A program made the position numbers and the translations under genes. A DNA stretch of 64,000 nucleotides from positions 2,104,001-2,168,000 of the forward strand of contig AP031359.1 in assembly GCA_037833965.1 (NCBI GenBank), read 5' to 3'. The notes beneath the pieces are model-generated. The model saw only the letters and a program-made list of their open reading frames with translations, ran no database searches and was not told the DNA's origin. Below are positions 1 through 64,000 of the stretch, piece by piece (the first letter of the stretch is position 1; every line of letters begins with the position of its first letter). Source of the DNA: Marchantia polymorpha subsp. ruderalis. Taxonomy: Eukaryota; Streptophyta; Marchantiopsida; Marchantiales; Marchantiaceae.

Positions 1-141
1 CTACAAGATCCCTCGAGAAGCCCCGCGATCTTCCGGATTTACTCCGTTTTGATGTACCGAAGGCTATTTACAATGCTGCCAGGGTACAGTTTTCCAAAAA
101 TGTTTTAATTTCCTCAAAATTGCCAAAAGTGGGGTATCACA
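1..141 (-). mobile_element. E1: left-terminal piece of a 5-kb-family element
   Basis: This is the reversed left end of the dominant element family. It ends at 141 with the inverted form of TGTGATACCCCAC, preceded by the T-rich and AAACATTTTT-like stretch found at the other left ends (2400, 8851, 45641). The rest of the element lies beyond the window edge. It sits inside the 5' region of E2, which resumes at 142. It is a fossil fragment and its state cannot be judged. Confidence 0.75.
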
Positions 142-984
142 ATTTCATTGTCGACACTTGGTCGTGAGTGTTGACTCACTTGATGGCTGTGCTGGCTTGG
201 AGGCGTAACGGTCCTCCTCTCGCACGTGCGGCTTCACGAAGGCGTTGACCGTAGTCAACGGGTCTTGTCCTGTCTGTCGATCACTCTTGTCCTCAGAAGG
301 CGCTTTTGCCGCCGGAGCTCTGTTCCGCCAAAGGCACACATGTCCGTACCGCCGAGGGCGTTGGGCCGAAGGCGGACCGTACGGAGTTGCCACCCCCGAA
401 GGCACTTACCTAATCTTGATGGGCTAGCGCCGAAGGCGCCGTACGAAGAAATTCACCCCCGAAGGCGAACATCTAGGGCCAAAGGCGGCTCGTCCGTCAA
501 CCTAGGCCTTCCGCCGAAGGCAAACTTTCCGGCGGACTTACCGCCGAAGGCGTACTCCTTCCGCCAAAGGCGTCCGTCTACGTATCTTCCAATAATCATA
601 ACTCCTTGAGTCCTCATCCGTTCTAAGCGTTCTTGGGTTCGTTAGAACGAGCGTGTTGAGCCCTTTTCAACGAAACCAGAACCAAGTCAACGCGTTGTGA
701 ATTGAATAAGTTCTGAGGGATTTCCCTAGCGCCAAAGGCGTATCGCAAAAGGCGGATTATGCGCCTTGCGCCGGAGGAGATCTCCTTCAGAATTGATTGT
801 TCAGGTTGGGGCGCCTGTACCGGACATTGCGCCCAACTCTTGGATTTTACGAGATCATACGAGACCCGCGATTATCCATCTTCACTCTATTTAAATGTAC
901 CGATTACCATTTACACGGCTCTTGCGGTACTGTTTTCCAAAAATGTTTTAAATTCCGCTCAAAAACAAAAAGTGGGTTACCACA
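142..984 (-). mobile_element. E2: 5'-region piece of a 5-kb-family element
   Basis: The reversed 5' region of the family corresponds to 8851-9900 of E6. It contains many GCCTTCGGC-type palindromes, seen here as GCCGAAGGC. It ends at 984 with the inverted terminus TGTGGTAACCCAC and directly abuts satellite array R1. E1 interrupts it at 141/142. No gene-like region is visible. The long open frames on both strands arise because the palindromic repeats lack stop codons, and they are not called as genes. Confidence 0.7.
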
Positions 985-1766
985 AGCTTGTTCTATTGCC
1001 TACAAAATTGGAGCTCACCGCACCACTTACCTATTGGAGCTTACCGCACCGTGAAGAATACGATAGTGTTTTCAATGGTATGCTCAATGGAGACTAAAGG
1101 TTACCGTGGACTAACAGCTCTGAGATGGTTTTTTGAGAACCGGGATTTTCTTTGTTTGAACTGTCAACTGGGAACGGATTCATTTCCTTGAGTATATCCT
1201 ATCTTGAGATATTACTCTTCTCCTGTTTAAGACTGTCTCGTGAGCTTGCTCTATTGCCTACTAAATTGGAGCTCACCTCACCGCTAAGCTATTGGAGCTC
1301 ACCGCAACGTGAAGAATACAAGAGTGCTTTTAATGGTATGCTCAATGGAGACTAAAGGTTACCATGGACCGATAGCTCTGAGATGGTTTTTTTTAGGACC
1401 AGGATTTAGTAAATCTTGAGAAATTGCCCTTTTGCTATTTAAGATTGTGCCGTGAGCTTGCTTGATTGCCTACTAAATTGGAGCTCACCGCAGTGTGAAG
1501 AATACGAGAGTGCATTTAATGGTATGCTCAACGGAAACTAAAGGTTTCTGTAAACCAAAAGCTCTGAGATGGTTTTTTGAGCATTGGGATCTTGTATGTT
1601 TGAACCCTCAACTAGGCACGGATTCATTTTCTCCAGCATATCCCATCTTGAGAAATTACTCTTCTGTTGTTTCAGACTGTCCCGTTAGCTTGCTCTATTG
1701 CCTACTAAATTGGAGCTCACCGCACCGCTAAGCTATTGGAGCTCACCGCAGCGTGAAGAATACAAG
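985..1766 (-). repeat. R1: ~255-bp satellite array, about 3.3 units
   Basis: Units begin near 985, 1243, 1455 and 1687, each with the block agcttgctctattgcc followed by the ctcaccgca motif. Spacings are 258, 212 and 232 bp. The same monomer, reverse-complemented, forms R2 (37241-38080). The array is bounded by element ends on both sides (984 and 1767). The break at 1766/1767 lies at the monomer position gcact-CTYGT-attc, the same position broken in R2 by E8. Confidence 0.85.
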
Positions 1767-2037
1767 TGTGATAGCCCACCCAAGGCTGAATTGCAGTATA
1801 ACAGCAAAGGATCAAATCCACAGGGACACGAACAACACATAGAGTACAAAGTGTCATGTTTTAACAATCTATTGAGGAGTTTGAATTCTCACGCTATTGT
1901 CACTCCCATAAATACTGCAAATATTCTACTCGGAAGTCACTCGGAGGACACACAATGCAGCGTAGTACACCCCAACACACACCTGAAACTATAAATGCAC
2001 AACTCAGAGGTCGATCAAGACCTCCACTTAAGATTCA

Positions 2038-2053
2038 GGGGGGGGGGGGGGGG
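2038..2053. repeat. G16 homopolymer
   Basis: Sixteen consecutive G residues lie in the right-terminal region of E3. Related copies carry only a short G/C run followed by aagtttccc, so this is a local homopolymer expansion. The exact length is prone to sequencing error. Confidence 0.8.
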
Positions 2054-2802
2054 AAGTTTCCCAAGAGTACACTCAGTGGATCTGCAGGTAGTGATCCAAC
2101 TCCAAATCTGTAACCTTAACACTAGCCACTGCTAATGCAGAGCATTCAAGTTAGACTTCTGCTATAAAATGCGGTAACTTCGACAAGCTATAGGTCCTCT
2201 TGCGTGGTGACAGAACGAAGGACACAAACACGCAGAGAAAATGATACTTGAATTGAACTTCCGAAAGTAGAAAATCCCCCAAGGCCAACGCCTTGGACTA
2301 CTTTATACACTCTAAAATCCTAACTACCTAACACTCTACCTCATTGACTATGCCTCATATGAGTCGGCCGACGATCCACTAATTTCCTACCCGTCCACTT
2401 GTGGTACCCCACTTTTGGTATTTTTGCGGAATTTAAAACATTTTTGGAAAACTGTACCACGGCAGTAGTGTAAATAGCCATCGGTGCACCAAAATAGAGT
2501 GAAACTGGATGATCTCGGAGAATCTCGTAGAATCCAGGAGTTGGGTGCAACGTCTGGGACAGACGCCGCCCTAAACGACGGGCTCTGAAGGAGTACCCCT
2601 TCGGCGCAAGGCGCATAACCCGCCTTCGGCACTACGCCATCGGCGCTAGAGGAATCCCTTAGAATCTAAGCAATTCCCAAACGCCTTGACTTGGTTAGGG
2701 TTTCGTTGAAAAGAGCCTGACGCGCTGGTTCTAACGAGCCCAAGAACGCCCGGAACGGATCAGGATTCAGGGAGTTGTGACGGTCGAAAGATACGAAGAC
2801 CT

Positions 2803-2926
2803 TCGCCTACGCATAGGCGAGGGACGTTCGCCTACGCATAGGCGAAATAGGGTTTGACGTCGGCGGGGAGTCCGCCGAGAATGCCGCCTACGCATAGGCG
2901 GGGAGGACTTGCACCTACGCATAGGC
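2803..2926. repeat. Cluster of CGCCTACGCATAGGCG palindromes
   Basis: Four copies of a 14-16 bp near-palindrome (CCTACGCATAGG core) lie within about 125 bp at 2803, 2827, 2885 and 2912. Further copies occur at 4774-4900 in the same element. E13 carries the perfect form with a CGCG centre. The core differs from the perfect palindrome by one transition at a CpG. Confidence 0.85.
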
Positions 2927-3719
2927 TCTTCGGCGTCGGCGGAAAGTCCGCCTTCGGCCTTAGGAATCCGCCTTCGGGGTTGGAACTTGTACGGCGCCTT
3001 CGGCGCCAGCGCATCACGGTTGGGTGAGGACCCAACGGAGTAGCAAAATCCGTACAGACTGTACGGACGGAACGGACGAGTGCGCCTTTGGCCGGTCGGG
3101 GTTCCGGAGACAAGAGCGCCGACGGAGAGGCGAGAGAGATGGGCAGACTGGACGGAGTCCGTTGACCGCGGTCAACACCTTCGGCACAGCCGCCTTCGGC
3201 GCTGCGCCTACGGCGAGGAACCTACGCGGACGAACGTCCTATGTGCGGACGGAATCCACCTACACATAGGCGAGCGCCTACGCACAGGCGGATGAAGTTC
3301 GACGCCGGCGGAAACTCCGCCGGGGATTCCGCCTACGTAGAAGGGAGTTCAACTTTTGTCTTATGCGCGGACGAACGCCTTCGGCGGAGCGGGACTAGCC
3401 AAGTTGAAGTACGGATGAGTGTAGCGCGTCGGCGAGAAATCTGCCTTCGGCACTAACCATGACCTCCTGCGAGCGGACAGAGGACGCCACATTCTTGAAT
3501 TTGCGATTTCAATTTCTAGTGCGAGCTGCGCGCGTCCACCTTCTAGCTGAGAGACGTTCTAGACATCACCGCGCGGAGAGTTACTTGGTGGCTGGGAGAG
3601 AATTGAGTGTGTGCCATTTGGAATTGAGAGAGATTAGTGTTTGCAGAGGAAACAGAATCGCGAGCAAGAGGCTCGGGCATAGGAGAGAGAGAGTTGCGCA
3701 AATCAATTTCAAGAACGCG

Positions 3720-6421
3720 ATGTCGACATCGGTGAGGCTGCGGATGGTGCCACTCAAGCTCCTGCAGAATGGGTTGCGTGCTTTTGAGGATCGGCTGATT
3801 GCAAGGAAACTCGAATTCTTGCTGTGGGTATGGAATTACGTGTGCGCAGACATGGTGCGCGAATGGCTGGACGAGGAACGACAACCTACGTGCGGATTAC
3901 GTCCGCATGTAGATAGATGGACTGTCCGCGATTGGGGACAGGCATTGGGGAGGTGCGCAGGTGAGGACGGGTACCTCCTGTTCGACAGTGAAAGCGTCAA
4001 GGTAACGAAGGCGGACGAAGCCTCCTTCGTGGAATTGTTCAAGCGGGAGAGGTCTTCCAAGAACGGGTACAGGACCCGCGACTACAAAGATCGTTTCCAG
4101 AGGACCGTAGCGATGGCGCTGCTGCAATTGTTGCAGCCGCACCGCACTACGTACATCACGTTGTGGTAGGTGTCCTTCGTGGAGCTCACGTTGGCTGGAG
4201 CTCCAGTTCATTGGTCGCGTATCATGCATAGGGTGATGCGACAGCATGCGTTTGAAGAGCGGGGAGGAACTTTCAATCACCTCTCCCCCTTCTTGATAAA
4301 TTTTTATCGGTCGATGAACTGTTTAACCGCGGCCGAGCGTGCTCGATTTCCGCCATTGTCAGTTGACCATCCCGGGAGGTATGTGCGGGATAACGAGGTG
4401 GACACCGACGCGGAGGATTCACCGACTTCCACTCCACCGGGTCAACAGGATGCGGGGAGAGACGCATATGCAGCGCGAGTACCGCGGAAGCGAAGATGGA
4501 GAGAGGAACCAGAGAAAGAGCAACATCAAGAATCAGCTGCTCTCACCCGGAAGCGGCCACTGCACGAGGTCTACAGCCGGCCAAAGCAGAAGGCGCGCAG
4601 GCTTTTGTTACCGGCCAGCAGCGCGGAAACGGCGACGATCGCCACAGAGAAGGGAAGTCCGTCCCCGGAGAAGGATGGGACTACGCGGACGGCCGAAGGG
4701 GCAGTAGACCATCCTACGCCTTCGGCGGAGGAGAGACGACCTTCGGGTCAGGAGTTACCACGTGCGGCGCGGATGAGTGTGCCGCCTACGCATAGGCGAC
4801 TCCCTGTGGATAGGCGACCTCTTGCGGACGTGGATTTGTGCCTACGCATAGGCAGAGAAAGTTCGCCTACGCATAGGCGGGTGCCTACGCATAGGCGGGA
4901 CTCACCCCCAGTGCAACGCAGGAAGGGGAAGGAGCCGGCGGAAGATCCGCCTTTGGCTCAAGGGCCTTCGGGACAAGGCCCTCAGGCGGAAAGATCGCCG
5001 GGATATGCGCCTTCGGCGCTAGGGCCTTCGAGCCAGCGAGTTACAACCAGAGAGCCGGCGGAAGCCGCGCCTTCGGCGGAATATCCGCCGGAAGATGCGC
5101 CTTCGGCGGAAGGGCCTTCGGGCCAAGGGACATCGGGCGGGCCGCCTTTGGCACTACGCCCTCGGCGGATGAAGCGCCGGGATTTGCGCCTACGCGTAGG
5201 TCGGACGCATCCCTGGCGCAGGGTCTAAGGGTGGAGCAGGACCGATCGGTGGAGCGGATTGATTGTCCGCAGGGTGAAATTCGTGCACGCGATGCACAAT
5301 TACACCCCGCGCAGGTACATTCCGCACGATCGCCTTCCGCGGTAGACGCCGGCGGTGAAGGAGTTACAGTCGCGGCACGACAGGCGGACGATGGGGATGT
5401 GGCACGGCCGCATTCATCCACCGCCTTGGACATTTTAGCAGGGAGTAGCGAGGCTGCTGGAGCGCCAGCGGCGGAAGAGCACGCAAATATCTCGCAGTCC
5501 CACCCAGGCCAGTCATTCTCGCTGACGCATTCAATGGCGACCGAAATCCTCAATTCGGAGGATGACGAAGAAGGAGGATCCACGGAATCAGTGTCGGGAT
5601 CGGGATCCACCGAGGAGGAGGAGGAGAAATTGATAGGTGCGCCGGCGGCGGCCCTTTGTGAGCAGGTAGTACCTCTGCTGAGCTACTTGGATCGCAAGAT
5701 GGAGAAGTACGCGGACCCTCGCCAGCCTGGGTCCTACGTCGAGTTAGTGCGCAGGCGAACTCGCACTAAAGTCCACACCAGCAAGTTGCTAGCCCGTGTG
5801 GACCAGGAACTTAAGGCTCTGCGGGAGAAGCATGAATGCTTGTGGGGTCAGTACACCCTCAATAAGAAGGTGTACAAACACTTCGACAAGGTAAAGGATG
5901 AGAGGCTGGAAGAAATCGCCAAGGAGAAGGTGAAGCTCACAGAGGCGCTGGATTCTGAGCAAGCTCAGAATCGAATTTTGTCAGAGGAGCTCGTGCGACA
6001 GACGCGGTTGTTAGAGCAGTGTCAGCTCGCACGGCAGGCGGATCAGGAATTAATCCGCAAACTGCAATCCGAGTGCGGAGAATTGAGAGCGCAGCGTGCG
6101 GAGGCCGAATTGCAGTTGGTTGTGGTTGAAGACGATAGCCGACGGGAGGCAGATCGCATGAAGGAAGAGATGGCGAGGCGAGTCACCCACTGTCTCAGGG
6201 GCTACGCCCACTGGGAAGTGGCGGCACAGGAGAAACTCACAGTGCGTGAGTTAGAGCTTCGTGCAGTTGGGTTGTTGACAGGTGATAGTCGAAGTCGGCG
6301 GCGAGTGGCGAAGAAGCTGGATTCTTTTCTGTCGAAGTCGCAGGACACCATGGCCACCCTTGAGACGGAGGTTTCCGCGGTGTTGCGGCGTTTGGGACTG
6401 CGAAGTCGAGCTGAAGACTGA
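3720..6421 (+). pseudogene. Broken gene-like region of E4 (Trp-rich domain + coiled coil)
   Basis: The region starts at an ATG shared with other copies (MS-T-x-LRM-PLK) and ends at the conserved C-terminal RRLGLRSRAED. Visible order: a Trp-rich N-terminal domain with LLW-W-YVC-DMV and VxDWGQALGRC; a NGYRTRDYKDR segment followed by LLQLLQPHRTTY; HLSPFLINFYRSM; a basic PRKRRW block; a palindrome-coded Pro/Ser/Ala linker; an acidic SEDDEE stretch; ALCEQVVPLLxYLDRK; and a long coiled coil. I know of no firm match. The layout, a compact N-terminal domain plus linker plus coiled coil, recalls ORFs of plant gypsy-type elements annotated 'putative gypsy type transposon'; that is an analogy only. It is treated as a fossil with about three breaks. 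Confidence 0.6.
4774..4900. repeat. Second CCTACGCATAGG palindrome cluster, within the coding linker
   Basis: Several copies of the palindrome occupy the stretch that codes the Pro/Ser/Ala linker in sister copies. The same motif fills the non-coding 5' region of this element (2803-2926), so it has spread into both coding and non-coding parts. Confidence 0.8.
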
Positions 6422-6553
6422 CAGGGTAGGGAGTTAGTGCGCGGCAGTCCGTCGCGTTGGAGGCGAAGCACAGGTTCTGCGGAGTGTAGTGTAGCGTGGT
6501 TCCGTGCAAGCGCGTAGCATAGTGCAGTGTAGTGTTAGTTAGGACTTAGAAGG

Positions 6554-6583
6554 TATAAAGTAGTTCAAGGCGTCTTGCCTTGG
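6554..6583 (+). promoter_or_regulatory. Conserved TATAAAG plus hairpin after the gene-like region
   Basis: TATAAAG (6554-6560) is followed by a CAAGGC-GTCTT-GCCTTG hairpin (about 6567-6583). The same TATAAAG recurs 3' of the gene-like region in E6 (12915), E7 (18582), E5 (20253), E9 (43583) and E11 (49431), and in the reversed copies. The hairpin is kept in most of them. Its place about 1 kb before the right end suits an LTR-like promoter reading toward that end. Promoter function is inferred only from the motif and its conservation. Confidence 0.45.
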
Positions 6584-9262
6584 GATTTTTCCAGTTTCGG
6601 AAGTGCAGATCAAGAACTCATTATCTCTGCGTGTTTGTGTCCTTAGTTCTGTCACCACGCAAGAGGAGCTACACCATGGCGATCCGCATTGTGTAGCTCA
6701 AGGCCTTCGGCCGAATGCTCAGAGCTAGTACATTGGTTAGAGACTTGAGTAATTTGGATCTACACCTGCGGGTGATTGCCGATGCTTAGAGCCAGTGACG
6801 AGTTAGATACTTGAACAGTTTCCCTCTTACCCTTTCATGTGAATGTTTCTGATTGTACTCCTTCGGGATTTTTCCCCTGAATGCCAAAGTGAAGTTTTGC
6901 TACTTCGTGTAAGCCTTGGTTGTAAATTCAGGTTACGCTGCAGCAGGTGCCTTCAGGGTAACCCCTGTAGTATTTCTGGGAATGACAAGTGCCTGAGAAT
7001 TCAAACTCTTCAATAGACTGTTATGGTGTGTTACTGGAACGTTTCTTAGTGAGTCCTTCCGTGCGGACCAGTGTTCTCTGCGCGTTTTGTGAGTTGAGCG
7101 TGTTGTTCACCGCGTGTGAGTGACTCCGAGTGAGTCCAACCCGGGTTCCCTACGCTAGCAAAAAGCTAGTGGAAGGGTTGTAAAAGCCGGAGTTGGGAGT
7201 CACTACCCGCAGCTTCGCTGAGTGCTCGCGGGAGACTTTCCCCCTGAAATCTTACGTAGAGGTCCTAACCGATCTCTGGATTGTGTTTCTGTAGTTTCAG
7301 GTGTGTGTGTGTGTGTGTGTTGAGTGAACTACGCTGCACTATGCGACCTCCGAGTGCACACTTGCACTATTTCTGGGAGTGAGAGTCGCCTGAGAATTCA
7401 AACTCCTCAATAGTCTGTTAAATGTGACACTTTGTACCCTGTGTGTTCCTCTGTCCCTGTGGGTTCGACCTTTCTACCACTATATTGCAGTTTTAGCCTT
7501 TAGTGGGTTATTACACTACTCTCCTACGCAGTTCAAGCCGCCGCAACACTTTGGTAACCTCGGTCTCAAGGTTCGCAATGGCGTCCCGCGACCTGGACAT
7601 GAATGACTCCAACCGCTTTGCCACCCGCCACCTACTTTATCCGTCGCTAGCCATCAAAGCTGTCGCGTCGCCATTATCTCAAGTTCACGCAACGTCATCT
7701 TCTCCCGTGCCGCGATCTCCAAGTGAGCATAACCTCTCAGACAACGGTCAACCTGCGAAACTAACTCCTCCGGCGTGCGATTTGTCGCGCGCCGGTTGTG
7801 GCCTTCAACCTCTGCCAACTGTAACTCCGCCGCCGCGTCCTCAAGTGGTCGCACTGCGACTGCAGTCGACCCAGTAACTCCTCGTGTGCTCTCCTCGCGG
7901 CCTCGCTTTGCTCTAACGCCCGTGTCTATCACACAAGCTCATCCGCCATAATGCGGTTTTGAGCCTGCTCGGCACTGATTTCTGTATGGACCTTTGCACG
8001 CAGCTCATCAATTTTGCGCCGCGCATTGATCACCATCTCATCTCGCAGCTGAATCGCCGTCTTCTGCAGTTTCCGCGATAAGGCACACTGATCCTGTAGG
8101 AAATTGTAGCCCTCCTCCAACTGCCGATACTTCTGGTCTAGGACCATCAATTCGGGATTCGTCGCCACCTTGATCCGAGTCCGAATTCGGACCAGCTCCA
8201 CATAGGATTGTAGAAACCCACTTTTTGTTTTTGGTCGGAATGAAAACATTTTTGGAAAATAAGTACTGCGGCAGCAGATGTAAATAGTAATCGATACGTA
8301 AAATGGAGTAAAAAGGGACAATCGCGGGTCGCGGAGAATCTAGGAGTTGGGGGGGCTTAGGCCGAGGTTGAGCGCCTTTGACAGAGCAGACGGTTCCTGC
8401 AGAGGGGAGCGCCTTCGACGCCTTTGGCAAAAAGGTCTTTTTGTGAGGTGTCTACAGCTGAAGGGCATTTGGCGCAAGCAAAAGGAAGCGCCTTTGGCTC
8501 AAACGCCTGCAGAGGAGCTTTTGCTGAAGACGTATGAAGCACGCGACACGGAGCGCCTTTGTGAGAGGAAAAACGACCTCGTCACTTTGTACGCCTTCGT
8601 CGTTAGGTTTCGCCTTTGGCGGAAGGAATGCCTTCGCCTCTAGGATGCGCCTTTGGCAAAAGGACTCGTCTTTGGCGAAAGGAGAAAGGACAAAGGAGAC
8701 AGCGGAAGTCCGTACTTTTGCTGCCAACGCCTTCGGCGGTACGCAAACGGAGAACGGCGTCGGCGGAAATCACCAAGATCAAGATTGAATGTACAAGTGT
8801 GGGAGTCTGCCCAACAGCAGAGCGTGCATTTGCGCATGCGAATTGGGCTATGTGGTAACCCACTTTTTGTTTTTGTGCGGAATTTAAAACAATTTTGGAA
8901 AACAGTACCGCAGCAGCCGTGTAAATGGTGATCGGTACATTTAAATAAAGTGAAGATGGATAATCGCGGGTCTCGTGTGATCTCGTAGTATCTAGAAGTT
9001 GGGCGCAATGTCCGGAACAGGCGCCCCGACCTGAACGATCAATTCTGAAGGAGTTCTCCTTCGGCGCAAGGCGCATAATTCGCCTTCGGCGATACGCCTT
9101 CGGCGCTAGGGAAATTTCTCAGAGCTTATTCAATTCACAACGCCTCGGCTTGTTTAGGGTTTCGTTGAAAAGAGCTCAACACGCTCCTTCTAACGGACCT
9201 AAGAATACCGGGAACGGATGAGGACTCAGGGAGTAATGACTGTCAGAAGATACAAAGACGTA

Positions 9263-11620
9263 CGCCTTTGGCGGTAAGTCCGCCGGAAAATCCGCCTTCG
9301 GCAAAAGGAGTACGCCTTCGGCCCTAGAAGTTTGCCTTCGGGGGTGAAGTCTTCGTACGGCGCCTTCGGCGCCAGCGCATCAAGATTAGGTAAATGACTT
9401 CAGAGGTAGCAACTCCGTACGGTCCGCCTTCGGCTCAACGTCTTCGGCGGGACGGACCTGTGCGCCTTCGGCGTGACAGAGCTCCGGTGGCGAGAGCACC
9501 TTTGGAAGGACAAGAGGGATCGACAAACAAGACAAGATCCGTTGACCACGGTCAACGCCTTTGGCACAGCCGCCTTCGGCGCTGCGCCTTCGGCGATGCA
9601 CCTACGCCGAAGGCGGACATCTTTAGGAAGTTCGCCTTCGGCGCTAGGAGTCAACGCCTTCAGCGTTACGGGATGGATACAAGTAGCGAGTCGGCCAAGG
9701 GCGAAAGCCTTCGCCGCCGCGCCTTTGGCGCTGCGCGACCATGGCCGCGGCGAAGTACAATGGCGGAACTCAAATTGAAATTTCAAGCGTGTGAGTGCGC
9801 GTGACGGCGGAGCGTGAAGCCGCACGTGCGAGAGGAGGGCCGTTACGCCTCCAAGCCGGCGCAGCCATCAAGTGAGTCGACACTCACGACCAAGTGTCGA
9901 CAATGACATCCTGCGAGCCAAGGGCGGACACTTCATTCTTGAATTTGCGATTTCAATTTCTTGTGCGAGCTGCGCACGTCCACCTTGTGGCCGAGAGAAA
10001 TTTGAGACACCGACGTGCAGATACTCGCAAGGTGACAGAGAGAGAATTGAGTGCGCGACAGTCGGAATTGAGAGAAATTAGAGTTTGCAGGAGAATCGCA
10101 GTCGCGGGCAAGAAGCCTTAGTATAGCGGAGGAGAGTTTACGAAATCCAAATTCAAGAACGCGATGTCGAAGCCCACTCAACTGCGGATGATTCCGCTGA
10201 AGATTCCGCAGATTGGGTTGCGCGCTTTCCAGGACCTGCTGTTTGCGGTGAAGCTTGATTTCCTCCTGTGGGGATGGAATTACGTGTGCCAAGACATGGT
10301 GCGCGAATGGCAAAGGGAGAGACACCAACCTACGCGCGGATTCCGACCGCACGTAGAGCGTTGGACTGTCCAAGATTGGGGGCAAGTGCTGGGAAGATGT
10401 GAAGGCGAGGACGGGTTCCTCATATTTGATAGTCAGAGCATCAAGGTGACGAAGGACAAAGAGATCTCCTTTGCGGCCTTGTTCAAGAGTGAAAAGTCCA
10501 GCAAGAACGGGTACAGGACCCGTGACTACAAGGATCGCTACCACAAAAATGTAGCAGTGGCACTTCTGCAACTCTTGCAGCCGCACCGAACAACATACAT
10601 CACTTCTTGGCAAGTGTCTTTCGTGGAGCTGGCGTTGGCCGGAGCTCCAATCACTGGTCGCGTATCTTGCATAAGATAACGCGGCAGCATGCATTTGAGG
10701 AGAGGGGGGGGATCGATCAATCATCTCTCCCCCTTCTTGATAAACTTTTATCGGTCGATGGGTTGCTTAACCGCGACCGAACGTGTTCAATATCCGCTGC
10801 CGTCACTCAGCAATCCCGGGAGGTATGTGAGGGATAACGAGGTCGACTCCGACGCGGAAGAAACTCCGGCCTCCACGCCACCAGCCCAACAGGGTGCGGG
10901 GAGGAAAACATTCGCAGCACGAGTGCCGCGGAAGCGGAGATGGAAGAAAGAACCAGAGAAGGCTCCACATCGAGACTTGACGGCTCTCAAACGGAAGCGG
11001 CTACTGGAGGAGATTTGTAGTCGGCCGAAGCAGAAAGCACGCAGGCTTGTATTGCCTGCAAGTAGCACAGAGACAATGCGTGCCGCCGGAGAGAAGGAGA
11101 CGCCATCCTCGGAGGAGCATGGGAATGTGCGGACGGCAGAGGGGTCAGCGGACCTCCCTACGCCGAAGGCACGGACGCCTTTGGTGGAAGCTAGACGACC
11201 TTCGGGTCAGGAGAGAAGACACGCGGCACCGATGAGTGTGCCGGCAGCGGATAAGAGAGCTCTTCGAGCACCGTACGCGGACTTGCCTTCGAGGCTGGGG
11301 CCTTTGGCTTGTGCGCCTTCGGCGCAGTCGCCTCCGGTGCAGCGAAGGAAGGGGAAGGAGGCGGCGGAAGATCCGCCTTCGGCTCAAGGGCCTTTGGGCA
11401 AGGTCCCTCGGCGGTGAGACCGCCGGAAAATGCGCCTTCGGGCCAAAGAGTTGCAAGTAGGGAGCCGGCGGGGAACGCGCCCTTGGCGGGAAGTCCGCCG
11501 GAAGGTGCGCCTTCGGCGGAAGGGCCTTCGGGCCAAGGGACATCAGGCGAGCCGCCTTCGGCAGAAGCGCCGCCGACAAATGCGCCTTCGGCGGAGGCAC
11601 CTCTAGCGCAGGACCTAACG
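9263..11620. repeat. Representative field of GCCTTCGGC palindromes in E6
   Basis: The 11-mer CGCCTTCGGCG (stem CGCC/GGCG, loop TTC) and close variants recur dozens of times in the 5' region and in the linker of the gene-like region. In the coding frame it reads PSA; the other two frames read AFG and LRR; the reverse strand reads PKA, AEG and RRR. None of the six readings contains a stop, which explains the many overlapping open frames on both strands. The same field occurs in E2-E5, E8-E11, E13, E15 and E16. Confidence 0.85.
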
Positions 11621-12848
11621 GAGGAGCGGGATGACAGTCGGAAGGAGGAAACACGTGTGCGCGATGCACAATTGCAATCCGCGCAGACACCTTCCGCACG
11701 AACGCCTTCGGCGGTGGATGCCTTCGGCGATGCGGAGTCAGCAGAAGCCGGACGGGCGGGCCATACGAATTTGGCACAACCCAACTCTCCCACCGCCTTG
11801 GACATTCTGGGCGAGAGCAGCGAGGCTGCAGCTTGTGGCAGACGACGCAGACACTACGAAGCCACACTCACGACAGTCACCGGAGAATTCAGAGGCGACC
11901 GAAATCCTCAGTTCGGAGGATGACGAAGGAGGATCAACGGAATCGGGATCGGGATCAAGTGAGGAGGAGAAACAATCAGTGGCAGGTAGGCCAACGGCGG
12001 CGCTCTGCGAGCAAGTGATACTTCTGTTGAGGTACCTTGATCGCAAAGTAGAGAAGTATGGAGACCCCCACCAGCTTGGGTCCTACGTCGAATTAATGCG
12101 TAGGCGGACTCGCACTAAAGTCCACACCAGCAAGTTGTTGGCCCGTCTGGATGGGGATCTTAAAGATCTGTGGGAGAAGTATGAGTGTCTGTGGGGCCAC
12201 CTTAATCTCACTCAGAAGATGCACAAGGCCCTCGACAAGTCGAAGGACGAGAAGCTTGAAGAGGCGGCAAAGCAGTTCGCCAAGGAGAAGGCGAAGCTCG
12301 TAGAGGAGCTAGATTCTGAGCAGGCTTAGAATCGAATTTTGTCAGAGGAGCTCGTGTGACAGACACGGTTGTTAGAGTAGTGTCAGCTCGCACGTCAGGC
12401 GGATGAAGAATTAATCCGCAAACTGCAATCCGAGTGCGGGGAATTGAGAGCGCAGCGTGCGGAGACCGAATTGCAGTTGGTTGTAGTTGAAGACGATCGC
12501 CGGCGGGAGGCAAATCGCACGAAAGAGGAGTTGGCGAGGCGAGTCAACCACTGCCTCAGAGGCTACATCCACTGGGAAGTGGCGGCGCAGGAGAAACTCA
12601 CACTGCGCGAGTTAGAGCTTCGTGCGGCGGGTTTGGTATCAGGTGACAGTCGGAGCCGGCGGCGAGTGGCGAAGAAGTTAGATTCGTTTTTGTCGAAGTC
12701 GCGGGACGCTATGGCCACCCTCAGGACAGAGGTTTCTGCGGAGTTGCGGCGGCTTGGACTGCGCAGTCGACCTGAAGACTGGCAGGGTAGGGAGTTAGTG
12801 CGCGGCAGTCCTTCGCGCAGGAGGCAAAGCACGGGTTCCGCGGAGTGA
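10164..12848 (+). pseudogene. Gene-like region of E6 (Trp-rich domain, linker, coiled coil)
   Basis: This is the clearest copy of the family protein, about 895 codons including breaks. It begins MSKPTQLRMIPLK. Trp-rich motifs FLLWGWNYVCQDMV and WTVQDWGQVLGRC follow, then NGYRTRDYKDR, LLQLLQPHRTTY and HLSPFLINFYRSMG. A basic PRKRRW-SRPKQKARR segment, which may bind nucleic acid or direct nuclear entry, leads to a palindrome-coded linker. An acidic stretch, ALCEQVILLLRYLDRK, a ~250-residue coiled coil and an Arg/Ser-rich tail (RSRPEDWQGREL) close it. No zinc knuckle, protease, RT or integrase motif is seen. The function is unknown; a gag-like or accessory role is inference. It is a fossil with about four to five breaks. 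Confidence 0.6.
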
Positions 12849-15800
12849 AGTGTAGCGTGGTTCCGTGCAGGCGCGTAGTACATGGTAGTGTAGTGTTAGT
12901 TAGGACTTAGAAGGTATAAAGTAGTTCAAGGCGTCTAACCTTGGGATTCTTCTAGTTTCGGAAGTGCAGATCAGGAACTCATTTTCTTTGCGTGTTTGTG
13001 TCCTTAGTTCTGTCACCGCGCAAGAGGAGCTACAACTTGGCGATCCGCATTTTGTAGCTGAAGGCCTTCGGTCGAATGTTCAGAGCTAGTGTACTAGTTA
13101 GAGACTTGAGTAGTTCGGATCTACACCTGCGGGTGATTGCCGATGCTCAGATCTAGTCACTAGTTAGATACTTGAACAGTTCCCCCTTACACTTTCGAGT
13201 GATTGTTCCTGATTGAACTCCATCAGGATTTTTCCCCTGAATGCCAAAGTGAAGTTTTGCTTCTTCCAGTAAGCCTTGGTTGTAATTCAGGTTACGCTGC
13301 AGCAGGTGCCTTAAGGGCAACCCATGTAGTATTTTTGGGAATGACAAGTGCCTAAGAATTCAAACTCTTCAATAGACTGTTATGATGTGCTACTGGATCG
13401 TTTCTAAGTTGAGTCTCTCAGTTCGGACCTGTGTTCTCTGCGCGTTTTGTGAGTTGAGTGTGTTGTTCACCGAGTGTGAGTGACTTCAATCCGAAGTAGG
13501 AAGTCCAATCCGGATTCCCTGTGCTAGCACAAACTAGTGGAAGGGTTGTAAAAGCCGGAGTTGGGAGTCACTACCCGCAGATTCGCTGAGTGTATTCGTG
13601 AGAGAATTTCCCCATGAAATCTTAAGTAGAGGTCCTAACCGACCTCTGAGTGGTGTTTCTATAGTTTCAGGTGTGTGTGTGTGTGTGTTGATTGAACTAC
13701 GCTGCACTGTGCGATCTCCGAGTGGACACTTGCAGTATTTCTGGGAGTGACAGTCGCCTGAGAATTCAAACTCTTCAATAGTCTGTTAAATGTGACACTT
13801 TCTACTTTGTGTGTTGCCTCTGTCCCTGTGGGTTCGATCTTTCTACCACTATATTGCAGTTTTAGCCTTTGGTGGGTTATTACAGGTTGTTTCTCCTCCA
13901 CGCCAGCATTGCATTCAAGCGGGCCGCGGCCAGCCCAAGTGTCTAACGTTGAGCAATCTTGATCGCCAAAGGAAGGGACTCACCCTCACATTTTCAATTT
14001 TGCATTTGCTAGAGCTCCCGACGCGCAGCCGGAGAATCAGCGGAGAGAATTGCAGAGAGTTGTGTCTAGAGTGTGTTGCAAGAGAGTGTGCGGGGAATCT
14101 GCCTAGAGTGCGCAGCAGCATAGTGCGTAGCGGAAAAGTCCTTGCACGAGTCTTGTGGAGAATTCGCGGGGAGCTCGCGGATAGTTTGGGAGAGTGGGAG
14201 AGAATTGCAAATTACAGCGAGTTTGCCCGAGCTCCCGACGCGCAGTAGCCGAGTGTGCAGAGAGTTGCAAGAAGTTCGCGGCAGCAGAGAGCAGAAGTTT
14301 GCAGAGACTTTGCGAGAGTTCAATGGCCAGGTCAACTTAGCTACGGATGGTCCCGCTGAAAGTGCCGCAAATCGGACTGCGCGCATTTCAAGACGAGCTG
14401 CTGGCGGTGAAGCTAGACTTCCTCCTATGGAGATGAAATTTGATGTGCCCGGAGATAGCCCGAGAGTGGCTGCGTAAGAAGAACCAACCTACGGCGGAAG
14501 CGGAAGTGAGATGAAAAGGCGGACCAGAGCCAGCGGAAAGTGCCTGCTGCTCCAGTTAGACGTCGGGCAAACCACAAGCCCTCAAGTCGACCGAAGCAGA
14601 AGGCACGCAAGCTTGTTATGCCGGCGAGCAGCGCGGACACAAAACAAGTGTGGTAACACACTTTTTGTTTTTTTTGCAGAATTTAAACAATTTTAGAAAA
14701 CTAGTACCGAAGCAGTGTTTGTAGTTAGAAAAGGGTACGTTAAAAAGAGTGGATTGAGGAGATCGTCACGAGGTCACGAAGAATCGCGTAGTCGGATGTA
14801 CCAACGCCAATGTCTTCGGCGCCTTCGGCAAAAGCTCCTTTTCTGAGGTGTCTCTACTCACGCGCTTCCACCGTTTAAGGAAGCTACGCTTCCGGCGCAG
14901 ACACCTCCGGAGGAGATTTTGCTAAAGACGTAAGAAGAATGGCACGGACCTCTGAAGGCTTCCGACCATGAGTGCGCCTTCGGCGATGCGCCGCTAGCGC
15001 GGAAAGGGAAACCTTCATAAACGATCGGACTACACGGTAGTTCCAGTTGGTTGAAGTCGCATTAGAAAGAGCTCGGGACGCTCGTTCTAACAAGCCTATG
15101 AGCGTCGGAGATGGATCAGGGACGAAGAAGTTATGAGCGTCGGAAAACTTGTAGCCGGACATGCGCCGTTCGCGCTAGGGTTCACAGTCGGAAAGGACTC
15201 CCGTACGCCTTCGGCGATGCGCCTTCGGCGGAATCGCGCGCTCATGGGAGGAAATCAACTCAGAGTCGGAAGCGCCTTTGGCGGCTGCGTGACGGAAGAA
15301 AAGCGCCGGCCGGATGTACGCCTCCGACGTGGTGCTGATAGGCGGATGCGCTGGCATGATTTGCGCCGGCGGGATATGCGCCGTCAGCTATGGACGAGGC
15401 AGAACGGACAAAATAAGCGGTACGAATACGCGCCGGCGTAATTCGCGCCGACTGGATGTGCGCCTCCAGCCAGGCGCCGACGGATAAGGAACATGCCAGC
15501 GGCGACACGCCTCCGGTGATGGACGGGTTAGGAAAAGACAACATAGCCGACGTATACACTGCGGCGGACTCGAGTCCGGAAGACGGTGGCGGCGGGAGAA
15601 TTCAATATTCACGCATGCGAACGCGCGCAGTGCGGAGACGTAAATTCGCACATGCAAGAGCGAACCGTTAGGCCGTATAGCTGGCTGCGTAAATTGTAAC
15701 CAGTAAGAATGTTGGACGATCTTGAATTCGGAGAAGAAAAGACTGCTCTCCAGTCTCATTCTCTCATTCTTGATTTTGCGATTCCCAACCTCCAAGATTA

Positions 15801-15993
15801 CGCGCAAGGGCGGAGAGACCTGCAGAGAGAGAAGAGAGTGCGGAGATGAGTTGCGCAAGGATCTTGACAGACCTTGGAGAGAATTTGCGAGAAGCAAACT
15901 TGAGCGCGAGAGAGAGACTTGAGCGGCCGACGCTCAGCGGCGATTGTGAGAGAGCGAGCAGAAGGGAGAGCGTTTGTGTGTGCAGGAAACGCA

Positions 15994-18549
15994 ATGTCGA
16001 AGGTTCCCCAACTGCGAGTGTCTCCACTCAGGGTGCCGCAGATCGGTCTACGCGCATTTCAAGATGTGCTGATGGGGCTGAAGCTCGATTTCCTCCTGTG
16101 GGGATGGAACTGGACATGTCCGGAGATGGTGCGCGAGTATCTGCAGGAGAGACACAAGCCCTCACGCGGATTCCGTCCACATCCAGAAAGATGAGACATT
16201 TGTGACTGGGCGCAGGTGTTGGGCAGGTGTGCCGGCGAGGAAGGGTATCTCCTCTTCGAGGCCGATAGCGTGAAGGTGTCGCAGGAGGAAGAAATCTCCT
16301 ACAATGAGCTTTTCAAAGTTGCCAGGCATCCCAAGAACGGTTTCCGGACAAGGGATTACAAAGATCGATTGCGGAGAAATGTCGCGACTGCATTGTTGCA
16401 GATATTGCAGCCGACCAAGACCGCTTACATGCATGGTTGGCAGGTAGGATTTGTGGAGCTAGTGTTGTCAAGAGCTCCAGTGCATTGGGCACGGCTCCTG
16501 TGGAAGGTGACGCGCCAACATGCGCAAGAAGAGAGAGGAGGAACCCTCAATCATCTTTCGCCTTACCTGATTGTGTTTTATCGGGCGATGGGATGTTTGA
16601 CAAATTCAGAGCGGACACGGTTTCCGCTGCTGACACGGAGCTATCCAGGTAGATACTCACGGGAGGCCGAAGTAGACACGGATCCGGACGAGGAACCTGC
16701 CAGTCCGCCTCCGGCTCCGCCCCTAGCAAGAGCAGCAGAAGAACGTCGAAGCGAGCGCATTCCGCGAAAGCGGAAGTGGGATGAGAGACCTGAGGACAGG
16801 CAGCCGGAAGCGCCAGTTGCGCCGACTCGTAGTCGGCCCACCAACGAGCCTCACAGCCGACCAAAACATAGGGCACGCAAAATGCCAACTAGTACTGAGG
16901 AGACCGGGCGTACTCCGGTCCGGCGGAATCCCACGCAGGAAGAGATAATCGCGCAGATTCTGGGGAAGTCGACAAATACCTCTGCGCAGAAGGCACCAAT
17001 GCCTTCGGAAGAAGATGGACGGACTAACAGTCGGCCGACTACGAGTCGGGCGACTGAAGGTCGACGAACGGAAGGAAGGCCGACTGCGCGGCGCGTTGAA
17101 CCGGACAGCAGGCTGGAAGCATAAGGGAGTTTGGCTGACGAGCCAACAACCCTCCGAGGGTCGCCTTTGGCGGAAGGCACTTCTGGGAAAACGACGCCAG
17201 CAAGCAGGCCAAGAGGAGTGAAGACGCGCAGGGTGTATCCGACTGCCAGTCGGACAACTGCTAGTCGGCCGACTGCGAGTCGGTCAACAGAGAGTCGGCC
17301 AGATTCGCCGACTGCGAGACGGACAGGGCCGGCGACCAGTGTGCGGACGCCTTCGGCGGACGCACCTCCAGCGAAGACACCTTCCGCGCAGAACGCGCCG
17401 GAAGGGCAGGCAGCAGAAGCGGGCGGTGCAAAGGTGACAAAAGTCACTACGGCGTCGACCCCTTCGGAAACCGAAGATCGAGCCGGAACAGGGGCTCAAG
17501 CAGTGGGATCCCCCACTGCCTTGGATATTTTAGCAGGGAGTGGAGCGGCAGTCGCGGCGGAAGCGGCTGCGTGCCACAGTTCCAGGGAGTCGCCAAGGGA
17601 TTCGGTGGCGACTGAAATCCTCGAAACGGAGGATGAGACGAGCTCGGAAGAGCAGGAAGCGGATTTTGTGCAGAAAACGCCAACAGGGGTGTTGTGCGAG
17701 CAGATAGTTCCACTCCTGCGCTATCTGGATCGCAAGACATCCAAGTACTCGGGTACCGGAAAACCGCAGTCTTATGTGGAGACTGTCAAACGCAGGACGA
17801 GGAGCAAGGTGGCCACTTGGGCCTCTAGGTGCCAAGTATTGCTGGATAGGAACACTACCCTCCGACAACACCTGGCGGTCACACAGAAACTATACCAAGC
17901 CTTGCAGCAGCAGAGGGAGGATGCGGCGACGAAAAACTAGGCGGATGCCGAGCTAATGCGGGCAAAGATCGAGTCGGAATTGCAGGAAGAGCGGAGACAA
18001 AACCGCATCTTAGCAGCAGAGCTTGCGCGCCAGACGCGCGCCTTAGAAGAAAGTCAAAGAACACGCAAGGAGGATGAGGAGTTGTTGCGCAACTTGCAAT
18101 CCGAGTGCTCGGATTTGAGGGCGCAGCGCGCAGATGCGGAAATGCAACTAGCAGAGGTGGAAGGCAGCTGCCGGGCGCGAGAAGAGTTGGCGACGCGGGT
18201 GACTCACTGTCTAAAAGGATACGCCCATTGGGAGGTGGCAGCTCAAGAGAAGATCACACTCAGGGAGTTCGAGCTTCGGGCGGCGCCATTGACGGAGGGT
18301 GACAGTCGGAGTCGGCGGCGAGTAGCGAGGAAATTAGAATCCTTCTTGTCGGGTGTGCGCGACACTATGGCGCACTTAGAGTCGGAAGTGACTGCAACCC
18401 TCCGACGCTTGGGGTTGCGCAGCCGGTCGGAAGATTGGCAAGGTAGAGATAGAGAGCGAGGCAGTCCGGCGCGCAGGAGGCGCAGCACCGGATCTGCCGA
18501 GTGCAGTAGTATAGTTTGGTTTCGTGCAAGTGTTGCGAGTAGTAGATAG
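15994..18549 (+). pseudogene. Gene-like region of E7, divergent subfamily
   Basis: It has the same domain order as E6. The start reads MSKVPQLRVSPLRVPQIGLR, with Trp-rich DFLLWGWNWTCPEMV, NGFRTRDYKDR, LLQILQPTKTAY and HLSPYLIVFYRAMG. The linker between the basic block and the acidic stretch is rich in TASRPT-like repeats, coded by AGTCGGCCGACT palindromes, and lacks dense GCCTTCGGC. It ends in a coiled coil and RLGLRSRSEDWQGRDRERG. Conservation of the N-terminal domain and coiled coil against a replaced linker suggests selection on the ends before decay. It is a fossil with about three breaks. Confidence 0.55.
17029..17320. repeat. AGTCGGCCGACT palindrome cluster in the E7 linker
   Basis: The perfect 12-bp palindrome AGTCGGCCGACT occurs at 17029-17040 and 17263-17274, with many AGTCGG/CCGACT half-sites between and after. 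It sits in the linker that other copies fill with CCTTCGG or CCTACGCATAGG. I see it densely only in E7. Confidence 0.75.
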
Positions 18550-20609
18550 GATAGCGTAGTGTTAGTTAGGACCTTTGAGGGTATAAAGTAGATCAAGGCG
18601 TTTAGCCCTAGGACTCTTCCAAATTCGGAAGTGCAGATCAGGAACTCACTTTCTTGGCGTGTTTGTGCATTTTGGTCCTGGCACCACGTAGAGAAGCTGC
18701 AGCATAGCGAAGTTACCGTATGTTGTAGTTGAAGGCCTTCGGCTGAATGTTCAGAGCTAGTACCCGGTTAGAGACTTGAGTAGTGCGGATCTGCACCTGC
18801 GGGTGATTTCTGATGCTAAGAGCCGGTTGCGAGTTAGAGACTTGAACAGTTCCCCCTTACTCCTTCGAGTGACATATCCTGATTGTACTCCTACGGGAAG
18901 TTTCCCCTGAATGCCAAAGTGAAGTTTTATTACTTCGTGTAAGCCTTGGTTTGCAATTCAGGTTGTGTGTGTGTGTTACTGGATTGTGTCTCAGTTAAGT
19001 TCTCAGTCGGGCCTGCACTCCCTACGTTTGGTGTGAGTCGAGGGTGACGTCCACGGCGTATGAAGAGGCTTCGTTCCGAAGTGGGAAGTCCAGTCCGGGT
19101 ACCCTACGCTAGTTCCTGGCGGAAGGGCAGTAAAAGACGGAGTGGGAGTCACTACCTGCAGAACCTCTGAGTGAACTTTTGAGACACTTTCCCCCTGAAA
19201 TCTGAAGCGGAGGTCCTGACCGACCTCCGAGTTGTGCTTTTGCCAGTTTCAGGTGTGTGTGTGTGTGTGTTGAGTGACTACGCTGTACTGTGCATCCTCC
19301 GAGCATCCTCCGAGTCGAGCCTCCGAGTCGAGCACTGCAGCACCGGCCAACATGCCAGCGACGGAGAAGTGTTTGGCCTCCGAGCAAGTACCCTTCGATT
19401 ACTCGACTTCGAGTCAAGAGCCTTTGGCTCAAGCGCCTTCGACGCAGGGGCAGAGTAGGGAGAAGCCTTTGGCTCAACAAACTCGGGTCAAGTGCCTTCG
19501 GCGCAGACGCAACTTGAGCAATCTGCGGCGGACGAAGGCAGGAAGGAGGAGACACGTGTGCCTTCGGCACACACGCCTTTGGCAGTAGTAGTCCGGGCAG
19601 GTGAAGCAAGCCCACCGGAAGCAAGTTCTCCCATCCCCTTGGAGATGTTGGCAAGACGTGGAGCGGAGGTCGCGGCAGAAGAAGCTGTGCGACCCACCTC
19701 AAGAGAATCGCCGAGGATTTCTGCGGCGACAGAGATCCTCAAGACCAAAGACGACACGGGATCGGAGGAAGAGGAAGTGGATTTGGTGCGAGTACACCGA
19801 CGGGAGTGCTTTGCGAGCAGGTGGTACCACTACTACGGTACCTTAATCGCAAGGCGACTAGGTACGCGGATCCCCGCCATCCAGGATACTACGTTGAGTT
19901 GGCTAGGAATCGGACTCGGATTAAGGTAGCAACAAATCCCGAGCTGATAGCCCTGGACCAGAAGTACCGAGAGCTGGTACAACATCTTGCAGGAGCAGTT
20001 TACCCTAACGCGCAGACTGCAAAAGAAAGCGTTGGAGCTGCGAGATTCTATGGTGGCCGATGCCCAGTGCGAATTTGAAGTGCAGCGTGCGAAGATTGGA
20101 GCGGAGCTCAATTCCGAGCGAGGTTAAAATTGCATCTTGCAAGAGAGCAGACGATTGAACGGGTAGGGAGTTGGTGCGTAGTCGGCCTTCGCATCGGAGG
20201 CATAGCAGATGAAGCGGAGAGTAGAGTGTTAGGTAGCTAGGATTGTAGAGTGTATAAAGTAGTTCAAGGCGTTTGCCTTGGGGGATTTTCCAGTTTCGGA
20301 AGTTCAGTTCAGAACCTCGTTTTCTCTGCGTGTTTGTGTCTTTTGTTCAGTCACCGCGCAAGAGGAGCAACAGCTTGTCAAAGTTACCGCATTTTGTAAC
20401 TGAAGGCCTTCGCCCGAATGTTCTGAGCTAGCGTAGTCTAGTCAGGATCTTCAAGTTCGGACTTTCGCCTTCAGACGATTTTCCCTGTGTGTATTCCTTC
20501 GGGATTTTTCCCCTGAATGCTAAAGTGAAGTTTTTGCTAACTTTGGAGTAAGCCTTCGGAGTAAGTACACACACTCTCACTCAATCACACTCAATCAAAC
20601 GCCCGTTTA

Positions 20610-20990
20610 GCTGCGGCAGAGGCAAGACCATGACAGCCGCAGTCAGTAGTTAGTTATCCTCTGCAGGGCACAAATCCAAGGAAAGCGTTTCAAGGACAGT
20701 AGTCGTCTTCGTCTTCTTCATGGGTAAATGGGATCAGCTGTGGCAGAGGCCAAACCATGACAGCCGCAGTCAGTAGTTAGTTATCCTCTGCAGGGCACAA
20801 ATCCAAGGAAAGCGTTTCAAGGACAGTAGTCGTCTTCGTCTTCTTCATGGGTAAATGGGATTGGCTGTGGCAGAGGCCAAACCATGACAGCCGCAGTCAG
20901 TAGTTAGTTATACTTTGCAGGGCATAAATCCAAGGAAATCGTTTCAAGGACAGTGGTCGTCTTTGTCTTCTTCATGGGTAAACGGGATCG
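20610..20990 (+). repeat. Three 127-bp subterminal tandem units, left arm
   Basis: Units lie at 20610-20736, 20737-20863 and 20864-20990. Each starts gctgYggcagaggc and ends near catgggtaaaYgggat. The first two are the more alike, and the third, innermost unit is more diverged. Confidence 0.9.
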
Positions 20991-22439
20991 GCATCCATGG
21001 CGTTTTAGGGAGTGGCGTGGTGCGGTACCAACCAGACTGCTGCTGCTGCTCCTCTCCTCTTCCTCAACTCAAGATGCCTGGGGAAAAGAACCCGCATCAG
21101 GCGAGGTCTGAATCACACACCAGCTCGTACGACATCAGTCCACCTTACCCCATCTCAAGCAAACGAACGAACCCACAACCACCTCGACTTAACTTCAGTT
21201 CATGCTGCTGGTGCAGCAGGGCAGAGTTAAGAGTGTCTGCTGTCGCATGCCTCCATTTCATTCTCTCGTGGCTAGTGCCGCCATTTATGAGCTCTCGCAC
21301 ACACAATATAATCCACGAACCCTGCTGATTCTCCCGCAGGAACAGTCATAAACCGCTTTCGAGCAGATGATGTTTGCGAAAACCGGCATCACTAATTCAA
21401 TGATCACCGGCAGCGAGCAAGATGATATTTTGTGGGAGCCAAGATGCAACGAGACACATCTCTTGACATTGAATCTGGCGAGACAAAGCCACCGCTTTTG
21501 ATTTATCCCGCTCCCTCCCCATCCGCCACTGCCCACTGCAACGAAAGAATCTAGTGCATCCGCCACTGCCTCGCGCTCGACAGGAATCTAGACGCGTCCC
21601 AGAGATCCCCCTCGCGCGCCCGGCAGGAATCTAGACAGGTCGAAATGGATCTGATCTCAACGTGGGACTCTTTGTAATTCTGGGACTCTGCCTGACCCGC
21701 CCTCCTCTTAATTGGGCCACCCGTTTAATTATACCCCCACCCCTTCTTGTTTTTCTGCCCAATGTTCGTGCGTCACTCCGAAGCCCATAACTTCTTGCTC
21801 CGAACAGCAAATCGTCGTCGTCCTGGAGGAAGATTATTACGGTAGAGTCTGGGCTACCTTCGGGGCAGCCACTCGTGCGATTCTTTCGTTGCAGTGGGCA
21901 GTGGCGGATGGGGAGGGAGCGGGATAAATCAAAAGCGGTGACTTTGTCTCGCTTGAATCAATGTCAAGAGATGTGTCTCGTTGCATCTTGGCTCCCACAA
22001 ATGATCATCTTGCTCGCTGCCGGTGATCATTGAATTAGTGATGCCGGTTTTTGCATACATCATCTGCTCGAAAGCGGTTTATGATTGTTCCTGCGGAAGA
22101 ATCAGCAGCGTTCGTGGATTATATTGTGTGTGCGAGAGCTCATAAATGGCGGCACCAGCCACGAGAGAATGAAATGGAGGCATGCGACAGCAGACACTCT
22201 TAACTCTGCTCTGCTGCACCAGCAGCATGAACTGAAGTTAAGTCGAGGTGGTTGTGGGTTCGTTCGTTTGCTTGAGATGGGGTAAGGTGGACTGATGTCG
22301 TACGAGCTGGTGTGTGATTCAGACCTCGCCTGATGCGGGTTCTTTTCCCCGGGCATCTTGAGTTGAGGAAGAGGAGAGGAGGAGCAGCAGCAGTCTGGTT
22401 GGTACTGCACCACGCCACTCCCTAAAACGCCATGGATGC

Positions 22440-22693
22440 CGATCCCGTTTACCCATGAAGAAGACAAAGACGACCACTGTCCTTGAAACGCTTTCCTTGG
22501 ATTTATGCCCTGCAAAGTATAACTAACTACTGACTGCGGCTGTCATGGTTTGGCCTCTGCCACAGCCGATCCCATTTACCCATGAAGAAGACGAAGACGA
22601 CTACTGTCCTTGAAACGCTTTCCTTGGATTTGTGCCCTGCAGAGGATAACTAACTACTGACTGCGGCTGTCATGGTTTGGCCTCTGCCGCAGC
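22440..22693 (-). repeat. Two 127-bp subterminal tandem units, right arm
   Basis: Inverted counterparts of the left-arm units lie at 22440-22566 and 22567-22693. The inner unit here matches the diverged inner unit of the left arm, and the outer unit matches the others, so the order is kept in mirror image. Confidence 0.9.
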
Positions 22694-22732
22694 TGAGCGG
22701 GCGTTTGATTGAGTGTGAGAGTGTGTGTACTT

Positions 22733-24419
22733 GGATCAAAAATTTCCAATCGTCCACCACATCCTCCCACGAAGTGGAAGTGAGTAGATCCCGAAGCGCG
22801 TCCCCTCTATATTTCTCTTCATCTCTCAGCGCAAAAAAAGCCCAAGGTCGAAAAGAACACTGACTGACTCACGACTGCACTGTCAGGCCGTACTTACTAT
22901 CTTAGATTGCGTCGTCCGTTCCTTGGGATGCGTTTGCCAATCTACTGTTCCTGTTTTCGGTCAACAAATCTGTTGAACTAAAGTGTGTGAGATTTGAGCG
23001 ATCCTATCAAAATGCCCTCAAGCAGCAGCTGCTGATGCCTGAACCCTCCTCCTGCCTGAGCACTTGCAAATTAGACGATTGCTGAACAATTTCATAGAGG
23101 ATGGAAGGACAGACAAGTACATGCCGAGGCGGCTCCGCAGTCAGTTAAAAAGGTCTTTATGATCCAAAAGCTTCCTCAAAATCCATCACCAGCCATCTCT
23201 CCAGACTGTGTGTGCCTTTGTCCAATTCTTGTTGCGATAGACTCCATGGAGCAGACAAGCCCTTCACATGGCCCCCAATATTTTATCATCTATCGATTTC
23301 GACCATCAAATTTAAGGCGCTAGAGGCCATTACATCCCAAGAATTACATCGGGCTGATATATAAAAAAATACCAGCACCTGTGTTTCCTGTTGTGTAGAC
23401 TAAGGGTACATATCTTCACCGACCTTCTATTTAAGTCCATCCCGGAGTGGAAAGAAGGTGTCACATATTCGCATCGGAATTTATGCACGTATAAATCAGC
23501 AGACTGCCACCACCTCGCCACATTCTTCACTTTCTCCTTGCTTCTGGAGAAGTTCGAGTCATTAATCAGATGGCCTTCTTATGTGCTTTTTTTATTTCTA
23601 TTGAAGCTTGATTAGCACACATCTTGGGATGCTTCTCTTGATTGATGTGGCAACTGCTCTTCCGCACATCTCAGTGGGATCTCTCTTTTCCAGAGGCCCC
23701 GAATTCAGTCTTGAAAACTTAGGGTACTTACGCTATTGCGGACGTACCCTTAATGAAGATTGTGAGTCTAAAAGCTGGATTCACAAGACAGGTTATGATC
23801 AAAAGGATTAAATGTTAATGATAGAGGGAAAAGTAAAGTTAAAATAATACAATAAATAGTTGTAGTTTAAGGTTTATGAGATAGATAACCTTCCGAAGTG
23901 GAGTTTGGGGTTGCCGAAGGGGATGGTGCTTCGATGGATGAGGGGCTAAAAAAAAGAAATTATGGCAAGCGGGAACAGAGACAAAGGACGAGGTAGGAAT
24001 AGGGACATACGCGCGAGTTGAAGAATTTTCTGTAGATGGGGTCTAGGGGGATGCTTTACAAAGTCGGCGGAACTCTTACACTACACGCTATGTAGTTGTC
24101 TCCTTCCGCCGTGTAGGCGAACTTAATCCCTTCGTACTCTTCCGGGTTTGCGGGTGTTGAGGGTAAAGGAATTTCTCGTGCGCAGTTGAGGAGACAAGGT
24201 GCTAACTGTCAGATCACGTTCTGCCCCACAGTATCGCTCGGGTCTAGTAAGCAATATTTGAAATTGTGATCGGGTTCCACACTCTCGTTAGTTGCGCGCT
24301 TTCCGAATTCAATTCGGAAATTTCAGAGAGCCATTTCGATTTTGTAAGCCGAAGGGAGAATTTATCAGGTTTTCTATCGAGCTGGAGAATGCCGAGGAGG
24401 CCATTTGTCGGCTGAAGGT
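22733..24419. other. Host-island sequence without a recognised gene
   Basis: This is moderate-GC, low-copy sequence between the foldback element and the KRI1 fragment. No open frame over about 75 codons and no recognised motif was seen. The stretch just before 24420 should hold the 5' leader and promoter of the KRI1 fragment. It contains an upstream ATG at 24389 that opens a nine-triplet frame (eight codons plus TGA) ending at 24415. No clear TATA box could be assigned. Confidence 0.5.
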
Positions 24420-24791
24420 ATGGCTAGCGGGCGCAAATCTCTGCTAGACGATGATGAAGGACACGAGGAGGTTGCCCCGCAGCTGCGAGTGAATGAAGCG
24501 TATGCTAAGCGGTTCGTGCACAACAAGGAACGTGAAGACTTGCACCGGCTTCAGGAGCTGCGTAAGGACGGGCTTGCTCAGTATTCCGATGAGTCGTCGT
24601 CCGAAGAGGAAGATGAGGACGGACTTCTGTCCGTGAAAACAGAGGAGAAGATTTTTGATACTCTCTCTAAAATTAAGAAACGCGACCCTAGTATTTACTC
24701 ACAGAGAGCGAGAGCGCGCAGTGGCGAGCGAGTTTGGGGTAGCAGAAGCACAGCAGCGGCAGCAGCAGGAGGCATACCAGCCCTGATGTGA
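24420..24791 (+). pseudogene. KRI1: KRI1-like first-exon fragment
   Basis: KRI1 is a nucleolar factor of the KRR1 complex needed for 40S ribosome assembly. From ATG 24420 the frame reads MASGRKSLLDDDEG, then the KRI1-typical VNEAYAKRFVHNKERED-LHRLQELRKDG block, an acidic Ser-rich stretch (DESSSEEEDEDG) and a EEKIFDTLSKIKKRDP segment. This corresponds to roughly the first 100 residues of a protein normally several hundred residues long. After about 24700 the match stops and the frame runs through an Arg/Ala-rich tail to a stop at 24791. No downstream KRI1 exon, such as the conserved C-terminal domain, is seen in the window. The ATG at 24420 fits better than the upstream non-ATG codons of the same frame. 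It could be a true first exon cut off from its gene or a captured exon. Confidence 0.65.
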
Positions 24792-25135
24792 TCGGATCAC
24801 GGCGGATTTAGTTATCTTGTCCTATGATAATCATTCGCATGAGAGATAAGAGTATTTAAAATCAATGAATCAAATGAGTAAATAAAAAGATGAACAAATA
24901 AAGAAAATTAAATTCAAAATAAAAATCAACAATAGATTAATATGACTCTGAAGGATGATCTGAACAGTTGATCTTTGAAGCAACGGTGACATTTCTGCTT
25001 TTAATTATGAATGATCATGGATAGAAACAGTATCATTTAGAAATTAGCAATCAGGTAGGAAAATATAATTTTTGATATTTGATATTTGTTTGTCAAAAAT
25101 GATATTCATGCAATGAATTTGCATCTTTTTGAATA
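24768..25135 (+). repeat. S repeat, copy S1
   Basis: It begins ggaggcataccagccctgatg, followed by the palindrome GTGATCGGATCAC, an AT-rich tract with AAATAAA-like strings, and a block tagaaattagcaatcaggt. Related copies lie at 25831, 33015 and 34233. It carries no coding potential and its family is unknown. Confidence 0.7.
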
Positions 25136-25590
25136 AACGTTTTCATAGAAAACTGCAAGTTTGAAGTTGGAACTGAGCAAGTTGGAAGTTGAGCGCGTCG
25201 TACCTCCCCCTTGCGCCCGACGTGCCAAGATAAAGCGCTACGATGTTGCGCTTGTGATCGGTCGACGAGCAAAAGAACAACGCTGCAACGAGCTCGTCGA
25301 AAGACGCCACGGGACTGGTCCCTTCCGAGACAATCAGCAACAAAATAAATTTTATTCATGCAATAAATCTGCATCTTTCTGAATAGACTTGGCTCTAGAA
25401 CTCTGCAGGAATTGAGCCCAATATAATCTGAAATCATAAAATTTGAAACTAGAAAAACATTTGAGAGCGCCACGTGTTCAGTATCTCGCATTAATGGCAT
25501 GAGTATTTTAATCTCAGGTCGTATGCGTGTAAATACTGCGGCTGCATCATCCTCTCCGATCATGTCGATTCTTCTTGCGCTCTCGTTCCT
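25093..25590 (+). repeat. S-repeat 3' part with an internal insertion-like segment (S2)
   Basis: The block ttcatgcaatRaatttgcatc appears twice, near 25105 and 25353, flanking about 200 bp of GC-richer DNA. The second occurrence continues into the S 3' block (gagagcgccacgtgttcagta, near 25463) and ends with gtaaatactgcggctgc near 25530, directly before the second KRI1 copy. The 170-codon minus-strand frame across it has no recognised domain. Confidence 0.55.
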
Positions 25591-25800
25591 CGTGAAGACT
25601 TGCACCGGCTTCAGGAGCTGCGTAAGGACGGGCTTGCTCAGTATTCCGATGAGTCGTCGTCCGAAGAGGAAGATGAGGACGGACTTCTGTCCGTGAAAAC
25701 AGAGGAGAAGATTTTTGATACTCTCTCTAAAATTAAGAAACGCGACCCTAGTATTTACTCACAGAGAGCGAGAGCGCGCAGTGGCGAGCGGGTTTAGGGT
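25591..25800 (+). pseudogene. Second, shorter KRI1-like exon copy
   Basis: A near-identical copy of the 3' part of the KRI1 exon (HRLQELRKDG through KKRDPSIYSQ) starts at 25591, joined to S-repeat sequence. It lacks the N-terminal residues, including the original start codon, and a stop arrives near 25798 soon after the KRI1 match ends. It is a tandem-duplication relic. Confidence 0.7.
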
Positions 25801-25830
25801 AGCAGAAGCACAGCAGCGGCAGCAGCAGGA

Positions 25831-26190
25831 GGCATACCAGTCCTGATGTGATCGGATCACGGCGGTTTTTGTTATCTTGTCCTATGATAATCATTCGCAT
25901 GAGAGATAAAAGAATCAAAAATCAATGAGTCAAATGAGTAAATAAAAAGATGAACAAATAAAGAAAATAAAATTCAAAATAAAAAATAAATAAAAAGATT
26001 AATATGACTCTGACTCTGAAGGATGATCTGAACAGTTGATCTTCGAACCAATGTTGAGATTTCTGCTTTTAATTATAAATGATCATGGATAGAAACAGTA
26101 ACATTTAGAAATTAGCAATCAGGTAGGAAATTTTAATTTTTAATACTTGATATTTGTTTTTCAAAAAATGATATTCATATTGTATATCAT
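25831..26190 (+). repeat. S repeat, copy S3
   Basis: This copy follows the second KRI1 fragment just as S1 follows the first, with the same ggaggcatacc start and GTGATCGGATCAC palindrome. It fades near 26190 after atgatattcat. Confidence 0.7.
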
Positions 26191-26474
26191 TCATAAAAAT
26201 GATATTCAAGCTAGACTTTGACCAACAGACTGTCCAGGAGTAGTAAAATAATAAAAATATTTAAAAATCTGTTTTGTTCATCCTTCTGAAACATCAGAAA
26301 TGTCCTGTAATATTCTCACTTGTCATAGAGGTAGCGGTTCTATATCAATGTCAGAAATCGTGCATCCTCCATGTCTTCTACCACTTATATAAAACAATGA
26401 GAACCTTGAACGGAAAGAAATTTAGTAGACAAGCAATTTTATTTCCCCAAAGTGCGAAGTAGATCACAATCTCC

Positions 26475-26495
26475 ATGCAAAAAGCTTATGAACAT
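26475..26495 (+). CDS. Possible short first exon of an unknown host gene
   Basis: ATG CAA AAA GCT TAT GAA CAT is followed at once by GTAAGT, a consensus 5' splice site. In phase it would join to the candidate exon at 27009. It is seven codons long. It rests only on the start codon, the donor site and phase, so it may be chance. Confidence 0.2.
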
Positions 26496-26630
26496 GTAAG
26501 TTTTGTTTTGAATTTTCCTCATGTGGACATTCAGGTGGAGAGTTTCTATATTTAGATTGAAAATTTGCGAAACGGGTAAAATTCTTATTGTATCAAAGTA
26601 TTTATTTTTTATTATTCTTTGTTAAATAAA

Positions 26631-26631
26631 G

Positions 26632-26659
<28 letters not shown>
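26631..26659. repeat. (TA)n microsatellite
   Basis: About fourteen uninterrupted TA units in AT-rich host DNA. Confidence 0.95.
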
Positions 26660-26665
<6 letters not shown>

Positions 26666-27008
26666 AGTCGAGGAAACAGCGTCCGGACTCTTTCCCGAAC
26701 ACTCAATGACTTGACTACATTGGGATAGAAGTCTATCTTGTCTGATGTACAACTTACGTATGTACTCAGCGAAATCTGACATTACAGGTCTCACAAGTTC
26801 TACCCTTAATAGGATTTACATTAGTAACGATTTTTCATGTTAGCAGTAAATCTTCTCCCAGTTGTCAGCAGAATATGCACATGAATAATTTTCACACCGT
26901 GTTCAATCTTTAGTGGTTGGTTTGCTATTTAGTGTAAATGTGTTCTGATTTGTCCTGTTGTGGGATGACCATTTTCAGGATGCAGTGTACGTTACCTGTT
27001 CTTCTTAG

Positions 27009-27107
27009 GTTAAGCAGGATGAGTATGCAGCTCTTGATTTCATCATAGCGAAAGGGAGCCCTAGAAGCCCAATCTTTCACCAAACCATACTCCTTCAGCT
27101 AGAAGGT
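27009..27107 (+). CDS. Possible 33-codon host exon, gene unknown
   Basis: A stop-free 99-bp block lies between a pyrimidine-rich acceptor (ttcttcttag, 26999-27008) and a strong donor GTGAGT at 27108. It codes for VKQDEYAALDFIIAKG, then SPRSPIFHQTILLQLEG. The composition looks like real protein, with balanced residues and no bias from repeats. I could not name the family. No further exons could be chained with confidence on either side, so it may be part of a small intron-rich gene or a remnant. It lies between the KRI1 duplicates and SIN3. Confidence 0.3.
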
Positions 27108-28317
27108 GTGAGTGTACTGCTCTACTTTTAGGCGATTGTAGGCTTAGTAATAAGGGACAGTCTATTAGACTTGTATTCGACCTTGTAACTTGTTTATACG
27201 CTCTTTTGTTGATATATTCTCATCGAGACTGTCAATACACCGCTTTGCAGAAGGTGAAATCTTGTTCTATTGACTGGGGTTATGACTCTTTGAAAAAATA
27301 TTTTACCATCGCTAACATCACAACGTGGAAGTTTCCCACTTCCATGAAATTAATCAAGAGTCATAGCATGGAACTATGTGACTTCTGAAGTGCTTCGGAG
27401 AGGCTTCGAAGACAGGAATAGCTTTCCGGCGTTTTCTAAGATTCCATGTGAGCTGATAGCGTAATCAAAATGATAAACGTTCTACTGGTCCATACTTGCT
27501 TCCCATACACTACTCACATGAATAGGCTTCATTCAGTGCCTGCTAGCATGACAACTTTAACCTAGAAGAGCATGATTTCGTTTATGACTCTTACAAAGAG
27601 ACTGCAGTGTGTGGACTTGCCTTCCATGTAGTGATTTCAGCATCAGATAGATCTGGTTGGGATACCAAGTCAGACTATGCAACTAATTTACAAGAATCGA
27701 AAGTACATCTCTAAATGGGAAAGGGTAACCTACAGCGACCCCCGTCTAAAAGTGTAAGGTCAGGAAGTTAGAGAAAGACAGATCGCAAGTTGGATTCCCA
27801 ACAAAAATCTACATGAATCCAACTTCCGGGATGGTCTTACAATCTCGCAACTAATCAGCTTGATAAGGACTGTAAGGTAAGAAGTCAGAAGAACAGATTC
27901 GCAAGTTGGATCCTCAACCAACACCTACATGAATCCAACTTTGGGATAATCTTACAGCTCTTGCAACTAATCAGTTTGATAGCTTTTACTCGAGACAACA
28001 GAAAACCTCCAGCAAATAAGCTCTGAATTTACAATTGCAATGTTGGGGTTGCGTGCAGGGTAGGCTCTGTGAGCAGGTTCTGGAATCCCAGACTGGAAGG
28101 GGAAAACGCCTAAAGAATAAGAAACTTGAATTTGCTACGTACTAATCTTGAGTATCATGAAGATCATAACAATACTTCACAACCTTGAATCTCTCTGAAG
28201 GAGAATTGCTGGGGCCAAACAAAAATATAAGACGTAACAAAAATAAAAAAATTGTTACTTCTTTTGAATAGAGTTTCAAGACTATTCAAACCACTTGCAG
28301 AAGCGAATCCTCCGCCG
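27108..28317. other. Host-island sequence 3' of SIN3, with a 118-bp tandem pair
   Basis: No gene is recognised. A tandem pair lies at 27753-27870 and 27871-27987. Each unit holds an inverted repeat around caagttggat...atccaactt that could form a hairpin. The part next to 28317 should hold the SIN3 3' untranslated region, which runs leftward on the minus strand. No clear poly(A) tract marking retroposition is seen there. Confidence 0.5.
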
Positions 28318-31300
28318 TTATCGATCTTGCTCAGCTTCCAAATCGGCTTCCGCCCTAGTCCATCTTCTAGAGTTGTAGCCCCCTTTAAATAAGTTCCGTC
28401 TAAAGAAGTCCTCAGTATCCAGCACGTAGGAGACTTTGGATGTGTTACAAGAAATCTTGTACTCCAAGCCATTGACGACAGTGGCGTTCACCATCTTCTT
28501 CTGCAGAGCTACGCACTCTTCATCGGTGCCTACCACTTTCCTCTTATTTCTAGCAAGAAATACGCGATGATGGAAAACCTTCTCTCCTGTGGGTATGAGC
28601 AGAAAGTTATTGAGGTACGTAGAAAACGAGGACTCCAAAGCGTTGGCAGGCACGTCGTGCTTGTCAAAACGTCCCTCCATGATCTGCATCAAGCACTCCG
28701 TGGACTTTACGTTGTACTCGAACCGGTAGATGTTGTCATCGTGCAGGAGCACGCTGGCATTTGCGAAGTATACATGATCAATGAACAGCCCCGGCGGCCG
28801 GGACATTTCGTACGTATGAAGAACCAAAATCTTCTGCAAAACATCGTCTGATATAGCTGCCTGCAGCTGCTTTACAAGCTTGAATATAAGCTTATCTAGA
28901 GTGAAAAGAATGTAGGACGGGGTCCCAATGATGGTCCGGCATTCATCCTCAAACTTACCGTTGTCAGTGGACCCGTCCAGGAGGTTCAACAACACCTTTT
29001 GAAACTTGGCATACAGATTAGGAGAAGCTGTATCCTTGATGGACTTCCACTTCCTTTCGGCAGCGATAGAATTCGTTTTAGCACACAAAATACGCTCGTA
29101 CAGAGTCTGATGGAGTCTGAAGATCACATAGGCATTGTCATTTCCATAGAAGACGTTGCAGTTCTGCGAGCCCAATCTAGGAATGTCGTCGGTATCCAAG
29201 TAAGGAGCCAGAGGGGGGCATTCGGAGTATGACATGTCCAAAGGAGGAGATGACATTCTATCCCGTTCCCCGTCATTATCGTCCCCGTCTCCATCGGCCT
29301 CGCCCTCGCTCTCGGCCTTGCCTTCACGCTCGGCATCTTCATCATCGTCCTCGTCCTCGTGGTCGTCCTGAGAACCATCATCCGCATCGTGGGACTCGTT
29401 GCCAGAGAGATTGACGTCGTCAGACAGATTCTCGTTCGCACTCTCCTCCCCTTCATCATCGGCATCGCCTTCGACGTCCGGGTCGTTGCCCTTGGACACC
29501 TCGATCTCCAGCTGAGGGCAGATCGACTTGCTCATGACAGCCCCGTCCAGGCCATCCCGGATCTTGTACTTGTCTGCAAAGGTGGAGTGATTGTGCATGA
29601 ATTGCAAGGTGCCCCGGTCCTCCAGATCGGGCGACGGCGACAATTCGCCCTCCTCGCGGTACCCTCGAGTGGAGATCTCCAGATGGCCGCCGCTGCGGTT
29701 TTTGCTGATGAGCAGAGGCCGGCTCCTGTGGTTGGCCTTCACCTCGTCGGCCGCCGTCGAGGAACGCCTGGCAGGCCCCGGGTCGGCACTCTCGTCCACG
29801 GACATGGGCGTCAGCTTGGGGGCCGAGGCCGAGAAGGAGGAGCCGGATCTCACCAACCCCAGAGCGTTGGCGGAGGTCACCGAGCCCTCGGGCTCGCCAG
29901 CCTTTCCGTCCTGCAACGTCGCCTTCTCGGGCTCCCGGGCCTCGCCGTAGTTGCCCAACACCTCGGCGCCATCGGCCGAGCTGCCCTTGGTGGCGGCCAG
30001 AGTCTGACTCTTGGCCGCGTCGAGTCTGTCGTCGACTCCCTGAGCACGTCGAGCCACAGAGAAGAAAGGCTCGATGACGTCCGTCCACATTCGCAAAATC
30101 TTTTGGGACTGGTCGGGGGAGTTGCACACCTCCTCCAAAGAGTACTTAATTATCTTGAACACATCCTCGTGGATGGTGGGATCCGAGTAAACCAACTTGA
30201 GGTCGGGAATCAGGGGCCGCCGATTGCCCGAGGCCACGGCCACGGCCGAATCGTCCTCCCTCCTCTTCTTCTCGCTGATCTCCTTGATTTCGGTGATCAG
30301 GACCTTGGTGCTCAGGCTCTTCTTGTCCTGCTGCTTAAAGTAGAAGCTTCGGTGATCCAGCGACTTATGGTAGTTCTTAGCATAAACTTCGGCCCAGACC
30401 TTGTTCATGTCAGTCCGGTACCTTGACCAGTCGTCCTGCTTCTGCTTCAGCCGGTTGAGGATGACGGGCAGAGCCACAGAGGAATTCTTCCGTACCAGGT
30501 CAACGATTTCCAGGCCGTGTTCGCCATAAATCCGCTCGATGCAGCGAAGGTTTATGGGCGTCAAGTGATCCTCCACGTGCAGCAAGTTGAGCTTGCTCAA
30601 ACTGGGATCCTGCAGAGTGTCTAGCAATTCTGTCACCCGCCTGGCCGTCACATTGGTGGATTCAAGAAGCATGTCCAATTCGAAGCGGTCGTCCTCGCAG
30701 CGGAAGAGGATCTCCTCGTACTGGTTCTTCCGCATGTGCTTGAACGAGTAATCTTCGCTCCCGGATGTAACCGAGACCCAGCTATCGTTCAAAACCTCAC
30801 GTGCCAGGTCGGTCCGATGCGTGGAAATGGGCTTGGGGTAGCTTTTGGGCAACAGGCGGTAGCTCGGCGTGCAGCGCTCGCAATTGGACAGGTTGAGCTC
30901 GGAGATGGGCTTGTTCGAGTACTTCTCCTTGTTGAACATGGACGAGGCCTTTTGGCATGTCGGGTCCTTGGGGCCCAGGAAGGCGCTTCGATCTCGGTCC
31001 TTCTCGCGCTCATGCTCTGGCTCGTTCATGGGCCTCTCGCCATCCCTCTCTTTGCGGTCGCGCTCGCGCTCCTTGTCCTTCTCGACCTTGGGCGGCTTGA
31101 GCATTGTGCCTTCGCCGAAGTCGAGCTTTGTGCTGCTGAACACGCCGGCGAGGTAGCCCTCAAGATTTTCCCGACGCGAAAGAAAGTCGTTGAAGCCATC
31201 CATAAGATCTGAATGCTTTCCTAAAATTTCGGCCACCAGGCTCTGCAGCTCGGTGCGGCTGATAATCTCCTGGCTGAAAATGTTGAGACATTTCAGAAAC

Positions 31301-32445
31301 TCCTGGTAGGTGTCGCGGTTGCGCAATCTGCCCTTCACCTTGTCGAAGAACGCAAGCTGCTCCTTCTGCAGGCTCGAGCTCTTGAGCGACTTCTTGTCGT
31401 CGTCGACCAGAGGCGATGCCGACAATCCCTGCAGGGCCTCGCCGCCCTCGGCGGCCTGAGATTGCTTGCGAACCAACTCGTCAGCTCGCCGGGCGGACTT
31501 GCGCTTGTGGGGGAGCCGCTGCGAGGCGTCCAAATCCTTTTCTTTTCCGTCGTCGAGATCTTTGGCCGCCTTGTCCTTATCCTTCTCTCGTCGATCAAAA
31601 TCGTCTTTCTTCTCCTCGTCCGACTTCTTCCGCTGCTCCTTCTCCACCTTCGACGATAACCGTTCCGGAACCCCATCTCCATGCCTGTCAGATCCTCGAT
31701 CGCGGTCTCCGTAGGAGCCAATCTGTTCCCTCCTAACTACCCTCTCCGCGTGTATCTGGCGGCCTTGAATCAATCCGGAAGCTTTCTCGACGGCGCCACG
31801 AATGTTCGAGTGAGTGGGCCGCAGAGGCCCGACAGGTGCGCCAGAAGAATCTGGCAGGAAGTACGTGAACTCCTCCAGCAGGTCTGCGTGCTCACTGAAC
31901 AGCGTCGCGACCTCTCGATACACTTCACTGATTGACTTATTGCCTTTTCGGTACATATTGAAAATCTCCAGAAACGCCTTGTACACGTGCTCATCCGTTG
32001 AAAAGCGTGTCTTGATCTTGTTGACATAGTTGATGGCCTGATCAAATTCCACCGGCTGCTTCTGAGGCTTGGGGGGCGGAGGCTCCAGGACCTCCTCTGC
32101 AATCGTAATCTCATAACCCTTGGGTAGAAATGTGTTGAACCCGAGAATGAGTTCTCGGTGGCCCTTGAAAAGATCCTTAACCCGAATAATCACGCCCGCC
32201 GTATCAATTCGTTGCGCCTTGAAATTTTTCATCACCTCCAGAAATTCGTCGTACTTATCTTTGTCATCCTTGATCATATCTTTCACCGCCTTCAGATATG
32301 CAAGAGCATCGTCCGTTGTCAGGCGCGGTTGAGGGGTGTTGTTGTTCGATGTTGGCAGGGATGCATCAGATGTCGCCGTTTCTCCTCTGTACCCTGCCAC
32401 GCGCTTCACCTGCCGGGCGGAAGCCCCTTCCTCCCTCAACTTCAT
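28318..32445 (-). CDS. SNL: SIN3-like histone-deacetylase corepressor (SNL class), intronless
   Basis: SIN3 proteins are nuclear scaffolds that bring histone deacetylases to repressors. The single frame of 1375 codons begins MKLREEGASARQVKR and ends EAEQDR-stop. Domains: PAH1 (residues ~41-112, KDLFKGHRELILGFNTFLP), PAH2 (~131-200), a charged Lys/Asp linker (~245-330), PAH3 (~359-425), the HDAC-interacting domain (~515-700, with CTPSYRLLPKSYP and RCEDDRFELDMLLE), a long Ser/acidic region (~840-1062, strongly acidic 986-1062) and the Sin3 C-terminal domain (~1090-1370, with NAYVIFRLHQTLYERI). Length and start match Arabidopsis SNL proteins (about 1320-1370 residues, MKR-like start). The frame is uninterrupted and looks functional. 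Arabidopsis SNL genes have many introns, so the lack of introns is odd: it could be a retrocopy or lineage-specific intron loss. Confidence 0.95.
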   Translation of the reverse strand: MKLREEGASARQVKRVAGYRGETATSDASLPTSNNNTPQPRLTTDDALAYLKAVKDMIKDDKDKYDEFLEVMKNFKAQRIDTAGVIIRVKDLFKGHRELILGFNTFLPKGYEITIAEEVLEPPPPKPQKQPVEFDQAINYVNKIKTRFSTDEHVYKAFLEIFNMYRKGNKSISEVYREVATLFSEHADLLEEFTYFLPDSSGAPVGPLRPTHSNIRGAVEKASGLIQGRQIHAERVVRREQIGSYGDRDRGSDRHGDGVPERLSSKVEKEQRKKSDEEKKDDFDRREKDKDKAAKDLDDGKEKDLDASQRLPHKRKSARRADELVRKQSQAAEGGEALQGLSASPLVDDDKKSLKSSSLQKEQLAFFDKVKGRLRNRDTYQEFLKCLNIFSQEIISRTELQSLVAEILGKHSDLMDGFNDFLSRRENLEGYLAGVFSSTKLDFGEGTMLKPPKVEKDKERERDRKERDGERPMNEPEHEREKDRDRSAFLGPKDPTCQKASSMFNKEKYSNKPISELNLSNCERCTPSYRLLPKSYPKPISTHRTDLAREVLNDSWVSVTSGSEDYSFKHMRKNQYEEILFRCEDDRFELDMLLESTNVTARRVTELLDTLQDPSLSKLNLLHVEDHLTPINLRCIERIYGEHGLEIVDLVRKNSSVALPVILNRLKQKQDDWSRYRTDMNKVWAEVYAKNYHKSLDHRSFYFKQQDKKSLSTKVLITEIKEISEKKRREDDSAVAVASGNRRPLIPDLKLVYSDPTIHEDVFKIIKYSLEEVCNSPDQSQKILRMWTDVIEPFFSVARRAQGVDDRLDAAKSQTLAATKGSSADGAEVLGNYGEAREPEKATLQDGKAGEPEGSVTSANALGLVRSGSSFSASAPKLTPMSVDESADPGPARRSSTAADEVKANHRSRPLLISKNRSGGHLEISTRGYREEGELSPSPDLEDRGTLQFMHNHSTFADKYKIRDGLDGAVMSKSICPQLEIEVSKGNDPDVEGDADDEGEESANENLSDDVNLSGNESHDADDGSQDDHEDEDDDEDAEREGKAESEGEADGDGDDNDGERDRMSSPPLDMSYSECPPLAPYLDTDDIPRLGSQNCNVFYGNDNAYVIFRLHQTLYERILCAKTNSIAAERKWKSIKDTASPNLYAKFQKVLLNLLDGSTDNGKFEDECRTIIGTPSYILFTLDKLIFKLVKQLQAAISDDVLQKILVLHTYEMSRPPGLFIDHVYFANASVLLHDDNIYRFEYNVKSTECLMQIMEGRFDKHDVPANALESSFSTYLNNFLLIPTGEKVFHHRVFLARNKRKVVGTDEECVALQKKMVNATVVNGLEYKISCNTSKVSYVLDTEDFFRRNLFKGGYNSRRWTRAEADLEAEQDR

Positions 32446-32461
32446 CCTCCGTCGCCCACCT

Positions 32462-32490
32462 AAACCCTCCTAAACCCTTAAACCCACCCC
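32462..32490. promoter_or_regulatory. Telo-box-like AAACCC repeats just upstream of SIN3
   Basis: Three TAAACCC-type units (taaaccctcctaaaccctta and aaaccc) lie 17-45 bp upstream of the SIN3 start. Telo boxes (AAACCCTA) are known in promoters and 5' leaders of many plant housekeeping genes. The copies here are degenerate, and a regulatory role is inference. Confidence 0.4.
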
Positions 32491-32673
32491 TAACGACTCC
32501 CGCTGCACTCCTTGGCATCTCTGAGCCCTGCCGCTGCTCCACAGTCCGGACTCACAGGTCCAATCGCAATACTGCACCGACCCGCCTTCAAAGCCAGACA
32601 ATAAATGCAAACTCCTCCCTCGGACTCCCACGTCTTAATTGAGCCACATACCCAAATTGGGGAGTCCTTAGTG

Positions 32674-32920
32674 GCGAGCGGGAGGGGGGAGGAAGTGAGC
32701 GAGGCGCGGGAGGCAGGAAGGGAAGACCTGAGCCAGGCGTGCAAGCCTCCGCTCGCCCAGACCCAGGGGCAGGGATCAGCTAACTCCCCCAAAGCGGGAG
32801 GCAGGGATCGCGTTCCCCCCCAAAGTGGGGGAGGGGAGCGGGAGGGAGGGAGGAAGTGAGCGAGGGGCGGAAGCCTGCGCTCGCCTAGACCTTGGGGCAG
32901 GTGCAGGGATCAGCTAACTC
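32674..32920. repeat. Purine-rich imperfect duplication in the SIN3 upstream region
   Basis: Two related copies, 32674-32786 and 32837-32920, share gcgggaggg-aggaagtgagcgagg and cagggatcagctaactc. The + strand is strongly G/A-rich, so GAGA-type protein binding is conceivable. It probably lies in or near the SIN3 promoter. No TATA box was assigned. Confidence 0.55.
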
Positions 32921-33014
32921 ATTCGGAAGACGTAGCACAGACGACCTGGCACCTTAACCAGCCGGGCCCAAGGTTAAGGTTAAGGATTGACGACCATGTT
33001 AAGAATGTTAAGGT

Positions 33015-33340
33015 TTCTTTTATGATTATAAATCATCATGAATAGAAACACTAACAGTTAGAAATTAGCAATCAGGTTAGAACTGAGTACTTTTGATATT
33101 TTTTAACTTTAAAAAAAAATGATAGTCATGCAATAAATTTGCATCTTTTTCAATAGACTTGGCTATAGAATTCTGCAAGAATTGAGCCCAAGTTATGAAC
33201 TTTGAAGTTAGAAAACTCGAAACTAGAAAAACATTTGAGAGCGCCACGTGTTCAGTATTCTTGCACTAATGGCATAAGTGCTGTAATCTCAGGTCTTACG
33301 CGTATAAATACTGCAGCTGCACCTCCCCTCTCGTCCCTTC
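33015..33340 (+). repeat. S repeat, copy S4
   Basis: It shares tagaaattagcaatcaggt, gcaataaatttgcatcttttt and gagagcgccacgtgttcagta with S1, S2 and S5. Near its right end lies cgtataaatactgcagctgc (about 33300-33319), which contains TATAAATA, a good TATA-box match. The S2 copy has the same place as gtgtaaatactgc. No gene follows directly. Confidence 0.65.
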
Positions 33341-33348
33341 GGGGACAT

Positions 33349-33380
33349 CCGATCAGCGGCCGTTGGTAGCCGCTGATCGG
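33349..33380. repeat. Perfect 12-bp-arm hairpin
   Basis: Arms CCGATCAGCGGC and GCCGCTGATCGG are separated by 8 bases. It lies just past the right end of S4. Confidence 0.85.
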
Positions 33381-33603
33381 CAGAGCGCAAGGGGCCAGTG
33401 AGTGGCGCGTCCTCTTGCGCCCTTGGCAGGAACTTGGAAATAAAAAAATAAAACATAAATTCATAATTCACCATCCCTCGGTTCTTGACTAACTGCGGAC
33501 TGACCCCGCAGTTTATATCGTCAGTCGTCAATCACAGTCCCTTGATTTTTGACTGACTGTCAGTCGTAAGTCGAGTTCATGTCTTTCCTCAGTGACCTTT
33601 CCT

Positions 33604-33634
33604 TACGTTGGGTGGGGCTAACAGCCCCACCCAA
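33604..33634. repeat. Perfect 14-bp-arm hairpin with AAC loop
   Basis: Arms CGTTGGGTGGGGCT and AGCCCCACCCAACG are separated by AAC. There is no following T-run, so it is not terminator-like. Confidence 0.9.
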
Positions 33635-33656
33635 CGACACTGCTAATGAATAGCGA

Positions 33657-33683
33657 GACTGCTCGGCTAACGGCCGAGCAGTC
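33657..33683. repeat. Perfect 11-bp-arm hairpin
   Basis: Arms GACTGCTCGGC and GCCGAGCAGTC are separated by TAACG. It shares the GGCTAAC apex with the hairpin at 33604-33634. Confidence 0.9.
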
Positions 33684-33744
33684 ATGTCACAAAGTCATTT
33701 GCTCATGTGTTCGCACTCTCAGATGCGCTTCTTCCCCGTTACAT

Positions 33745-34236
33745 GCTCGTGAATGCCAAAGCGGCGATAGTTGTCCGCATTCCATGGGGGTGATTTGATT
33801 GAGAGTAGCACTCTTCGGTCGGTCTGGTCCGTTAGTGCACTCTAGCTGGTGCGCTACAAGGGTTTGCTTGTGAATGCCTAAGAGATGGTAGTCGCCTGCG
33901 TTTTGCGGCGAGTTTTTGGGATTTGAATGAGAGAATCTCCCTTCGGCCAGTCTGGTCTGTTCGTGCACTTTAGCTGGTGCGCTTGAGGACCTTGCTCGTT
34001 AATCCCCAAAGAGGCGGTAGTCGTCTGGTTCCGCAGTGAGGTTTGGGAATTTAATTGAGAGAAGCTCCCTTTGGCCGGTCTGATCTCTTTGTCCACTCCA
34101 GCTGATGCGCTTGAGGGGTTTGCTCGTGAATGCCAAAGTGACGGTAGTCGTCTGCATTCTGCGGCGAGGTTTGAGGACTTTAATGAGACTAGCTCACTTT
34201 GGCCGGTCTGGTTTGTTCGTGCGCTCCAGCTGGTGC
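33745..34236 (+). repeat. Four-unit ~125-bp minisatellite joined to S5
   Basis: Units start at 33745, 33866, 33994 and 34122 with gctYgtgaatgcc (121, 128 and 128 bp, then a last unit of about 115 bp). Each contains cggtagtcgtctg-like, gcggcgaggttt-like, ggccggtctggt and ccagctggtgcgct. The array runs directly into the ggaggcatacc start of S5, taking the place that the KRI1 exon holds beside S1 and S3. Confidence 0.85.
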
Positions 34237-34695
34237 GCTGGAGGAGGCATACCATCCCTGATGTGATCGAATCACGGCGCATTTTGTTTTCTTCTCCTAT
34301 GATAATCACATGCATGAGATATAAAGGAAAAAAAAATCATATAAAAATAAAAATAAATGAATGAAATGAATAAATACAAAGATAATAAATGAACAAAATT
34401 AAATTGAAATTAAATAATAAATAAATAGATAAATATGACTCTGACTTTGAGCAATTTAGAAAGAAGCAATCAGGTTAGAATTTATTATTTATTATTCATT
34501 ATTTTCCATTTAAAAATGAGCTTCCTGCAATAAATTTGCATCTTTTTGAATAGACTTGCCTATAGAATTCTGCAAGAAATGAGCCCAAAATAATATGGAG
34601 TTATAAAAATTTGAAACTAGAAAAAAATTTGAGAGCGCCATGTGTTCAGTATTCTCGCTAAATAGCATAAGTATTGTAATCTCAGGTCTTAGAAA
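34233..34695 (+). repeat. S repeat, copy S5 (most complete)
   Basis: It runs from ggaggcataccatccctgatg through the AT-rich middle to gtaatctcaggtcttag. It holds both the left block shared with S1/S3 and the right block shared with S2/S4, so it best shows the full unit of about 460 bp. Confidence 0.7.
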
Positions 34696-34702
34696 CTCTC
34701 TT

Positions 34703-34731
34703 AGAAACTAGTGTGGATCACACTAGTTTCT
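34703..34731. repeat. Perfect 13-bp-arm hairpin at the end of S5
   Basis: Arms AGAAACTAGTGTG and CACACTAGTTTCT are separated by GAT. It lies directly after the S5 right block, much as the 33349 hairpin follows S4. The bases that follow do not give a clear Helitron CTRR end. Confidence 0.85.
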
Positions 34732-37240
34732 CAGAGTAAATGCTTAGGCCGAAAGCACGAATTTATGTGTCTCTCACTTATTAACAAGATGTTAAGAATT
34801 GTACCAATTTCGGTCTGATTAGATGAAAATTAGAGTGGGTGCGAATTAGAATATATATTGAAATAAAATTTGCACAAAACCTAGATGATTTCTTAACTAA
34901 CTTGAGTTGAATGATACATATTAATTTAATGTTCATGCTTTGATTTCTAGTTTGTCCTACTCAGGCTGTGATATTTGAGAGTTCCATGGTATCAAACCAA
35001 AATAAATGGCCGAGATTTTCAATTAAGTCAGTAATATTGTAAGATTTTTCCCTCCGATTCCCGATTCCCTAAAACGGCTATGAACAACAACTTTTTCTAT
35101 CCATCTGTGAAATTCACACTTATTAACAATGTAATATAATAACCATCATGATTGTAGTAATCTTGAGAATCTAAGTATGAGGCCTGATTGCGATATGCTT
35201 CCACTGACGGCTTGTAATCATTCGTTGTCCTTCTGAAAAAAAATCATATCTAGATACTCACATGACTATTCTAGCACCGTTGTCTTCTTATTTTAATCTA
35301 CAAATCCATTCTGCTACAAAGTCACTCATGACTGTTAGTACAGGGATCGAATATCTGCACCACTCTTCCCAACAATAGCGCAAACTACATTTGTAACTGA
35401 CTGAGATTTGAAGTGACTTAAACGGTGTTCCGAAACACATTGTTTACTAGATTTGCAATAGTATTAGCTAGTTTTTCGCTGAATACCTGTGTGGTTAATT
35501 AGCTGAGTGTTAGTGTTGGAAAGTACTGCAAGTAGCCAAACTGACGTTCTCTGCCTAGATGTAAGATCCCCATGCAAATTGAACGCAAGTCGAAAGGGCA
35601 GCTTGCAGTTTATTTCAGAGTATATTCGGTCCCCCTTAACAACTGTCGGCAGTGAGCACTTCAAACTACAGACTTGGAACAAATTACCGTTAAAGCCAGG
35701 ACTAAAGGAAGAAACTAAACGGGAGAAACAAACTTCGTGATAAACATGAACACATCGTTAATGATGGAAATCACCTTTCGTTTCGGCTTGTTCGATCAGA
35801 TCACATAATGCCCAATATTTGGAACCTGATCTATGCAATCAGTCAGAAACTGCAAGACATTAGATTTCCAGAATCATATATGGAGTATCTACTGCTTTTA
35901 TATCAAGTCGTATGTGTGTTCATAATAATCTATGTATAAAATTGTTCATTTATTTATTTATACGAATCAGCGTTTGGCGACTGCGACGAGATGAAAAACC
36001 AACATTAAGGCGAAGGTAATCCAGAGTGTGCATGCCCAAAACTATCAGAAAGGATGCAGAAATAGCCGACGTGTTCAACTCGTCAAAGAAAACTCTACTT
36101 GCAGATGAAAGCACAGAAGAGAATGCCGAACTCAAGCTCGATAACACTTGAATGCTCGAGAGACGAACATCTCACTCTGCTCGTCTCTTCAGGCCGAGAA
36201 TTTCTACAAAGATTTGAACCTTGCGTTGCATCATGTTGTACAAGTTAATCATTTTGAAGAGTGGCTCGAGTAAGGCGCCGAGGAGTTTAAGGAAAAACTC
36301 GATGGCAAAACTTGTCGCTAGTCCATGCCAGCCAAAAACTTGTCGTTAAGCTGCCACATCTGATCCGCAAATTTTCCAGTTCCAGGACCGAAACAGAATT
36401 GCAGAAAAACTTCCTGAGTGAGCAATTTGCAAATCACGCTTTAATCCGGTATTGGCCTCTCTCGAACTCTGAACTGCGACTCCTCTACAAAATCAATCTG
36501 TCTTTAAAATTCCAAAATCCCTTTGACAATCAAAGAGTCTCCATGAATGCAATTGCTTTCTGCTTGCCCTTGAATGATTAGCTTCTTGGTATATCTCCAC
36601 TTGGATACTTTATTAGTGAAAATGGGACCTGTGCCAACTTTGCCTGAAGGCTTCTCGCCTTTACAATAAGTGTGGTTTTCTTGGTGATTCAGGAAATGAA
36701 GGACGATCCTTTCGTAACAAGCATCTCACTGTACACCTCCGCACTTGAAATAGTATATGAGGGCATTTCGCTGCCCCTTGTGAAGCTCATGACCAGAAAT
36801 TTGTCCCAACCTCTCAGCTGCACCAACCAGAGGGACTGCGTGGGGTCCGGGTGGAAAATAGATTTCAAGCATTGCTGGCCTAAGAACTGACTTCAACCGC
36901 AAGCAAACTTGCTCAAATTTTGAGACAATAGATGCCGCTACTATAACAATGAAGCCATTACGAACTCACATTCATACAGTAGGGTCGTAAAGCAACGGGC
37001 ATTCATAGTGATTTACTAAACTAGGATATCCTATCTTGAGTGCCTCATATTCTTCTTTCAGGCACTGGCTTCCAGGTGTACTCGGCTATCTTGTGGTAAA
37101 TAAAACTCAAGTCTTCCTCTGTCTTAATGCTACATGCATGTTCAAAATGACGGTTCTTATACTCCCAGATACCTTCTTCAAGTCTTGCAATGCATGAGAA
37201 GTTTCCACTTTAGCTATCACTATCGCGCTAACGTCCACAA
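34732..37240. other. Host-island sequence, no gene assigned
   Basis: AT-rich, low-copy DNA. Around 36000-36600 both strands show short stretches with protein-like composition, for example a minus-strand 65-codon frame at 35950-36147 with a hydrophobic SASFLIVLGMHTL stretch, and a plus-strand AENFYKDLNLALHHV segment after an acceptor-like ctcttcag. None could be chained into a gene or named. They may be decayed exons. Confidence 0.4.
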
Positions 37241-38080
37241 ACCATCTAAGAGTTGTCGGTCCACGTAACCTTTAGTCTACATTGAGCATACCGTTAAAAG
37301 CACTCTCAAATTCTTCACGGTGCGGTGAGCTCCAATAGCTTAGCGGTGCAGTGAGCTTCAATTTAGTAGGCAATAATGCAAGCTCACGGTACAGTCTTAA
37401 ACAGCAGAAGAGTAATTTCTCAAGATGGGATATGCTAGAGGAAATGAATCCGGCCCAGTTGATGTTTCAAACATATTGAATCCCAATCCTCGAAAAACCA
37501 TCTGAGTTGTTAGTCCACGGTAACCTTTAGTCTCCGTTCAGCATACCATTAAAAGCAATTTCGTATTCTTCACGCTGCGGTGAGCTCCAATAGCTTAGCG
37601 GTGCGGTGAGCTCCAATTTAGTAGGCAATGGAGCAAGCTAACGGGACAATCTTAAACACCAGAAGCGTAATTTCTCAAGATGGGATATGCTGGAGGAAAT
37701 GAATCCGTGCCCAGTTGATGGTTCAAACATACTGAATTCCAATCCTGAAAAAACCATCTCAAAGCTGTTGGTCCACGGTAACCTTTAGTCTCCATTGAGC
37801 ATACCATTAAAAGCACTCTCGTATTCTTCACGCTGCGGTGAGCTCCAATAGCTTAGCGGTGCAGTGAGTTCTAATTTAGTAGGCAATAGAGCAAGCTAAC
37901 GGGACAGTCTTAAACAGCAAAAGTGTAATTTCTCAAGATGGGATATGCTGGAGGAAATGAATCCGTGCCCAGTTGACGTTTCAAACATTCTAAATCCCAA
38001 TCCTAAAAAAACCATCTCAGAGATGTTGGTCCACGGTAACCTTTAGTCTCCATTGAGCATACCATTAAAAGCACTCTCGT
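37241..38080 (+). repeat. R2: ~256-bp satellite array, about 3.3 units
   Basis: Units start at 37241, 37498, 37753 and 38011 with accatct (257, 255 and 258 bp, then a partial unit of 70 bp). They share gtaacctttagtctc, gagcataccattaaaagcact and gagctccaatttagtaggcaat. It is the same monomer as R1 in opposite orientation. The last unit stops at gcactCTCGT, where E8 begins. Confidence 0.9.
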
Positions 38081-40251
38081 TGTGGTAGCGCAGTTTTTGT
38101 TTTTGTTTCTCGGAATTAAAACATTTTTGAATAGTAAGTACCGCGGTAGTAGCAGTAGATAATAATCGGTACGCAAAAAGAAAGTAAAAAGGGAATCTTG
38201 GGGTCTAGGGGAATCAAAGGCAGTCTAGGGATTTGGGTCACAGTCGGGTGTCTTGGGCGGAACGGGCGGTTCAAGCTACAGGGCCCGCTTCAAGCGCCTT
38301 CGGCGGTAAGGTCTTTGGCGGAGGAGTCTTCGGCCGTTGCGCCTTCGGCGCAAGTAGAAGGAAGTTCCTTTGGCTCAAGCTCCTCGGCAAAGACTCTACC
38401 GCGGAAGACGTACGAAGCATTAAGGAAGCATTACGAAACTCCTTCTTTGGTGGAAGTGACCTCGTTGCTAGACTTCGCCTTCGGCTGTAGACTCCTTCGG
38501 TGCAAGCACCTTCGGCATTAGCGCCTTTGTCGGTAGCGCCGCCTTTGTCGTTAGGGTTTGCCTTCGGCAGAAGGCTGTGCCTCTGTCTCTAGGATGCTCC
38601 TTCGGTTCAAGCATGCGCCTTCGGCGGAACGAGAGAAGAAAAAAAAAACGGCTGAAGTGAGTGCCTTCGTCGCTAGCACCTTTGGCGGTACGCGGACGGA
38701 GAGCTACGCCGGTAGAATTCCGCGGGATTATGTCCAATGTACAAGTGTGGAAGTCCGCGCAACGGCGGAGCGTGAATTCGGGCGTGCGAATCAGACCGTT
38801 ACGCCTCATCGCCGGCACAGCATTCAAGCGGGTCGCTGCCAAGACCAAAGGTCAAATTTGAAAGTTCTTGATGTGCAGAGGGAGAAGCTCTTACGCATTT
38901 CCGATTTCGCACTCACTCGAACTCGCGACGTGCAGTAGCAGCAGGAGCACGCAGAGATTGTAAAGAATTCGATGGCCAAGTCTATTCCGTTGCGGATGGT
39001 GCCACTACGAGTGTAGCAAGTCGGATTGCGGGCATTTGAAGACGAGCTGACAGCGGTGAAGCTCAATTTCATTTTGTGGGGATGGAATTGGGTGTGCGCG
39101 GCGATGGTCTGGGAGTGGATGCGTGAGAAGGACTAGCCTCCGCAAGGTTATCGACCGCACCCGGAGAGATGGCAAGTGAGTGATTGGGAGCAGGTCTTAG
39201 GAAGATGTGCGAGAGAGGAATGTGACCTCCTGTTTGAGTGGGAGAGTGTGCATCTCTCAAAGGAAGAAAGATTTCCTGCGGCGCCCTTTTCAAGAATTGC
39301 AAGTCGAGCAAGAACGGGTACATGATCTGTGACTATGTTGATCGCAAGCGGAGGAATGTCGCTGTAGCACTCCTCCAGATTTTGCAGCCGCACAAGACTA
39401 CCTACATGACATCTTGGTAGGTAGGATTTGTGGAGTTGGCGTTGGGGGTACTCATATTCATTGGGCTCGCATTTTGTGGAGGGCCACGTGGCAGCATGCA
39501 AGAGAGGAGAAGGGAGGGTCGATCAATCACCTGTTCCCTTTCTTGATAAAATTTTATTGGTCGATGGGGTGTCTGACTGCAGAGGAGAAGATACAATTTC
39601 CCTCGCTATCGCGGGCGAATTCGGGAAGGCTTGTGAGGGATGTCGAGGTTGATATAGACCCCAACGAAGTGCCCGCCATCACACCACCAGCCCGACTGAG
39701 AGCGGAGGAAGAACCGAGGGGAGCGCGAGCATCCTGGAAGCGAAAATGGGATGGAGATGCAGGACTGAGTCGGTGAGAATTGCTCGCTGTCCCAGTCAGG
39801 CATCGGGCGAACAACGAGCAAGCCCGATCAAAGCAGAAGGCTCTCAAGCTGATTTTGCCAGCGGACAGCAGCGCGGACACGGGCCGAGCTGCAATTGCGA
39901 GGAACTCACCTTCCTCCGAGGAGGATGTGAGTGTATAGGTTATTGGGAGGTCGACAGACTTCCCTACGCCGAAGGCACGAGTGCCTTTGGAGGAAGCACT
40001 TAGGCCTTCGGGCCACAAAGGAAGGCGTGCGGCAACGGCCAAAACGCATACGCAGGAAAGATGCTTGCTTTTCGAGCAAGTACCGTTTGATGACTCGCCT
40101 TCGGAGCTAGGGCCTTCGGCTCAAGGACCTTCGGCCCAAGCGCCTTCGGCTTAGGCGCCTTTGACGCAGAAGCAGTTCAGGGAGATGCCTTTGGCAGAGA
40201 CGTCTTCGGCGCTGAAACCTCTAGAGCACATTCCTACGGGCGAAGGCAAGA

Positions 40252-43200
40252 TGTGATAACCTAGTTTTTGTTTTTGTCGGAATTAAAACATTTTTGAAAA
40301 ATAAGTATCGCGGTAGTTGCTGTAAATAGTAATCGGTACGCGAAAACAGAGTAAAAAAGGAGAATCGCGGGTCTAGGAGAATCTAGGAGTTCGGGGGCTT
40401 AGGTCGCAATCAGGCACCTTGGACGGAACGGACGGTTCATGCTGAGGGAAGCGCCTTTGGCAAAAGCTTCCTTGTTGAGGCTTCTTCGGATGAAGCGCCT
40501 TCGGCGCAAGCAAAAGCAAGCGCCTTTGGCTCTGATCCGTGCAGAGGAGCTTTCGCTGAAGACGTACAAAGCATGTGACACGGATGGCCGCGTCAAGGGA
40601 AAACGACCTCGTCACTAGACAAACACCTTCGGTGGTACACCTTCGGCGATAGATTCCTTCGCCCCAGCGCTGTCTTCGTCGTTAGGGTTCACCTTCGGCG
40701 GAAGGCAATGCCTTTGCCTCTAGGATGCTCCTTTGGTGAAAGGATGCGCCTTCGGCGGAAGAAGAAAGGACAAAGAAAACGGTGGAAGCCTGTACCTTCG
40801 CCGCGAGTGCCTTCGGAGGTACGCAGACGGAGAACGGCATCAGCGAAAATCGGCGGGATCAAGATTGAATGTACAAGTGTGAAAGTCCGCGCAACGGCAG
40901 AGCGTGAATTCGCGCGTGTGAATCGGACCATTACGCATCCCCACCGGCATAGCATTCAAGCGGGCCGCTTCTAGCCCAATTGTCGAACGATTAGAAATCT
41001 TGATCACCGAAGGAAGAGACTTACTCTCGCATTTTCAATTTTGCACTCGCTTGAGTTCGCGACGCGCAGCAGGAGAATTCGCAAAGAGCTTGCGGAGAGT
41101 TTGTCAAGAGTGCGTTGCGCAGAGAGTTGCAGAGAAGGTTTGTAGAGAGTGCGTAGCAGCAGGATCAGGAGCTCGCAAAGATTTTCACAAATTCAATGGC
41201 CAAGTCGATTCAGCTACGGATGGTCCCACTGCGAGTGCCGTAGGTCGGATTGCGAGCGTTTCAAGATGAGCTGATGGAAGTGAGGCTCAATTTTCTTCTG
41301 TGGGGATGGAATTGGGTGTGCCCGGCGATGATCTGGGAGTGGCTGCGAGAGAGGAACTAGACTCCGCGAGGTTATCAACCGCACCTGATGAGATGGCAAG
41401 TGAGCGATTGGGAGCAGGTCTTGGGAAGATGCACGGGAGAGGAAGGCGACCTCCTATTCGAGTGTGAGAGTGTGCAGGTCACGAAGGAAGAAGAAATTTC
41501 CTTCGGTGCATTTTTCAAGATTTGCAAGTCGAGCAAGAACAGGTACAAGACCCGTGACTACAAAGACCGCAAGAATGTCGCGGTAGCACTCCTCCAGATT
41601 TTATAGCCGCACACGACCACCTACATGACATCTTGGCAGGTGGGATTCGTGGAGCTGGCGTTGGCAGGAACTCCGATTCATTGGGCTCGGATTTTGTGCA
41701 AGGCCACGCAACAACACGCGCAAGAGGAGAAGGGGAGGTCGATCAATCACCTCTTCCCCTTCTTGAGCAATTTTTATCGGTCGATGGAGTGTCTGATAGC
41801 AACGGAGCGGGTACAACTTCCCTTGCTGTCGCGAGCAAATCCGGGCAGGTATGTAAAGGATGTCGAGGTTGACACCGACCCCGACGAAGCGCCCGCTAGC
41901 ACACCACCAGCTCGACCGAGAGCGGATGACGAACCGAGAGGAGCGCGAGCACCCCGGAAGCGCAAGTGGGATGGAGAGGCAGACCGGAGCCAGCGGGAAG
42001 TGCCCACTGCTCCAGTCAGGCGTCGTGCAAACAACAAGCCCGCAAGCCGACCGAAGCAGAAGGCACGCAAGCTAGTTCTGCCAGCAGATAGCAGCGCGGA
42101 CAGAGGGCGAGCCGCGGTTACGAAAGACTCACCATCCTCGGAGGAGGATGTGAGTGCAGAAGTTCTTGGGAGGTGAGGTGACCTCCCTACACCGAAGGCA
42201 CGAGTGCCTTTGGAGGAAGCACGTAGGCCTTCAGGCCACAGAGGACAGCATGCGGCAACGGCCAACATGCCTGCGATGGAGAGGTGCTTGCCTTCCGAGC
42301 AAGTACCATTTGATGACTCGCCTTTGGGTCAAGAGCCTTCGGCGCAGGAGCGGTGTAGGAAGGAGCCTTCGGCTCAAGAGCCTTTGGCTCAACGGACTTT
42401 GGGTCAAGCGCCTTCGGCGTGGACGTCCCTGGAGCAAGTTGCGGCGGACGAAGGCATAGAGGGGGAGACACGTGTGCCTTCAGTGGTAGCAGTCCAGGCA
42501 AGTGCAGCAGGCCCATCGGGAGCAAGTTCTCCCACCCCTTTGGAAGTATTAGCGGGACATGGTGCGGAGGCCGCGGCAAAAGAAGCTGCGCGACCCACCT
42601 CGAGAGAATTGCCGAGGAATTCTGCGGCGACAGAGATCCTCGGGACCAAAGACGACACGCCTTCGGAGGAGGAGGAAGTGGAGTCCGTGTGAGGTACACC
42701 GACCGGGGTGCTCTGCGAACAAGTGGTACCACTACTCTGATACCTTGATCGCAAGGCGACCAAGTATGCGGATCCCCGCCATCGAGGATCCTACGTTGAG
42801 TTGGTCAGGAATCGGACTCGGATCAACGTAGCGACAAATCCCGAGTTGGAGGCCTTGGACCCGAAGTATCGGCAGTTGGAGGAGCAATACGATTTCCTGC
42901 AGGAACGGTTTACCGTTTCGCGGAAATTGCAAAAGCAAGCGCTTTAGCTGCGAGATGATGTAGCGGCCAATGCCTAGCGCAAAATTGAAGATCTGGGTGC
43001 GAGGATCGAGACGGAGCTCAATTCCGAGTGAGCTCAAAACGGTATTCAGGCAGAGGAGCTCGTGCGGCAAACGCGGGCATTGAAGAAGAGTGAGACGGCA
43101 CAGAAGACAGATGAGTAATTACAGGGTCGACTGCAATCGCAGTGCGACGAATTGAGAGCGCAGCGTGCGGAGCCGGAGTTACAGTTGGCGGAGTTGAAGG

Positions 43201-44448
43201 CCACAACCGGCGCGTGAAAAATCGCACGCAGGAGGAGTTACTGTCGTGAGTTGACCGGTGTCTTAGAGGTTTTACTCGCTAGAAGATTGCGGCGCAGGAG
43301 AGAATGACCTTGCGCAAAATGGAGATACGTGCGGCAGCTTTGATGTCTGGTGACAGTCAGAGTCGGCGGCGCGTGGCGAAGCGGTTGGAGTCATTTCTTT
43401 TGAGGTCGCGGTCACCATTGCGAACCTTGAGGAAGAGATGACCGCGGTGTTGCAGCGCCTCGGACTGCGTAGGAGAGTAGACGAGTGGACGGCTAGGGAG
43501 TGAGTGAGTAGTCGGACTTCGCATAGGAGGCATAGTCGATGAAGCGTAGAGTAAAGTGTTAGGTAATTAGGATCTTAGAGTGTATAAAGTAGTTCAAGGC
43601 GTTGGCCTTGGGGGATTTTCCAGTTTCGGAGAGGAGCTATAGCTTGTCGAAGTTACCGCATTTTGTAGCTGAAGGCCTTTGTCCGAATGTTCTGAGCTAG
43701 CGTAGTCTAGTCAAGATCTTCAAGTTTGGACTTACACCTTCAGACGATTTTTTCCTGTTTCTATTCCTTTAGGATTTTCCCCCCTTAATACCAAAGTGAA
43801 GTTTTGTTAACTTCAGAGTAAGCCTTGGTTGAATTCAGGTTGTGTGTGTTACGCTGCTTGAGGCGCCTTGAGGGCGGCCTCTGCAATATTTCTGGAAATG
43901 ACTAGTGCCTAAAAATTCAAACTCGTCAATAGAGTGTTAAGTTGTGACACTGGATCTTTCTCAGTTCAGATTTTTGTAGTCTCTGCGCGTTTTGTGAGTT
44001 GAGTGTGTTGTTCACTGCATGAGAGTGACTTCGGTTTGACAAAGGTACTGCATCCGAAGTAGGAAGTCCAACCCAAATGCTCTGCACTAGCAGTGGCTAG
44101 TGTTAGGGTTACAAATTCGGAGTTGGGTCACTACCTGCAGATCCTCTAAGTGTACTCTTGAGAAACTTTCCCCCTGAACCTTAAGTAGAGGTCCTAACCG
44201 ACCTCTGAGTTGTGCTTTTACAGTTTCATGTGTGTGTTGGGGTGAACTACGCTGCACTGTGCGTCCTCCAAGTGACCTCCGAGTTGAGCACTTACAGTAT
44301 TTTTGGGAGTGACAGTAGCTTGAGAATTCAAACTCCTCAATAGTCTGATAAAACGTGACACTTAGTACTCTATGTGTTGCCTTTGTCCTTGTGGGTTCGA
44401 CCCTTTGCTGTTATACTGCAATTTTAGCCTTTAATGGGTTATCACAAA
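40252..44448 (+). mobile_element. E9: 4.2-kb family element inside E8
   Basis: It starts TGTGATAACCTAG and ends ATGGGTTATCACA, length 4197 bp. Parts are a 5' region (40252-41195), a gene-like region (41196-43540) and a 3' region with TATAAAG at 43583. Flanks CAAGA and AAGGA do not give a clean target duplication. It is a fossil and one of the more decayed copies, with perhaps eight or more breaks. Confidence 0.7.
41196..43540 (+). pseudogene. Gene-like region of E9
   Basis: It has the same order as E6: MAKSIQLRMVPL start, Trp-rich domain with FLLWGWNWVCP, VSDWEQVLGRC, TRDYKDR, HLFPFLSNFYRSM, a basic APRKRKWDG block, SRPKQKARKLVLPA, the linker and the coiled coil. E8 and E10 share its variant wording (PRAD-DEPRGARAPRKRKW in E8-like copies). 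It is a fossil with many breaks. Confidence 0.5.
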
Positions 44449-45640
44449 GGAATGCGCAGACACGTGTGCCTTCGGCAAAAGCACCTTTGGCGGGACCAGA
44501 TTGGGAAAATGTAGTAGGTCCGCCTGGAGGAGGTTCTCCCACTCCATTGGAAGTACTAGCAGAGCATGGAGTTGAGGCCGTAGCAGAGGAAGCTGCGAGG
44601 CCCAGTGCGAGAGAATCGCCAAGGATTTCTGCGGCGACAGAAATGCTGGAGACAGAAGACGACACGCCTTTGGAGGAGGAGGAAGTGCACTCGATGCGAG
44701 GTACACCGACCAAAGTGCTCTGCGAGCAAGTGGTACTGCTACTCCTGTACCTTGATCGCAAGGCGATCAAGCACGGGAATCCCCGCCAGTGTGGATCTTT
44801 GTAATAACCCACCAAAGGCTAAAACTGCAGTATAGCAGCAAAAGGTCGAACTCACAGGGACAGATGCAACACACAGAGTACAAAGTGTCACGTTTTAACA
44901 GACTATTGAGGACTTTGAATTATCAGGCTATTGTCACTCCCAAAAATACTGCAAGTGCTTAGCTCGAAGGTCACTTGGAGGACGCACAGTGCATCATAGT
45001 TCATCCCAACACACACCTGAAACTGGAAAAGCACAACTGAGAGGTCGGTTAGGACCTCTACTTAAGGTTTAGGGGGAAAGTTTCCCAAGAGTACACTGAG
45101 AGGATCTGCAGATAGTGACCCCAACTCCGAATTTACAACTCTGACTGCTAGTGCAGAGCATCCAGGTTGGACTTCCTACTTCGGATGCGGTACTTGATCT
45201 ATATAAGATAAGATATAAAATATATATAAGATAAGATATGTATAAGATCCTAACTAGACTACGCTAGCTCAGAACATTCGGGCGAAGGCCTTCAGCTACA
45301 AAATGCGATAACTTCGACAAGTTGTAGCTCCTCTTGCGCGGTGACTGAACGAAAGACACAAACGCGCAGAGAAAACGAGGTCCTGAATTAAACTTCTGAA
45401 ACTGGAAAATCTCCCAAGGCCAACGCCCTGAACTACTTTATACACTCTACAATCCTAGCTACCTTACACTCTACTCTACGCTTCATCTGCTATGCCTCCG
45501 ATGCAAAGGCCGACTACGCACCAACTCCCTACCCGTCCAATCGTCTGCTCTCCTACGCAGTCCGAGCCGCCGCAATACCTCGGTCACCTCTGCCTCAAGT
45601 TTTGCAATAGCGTCCCGCGACCTCGAAAGGAAAGACTCCA

Positions 45641-48600
45641 TGTGGTAATCCACTTTTTGTTTTTGTGCGGAATTTAAAACATTTTTCGAAAACAGTACCG
45701 CAACAGCAACTGTAAATAGTAATTGGTACACTAAAATAGAGTGAAAATGGATGATTGCGGGTCTCGTAGAATCCAGGAAAATCCAGGAGTTGGGCGCAAT
45801 GTCCGCGACAAGCGCCCTGGCCCGAACGGACTGTTCCTATTCAGGGGAAGCGCCTTCGGCGCGAGCCGGAGAATGCGCCTTCGGCGATGGACGCCTTCGG
45901 CGCTAGGGGAATCCCTCATGACTGTCCCAATGCGTAACGCCTTGACTTGGTTAGGGTATCGTTGGAAAGAGCTCAACACGCTCGTTCTAACGAGCCCAAG
46001 AACTCTTAGAACGGATAAGGAATCACTGAGTTACGAGTGTCCGAAGTTACTAACAGGGAGCACCTTCGGCGACGGACGATGCGCCTTCGGCTGAAGCACC
46101 TTCGGCCCAAGGGTCAACGCCTTCGGCGATGTACAGCTTTGTCTGAACGCCTTTGGCGCCAGCGCATCAATATTAGGTGAATGCCTTTGGGGCAAGCGAC
46201 TCCGTACAGTCCGCCTTCGGCTGTACGCCTTTGGCGGTACGTCCTAGGCTGACACGTGCGCCTTCGGCGGGATAAAACAGATCAACAGAAAGGACAATAC
46301 GCATTGACTTCGGTCAACGCCTTTGGCTCAAGCGCCTTCGGCAATACAGCTACGTCGACGGACATCTTCAAGGGTACGCCTTCGGCGGTGCGGAAAGGGA
46401 AAGAATCAAGAATCGGCCAGAGGCGAAGGCCTCCTCCGCCATGCCTTTGGCGCTGCGCGAGCAGGGCTAAGTCGACGGACGCCTGCGGAAATTGAATTCA
46501 ATTTTTGAGCGTGTGAGCCCGCACAACGGCGGAGCGTGAAGCCGAGCGTGCAAGAGGAGGGCCGTTACGCCTCTAAGCCGGCACGGCAATCAAGTGGATC
46601 AATCCCCACGCCCAAGTATCAAACGATGAAATCTTGTGTGCCGAAGGCGGACGTCTCATTCTTGTAATTGCAATTTTGATTTCATGCGAGCGACAAGTGC
46701 GCAGCAAGAATTGGCGGAGAGAAATCGGAGAGAGCTGCGACACGCGAGGAATTGAAGAATAGTGCGCAACAGCTGAGTGCACGGCCGAGCGACTTGCTAG
46801 GGAGTGAGAGTGAGAGCTCGCGGAGAGATCGCGTCCGCGTGCAAGAAGCTTGGAGAGAGCAGAGGAAAGTTGTGGACTTCTGAAGTGCGCGAGGGAATTC
46901 AAGAACAGGATGTCAAAGGCGACACAGCTGCGGATGATTCCGCTGAAGCTACCGCAGATTGGGTTGCGCGCATTCCAACCCGAACTGACTGCAGTGAAAC
47001 TCGATTTCCTCCTGTGGGGATGGAATTGGTGTGCCAAGATATGGTTCGCGAGTGGCAGAAGGGCAGGGACCAACCTACGCGCGGATTTCGACCGCACCCG
47101 GAGCGATGGGAAGTCAGCGATTGGGAGCAGGTGCTGGGAAGATGCGCGGGAGAAGCAGGCCATCTTCCGCTCGAGAGCGAGAGCATCAAGGTCACGAAGG
47201 AGGAGGAGATTTCCTTCGCGACCCTATTCAAGAGAAGCAAGTCCAGCAAAAACGGGTACAAGATCCGAGACTACAAGGATCGATACCGCTGGAATGTCGC
47301 GGTAGCACTTATTCAACTCTTGCAGCCGCACAGGACCACCTACATAACTTCTTGGTAGGTGGCATTCGTGGAGCTGGCGTTGGTCGGAGCTCCGATTCAC
47401 TAGGCTCGTATTCTGTGGAAGACGACGAGGCAGCATGCGTTCGAGGAGAAGGGAGGATCGATCAATCACCTCTCCCCCTTCTTGATCAATTTCTATCGCT
47501 CAATGGGATGTATGACCGCGACAGATCGAGGGCAATTTCCATTGCTGTCAAGCAGCAATCCGGGTCGGTATGTGAAGGACGTCAAAGTCGACACCAACGA
47601 AGACGAAACACCTGCCTTCATGCCACCAGCTCAACCGGGGGCCGAGGGAGAATCTCTCGCAACACGAGTGCAGCGGAAGCGAAGATGGGAAGGAGGAGCA
47701 GAGAAGGGCCAGCAATGCGAGGCTGCTGCTCTCAAACGGAAGCGGCCACTAATAGAGCTCTGCAGTCGGCCCAAGCAGAAGGCACACAAGCTCGTATTGC
47801 CTGCAAGCAGCGCGGAGACGAGGCGTGCTGCAGAGGGAAGAAACTCACCATCCTCGGGGGAGGATGGGAGTGCGCGAACCGTAGAGAGGTCAGCAGACCT
47901 CCCTGCGCCGAAGGCACGGACGCCTTTGGCGGAAGCGAGAAGGCCTTTGGGTCAAGAGAAACAACACGCGGCACCTACGAATGTGCCGGCGACGGACAGG
48001 TGCGTCGCTTCCGAGCAAGTACCGTTTGATGACTCGACCTCGGGTTAGGAGCCTTCAGCGCAACAGAAAAGTGAGAAGAAGCCTTCGGGGAAGGAACCTT
48101 CGGCCAAGGGGCCTTCGGGTCAAGAGCCTTTGGCTGAAGCGCCTTTGGCTCAAGGGCCTTCGGGCCTAGGGACTACGGTTCAGCGGCCTTCGGGTGAGCC
48201 GCCTTCGGCACAAACCCAATGTGAGAGGACGGGTGACGGAGAAAAGGAGGAGGCATGTGTGTCTTCGGCGCTGCGCCTTTGGTAGTGACAGATCAGACGG
48301 GAGGTGTGGGCTTGTCGGAAACAAGGTCCCCCACCGCATTAGATATTTTGGCAGGAAGTAGTGCGGCGGCAGCGGCAGCAGAGGCTACGAAACCCAACTC
48401 CCGGGAATCGCTAGGGAATTTTGTGGCGACCGAAATCCTCAATTTGGAGGATGACGAGGACGAATCGAGCTTGGAGAAGGAGGAGGAGGAGTTGGTGCAA
48501 GGCACGCCGATGACGGCATTGTGCGAACATGTGGTACCTTTGTTGAGGTGGTACCTTTGGTACCTCGATCGCAAGGTGGCGAAGTATGCTGATCCCCGCC

Positions 48601-50451
48601 ACCGAGGGTCCTACGTCAAATTGGTGCACAGGCGAACGCGCACCAAGGTGAGGACCAGTAGCTTGTTGGCCTCCTTGGACAAGACCATCAAGGACCTGCG
48701 GTTGAAGAACAAGGCCCTCCGCGGACATCTCGCAATTGTGCGGAAATTGCAAAAGGTGGTCAACTAGACGCGGGACGAGAAGTTAGAGGAGGCGAAGAAG
48801 GAATTCGCAAAGCAGCAGGCAAAGCTCGCGGATGAGCTCGATTTTGAGCAAACTCAGAATCGCATCTTGTTAGATAAGCTCGTGCGACAGAGCCGATGAA
48901 AACACGGTTACTAGAGCAGTGTCAGAGCGCACGCCAAGCCGATGAAAACTTAATTCGTCAACTGCAATCGCAGTGCGGCGAATTGAGAGCGCAGCGTGCG
49001 GAGGCAAAGATGCAACTGGTAGTGGTTGAAGATGATCGCCGGCAAGCTGCAGATCGCACGCGAGAGGAGTTGGTAGAGCGAGTGAACCATTGTCTAAGAG
49101 GTTACACTCTTTGAGAAGTGGCTGCGTAGGAGAGAATCACACTGCGCGAGTTAGAGATTCGTGCGACGGGCTTGATGTCGGGTGACAGTCGGAGCCGGCG
49201 GCGGGTCGCAAAGAGGTTAGATGCCTTCCTGGCAAGGTGGCGGGACGCCATTGCAAACCTCGAGGCGGAGGTGACTGCGGTGTTGCGGAGGTTGGGGTTG
49301 CGCAGTAGAGCCGAAGACTGGTCGGGTAGAGAGTTAGGGCGCGGTAGTCCGTCGCGCAGGAGACACAATAGGTGACCTATAGTGTAGTGTAGCGTAGTGT
49401 AGTGTAGAGTCTTAGTTAGGACTTAGAAGGTATAAAGTAGTTCAAGGCGTCTTGCCTTGGGATTCTTCCAGTTTCGGAAGTGCAGATCAGGAACTCATTT
49501 TCTCTACGTGTTTGTGTCTTTAGTTTTGTCACCGCGCAAGAGGAGCTACAGCTTGACGAAGATACCGCATTTTGTAGCTGAAGGCCTTCGGCCAAAGGTT
49601 TAGAGCTAGTGTACTGGTTAGATACTTGGGCAGTTTGGATCTACACCTGCGGGTGACCGCTGAATGCTAAGAGTTAGTTACTGGTTAGATACTTGAGCAG
49701 TTCGTCCCTACACCTTCGGATGATTGTTCCTGTTTGTATTCCTTCGGTATGTTTCCCCTAAATGCCAAAGTGAAGTTTTGTTACTTTGAGTAAGCCTTGG
49801 TTGTAATTCAATTTACGCTGCAGAAGGCACACTCGGGGCAAATCTCTATCTGTAGAAGGCGCCCTCGGGGCAAACCTTTGTAGTATTTCTGAGAATGACT
49901 AGTGCCTGAGAATTCAAACTCGTCAATAGACTGTTATGGTGTGCCACTGGATCTCAGTTGAGTTTCTCAGTTCGGACTTGTATCCTCTACGCGTTTTGTG
50001 AGTTGAGTCACTCACCGCGTGTGAGTGACTTCGGTTTGACGAAGATACCGCATCCGAAGTAGGAAGTCCAACCCGGATGCCCTGCGCTAGCAGAAACTAG
50101 TGGAAGGGTTGTAAAAGCCGGAGTTGGGAGTCACTACCTGTAGATTCGCTGAATGTACTCGTGAGAGACTTTCCCCCCTGAAATCTTAAGTAGAGGTCCT
50201 AACCGACCTCTGAGTTATGTTTCTATAGTTTCAGGTGTGTGTTGGGGTGAACTACGCTACACTGTGCGTCCTCCGAGTGATCTCTGAGTTGAGCACTTGC
50301 AGTATTTATGGGAGTGACAATCGCTTGAGAATTCAAACTCTTCAATAGTTTGTTAAACGTGACACTTTGTACTCTGTGTGTTGACTCTGTCCCTGTGGGT
50401 TCGACCTATTTGCTGCTATACTCCAGTTTTAGCCTTTGTTGGGTTATTACA
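45641..50451 (+). mobile_element. E11: family element with perfect 5-bp target duplication
   Basis: It starts TGTGGTAATCCAC and ends TTGGGTTATTACA, length 4811 bp. Both flanks are CTCCA (45636-45640 and 50452-50456), a perfect 5-bp target duplication inside E10. Parts are a 5' region (45641-46909), a gene-like region (46910-49377) and a 3' region (49378-50451) with TATAAAG at 49431. No direct terminal repeats are visible. It is among the youngest insertions here by nesting and intact duplication, but cannot be dated from LTR pairs. It is a fossil with about four breaks. Confidence 0.85.
46910..49377 (+). pseudogene. Gene-like region of E11
   Basis: It starts MSKATQLRMIPLKLPQIGLR and follows the family order: Trp-rich domain, WEVSDWEQVLGRC, HLSPFLINFYRSMGC, basic block, SRPKQKAHKLVLPAS, palindrome-coded linker, acidic stretch, CEHVVPLL, coiled coil and the RRLGLRSRAEDWSGREL tail. 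It is a fossil with about four breaks. Confidence 0.55.
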
Positions 50452-52797
50452 CTCCAACCGCTTCGCCACGCGGCGCCGACTCCGACTGTCACCCGACATC
50501 AAAGCCGCCGCACAAATCTCCATCTTGCGGAGGGTCACTCTCTCCCGCGCTACAATCTTCCAGCGAGTATAACCTCTAAGGCACCGATCCACTCGCGCTA
50601 CTAACTCCTCCCGCATGCAATCTGTCGCGCGCCGGTTGTAGCCTTCAAATTCCACTAACTAGAACTCCGTCTCCGCATGCTGCGCTCTCAATTCGTCACA
50701 TTGCGATTGCAGTCGACGTAGTAACTCCTCGTCCGCCTTCCGTGCGATCTCACTCTGCTCCAGCAACCGCGTCGGCCGCACGAGCTCCTCTACCAAGATG
50801 CAATTTTGAGCTCGCTCGGAATTGAGCTCCGCCCCGATCTTCGCACGCTGCACTTCAAATTTGCCCTGGGCATCGGCCACCATAGAATCTCGCAGCTCCA
50901 GCGCTTTCTTCTGCAGTCTGCCCGTTAGGGTAAACTGCTCCTTTGCTCAAGATTTTGTTCAAGATTTTGCTCAAGATTTTGTTTTAGCTCTCGATACTTC
51001 TGGTCCAGGGCTATCAGCTCGGGATTCGTTGCTACCTTAATCCGAGTCTGATTCCTAACCAACTCAACGTAGGATCCTGGATGGCGGGGATCCGCGTACC
51101 TAGTTGCCTTGCGATCAAGGTACTGTAGTAGTGGTACCACCTGCTCGCAAAGCACTCCGGTCGGTGTACCTCGCATGCACTTCCTCTTCCTCCGATCCCG
51201 TGTCGTCTTCGGTCTTGAGGATCTCTATCGCCGCAGAAATCCTCGACGATTCTCTTGAGCTGGATCGCACAGCTTCTTCTGCCGCGACCTCCGCTCCACG
51301 TCCTGCCAACATCTCCAACGGGATGGGAGAACTTGCTCCCGGTGGGCCTGCTTCATCTGCCCGGACTGCTACCGCCAAAGGCACTTGTGCCAAAGGCGTC
51401 TGTGCCGAAGGCACACGTGTCTCCTCCTTCTTGCCTTCGTCCGCCGCAGATTGCTCAAGTTGCGTCTGCGCCGAAGTCGATTGCGCCGAATGCATTTGAC
51501 CCGAAGTCTGTTGAGCCGAAGGCTTCTCCCTACTTTGCTCCTGCGCCGAAGGCTCTTGACTCGAAGTCGAGTCATCAAAGGGTACTTGCTCGGAGGCCAA
51601 GCACTTCTCCGTCGCTGGCATGTTGGCCGGTGCTGCATGCCGTCTTCCTTGGCCCGAAGGCCTACGTGCTTCCTCCGAAGGCGTTTGTGCCTTCGGTGCA
51701 GGGAGATCAACTGACCTCCCAAGAAATCTTGCACTCGCATCCTCCTCCGAGGATGATGAGTTTCTTGTCTCCGCGGCTCGTTTTGTGTCCGCGCTGCTTG
51801 CCGGCAGAACAAGCTTGCGTGCCTTCTGCTTCAGTCAACTTGAGGGCTCGTGGTTCGCCCGACGTCTAACTGGAGCAGCGGGCACTTTCCGATGACTCTG
51901 GTCCGCCTCTCCATCCCACTTCCACTTCCGCCGTAGGTTGGTTCTTCTCCCGCAGCCACTCTCGGGCTATCTCCGGGCACATCTAATTCCATCTCCATAG
52001 GAGGAAGTCTAGCTTCACCGCTAGCAGCTCGTCTTGAAATGCGCGCAGTCCGATCTGCGGCACTTTCAGCGGGACCATCCGTAGCTAAGTTGACCTGGCC
52101 ATTGAACTCTCGCAAAGTCTCTGCAAACTTCTGCTCTCTGCTGCCTCGAACTTCTTGCAACTCTCTACACACTCGGCTACTGCGCGTCGGGAGCTCAGGC
52201 AAACTCGCTGTAATCTGCAATTCTCTCCCACTCTCCCAAACTATCCGCAAGCTCTCCGCGAATTCTCCACAAGACTCGTGCAAGGACTTTTCCGCTACGC
52301 ACTCTGCTGCTGCGCACTCTCTAGGAAAATTCCCCGCACACTCTCCTGTAACACACTCTCGACACAACTCTTCGCAATTCTCTCCGCTGATTCTCCAGCT
52401 GTGCGTCGCGAGCTCTAGCAAATGCACTATTGAAAATGTGAGGGTGAGTTCCTTCCTTCGGCGATCAAGATTGCTCAACGTTCGACACTTGGGCTGGCCG
52501 CGGCCAGCTTGAATGCGATGCCGGCATGGAGGCGTAACAGCCCAATTCGCATGCGTGAATGCACGCTCTGCCGTTGCGCGGACTCCCACACTTGTACATT
52601 CAATCTTGATCTCTCTGATTTCCGCCGACGCCATTCTCTGTTCGCATACCGCCGAAGGCGCTCGCGGCAAAGGTACGGACTTCCGCCATCTCCTTTGTTC
52701 TTTCTCCTTTTGCTGAAGTCGAGTCCTTCCGCCAAAGGTGCATCCTTCCACCGAAGGAGCATCCTAGAGGCGAAGGCATTCTTTCCGCCGAAGGCGA

Positions 52798-53040
52798 AAC
52801 CTAACGACGAAGGCGTACTAAGTGACGAGGTCATTTTTCCTCTGACAAAGGCGCTCTGTGTTGCGTGCTTTGTACGTATGTAATAACCCATCAAAGGCTA
52901 AAACTGCAATATAGTGGCAGAAAGGTCGAATCCACAGGGACAGAGGCAACACACAGAGTACAAAGTGTCACATTTAACAGCCTATTGAAGAGTTTGAATT
53001 CTTAGGCGACTGTCACTCCCAGAAATACTACAGGGGTTTA
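52798..53040. repeat. Segment duplicated at 57018-57267
   Basis: About 80 bp of element 5' region (cctaacgacgaaggcgtac... tttgtacgta) plus the start of an inserted right end (TGTAATAACCCATC) is almost identical at both places, including the insertion point itself. The two loci therefore share one insertion event copied by duplication or conversion. Confidence 0.8.
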
Positions 53041-53887
53041 CCCTGAAGGCACCTGCTGCAGCGTAACTTGAATTACAACCAAGGCTTACTCGAAGTAACA
53101 AAACTTCACTTTGGCATTCTGAGCATCAATCCCGATGCTCAGAGCTGGTTGCGAGTTAGATACTTGAGCAGTTCCCCCTTACACCTTTTAGTGATTTATC
53201 CTAATTGTACTCCTACGGGACGTTTCCCCTAAATGCCAAAGTGAAGTTTTGCTACTTCGTGTAAACCTTGGTTGTCAATTCAGGTTACGCTGCAGAAGGC
53301 ACCCTCGGAGCACACCTCTGGAGTAATTCTGGGAATGACTAGTGCCTGAGGATTCAAACTCCTCAAAAGTCTGTTATGGTGTGTGTTATTGGATTGTGTC
53401 TCAGTTGAGTTTCTCAGTCGGACCTGTATTCTCTGCGCTTGGTGTGAGTTGAGGGTGACGTCCACCGCGTATGAGTGACTTTGTTCCGAAGTAGGAAGTC
53501 CAATCCGGGTTCCCTGCGCTAGCAGAAACTAGCGGAAGGGTTGTAAAAGCCAGAGTTAGGAGTCACTACCTGCAGAGCCTCTGAATGTACTCGTGAGAGA
53601 CTTTCCCCCTAAAATCTTGAGCAGAGGTCCTGACCGACCTCTGAGTGGTGTTTTTTTTTCCAGTTTCAGGTGTGTGTGTTGAGTGACTTACGCTGCACTG
53701 TGCATCCTCCGAGTGACCTCCGAGTTGAGCACTTGCAGTATTTCTGGGAGTGACAGTCGCCTGAGAATTCAAACTCTCCAAAAGTCTGTTAAACGTGACA
53801 CTTTGTACTCTGTGTGTTGCCTCTGTCCCTGTGGGTTCGACCTTTTTACCACCCTACTGCAGTTTTAGCCTTTGGTGGGTTATTACA
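52879..53887. mobile_element. E12: two right-end pieces in inverted arrangement
   Basis: The unit begins TGTAATAACCCATC (reversed right end) and finishes GTGGGTTATTACA (forward right end at 53887). A reversed right-terminal piece runs to about 53122 and a forward right-terminal piece follows. No gene-like part is present. It looks like two fragments joined by rearrangement, not a unit in its own right. Confidence 0.6.
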
Positions 53888-54314
53888 GGCTGCGGATTGC
53901 TTCCTTCAACAGTTCCGCAACCTCGTCCTTGATGTCCGGAGTATACTCCCGCTTTAACACGCGTACTTGTTCATCCTCGATCTGTGTATCAGTCCGCGCC
54001 GCAGGTGTTCCGCGCATAGCTAAAGGCCTTTGCGCAGGCCTCAAGTCAGACCTGCTACTTGTCTTCTCTTCTCCCTTCTCTTTTCGATCATCGGGCTTAC
54101 GACTGTGCTTACGATTATCTCGTTCCTCTTCTTTCGATCGCCTCGAGCTGCGGGTTTCCACTCGTCCGCACATAACCTCTTCTGCAGGCCACTCCTCTTC
54201 CTCATCATTCTTGTCCAAACTCGCCTCAACCTGGTTGACCTATACGTCCTCCTTGGCAGGAGGCGTCACAAATCGCACGGTGGGCCGATTGGCTGGGGGT
54301 TGATCACACTCCAC
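53888..54314 (-). mobile_element. Ty3/gypsy-type gag fragment
   Basis: The minus strand holds a Lys/Glu-rich stretch ending in EDEQVRVLKREYTPDIKDE, closely matching the start of E14 (EDEQVRVLRREYAPDFKDE). It is bounded by the right end of E12 (53887) and the start of E13 (54315). It is a small fossil scrap of the same gag-pol family. Confidence 0.6.
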
Positions 54315-56945
54315 TGTAATAACCCACTAAAGGCTAAAACTGCAATATATTGGTAGAAAGGTCGAACCCACAGGGACAGAGGAACACACAGGGTACAAAG
54401 TGTCACATTTAACAGACTATTGAGGAGTTTGAATTCTCAGGCGACTGTCACTCCCAGAAATACTGCAAGTGTCCACTCGGAGCGCACTCGGAGGTCGCAC
54501 AGTGTAGCGTAACACACACACACACACACACACACACCTGAAACTACAGAAACACAACCCAGAGATCCGTTAGGACCTCTACTCAAGATTTCAGGGGGGA
54601 AGGTCTCTCAAGAGTATACTCAGCGAAGCTGCGGGTAGTGACTCCCAACTCCGGCTTTTACAACACTTCCACTAGCTTGCTGCTAGCGTAGGAAACCCGG
54701 TTTGGACTGCCTACTTCGGATCGAAGTCACTCATACGCGGTGAACAACACTCTCAACTCACAAAACGCGCAGAGAACACAGGTCCGCACAGAAGGACTCA
54801 CTGAGAAACATTCCAGTAACACAATAACAGTCTATTGAAGAGTTTGAATTCTTAGGCACTTGTCATTCCTAGAAATACTACAAGGGTTACCCCAAAGGCA
54901 CCTGCTGCAGCGTAACCTGAATTTACAACCAAGGATTACACGAAGTAGCAAAACTTCACTTTGGCATTCAGGGGAAAAATCCCGAAGGAGTACAATCAGG
55001 AACAAACACTCGAAGGTGTAGGGGCGAAACTATTCAAGTATCTAACTAGTCACTGCCTCTGAGCATCGGCAATCACCCGCAGGTGTAGATCCGAACTACT
55101 CAAGTCTCTAACCAATGTACTAGCTCTGAACATTCGGCCGAAGGCCTTCAGCTACAAAATGCGGAACGCCAAGTTGTAGCTCCTCTTGCGTGGTGACAGA
55201 ACTAAGGACACAAACACGCAGAGAAAATGAGTTCCTGATCTGCACTTCCGAAATTGGGAAAGAACCCAAGGCAAGACGCCTTGAATTACTTTATACCTTC
55301 TAAGTCCTAACTAGCACTACACTGCACTACACTATGCGCCGGCACGGAACCACGCTACACTACACTCCGCAGAACCTGTGCTTCGCCTCCTGCGCAACGG
55401 ACTGCCGCGCACTAACTCCCTACCCTGCCAGTCTTTCGCTCGACTGCGCAGTCCCAAACGCTGCAACGCCGCGGACACCTCCGCCTCGAGGGTGGACATG
55501 GTATCCCGCGCCATTCTTCGCCACCTTCCGCCGACTCCTACTGTCACCTGACAACAACCCGGCTGCACGAAGCTCTAACTCACGCAGTGTGAGTTTCTCC
55601 TGCGCCGCCACTTCCCAGTGAGCGTAGCCCTTGAGACAATGGGCGACTCGCCTCGCCATCTCCTCATTCGTACGATCTGCCTCTCGCCTGCGATCGTCCT
55701 CAATTACTACCAACTGCGATTCGGCCTCCGCACGCTGCGCTCTCAATTCCCCGCACTCCGACTGCAGCCTGCGGATTAAATCCTCATCCGCCTGTCGTGC
55801 GAGCTGACACTCCGCTAACAACCACGTCTGTCGCACGAGCTCCTCTGACAGAATCTGATTCTGAGTTTTCTCAGAAATCAATTCCTCCGTGGTCTTCACC
55901 ACATCCCACGACGGACGTACACTCGTTCGTACCGCTCCTCGGCCAATCCTCCTACGCCGAAGGCGATCGTCCGCGCATCGGACAAAAGTTGAACTCCCTT
56001 CTACGTAGGCGGAATCCCCGGCGGAATCTCCGCCGACGCGGAACTGCATCCGCCTGTGCGTAGGTGGATTCCGTCCGCGCTGCTGCGCTGCCGCGGAAGG
56101 CGTTGACCGCGGTCAACAGGCTCCGTCTAGTTTGTCCAATTCTTGCCTCTCCGTCGGCACTCTCGCCGCCGCAACTCCGTCCGACCGAAGGCGCATCCAT
56201 CCGTTTCGTCCGTACAGTCCGTACGGTCCGTACGGATTTTACTACTCCGGTGGTTCCTCGCCCGTCCGCGCCGCTGCGCTGGCGCGGAAGGCGCCGTACA
56301 ATTTCTAACCACGAAGGCACATTTCTAGGGCCGAAGGCGGTTTTCCCGCCAACGCCGAAGCGCCTGTGCGTAGGCGGACTTTGCTCGTCCGCCTGGGCAG
56401 AGGTTTCCTCGCCTACGCGTAGGCGACATTCGCGGTGGCCATTGCGCCTACGTCAACCCTATTTTGCCTACGCGTAGGCGAACTTCCTTCGTCCGCGCAT
56501 AGGACAAACTTTCCTCGCCTACTCGTAGGCGAGAAACCGAGTATCTTGCAACCTTCATAACTCCCGGAGTCCTCATCCGTTTGTGGCGTTCTTGAGCTCG
56601 TCATGATCAGGGCGTCAAGCTCTTTCCAACAAGACCCTAACCAAGTCGAGGCGTTTGGGAATTGACCAAATTCTGAAGGATTCCTCTAGCGCCGAAGGCG
56701 CAGCGCCGAAGGCGGATTTTGCGCCTTGCGCCGAAGGGGTTATACCTTCAGAGCCCGCATGGAGGGTGGTGTCCGTCCCCGACGTTGCACCCCACTCCTG
56801 GATTCTACGAGTTCTTTCGAGAATCTCTGCGATCTTCCGATTTCACTTTGTTTTGATGCACCGAAGGCCATTTACACTGCTGCCGCGGTACAGTTTTCCG
56901 AAAATGTTTTAATTTCCTCAAAAATACCAAAAGTGGGATACCACA
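54315..56945 (-). mobile_element. E13: short 2.6-kb derivative of the 5-kb family
   Basis: Both termini are present: reversed right end TGTAATAACCCAC at 54315 and reversed left end at 56945 (complement of TGTGGTATCCCAC). Only the C-terminal coiled-coil part of the gene-like region remains (about 55330-55900), so it is about half the usual length. Flanks TCCAC and CTTGT do not match. A (CA)n tract lies at 54511-54538. Its 5' region carries the CCTACGCGTAGG palindrome like E4. It is a broken fossil. Confidence 0.65.
56340..56540. repeat. CCTACGCGTAGG palindrome cluster in E13
   Basis: Several 16-18 bp palindromes occur. TCGCCTACGCGTAGGCGA (from about 56409) is perfect over 18 bp. E4 carries the CGCA-centred variant, one CpG transition away. 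Confidence 0.8.
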
Positions 56946-57017
56946 CTTGTACCCGTTCTTGCTGGACTTTGCACTGGTGAACAGGGTCGCGAAGGAAATC
57001 TCCTCCTCCTTCTCCTC
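56946..57017 (-). mobile_element. Scrap of family gene-like region
   Basis: About 70 bp on the minus strand matches the segment between the KVTKEEEISFA-like and KNGYKTR-like motifs. It is wedged between E13 and the duplicated segment. Confidence 0.5.
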
Positions 57018-57267
57018 TCCTTCCTAACGACGAAGGCGTACTAAGTGACGAGGTCATTTTTCCTCTGACAAAGGCGCTCTGTGTTGCGTGCTTTGTACGT
57101 ATGTAATAACCCATCAAAGGCTAAAACTGCAATATAGTGGCAAAAAGGTCGAATCCACAGGGACAGAGGCAACACACAGAGTACAAAGTGTCACATTTAA
57201 CAGACTATTGAAGAGTTTGAATTCTCAGGCAATTGTCACTCCCAGAAATACTGCAAGTGTTCACTCG
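57018..57267. repeat. Second copy of the segment at 52798-53040
   Basis: It consists of element 5' region (57018-57101) and a reversed right end from TGTAATAACCC at 57102 to about 57267, where E14 begins. Confidence 0.75.
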
Positions 57268-60200
57268 GTAAGCACAATTGCAAGACCGACGACCGAAAGG
57301 TGAAAGGAGAAGAGAAATCAAGTAGCAGGGCAGACTTGAGGCCTGCGCGAAGGCTTTCGGCTATGCGCAAAACGCCTTTGGCGCGGCCTCATACAAACAC
57401 CGAAGACGAACAAGTACGTGTGTTGAGACGGGAGTACGCCCCGGACTTCAAAGACGAAGTCGCTGAACTTTTAAAGGAAGCAATCCGTAACCGGACGGAG
57501 ACGGAAGGACGGAACACTCCGATGCCTTCTGTCGCTCGGCCGTCTGCAATCTCGGACCAGCGTAAAACATTGATGTCAAGCCGACACGCCCACTACGATG
57601 TAGTGGAAGACATCGGAAATCAGCGGGCTAACATCACGTTTAACCAGCTTCTAGACGACAACAAGACGTATCAAAAGATGCTAATGCTTTCGCTACGCCG
57701 TCCACGGAAGGCCCGTGCAGTCAAACTTCCTGAAGTATACCACGTAACCAGCGAAGACCTGGGACCTCCCGAGATTGATGTGGAGATCGGTGGGTGCTAT
57801 GTTCGTAAGGTACCGGTAGACTTAGGGTTGGGAGTTAACATAATGACGAAGGATAGTGCGCGCGCCTTAGGGTTTAGTATTTTTGAGCCTACAACGCGAG
57901 TGTTGAGGTTGGCGGATCAAACGCGGAGGATGCCGCTAGGCAAGTTGCGCAATATTAGAACAAACATAGGAGGCGCGGACTTTCAACTGACCTACATCAT
58001 CCGGTAGCCTTTGATGAAGCGAGGATATGAGATCCTACTCGGGCGACCATGGTTGTATGGTGCGCAAGTGCGATGTGACTGGCAGAGGCAGCGTCTTCGG
58101 TTTCCAGACCCCAAATATCTTTCAAGGACCATCACCGTCCCTTGGACCAAGGTTTCTCATGAAGGAGAGACACCATCGACGAGCTCTGGTTATACCTCGA
58201 GGGCGAACAGTGATTCGTCGCTTCCGTCAGACTTCGACTGGACCCCCGACTTTGTGGGATTTGTCGCCTACTGCTCTATCAAAGAGGAAATAGACGCTAT
58301 CCAGCCGGACGATGATTAGCAATTAACGGTAGGACTGGGTAGGAGCGAAACGAGTCACACGGAGGGCATTGTGAATCCTTGTGACTGTCGTGATGTACAG
58401 CTCAGTCCTGATAAGAGCTTGAAGGTATCAAGCAAGATAACGGAAGAGGAGCTGAGGGAGGTGCAGGCATTCCTTCGCCACTATGTAGATGTCTTCGCCT
58501 GGAGGATAGAGGACATGAAAGGAATACCTGCACGGTATGGGGAACACCGGATTGACTTATTGGACGAAGTAGTTCCGATCCGTCAACGCCAGTACCGACT
58601 CAACCCGAAATACTCCTTGTTGGTTAAGGAGGAAATTGATAAGTACCTCAGCGCAGGGATCATATACCCAATACTCAGTAGTGAATGGGTATCCCCAATC
58701 GTCATTGTGCCGAAGAAGTTGACAGGTAAGATAAGGGTGTGCCAGGTTTCAGGAAGTTGAACGCGGCAACGCGTAAGGATCACCATCCCCTTCCATTCAC
58801 GGATGCCATTCTAGATCATGTCGCGGGACATGAGTGTTACAATTTTCTCGACGGGTTCTCAGGATACAACCAGGTGTCTATCCGGGAACAAGACAAGGAT
58901 AAGACAACCTTCACAACCGATTGGGGAACCTACGCGTATCACAAGATGCCTTTTGGTTTGTGCAATGCACCGGCCACCTTCCAGCAGATGATGACCAACA
59001 TCTTCCAAGAGCAGTTGAGAAAGTTTCTAGAGATATTCATAGACGACTTCTTTGTCTTTGGGAAACGGTCGGAGCACCTGGGACACCTTCGACAGACTTT
59101 TGATCCATGTAGGGAGAGCAGTTTATCGCTGCATCTGAAAAATGAAGCGATGGAATGAAGCGAGTAGTATGGAATGAAGCGAGCAGTTTATCGCTGCATC
59201 GCTGCTGAAAATGAAGACTACCTCTCCAAATTATGGACCCAACCAACCAAGGAGGAACTAGTTGACGACTTCCCTAACGAACAACTTTTTCAGTTGTTCG
59301 CCAGCAATGAGTCCAGGTATGCAGAGCCGTACAAATACTTGCTCACACTTCAATGCCCGGAAGGCATGGATGTTGAGCAATGGACTGTCTTCATACATAA
59401 AGCTGGCCCTTTCCAACTCCAACAAGGAGTATTATTCAAGAAGATGGCAGATGAAAGATTGTGTAGATGCTTGGAGGAATCAGAGGTTCCACGGGTAGTA
59501 AGTGCGATGCACACAGAAGATGCCGGTGGCCACTATGCCACCAGAAATACGGTTACCAAGATCTTGAACGCAAGAATTGATGGCCGACAATGTTCAAGGA
59601 TGTCCTTGAATACATTCGGAAGTGCGACAGTTGCCAGAGGACAGGGAGACCAACGCCTACCATGCGATGGCCACTGACTCCCATCATGCCCTTAGCACCT
59701 TTCGAAAAATGGGGAATTGACTTCGTAGGACCAATACAGCCAGTCACCAGGAACACACAAAGACGCTACATCCTGGTAGCAACGGACTATGCAACTAAGA
59801 TGGTGGAGGCCAAAGCTACTCAAAGAGATGATGCAGCAACACTAGCGACCTTTCTGTTTGAATCTATCATCACGCGTTACGGATGTCCGTTAGAGCTAGT
59901 CAGTGATAGGGGCACCCACTTTCTGAACTAGGTGATTGAAGATCTGACGCAGCATTTTCACATTAAGCATCGGAAGACTACACCGTACAACCCCAAGTCG
60001 AATGGGTTGACTGAGAAGTCCAATGGATTGTTGTGCAAAATCCTACTCAAAGTGACGGTGATACACGCGCACGACTGGGACACAAAGTTGGCAGCCACAT
60101 TGTGGGCATACCGGACAGCAGAAAAGACCACCACCCGGCAGACACCATATTTTCTAGTGTATGGACAACATCCAATCCTATCCATCGAATTCGAAGTACC

Positions 60201-60400
60201 CACCCAACGAACCTTGGACCTGAGACGGATAGGTGTTGTAGAGAGTCAGCTCTATAGGTTGCAGGAAGTCATGGTACTGGAGGAGAGACGACGAGAAGCA
60301 GAAGAACGCACCAGGCAAATCAAACTTCGCCGGAAGGAGAGATATGATAGGAAGATCAAACCGGTGTTACTCCATGTGTTAAAATTACTGTTAAAATTCG
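57268..60400 (+). mobile_element. E14: Ty3/gypsy-type gag-pol fragment
   Basis: Parts in order: end of gag (Lys/Glu-rich, EDEQVRVLRREY), an aspartic-protease-like region (about 57740-58000), reverse transcriptase (about 58560-59110, with YRLNPKYSLLVKEEIDKYL, KMPFGLCNAPATFQQMM and a F-IDD box), then integrase (about 59500-60250, zinc-binding H/C region, GIDFVGPI, DRGTHFLN and YNPKSNG). An RNase H region was not recognised. The gag-protease-RT-integrase order marks Ty3/gypsy. No LTR pair can be assigned to it. It is a fossil with about five or more breaks. It is the only pol-bearing piece in the window and a candidate autonomous relative of the 5-kb family, but the link is not shown by sequence. 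Confidence 0.8.
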
Positions 60401-62982
60401 ATTTTGAGTCTGCTCAGAATCCAGCTCATCTACGAGCTTCGCCTTCTCCTTGGCGAACTCCTTCGTCGCCTCTTCAAGTTTCTCATCTTTCAACATGTCA
60501 ACGACTTGGTGCATCTTCTGCGTAAGTTTAATGTGGCCCAAGAGACACTCATGCTTCTCCTGCATATCTTTAAAGTCCCCATCCAGACGGGCCAACAACT
60601 TGCTGGTGTGGACTTTAGTGCGGGTCGGCCTACGCACTAACTCAACGTAGGACCCAGGCTGGCGGGGGTGTGCATACTTCGGCACCTTATGGTCAAGGTA
60701 CCTCAACAGAGGTATCACCTGCTCGCAGAGTGCCGCCGTCGGCGTGCCTGCCACCGATTGTTTCTCCTCCTCGCTCGATCCCGATCCCGTTTCCGTCTCT
60801 CCTCCCTCGTCATCCTCCGAATTGAGGATTTTTGTCGCCACTAAATTCTCCGGCGACTATCGTGAGTGTGGCTTCGTAGTGTCAGCGTCGTCTGCCACCA
60901 CTGTTGCCGCAGCTACCTCGCTGCTTCCGGCCAGAATGTCTAAGGCGGTGGGAGAGTTGGGTTGTGCCAAACTCGCAATGCTCGCCCGTCCAGCTTCTAC
61001 TAACTCCGCATTGCCGAAGGCGTCCACCGCCGAAGGCGTTCGTGCAGAAGGTGTTTGAACAGATTGCAATTGTGCATCGCGCACACGTGTTTCCACCTTC
61101 CGACAGTCATCTCGCTCCTCCGTTAGGTCCTGCTCCTTCGATAGGTCCTACTCCGAAGGTGCCTCCGCCGAAGGCGGTTGAGCCGAAGGCGGCTCGCCTG
61201 ATGTCCCTTGGCCCGAAGGCCCTTGCGTCGAAGGCGCACCTTCCGGCGGACTAACCACCGAAGGCGCGTTCCCCGCCAGCTCCCTACTCGCAACTCCTTA
61301 GCCCGAAGGCGCACTTTCCGGCGGTCTTACCGCCGAAGGACCTTGCCCCGAAGGCCCTTGAGCCGAAGGCGGATCTTCCGCCGGCTCCTTTTCCTTACTC
61401 CGCTATACCGAAGGCGCTCAAGCCAAAGGCCCCAGCCCCAAAGGCAAGTCCGCGTACGGTGCTCGAGCGGCTCTCCTATCCGTTGCCGGCACACTCATCG
61501 GTGCCGCGTGTCTTCTCTCTTGACCCGAAGGCCGTCTAGCTTCCGCCAAAGGCGTCCGTGCCTTTGGCGTAGAAAGGTCCGCTGACCCCTCTGCCATCCG
61601 CGTGTTCCCATCCTCCTCCGAGGATGGCGTCTCCTTCGCTCCGGCGGCACGCACTGTCTCCGCGCTACTTGCAGGCAATACGAGCCTGCGTGCTTTCTGC
61701 TTCGGCCGACTGCAAAGCTCCTCCACTGGCCGCTTCTGTTTGAGAACAGCCGAGTCTAGATGTTGACCCTTCTCTGGTTCTCCTTTCCATCTCCGCTTCC
61801 GCGGCACTCGTGTTGCGAATGTTTCCCTCCCCGCACCCTGTTGGGCTGGTGCCGTGGAGGCCACAGTCTCTTCGGCGTTGGTGTCGACCTCGACATCCCT
61901 CACATACCTCCCGGGATTGTTGAGTGACAGCAGCGGATACTGAACACGTTCGGTCGCGGTTAAGCAACCCATCGACCGATAAAAGTTGATCAAGAAGGGG
62001 GAGAGATGATTGATCAATCCCCCTTTCTCCTCATACGCATGCTGTCGCGTTATCTTCCACAAGATACGCGACTATTGAATCGGAGCTGCGGCCAACGCCA
62101 GCTGCACGAAAGACACTTGCCAAGAAGTGATGTATGTAGTCCTGTGCGGCTGCAAGAGTTGGAGAAGTGCTACCGCGACATTTCTACGGTAGCGATCCTT
62201 GTAGTCCCGGGTCCTGTACCCGTTCTTGCTGGACTTTTCACTCTTGAACAAGGTCGCGAAGGAAATCTCTTCCTCCTTCGTCACCTTGATGCTCTCACTA
62301 TCAAATATGAGGTACCCGTCCTCGCTTGCACATCTTCCCAATACTTATCCCCAATCTTAGACGGTCCAATGCTCTACGTGCGGTCAAAACCCGCGCGTAG
62401 GTTAATGTCTCTCCCTTTGCCATTCGGGCACCATGTCCTGGCACACGTAATTCCATCACCATAGGAGGAAATCGAGCTTCACCGCAAACAGCCGGTCTTG
62501 GAAAGCGCGCAATCCAATCTGCGGTATCTTTAGCGGAATCATCCGCAGCTAAGTGGGCTTCGACATTGCGTTCTTGAGATTGGATTTCGTAAACTCCCCT
62601 TCGCTATGCCCAAGCTTCTTGCCCGCGGCTGCGATTCCTCTGCAAACGCTAATCTGCCTCACTGCCGGCGGTCGCACACTCAATTCTCTCTTTGTCAACT
62701 TGCGAGTTTCTGCGCGTCGCCTTCTAGAATTTCTCTCTACCAGAATGTGTGCGCGCGCAGCTCTCACAAGAAATTGAAATCGCAGATTCAAGAATGAGTG
62801 ATCCGCCCTTGGCTCACAGGATGTCATTGTCGACACTTGGTCGTGAGTGTCAACTCACTTGATGGCTGTGCCGGCTTGGAAGCGTAACGGCGCCTCTCTC
62901 GCACTCGCGGCTTCACGCTCCGCCGTCGCGCGGACTCACACGCTCGAAAATTCAATTTGATTTCCGCCATCGTACTTCGTAC
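60401..62982 (-). mobile_element. E15: 5-kb-family piece, gene-like region plus 5' region
   Basis: The minus-strand gene-like region runs from ATG 62566 down to about 60401, from the Trp-rich domain through the linker into the coiled coil, followed by 5' region to about 62982. Neither terminus is present. It abuts E14 on one side and E16 on the other. It resembles E6 most in its linker and coiled coil (LPASSAETVRAAGAKE). It is a fossil with a few breaks. Confidence 0.65.
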
Positions 62983-64000
62983 AAGAATCCAGCTTCTTCG
63001 TCACTCGCCGCCGACTCCGACTGTCACCTGTCAACAATCCGGCCGCACAAAGCTCTAACTCACGCAGTGTGAGTTTCTCCTGCGCCGCCACTTCCCAGTG
63101 GGCGTAGCCCCTGAGACAGTGGGTGACTCGCCTCGCCATCTCTTTCTTCGTGCGATCTGCCTCCCGCCGGCGATCGTCTTTAATTCCAACCAACTTCAAT
63201 TTGGCCTCCGCACGCTGTGCTCTCAACTCTCCGCACTCGGATTGCAGCCTGCGGATTAATTCTTCATCCGCCGGTCGTGCGAGCTGACACTGCTCTAACA
63301 AACGCGTGTGTCGCACGAGCTCTTCTGACAAAATTTGATTCTGAGCCTGCTCAAAATTCAGCGCTTCCGTGAGCTTCACCTTCTCCGTGGCGAGCTCTTC
63401 CAGTCTCCCATCCTTCACCCTTTCGAAGTGTTTGTACACCTTCTTATTGAGGGTGTACTGACCCCACAAGCATTCATGCTTCTCCCGTAGAGCCTTAAGT
63501 TCCTGGTCCACACGGGCCAGCAACTTGCTGGTGTGGACTTTAGTGCGAGTTCGCCTGTGCACTAACTCGACGTAGGACCCAGGCTGGCGAGGATCCGCGT
63601 ACTTCTCCATCTTGCAATCCAAGTACCTCAGCAGAGGTACTACCTGCTCACAAAGCGCCGCCGCCAGCGCACCAACTAATTCCTCCTCCTCCTCCTCGGT
63701 GGATCCCGATCCCGACACTGATTCCGTGGACCCTCCTTCTTCATCATCCTCCGAATTGAGGATTTCAGTCGCCATTGAATGCATCGGCAACTGGCCTGGG
63801 TGGGGCTGCGAGATGTCTGCGTGTTCTGCTGCCGCTGGCGCTCCTGCAGCGTCGCTGCTGCCTGCTAAAATGTCCAAGGCGGTGGGTGAATGCGGCCGTG
63901 CCACATCCTCATCGTCCGCCTGTCGTATCGCGACTGTAACTTCTTCGCCGCCGGCGTCTACCGCCGAAGGCGATCGTGCGGAATGTACCTGCGCGGGGTG
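62983..64000 (-). mobile_element. E16: 5-kb-family piece, C-terminal gene-like part
   Basis: The minus strand carries the acidic stretch, ALCEQVVPLLRYLDCK and the full coiled coil (about 320 codons open, 62936-63904). It resembles E4 most, for example in GSTESVSGSGSTEEEEE. It runs off the window edge, so ends and state are unknown. Confidence 0.65.

Follow-up and report, generated by a model that had tools for sequence, protein, structure and literature searches.

The question raised by this locus is whether an island carrying a SIN3 gene was inverted within a repeat-rich chromosome, and by which route. The window, the whole stretch of DNA analysed, is 64,000 nucleotides long (C1:2104001-2168000), and the genome searched comprises nine contigs with 241,466,482 bases. 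Contig C1 has 5,591,195 bases, and seven further listed contigs have 24-33 Mb each. Genome searches with parts of the element E5 (described below) gave triple matches on C1 near 2.2, 2.6 and 3.0 Mb. The single genome match found for GAGA_bind is on C1, and the BPC (GAGA_bind) gene is presumably sex-linked in Marchantia. The Marchantia polymorpha Tak-2 assembly, HiFi-based according to the accessible part of its description, has a U chromosome of 5.6 Mb with a triplicated middle (PMC13078153). Taken together, the triple matches, the GAGA_bind match and the published triplicated U suggest that C1 is the M. polymorpha U chromosome (female sex chromosome), or one close to it.

The starting point is a satellite array, R, and an LTR-like element, E, both of which are found in two parts in the window:

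985-1766, minus strand: R1, one part of the split array of the 258-bp satellite; target duplication next to E3 at 1762-1766 (ACAAG)
1767-2399, minus strand: terminal part of E3, the 3' end of the split putative LTR E; aligns with E9 positions 4195-3812 and 3379-3230
7516-8208, minus strand: inner part of E3 (E9 positions 3229-2537); target duplication next to E5 at 8204-8208 (AGGAT)
37239-38080, plus strand: R2, the opposite part of the array; target duplication next to E8 at 38076-38080 (CTCGT)
38081-40251, plus strand: E8, 5' half of the split putative LTR E
44447-44799, plus strand: last part of E8, to E9 position 2539; target duplication next to E10 at 44795-44799 (ATCTT)

Re-reading of the sequence placed all of the bases named in the initial annotation (CTCGT, ACAAG, ATCTT, ATCCT) where it had put them. 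R2 ends in GCACT-CTCGT at 38080 and E8 starts at the next base; the reverse complement of R1 reads CTTGT-ATTCTTCACG directly after the E3 end (1767), with ATTC following CTTGT. As had been claimed, E8 and E3 flank a single satellite position, the same base of the 258-bp monomer, marked by CTCGT on one side and CTTGT on the other. At their inner edges, ATCTT (44795-44799) adjoins E10 and AGGAT (complement ATCCT, 8204-8208) adjoins E5. Aligned to the nested copy E9 (40252-44446), E8 corresponds to positions 1-2539 and E3 to positions 2537-4195. The two are complementary, overlap by a few bases, as expected from a 5-bp duplication, and are broken at the same internal element coordinate (E9 2537-2539), again as annotated. 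The observation that E8 and E3 are the left and right halves of one element holds.

Each of the two claimed duplication pairs (CTCGT/CTTGT and ATCTT/ATCCT) has one mismatch. Comparison of 10 x 10 element ends gave six pairs with at most one mismatch versus 1.6 expected by chance, namely the two claimed pairs, two ordinary ones (E4, E11) and two spurious ones. The letters by themselves are thus weak evidence, and the claim takes its weight from two exact registers, one base of the 258-bp monomer and one base of the ~4.2-kb element. Other nested insertions sit elsewhere, E4 near E9 position 3230, E6 near 680, E7 between 1851 and 1996, and E11 near 3138, and E9 itself is inserted in E8 near 2200, so that these five placed insertions give no sign of a hot spot.

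The genome matches of the left part of E8 and the right part of E3 coincide in 15 of 35 places within 6 kb, 11 of these 15 at a distance of 2.3-2.9 kb, which is the spacing expected inside one element. The E8-left list has 5, 2 and 1 places in common with the three E5 lists, and the E3-right list 0, 0 and 1; as a positive control, the E5 parts share 6 of 39, 6 of 39 and 12 of 38 places among themselves. The lists (35 places for E8-left, 39 for E3-right, and 39, 38 and 37 for the E5 parts) were each taken from the best 40 candidates, with window rows, satellite rows and secondary pieces left out. Since the E8 and E3 lists overlap and have few places in common with the E5 lists, E8 and E3 belong to one subfamily, distinct from that of E5. 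Matches of R among the best 40 candidates were limited to R1, R2 and three places on C5. These C5 places, at 24.88, 24.97 and 25.07 Mb, have identical scores and hold pieces in both orientations.

The break in E is occupied on each side by a member of one family, E5 and E10, in opposite orientation at the two ends of the probable inversion:

8209-20556, plus strand: E5, read as the 5' LTR of an element inserted in E; interrupted by E6 and E7 and cut off at E9 position 3575
44800-52878, minus strand: E10, read as the 3' LTR of an element inserted in E; holds E11, ends at ACGTA against another element
14484-14495, no strand: junction of a ~595-bp deletion in E5
51930-51941, no strand: junction of a ~595-bp deletion in E10

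E5 aligns with E9 from position 7 to 3575. In BLAST against E9, E10 aligns with 4195-3794 and, after a 50-bp AT-rich filler, with 3469 to 423, and comparison with E5 extends it to about E9 position 330. Without gapped sites, identity between E5 and E10 is 94.3, 92.6 and 93.9% in three blocks, which together give 6.6% divergence over 1706 sites, and 88.1% in a fourth (320 sites; 11.9% divergence). Among the copies compared, and leaving gaps out of the count, the two are each other's nearest copies, as had been claimed: they reach 93.4% over blocks B2-B4, the best others 90-92%. Genome-wide BLAST with gaps was less clear, and E10 was not always on top: in one E5 block it had 93% and two others 92%, in another it had 85% and C7:483314 88%, and in the first it had 84% and C3:20904900 86%. 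In that first-block search E10's own 84% stretch was absent among the best rows, so copies can be missed.

Both E5 and E10 are without ~595 bases between E9 positions 1106 and 1704, and the junction is identical. A 201-base query across this junction was spanned fully only by E5 and E10, with 39 of 41 rows matching one side or less (best 40 of 173), and where one of the copies compared matches both deletion flanks, the two matches are separate. A deletion of its own has removed the junction from the E5 copy upstream (see below), which is therefore not a test of it. No crossover point between E5 and E10 was seen when their blocks were set against 29 copies by shared-site counts, a weak test because E5 and E10 are mutually nearest in the compared blocks. 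Searches for the missing parts, 620 bp of E5 and the 5' 330 bp of E10, located neither among the best 40 candidates for each, and a position-based search did not find the downstream remainder of E10 (best 40 of 1575). With the far ends of E5 and E10 missing, one pair of exchanged target duplications is visible (ATCYT). The tail of E10 recurs at 57023-57101, before the same end of the other element; 52800-53029 and 57023-57252 are 97.8% identical over 230 bases that include the E10 tail and the end of the other element.

On the island side, E5 leads directly to a probable breakpoint and a palindrome:

20556-20557, no strand: left breakpoint of the probable inversion, where E5 meets the island; GGAGTAAG occurs twice at the join, which is also present upstream
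20578-22723, no strand: palindrome adjoining the left breakpoint, arms 20578-21551 and 21879-22723; 127-bp repeats

E5 follows its family to 20556 and is succeeded by island sequence, with the copies of GGAGTAAG 13 bases apart; a short repeat at a join is frequent in end joining. The palindrome starts 21 bases past the E5/island join, and its arms (~1 kb) are 97.7% identical over 818 bp and 95.1% identical over the outer 288. The right breakpoint and the uninverted order were not seen in this genome.

Window positions 12331-45960 have a direct duplicate (~34 kb) at C1:1996632-2052062, ~104 kb upstream, which holds the E5/island, E9/E8 and E8/E10 joins. The E3/E5 join and the R joins occur in one locus only, and neither genome matches (best 40 candidates) nor comparison of the loci found R2 and the left part of E8 in the upstream duplicate. 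The duplicates differ at 373 of 11,319 sites (3.3%) in nine LTR stretches, and at 238 of 6,664 sites (3.6%) without E7. Because the E8/E10 and E5/island joins are present in both loci, the inversion would be older than the duplication, and a local assembly error is unlikely for these two joins, found as they are in two diverged loci. The divergence of 6.6% between E5 and E10, compared to 3.3% for the duplication, fits this order of events.

The elements of the E type that interrupt E and the E5/E10 pair are the following:

2400-7515, plus strand: E4, later putative LTR in E3; target duplication CCACT/CTACT, one mismatch
8851-13884, plus strand: E6, putative LTR in E5; flanks GGCTA/GGTTG, two mismatches
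14649-19331, plus strand: E7, putative LTR in E5, with ACAAG on its left; deletion of the 3' end shows TGCAG microhomology
40252-44446, plus strand: E9, later putative LTR in E8; flanks CAAGA/AAGGA, two mismatches; right side CAGGA in the upstream copy
45641-50451, plus strand: E11, putative LTR in E10; target duplication CTCCA/CTCCA, exact

The E elements have TG...CA ends and 5-bp target duplications, exact in E11 and in the upstream E7. One copy on C5 (L054) ends in GGGTTATTACA, with the primer-binding site TGGCGCCGCTGCCGGGGA, which we take to be the tRNA-Asp site of Ty3/gypsy elements, 22 bases downstream; a copy on C1 (L025) also ends in GGGTTATTACA and has the primer-binding site 21 bases downstream with one mismatch. 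By these features the E elements look like very long LTRs, mostly 4-5 kb. A scan that allowed up to 4 mismatches detected no primer-binding site in the window or in 69 kb upstream of it; of the 38 loci L001-L038 a single one had such a site, which implies that most copies seen are not full-length. E4, E6, E9, E11 and the upstream E7, which are flanked by duplications, are read as solo LTRs. On C5 the next LTR copy follows after 11 kb; no polypurine tract is evident ahead of this copy, whose end lies outside the stretch read. Pfam gave nothing above cut-off for the E reading frames or for the pol-like region 57201-60525 (three pieces); below cut-off the latter gave Asp_protease_2 (E 0.059) and an implausible Glyco_transf_5, and protease and integrase motifs were recognised in it by eye. 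The LTR-like elements, for example 45641-50451, contain reading frames of no assigned kind and many CGCCTTCGGCG-like repeats.

E7 lies at different positions in the two copies of the same E5 (14649-19331 versus C1:2002296-2007124). In both it resembles a true insertion, with flanks AGTCT/AGTCT upstream and the left flank ACAAG in the window. The two E7s resemble each other (97%) more than any other long match (93-95%), with 96 and 97% for two partial matches, and this combination of different sites and closest kinship is odd for an LTR element.

The two registers, the complementary halves and the common subfamily make it very probable that an inversion of some kind took place. Of the initial interpretation, the inversion of the island survives as the simplest account of two split insertions, with two of the joins present in two loci; its proposed mechanism, a crossover between E5/E10-like copies, appears unneeded and is disfavoured by the ~595-bp deletion that no other scored copy shares, the LTR-like nature of the elements and the lack of visible chimaerism (by a weak test). 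The reading that we prefer, at roughly even chances, takes E5 and E10 as the LTR pair of a single retrotransposon, pulled apart by an inversion with one break inside E5. The two LTRs of a single insertion are identical at birth, so that a single full-length element would explain the pair without a second insertion. E5 has its 5' end at one target edge and E10 its 3' end at the other, as an LTR pair requires.

According to this LTR-pair reading, E, an LTR without partner, would first have sat in the satellite array R beside the SIN3 island. Another LTR retrotransposon, from the broad family to which E belongs, would then have entered E, producing the 5-bp duplication ATCYT on each side, with E5 as its 5' LTR and E10 as its 3' LTR. 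The left break would have fallen inside E5 (E9 position ~3575; window 20556/20557), and the other between the palindrome-side edge of the island and its former neighbour. Flipping of the island-R2-E8-E10 piece, probably by end joining, would have put 36 kb between the halves of E, between those of R and between the two LTRs, each pair now in opposite orientation, and further insertions and the direct ~34-kb duplication would have followed.

The same joins could have arisen by NAHR, if two separate inverted copies, one in E and one beyond the island, recombined and E5 and E10 are the hybrids. E5 and E10 are indeed inverted close relatives, E10 is collinear almost from end to end, as expected of a crossover product, and the pattern of exchanged duplications is that of the Galileo inversions, as far as described in the part of PMC2775673 consulted. 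NAHR needs, however, two independent insertions with a ~595-bp deletion seen in no other copy among the best 40 of 173, and the shared deletion speaks against two insertions; no chimaeric signal was seen between blocks (weak test), and the second exchanged pair cannot be shown, both far ends being lost. We consider this route unlikely. A staggered-break inversion, in which staggered cuts at two points of one LTR were filled in, leaving its middle duplicated in inverted orientation at both ends, would account for the overlap of E5 (1-3575) and E10 (330-4195), their truncation at opposite ends and their common deletion, and the mechanism is frequent in Drosophila subobscura according to the part of PMC5080602 seen. 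It would need a stagger of ~3.2 kb, however, and the truncation of E10 is also explained by the element entering at ACGTA, which makes staggered breaks an improbable source of the pair as well.

That no inversion took place, the pattern being due to independent insertions that match by chance or to an inverted duplication with losses, is still less probable: the 5-bp matches alone are near chance and the chromosome is rich in duplications, but the two registers are exact, the halves overlap only by the target duplication and share a subfamily, and no second halves of E8 or E3 were seen in the window. A chance match of the duplications was accordingly rejected, because the letters in the 10 x 10 end matrix are insufficient and the registers carry the claim; an inverted duplication with losses was judged less likely, since E8 and E3 complement each other instead of covering the same stretch of the element. 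Transposition with 'reversed ends', a cut-and-paste model, yields the same junctions and was dropped because two E-type copies were found to precede a primer-binding site. A hybrid-insertion model is among those discussed for Galileo in the accessible portion of PMC2775673. Misassembly is very improbable; the region is repeat-rich and duplicated and the E3/E5 and R joins were seen once, but two joins occur in two diverged loci and the matching published assembly is described as HiFi-based in the part of PMC13078153 available. Among the routes to an inversion the choice stays graded, because the far ends of E5 and E10 are missing and NAHR, staggered breaks and a two-break inversion give the same joins.

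The growth of non-recombining regions is often ascribed to inversions, and breakpoints on old UV chromosomes are hard to recover. The event described here is old, small, probably real and of a known type; it would be readable base by base and dated against two nested insertions and a later duplication, suggesting that nested LTRs let such inversions be recovered from a single genome. The closest parallels, each in the part of the source available, are the Galileo inversions of Drosophila buzzatii, with copies in opposite orientation at both ends and exchanged target duplications (PMC2775673), and the staggered-break inversions of Drosophila subobscura, with an inverted duplicated stretch at both ends (PMC5080602). 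In the Galileo case (PMC2775673) both copies are chimaeric and uninverted chromosomes are at hand, whereas here one exchanged pair is visible, no chimaerism was seen, and E5 and E10 look like LTRs of one insertion. In contrast to D. subobscura (PMC5080602), the repeated stretch is here an apparent LTR, which may be double for another reason, and the event is known from the inverted order alone. Liverwort U and V chromosomes are likewise repeat-rich and rearranged, the M. polymorpha U being given as 5.6 Mb with a triplicated middle, and the parts consulted of the two reports describe no single base-resolution inversion on that U (PMC13078153, PMC13182070). Literature searches (without supplements) found no report of an inversion of the SIN3 island.

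The segment that was probably inverted carries one well-supported gene:

28318-32469, minus strand: SIN3, 1383-codon open frame inside the inverted segment; Pfam domains three PAH, Sin3_corepress and Sin3a_C

A second open SIN3 copy lies in the upstream duplicate, with 9 differences in 4152 bases, and a third match is on C4. Between the duplicates, 25,991-33,990 has ~27 differing sites (~0.3%), in coding and non-coding sequence alike (dS 0.4%), compared to 3.3% in the LTRs and 1.8 and 2.3% in two further parts of the island; the repeat-rich 34.0-34.8 kb differs far more. The likely cause of this near-identity of the SIN3 core is gene conversion; the rival explanation is a lower mutation rate of unmethylated DNA. 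We tentatively propose, as a possibility rather than an expectation, that the inverted SIN3 segment belongs to a non-recombining haploid sex chromosome, was later duplicated directly, and had its 8-kb core kept near-identical by gene conversion while its surroundings differ by 2-4%. If true, the SIN3 segment would be the U-linked counterpart of the self-repairing repeats on animal Y chromosomes.

Positions 24348-24788 of the island are assumed to be KRI1, a label that comes from the initial annotation; Pfam and PDB gave no support for this identity. Together with 25495-25794, this stretch forms a partly duplicated reading frame that looks like a fragment.
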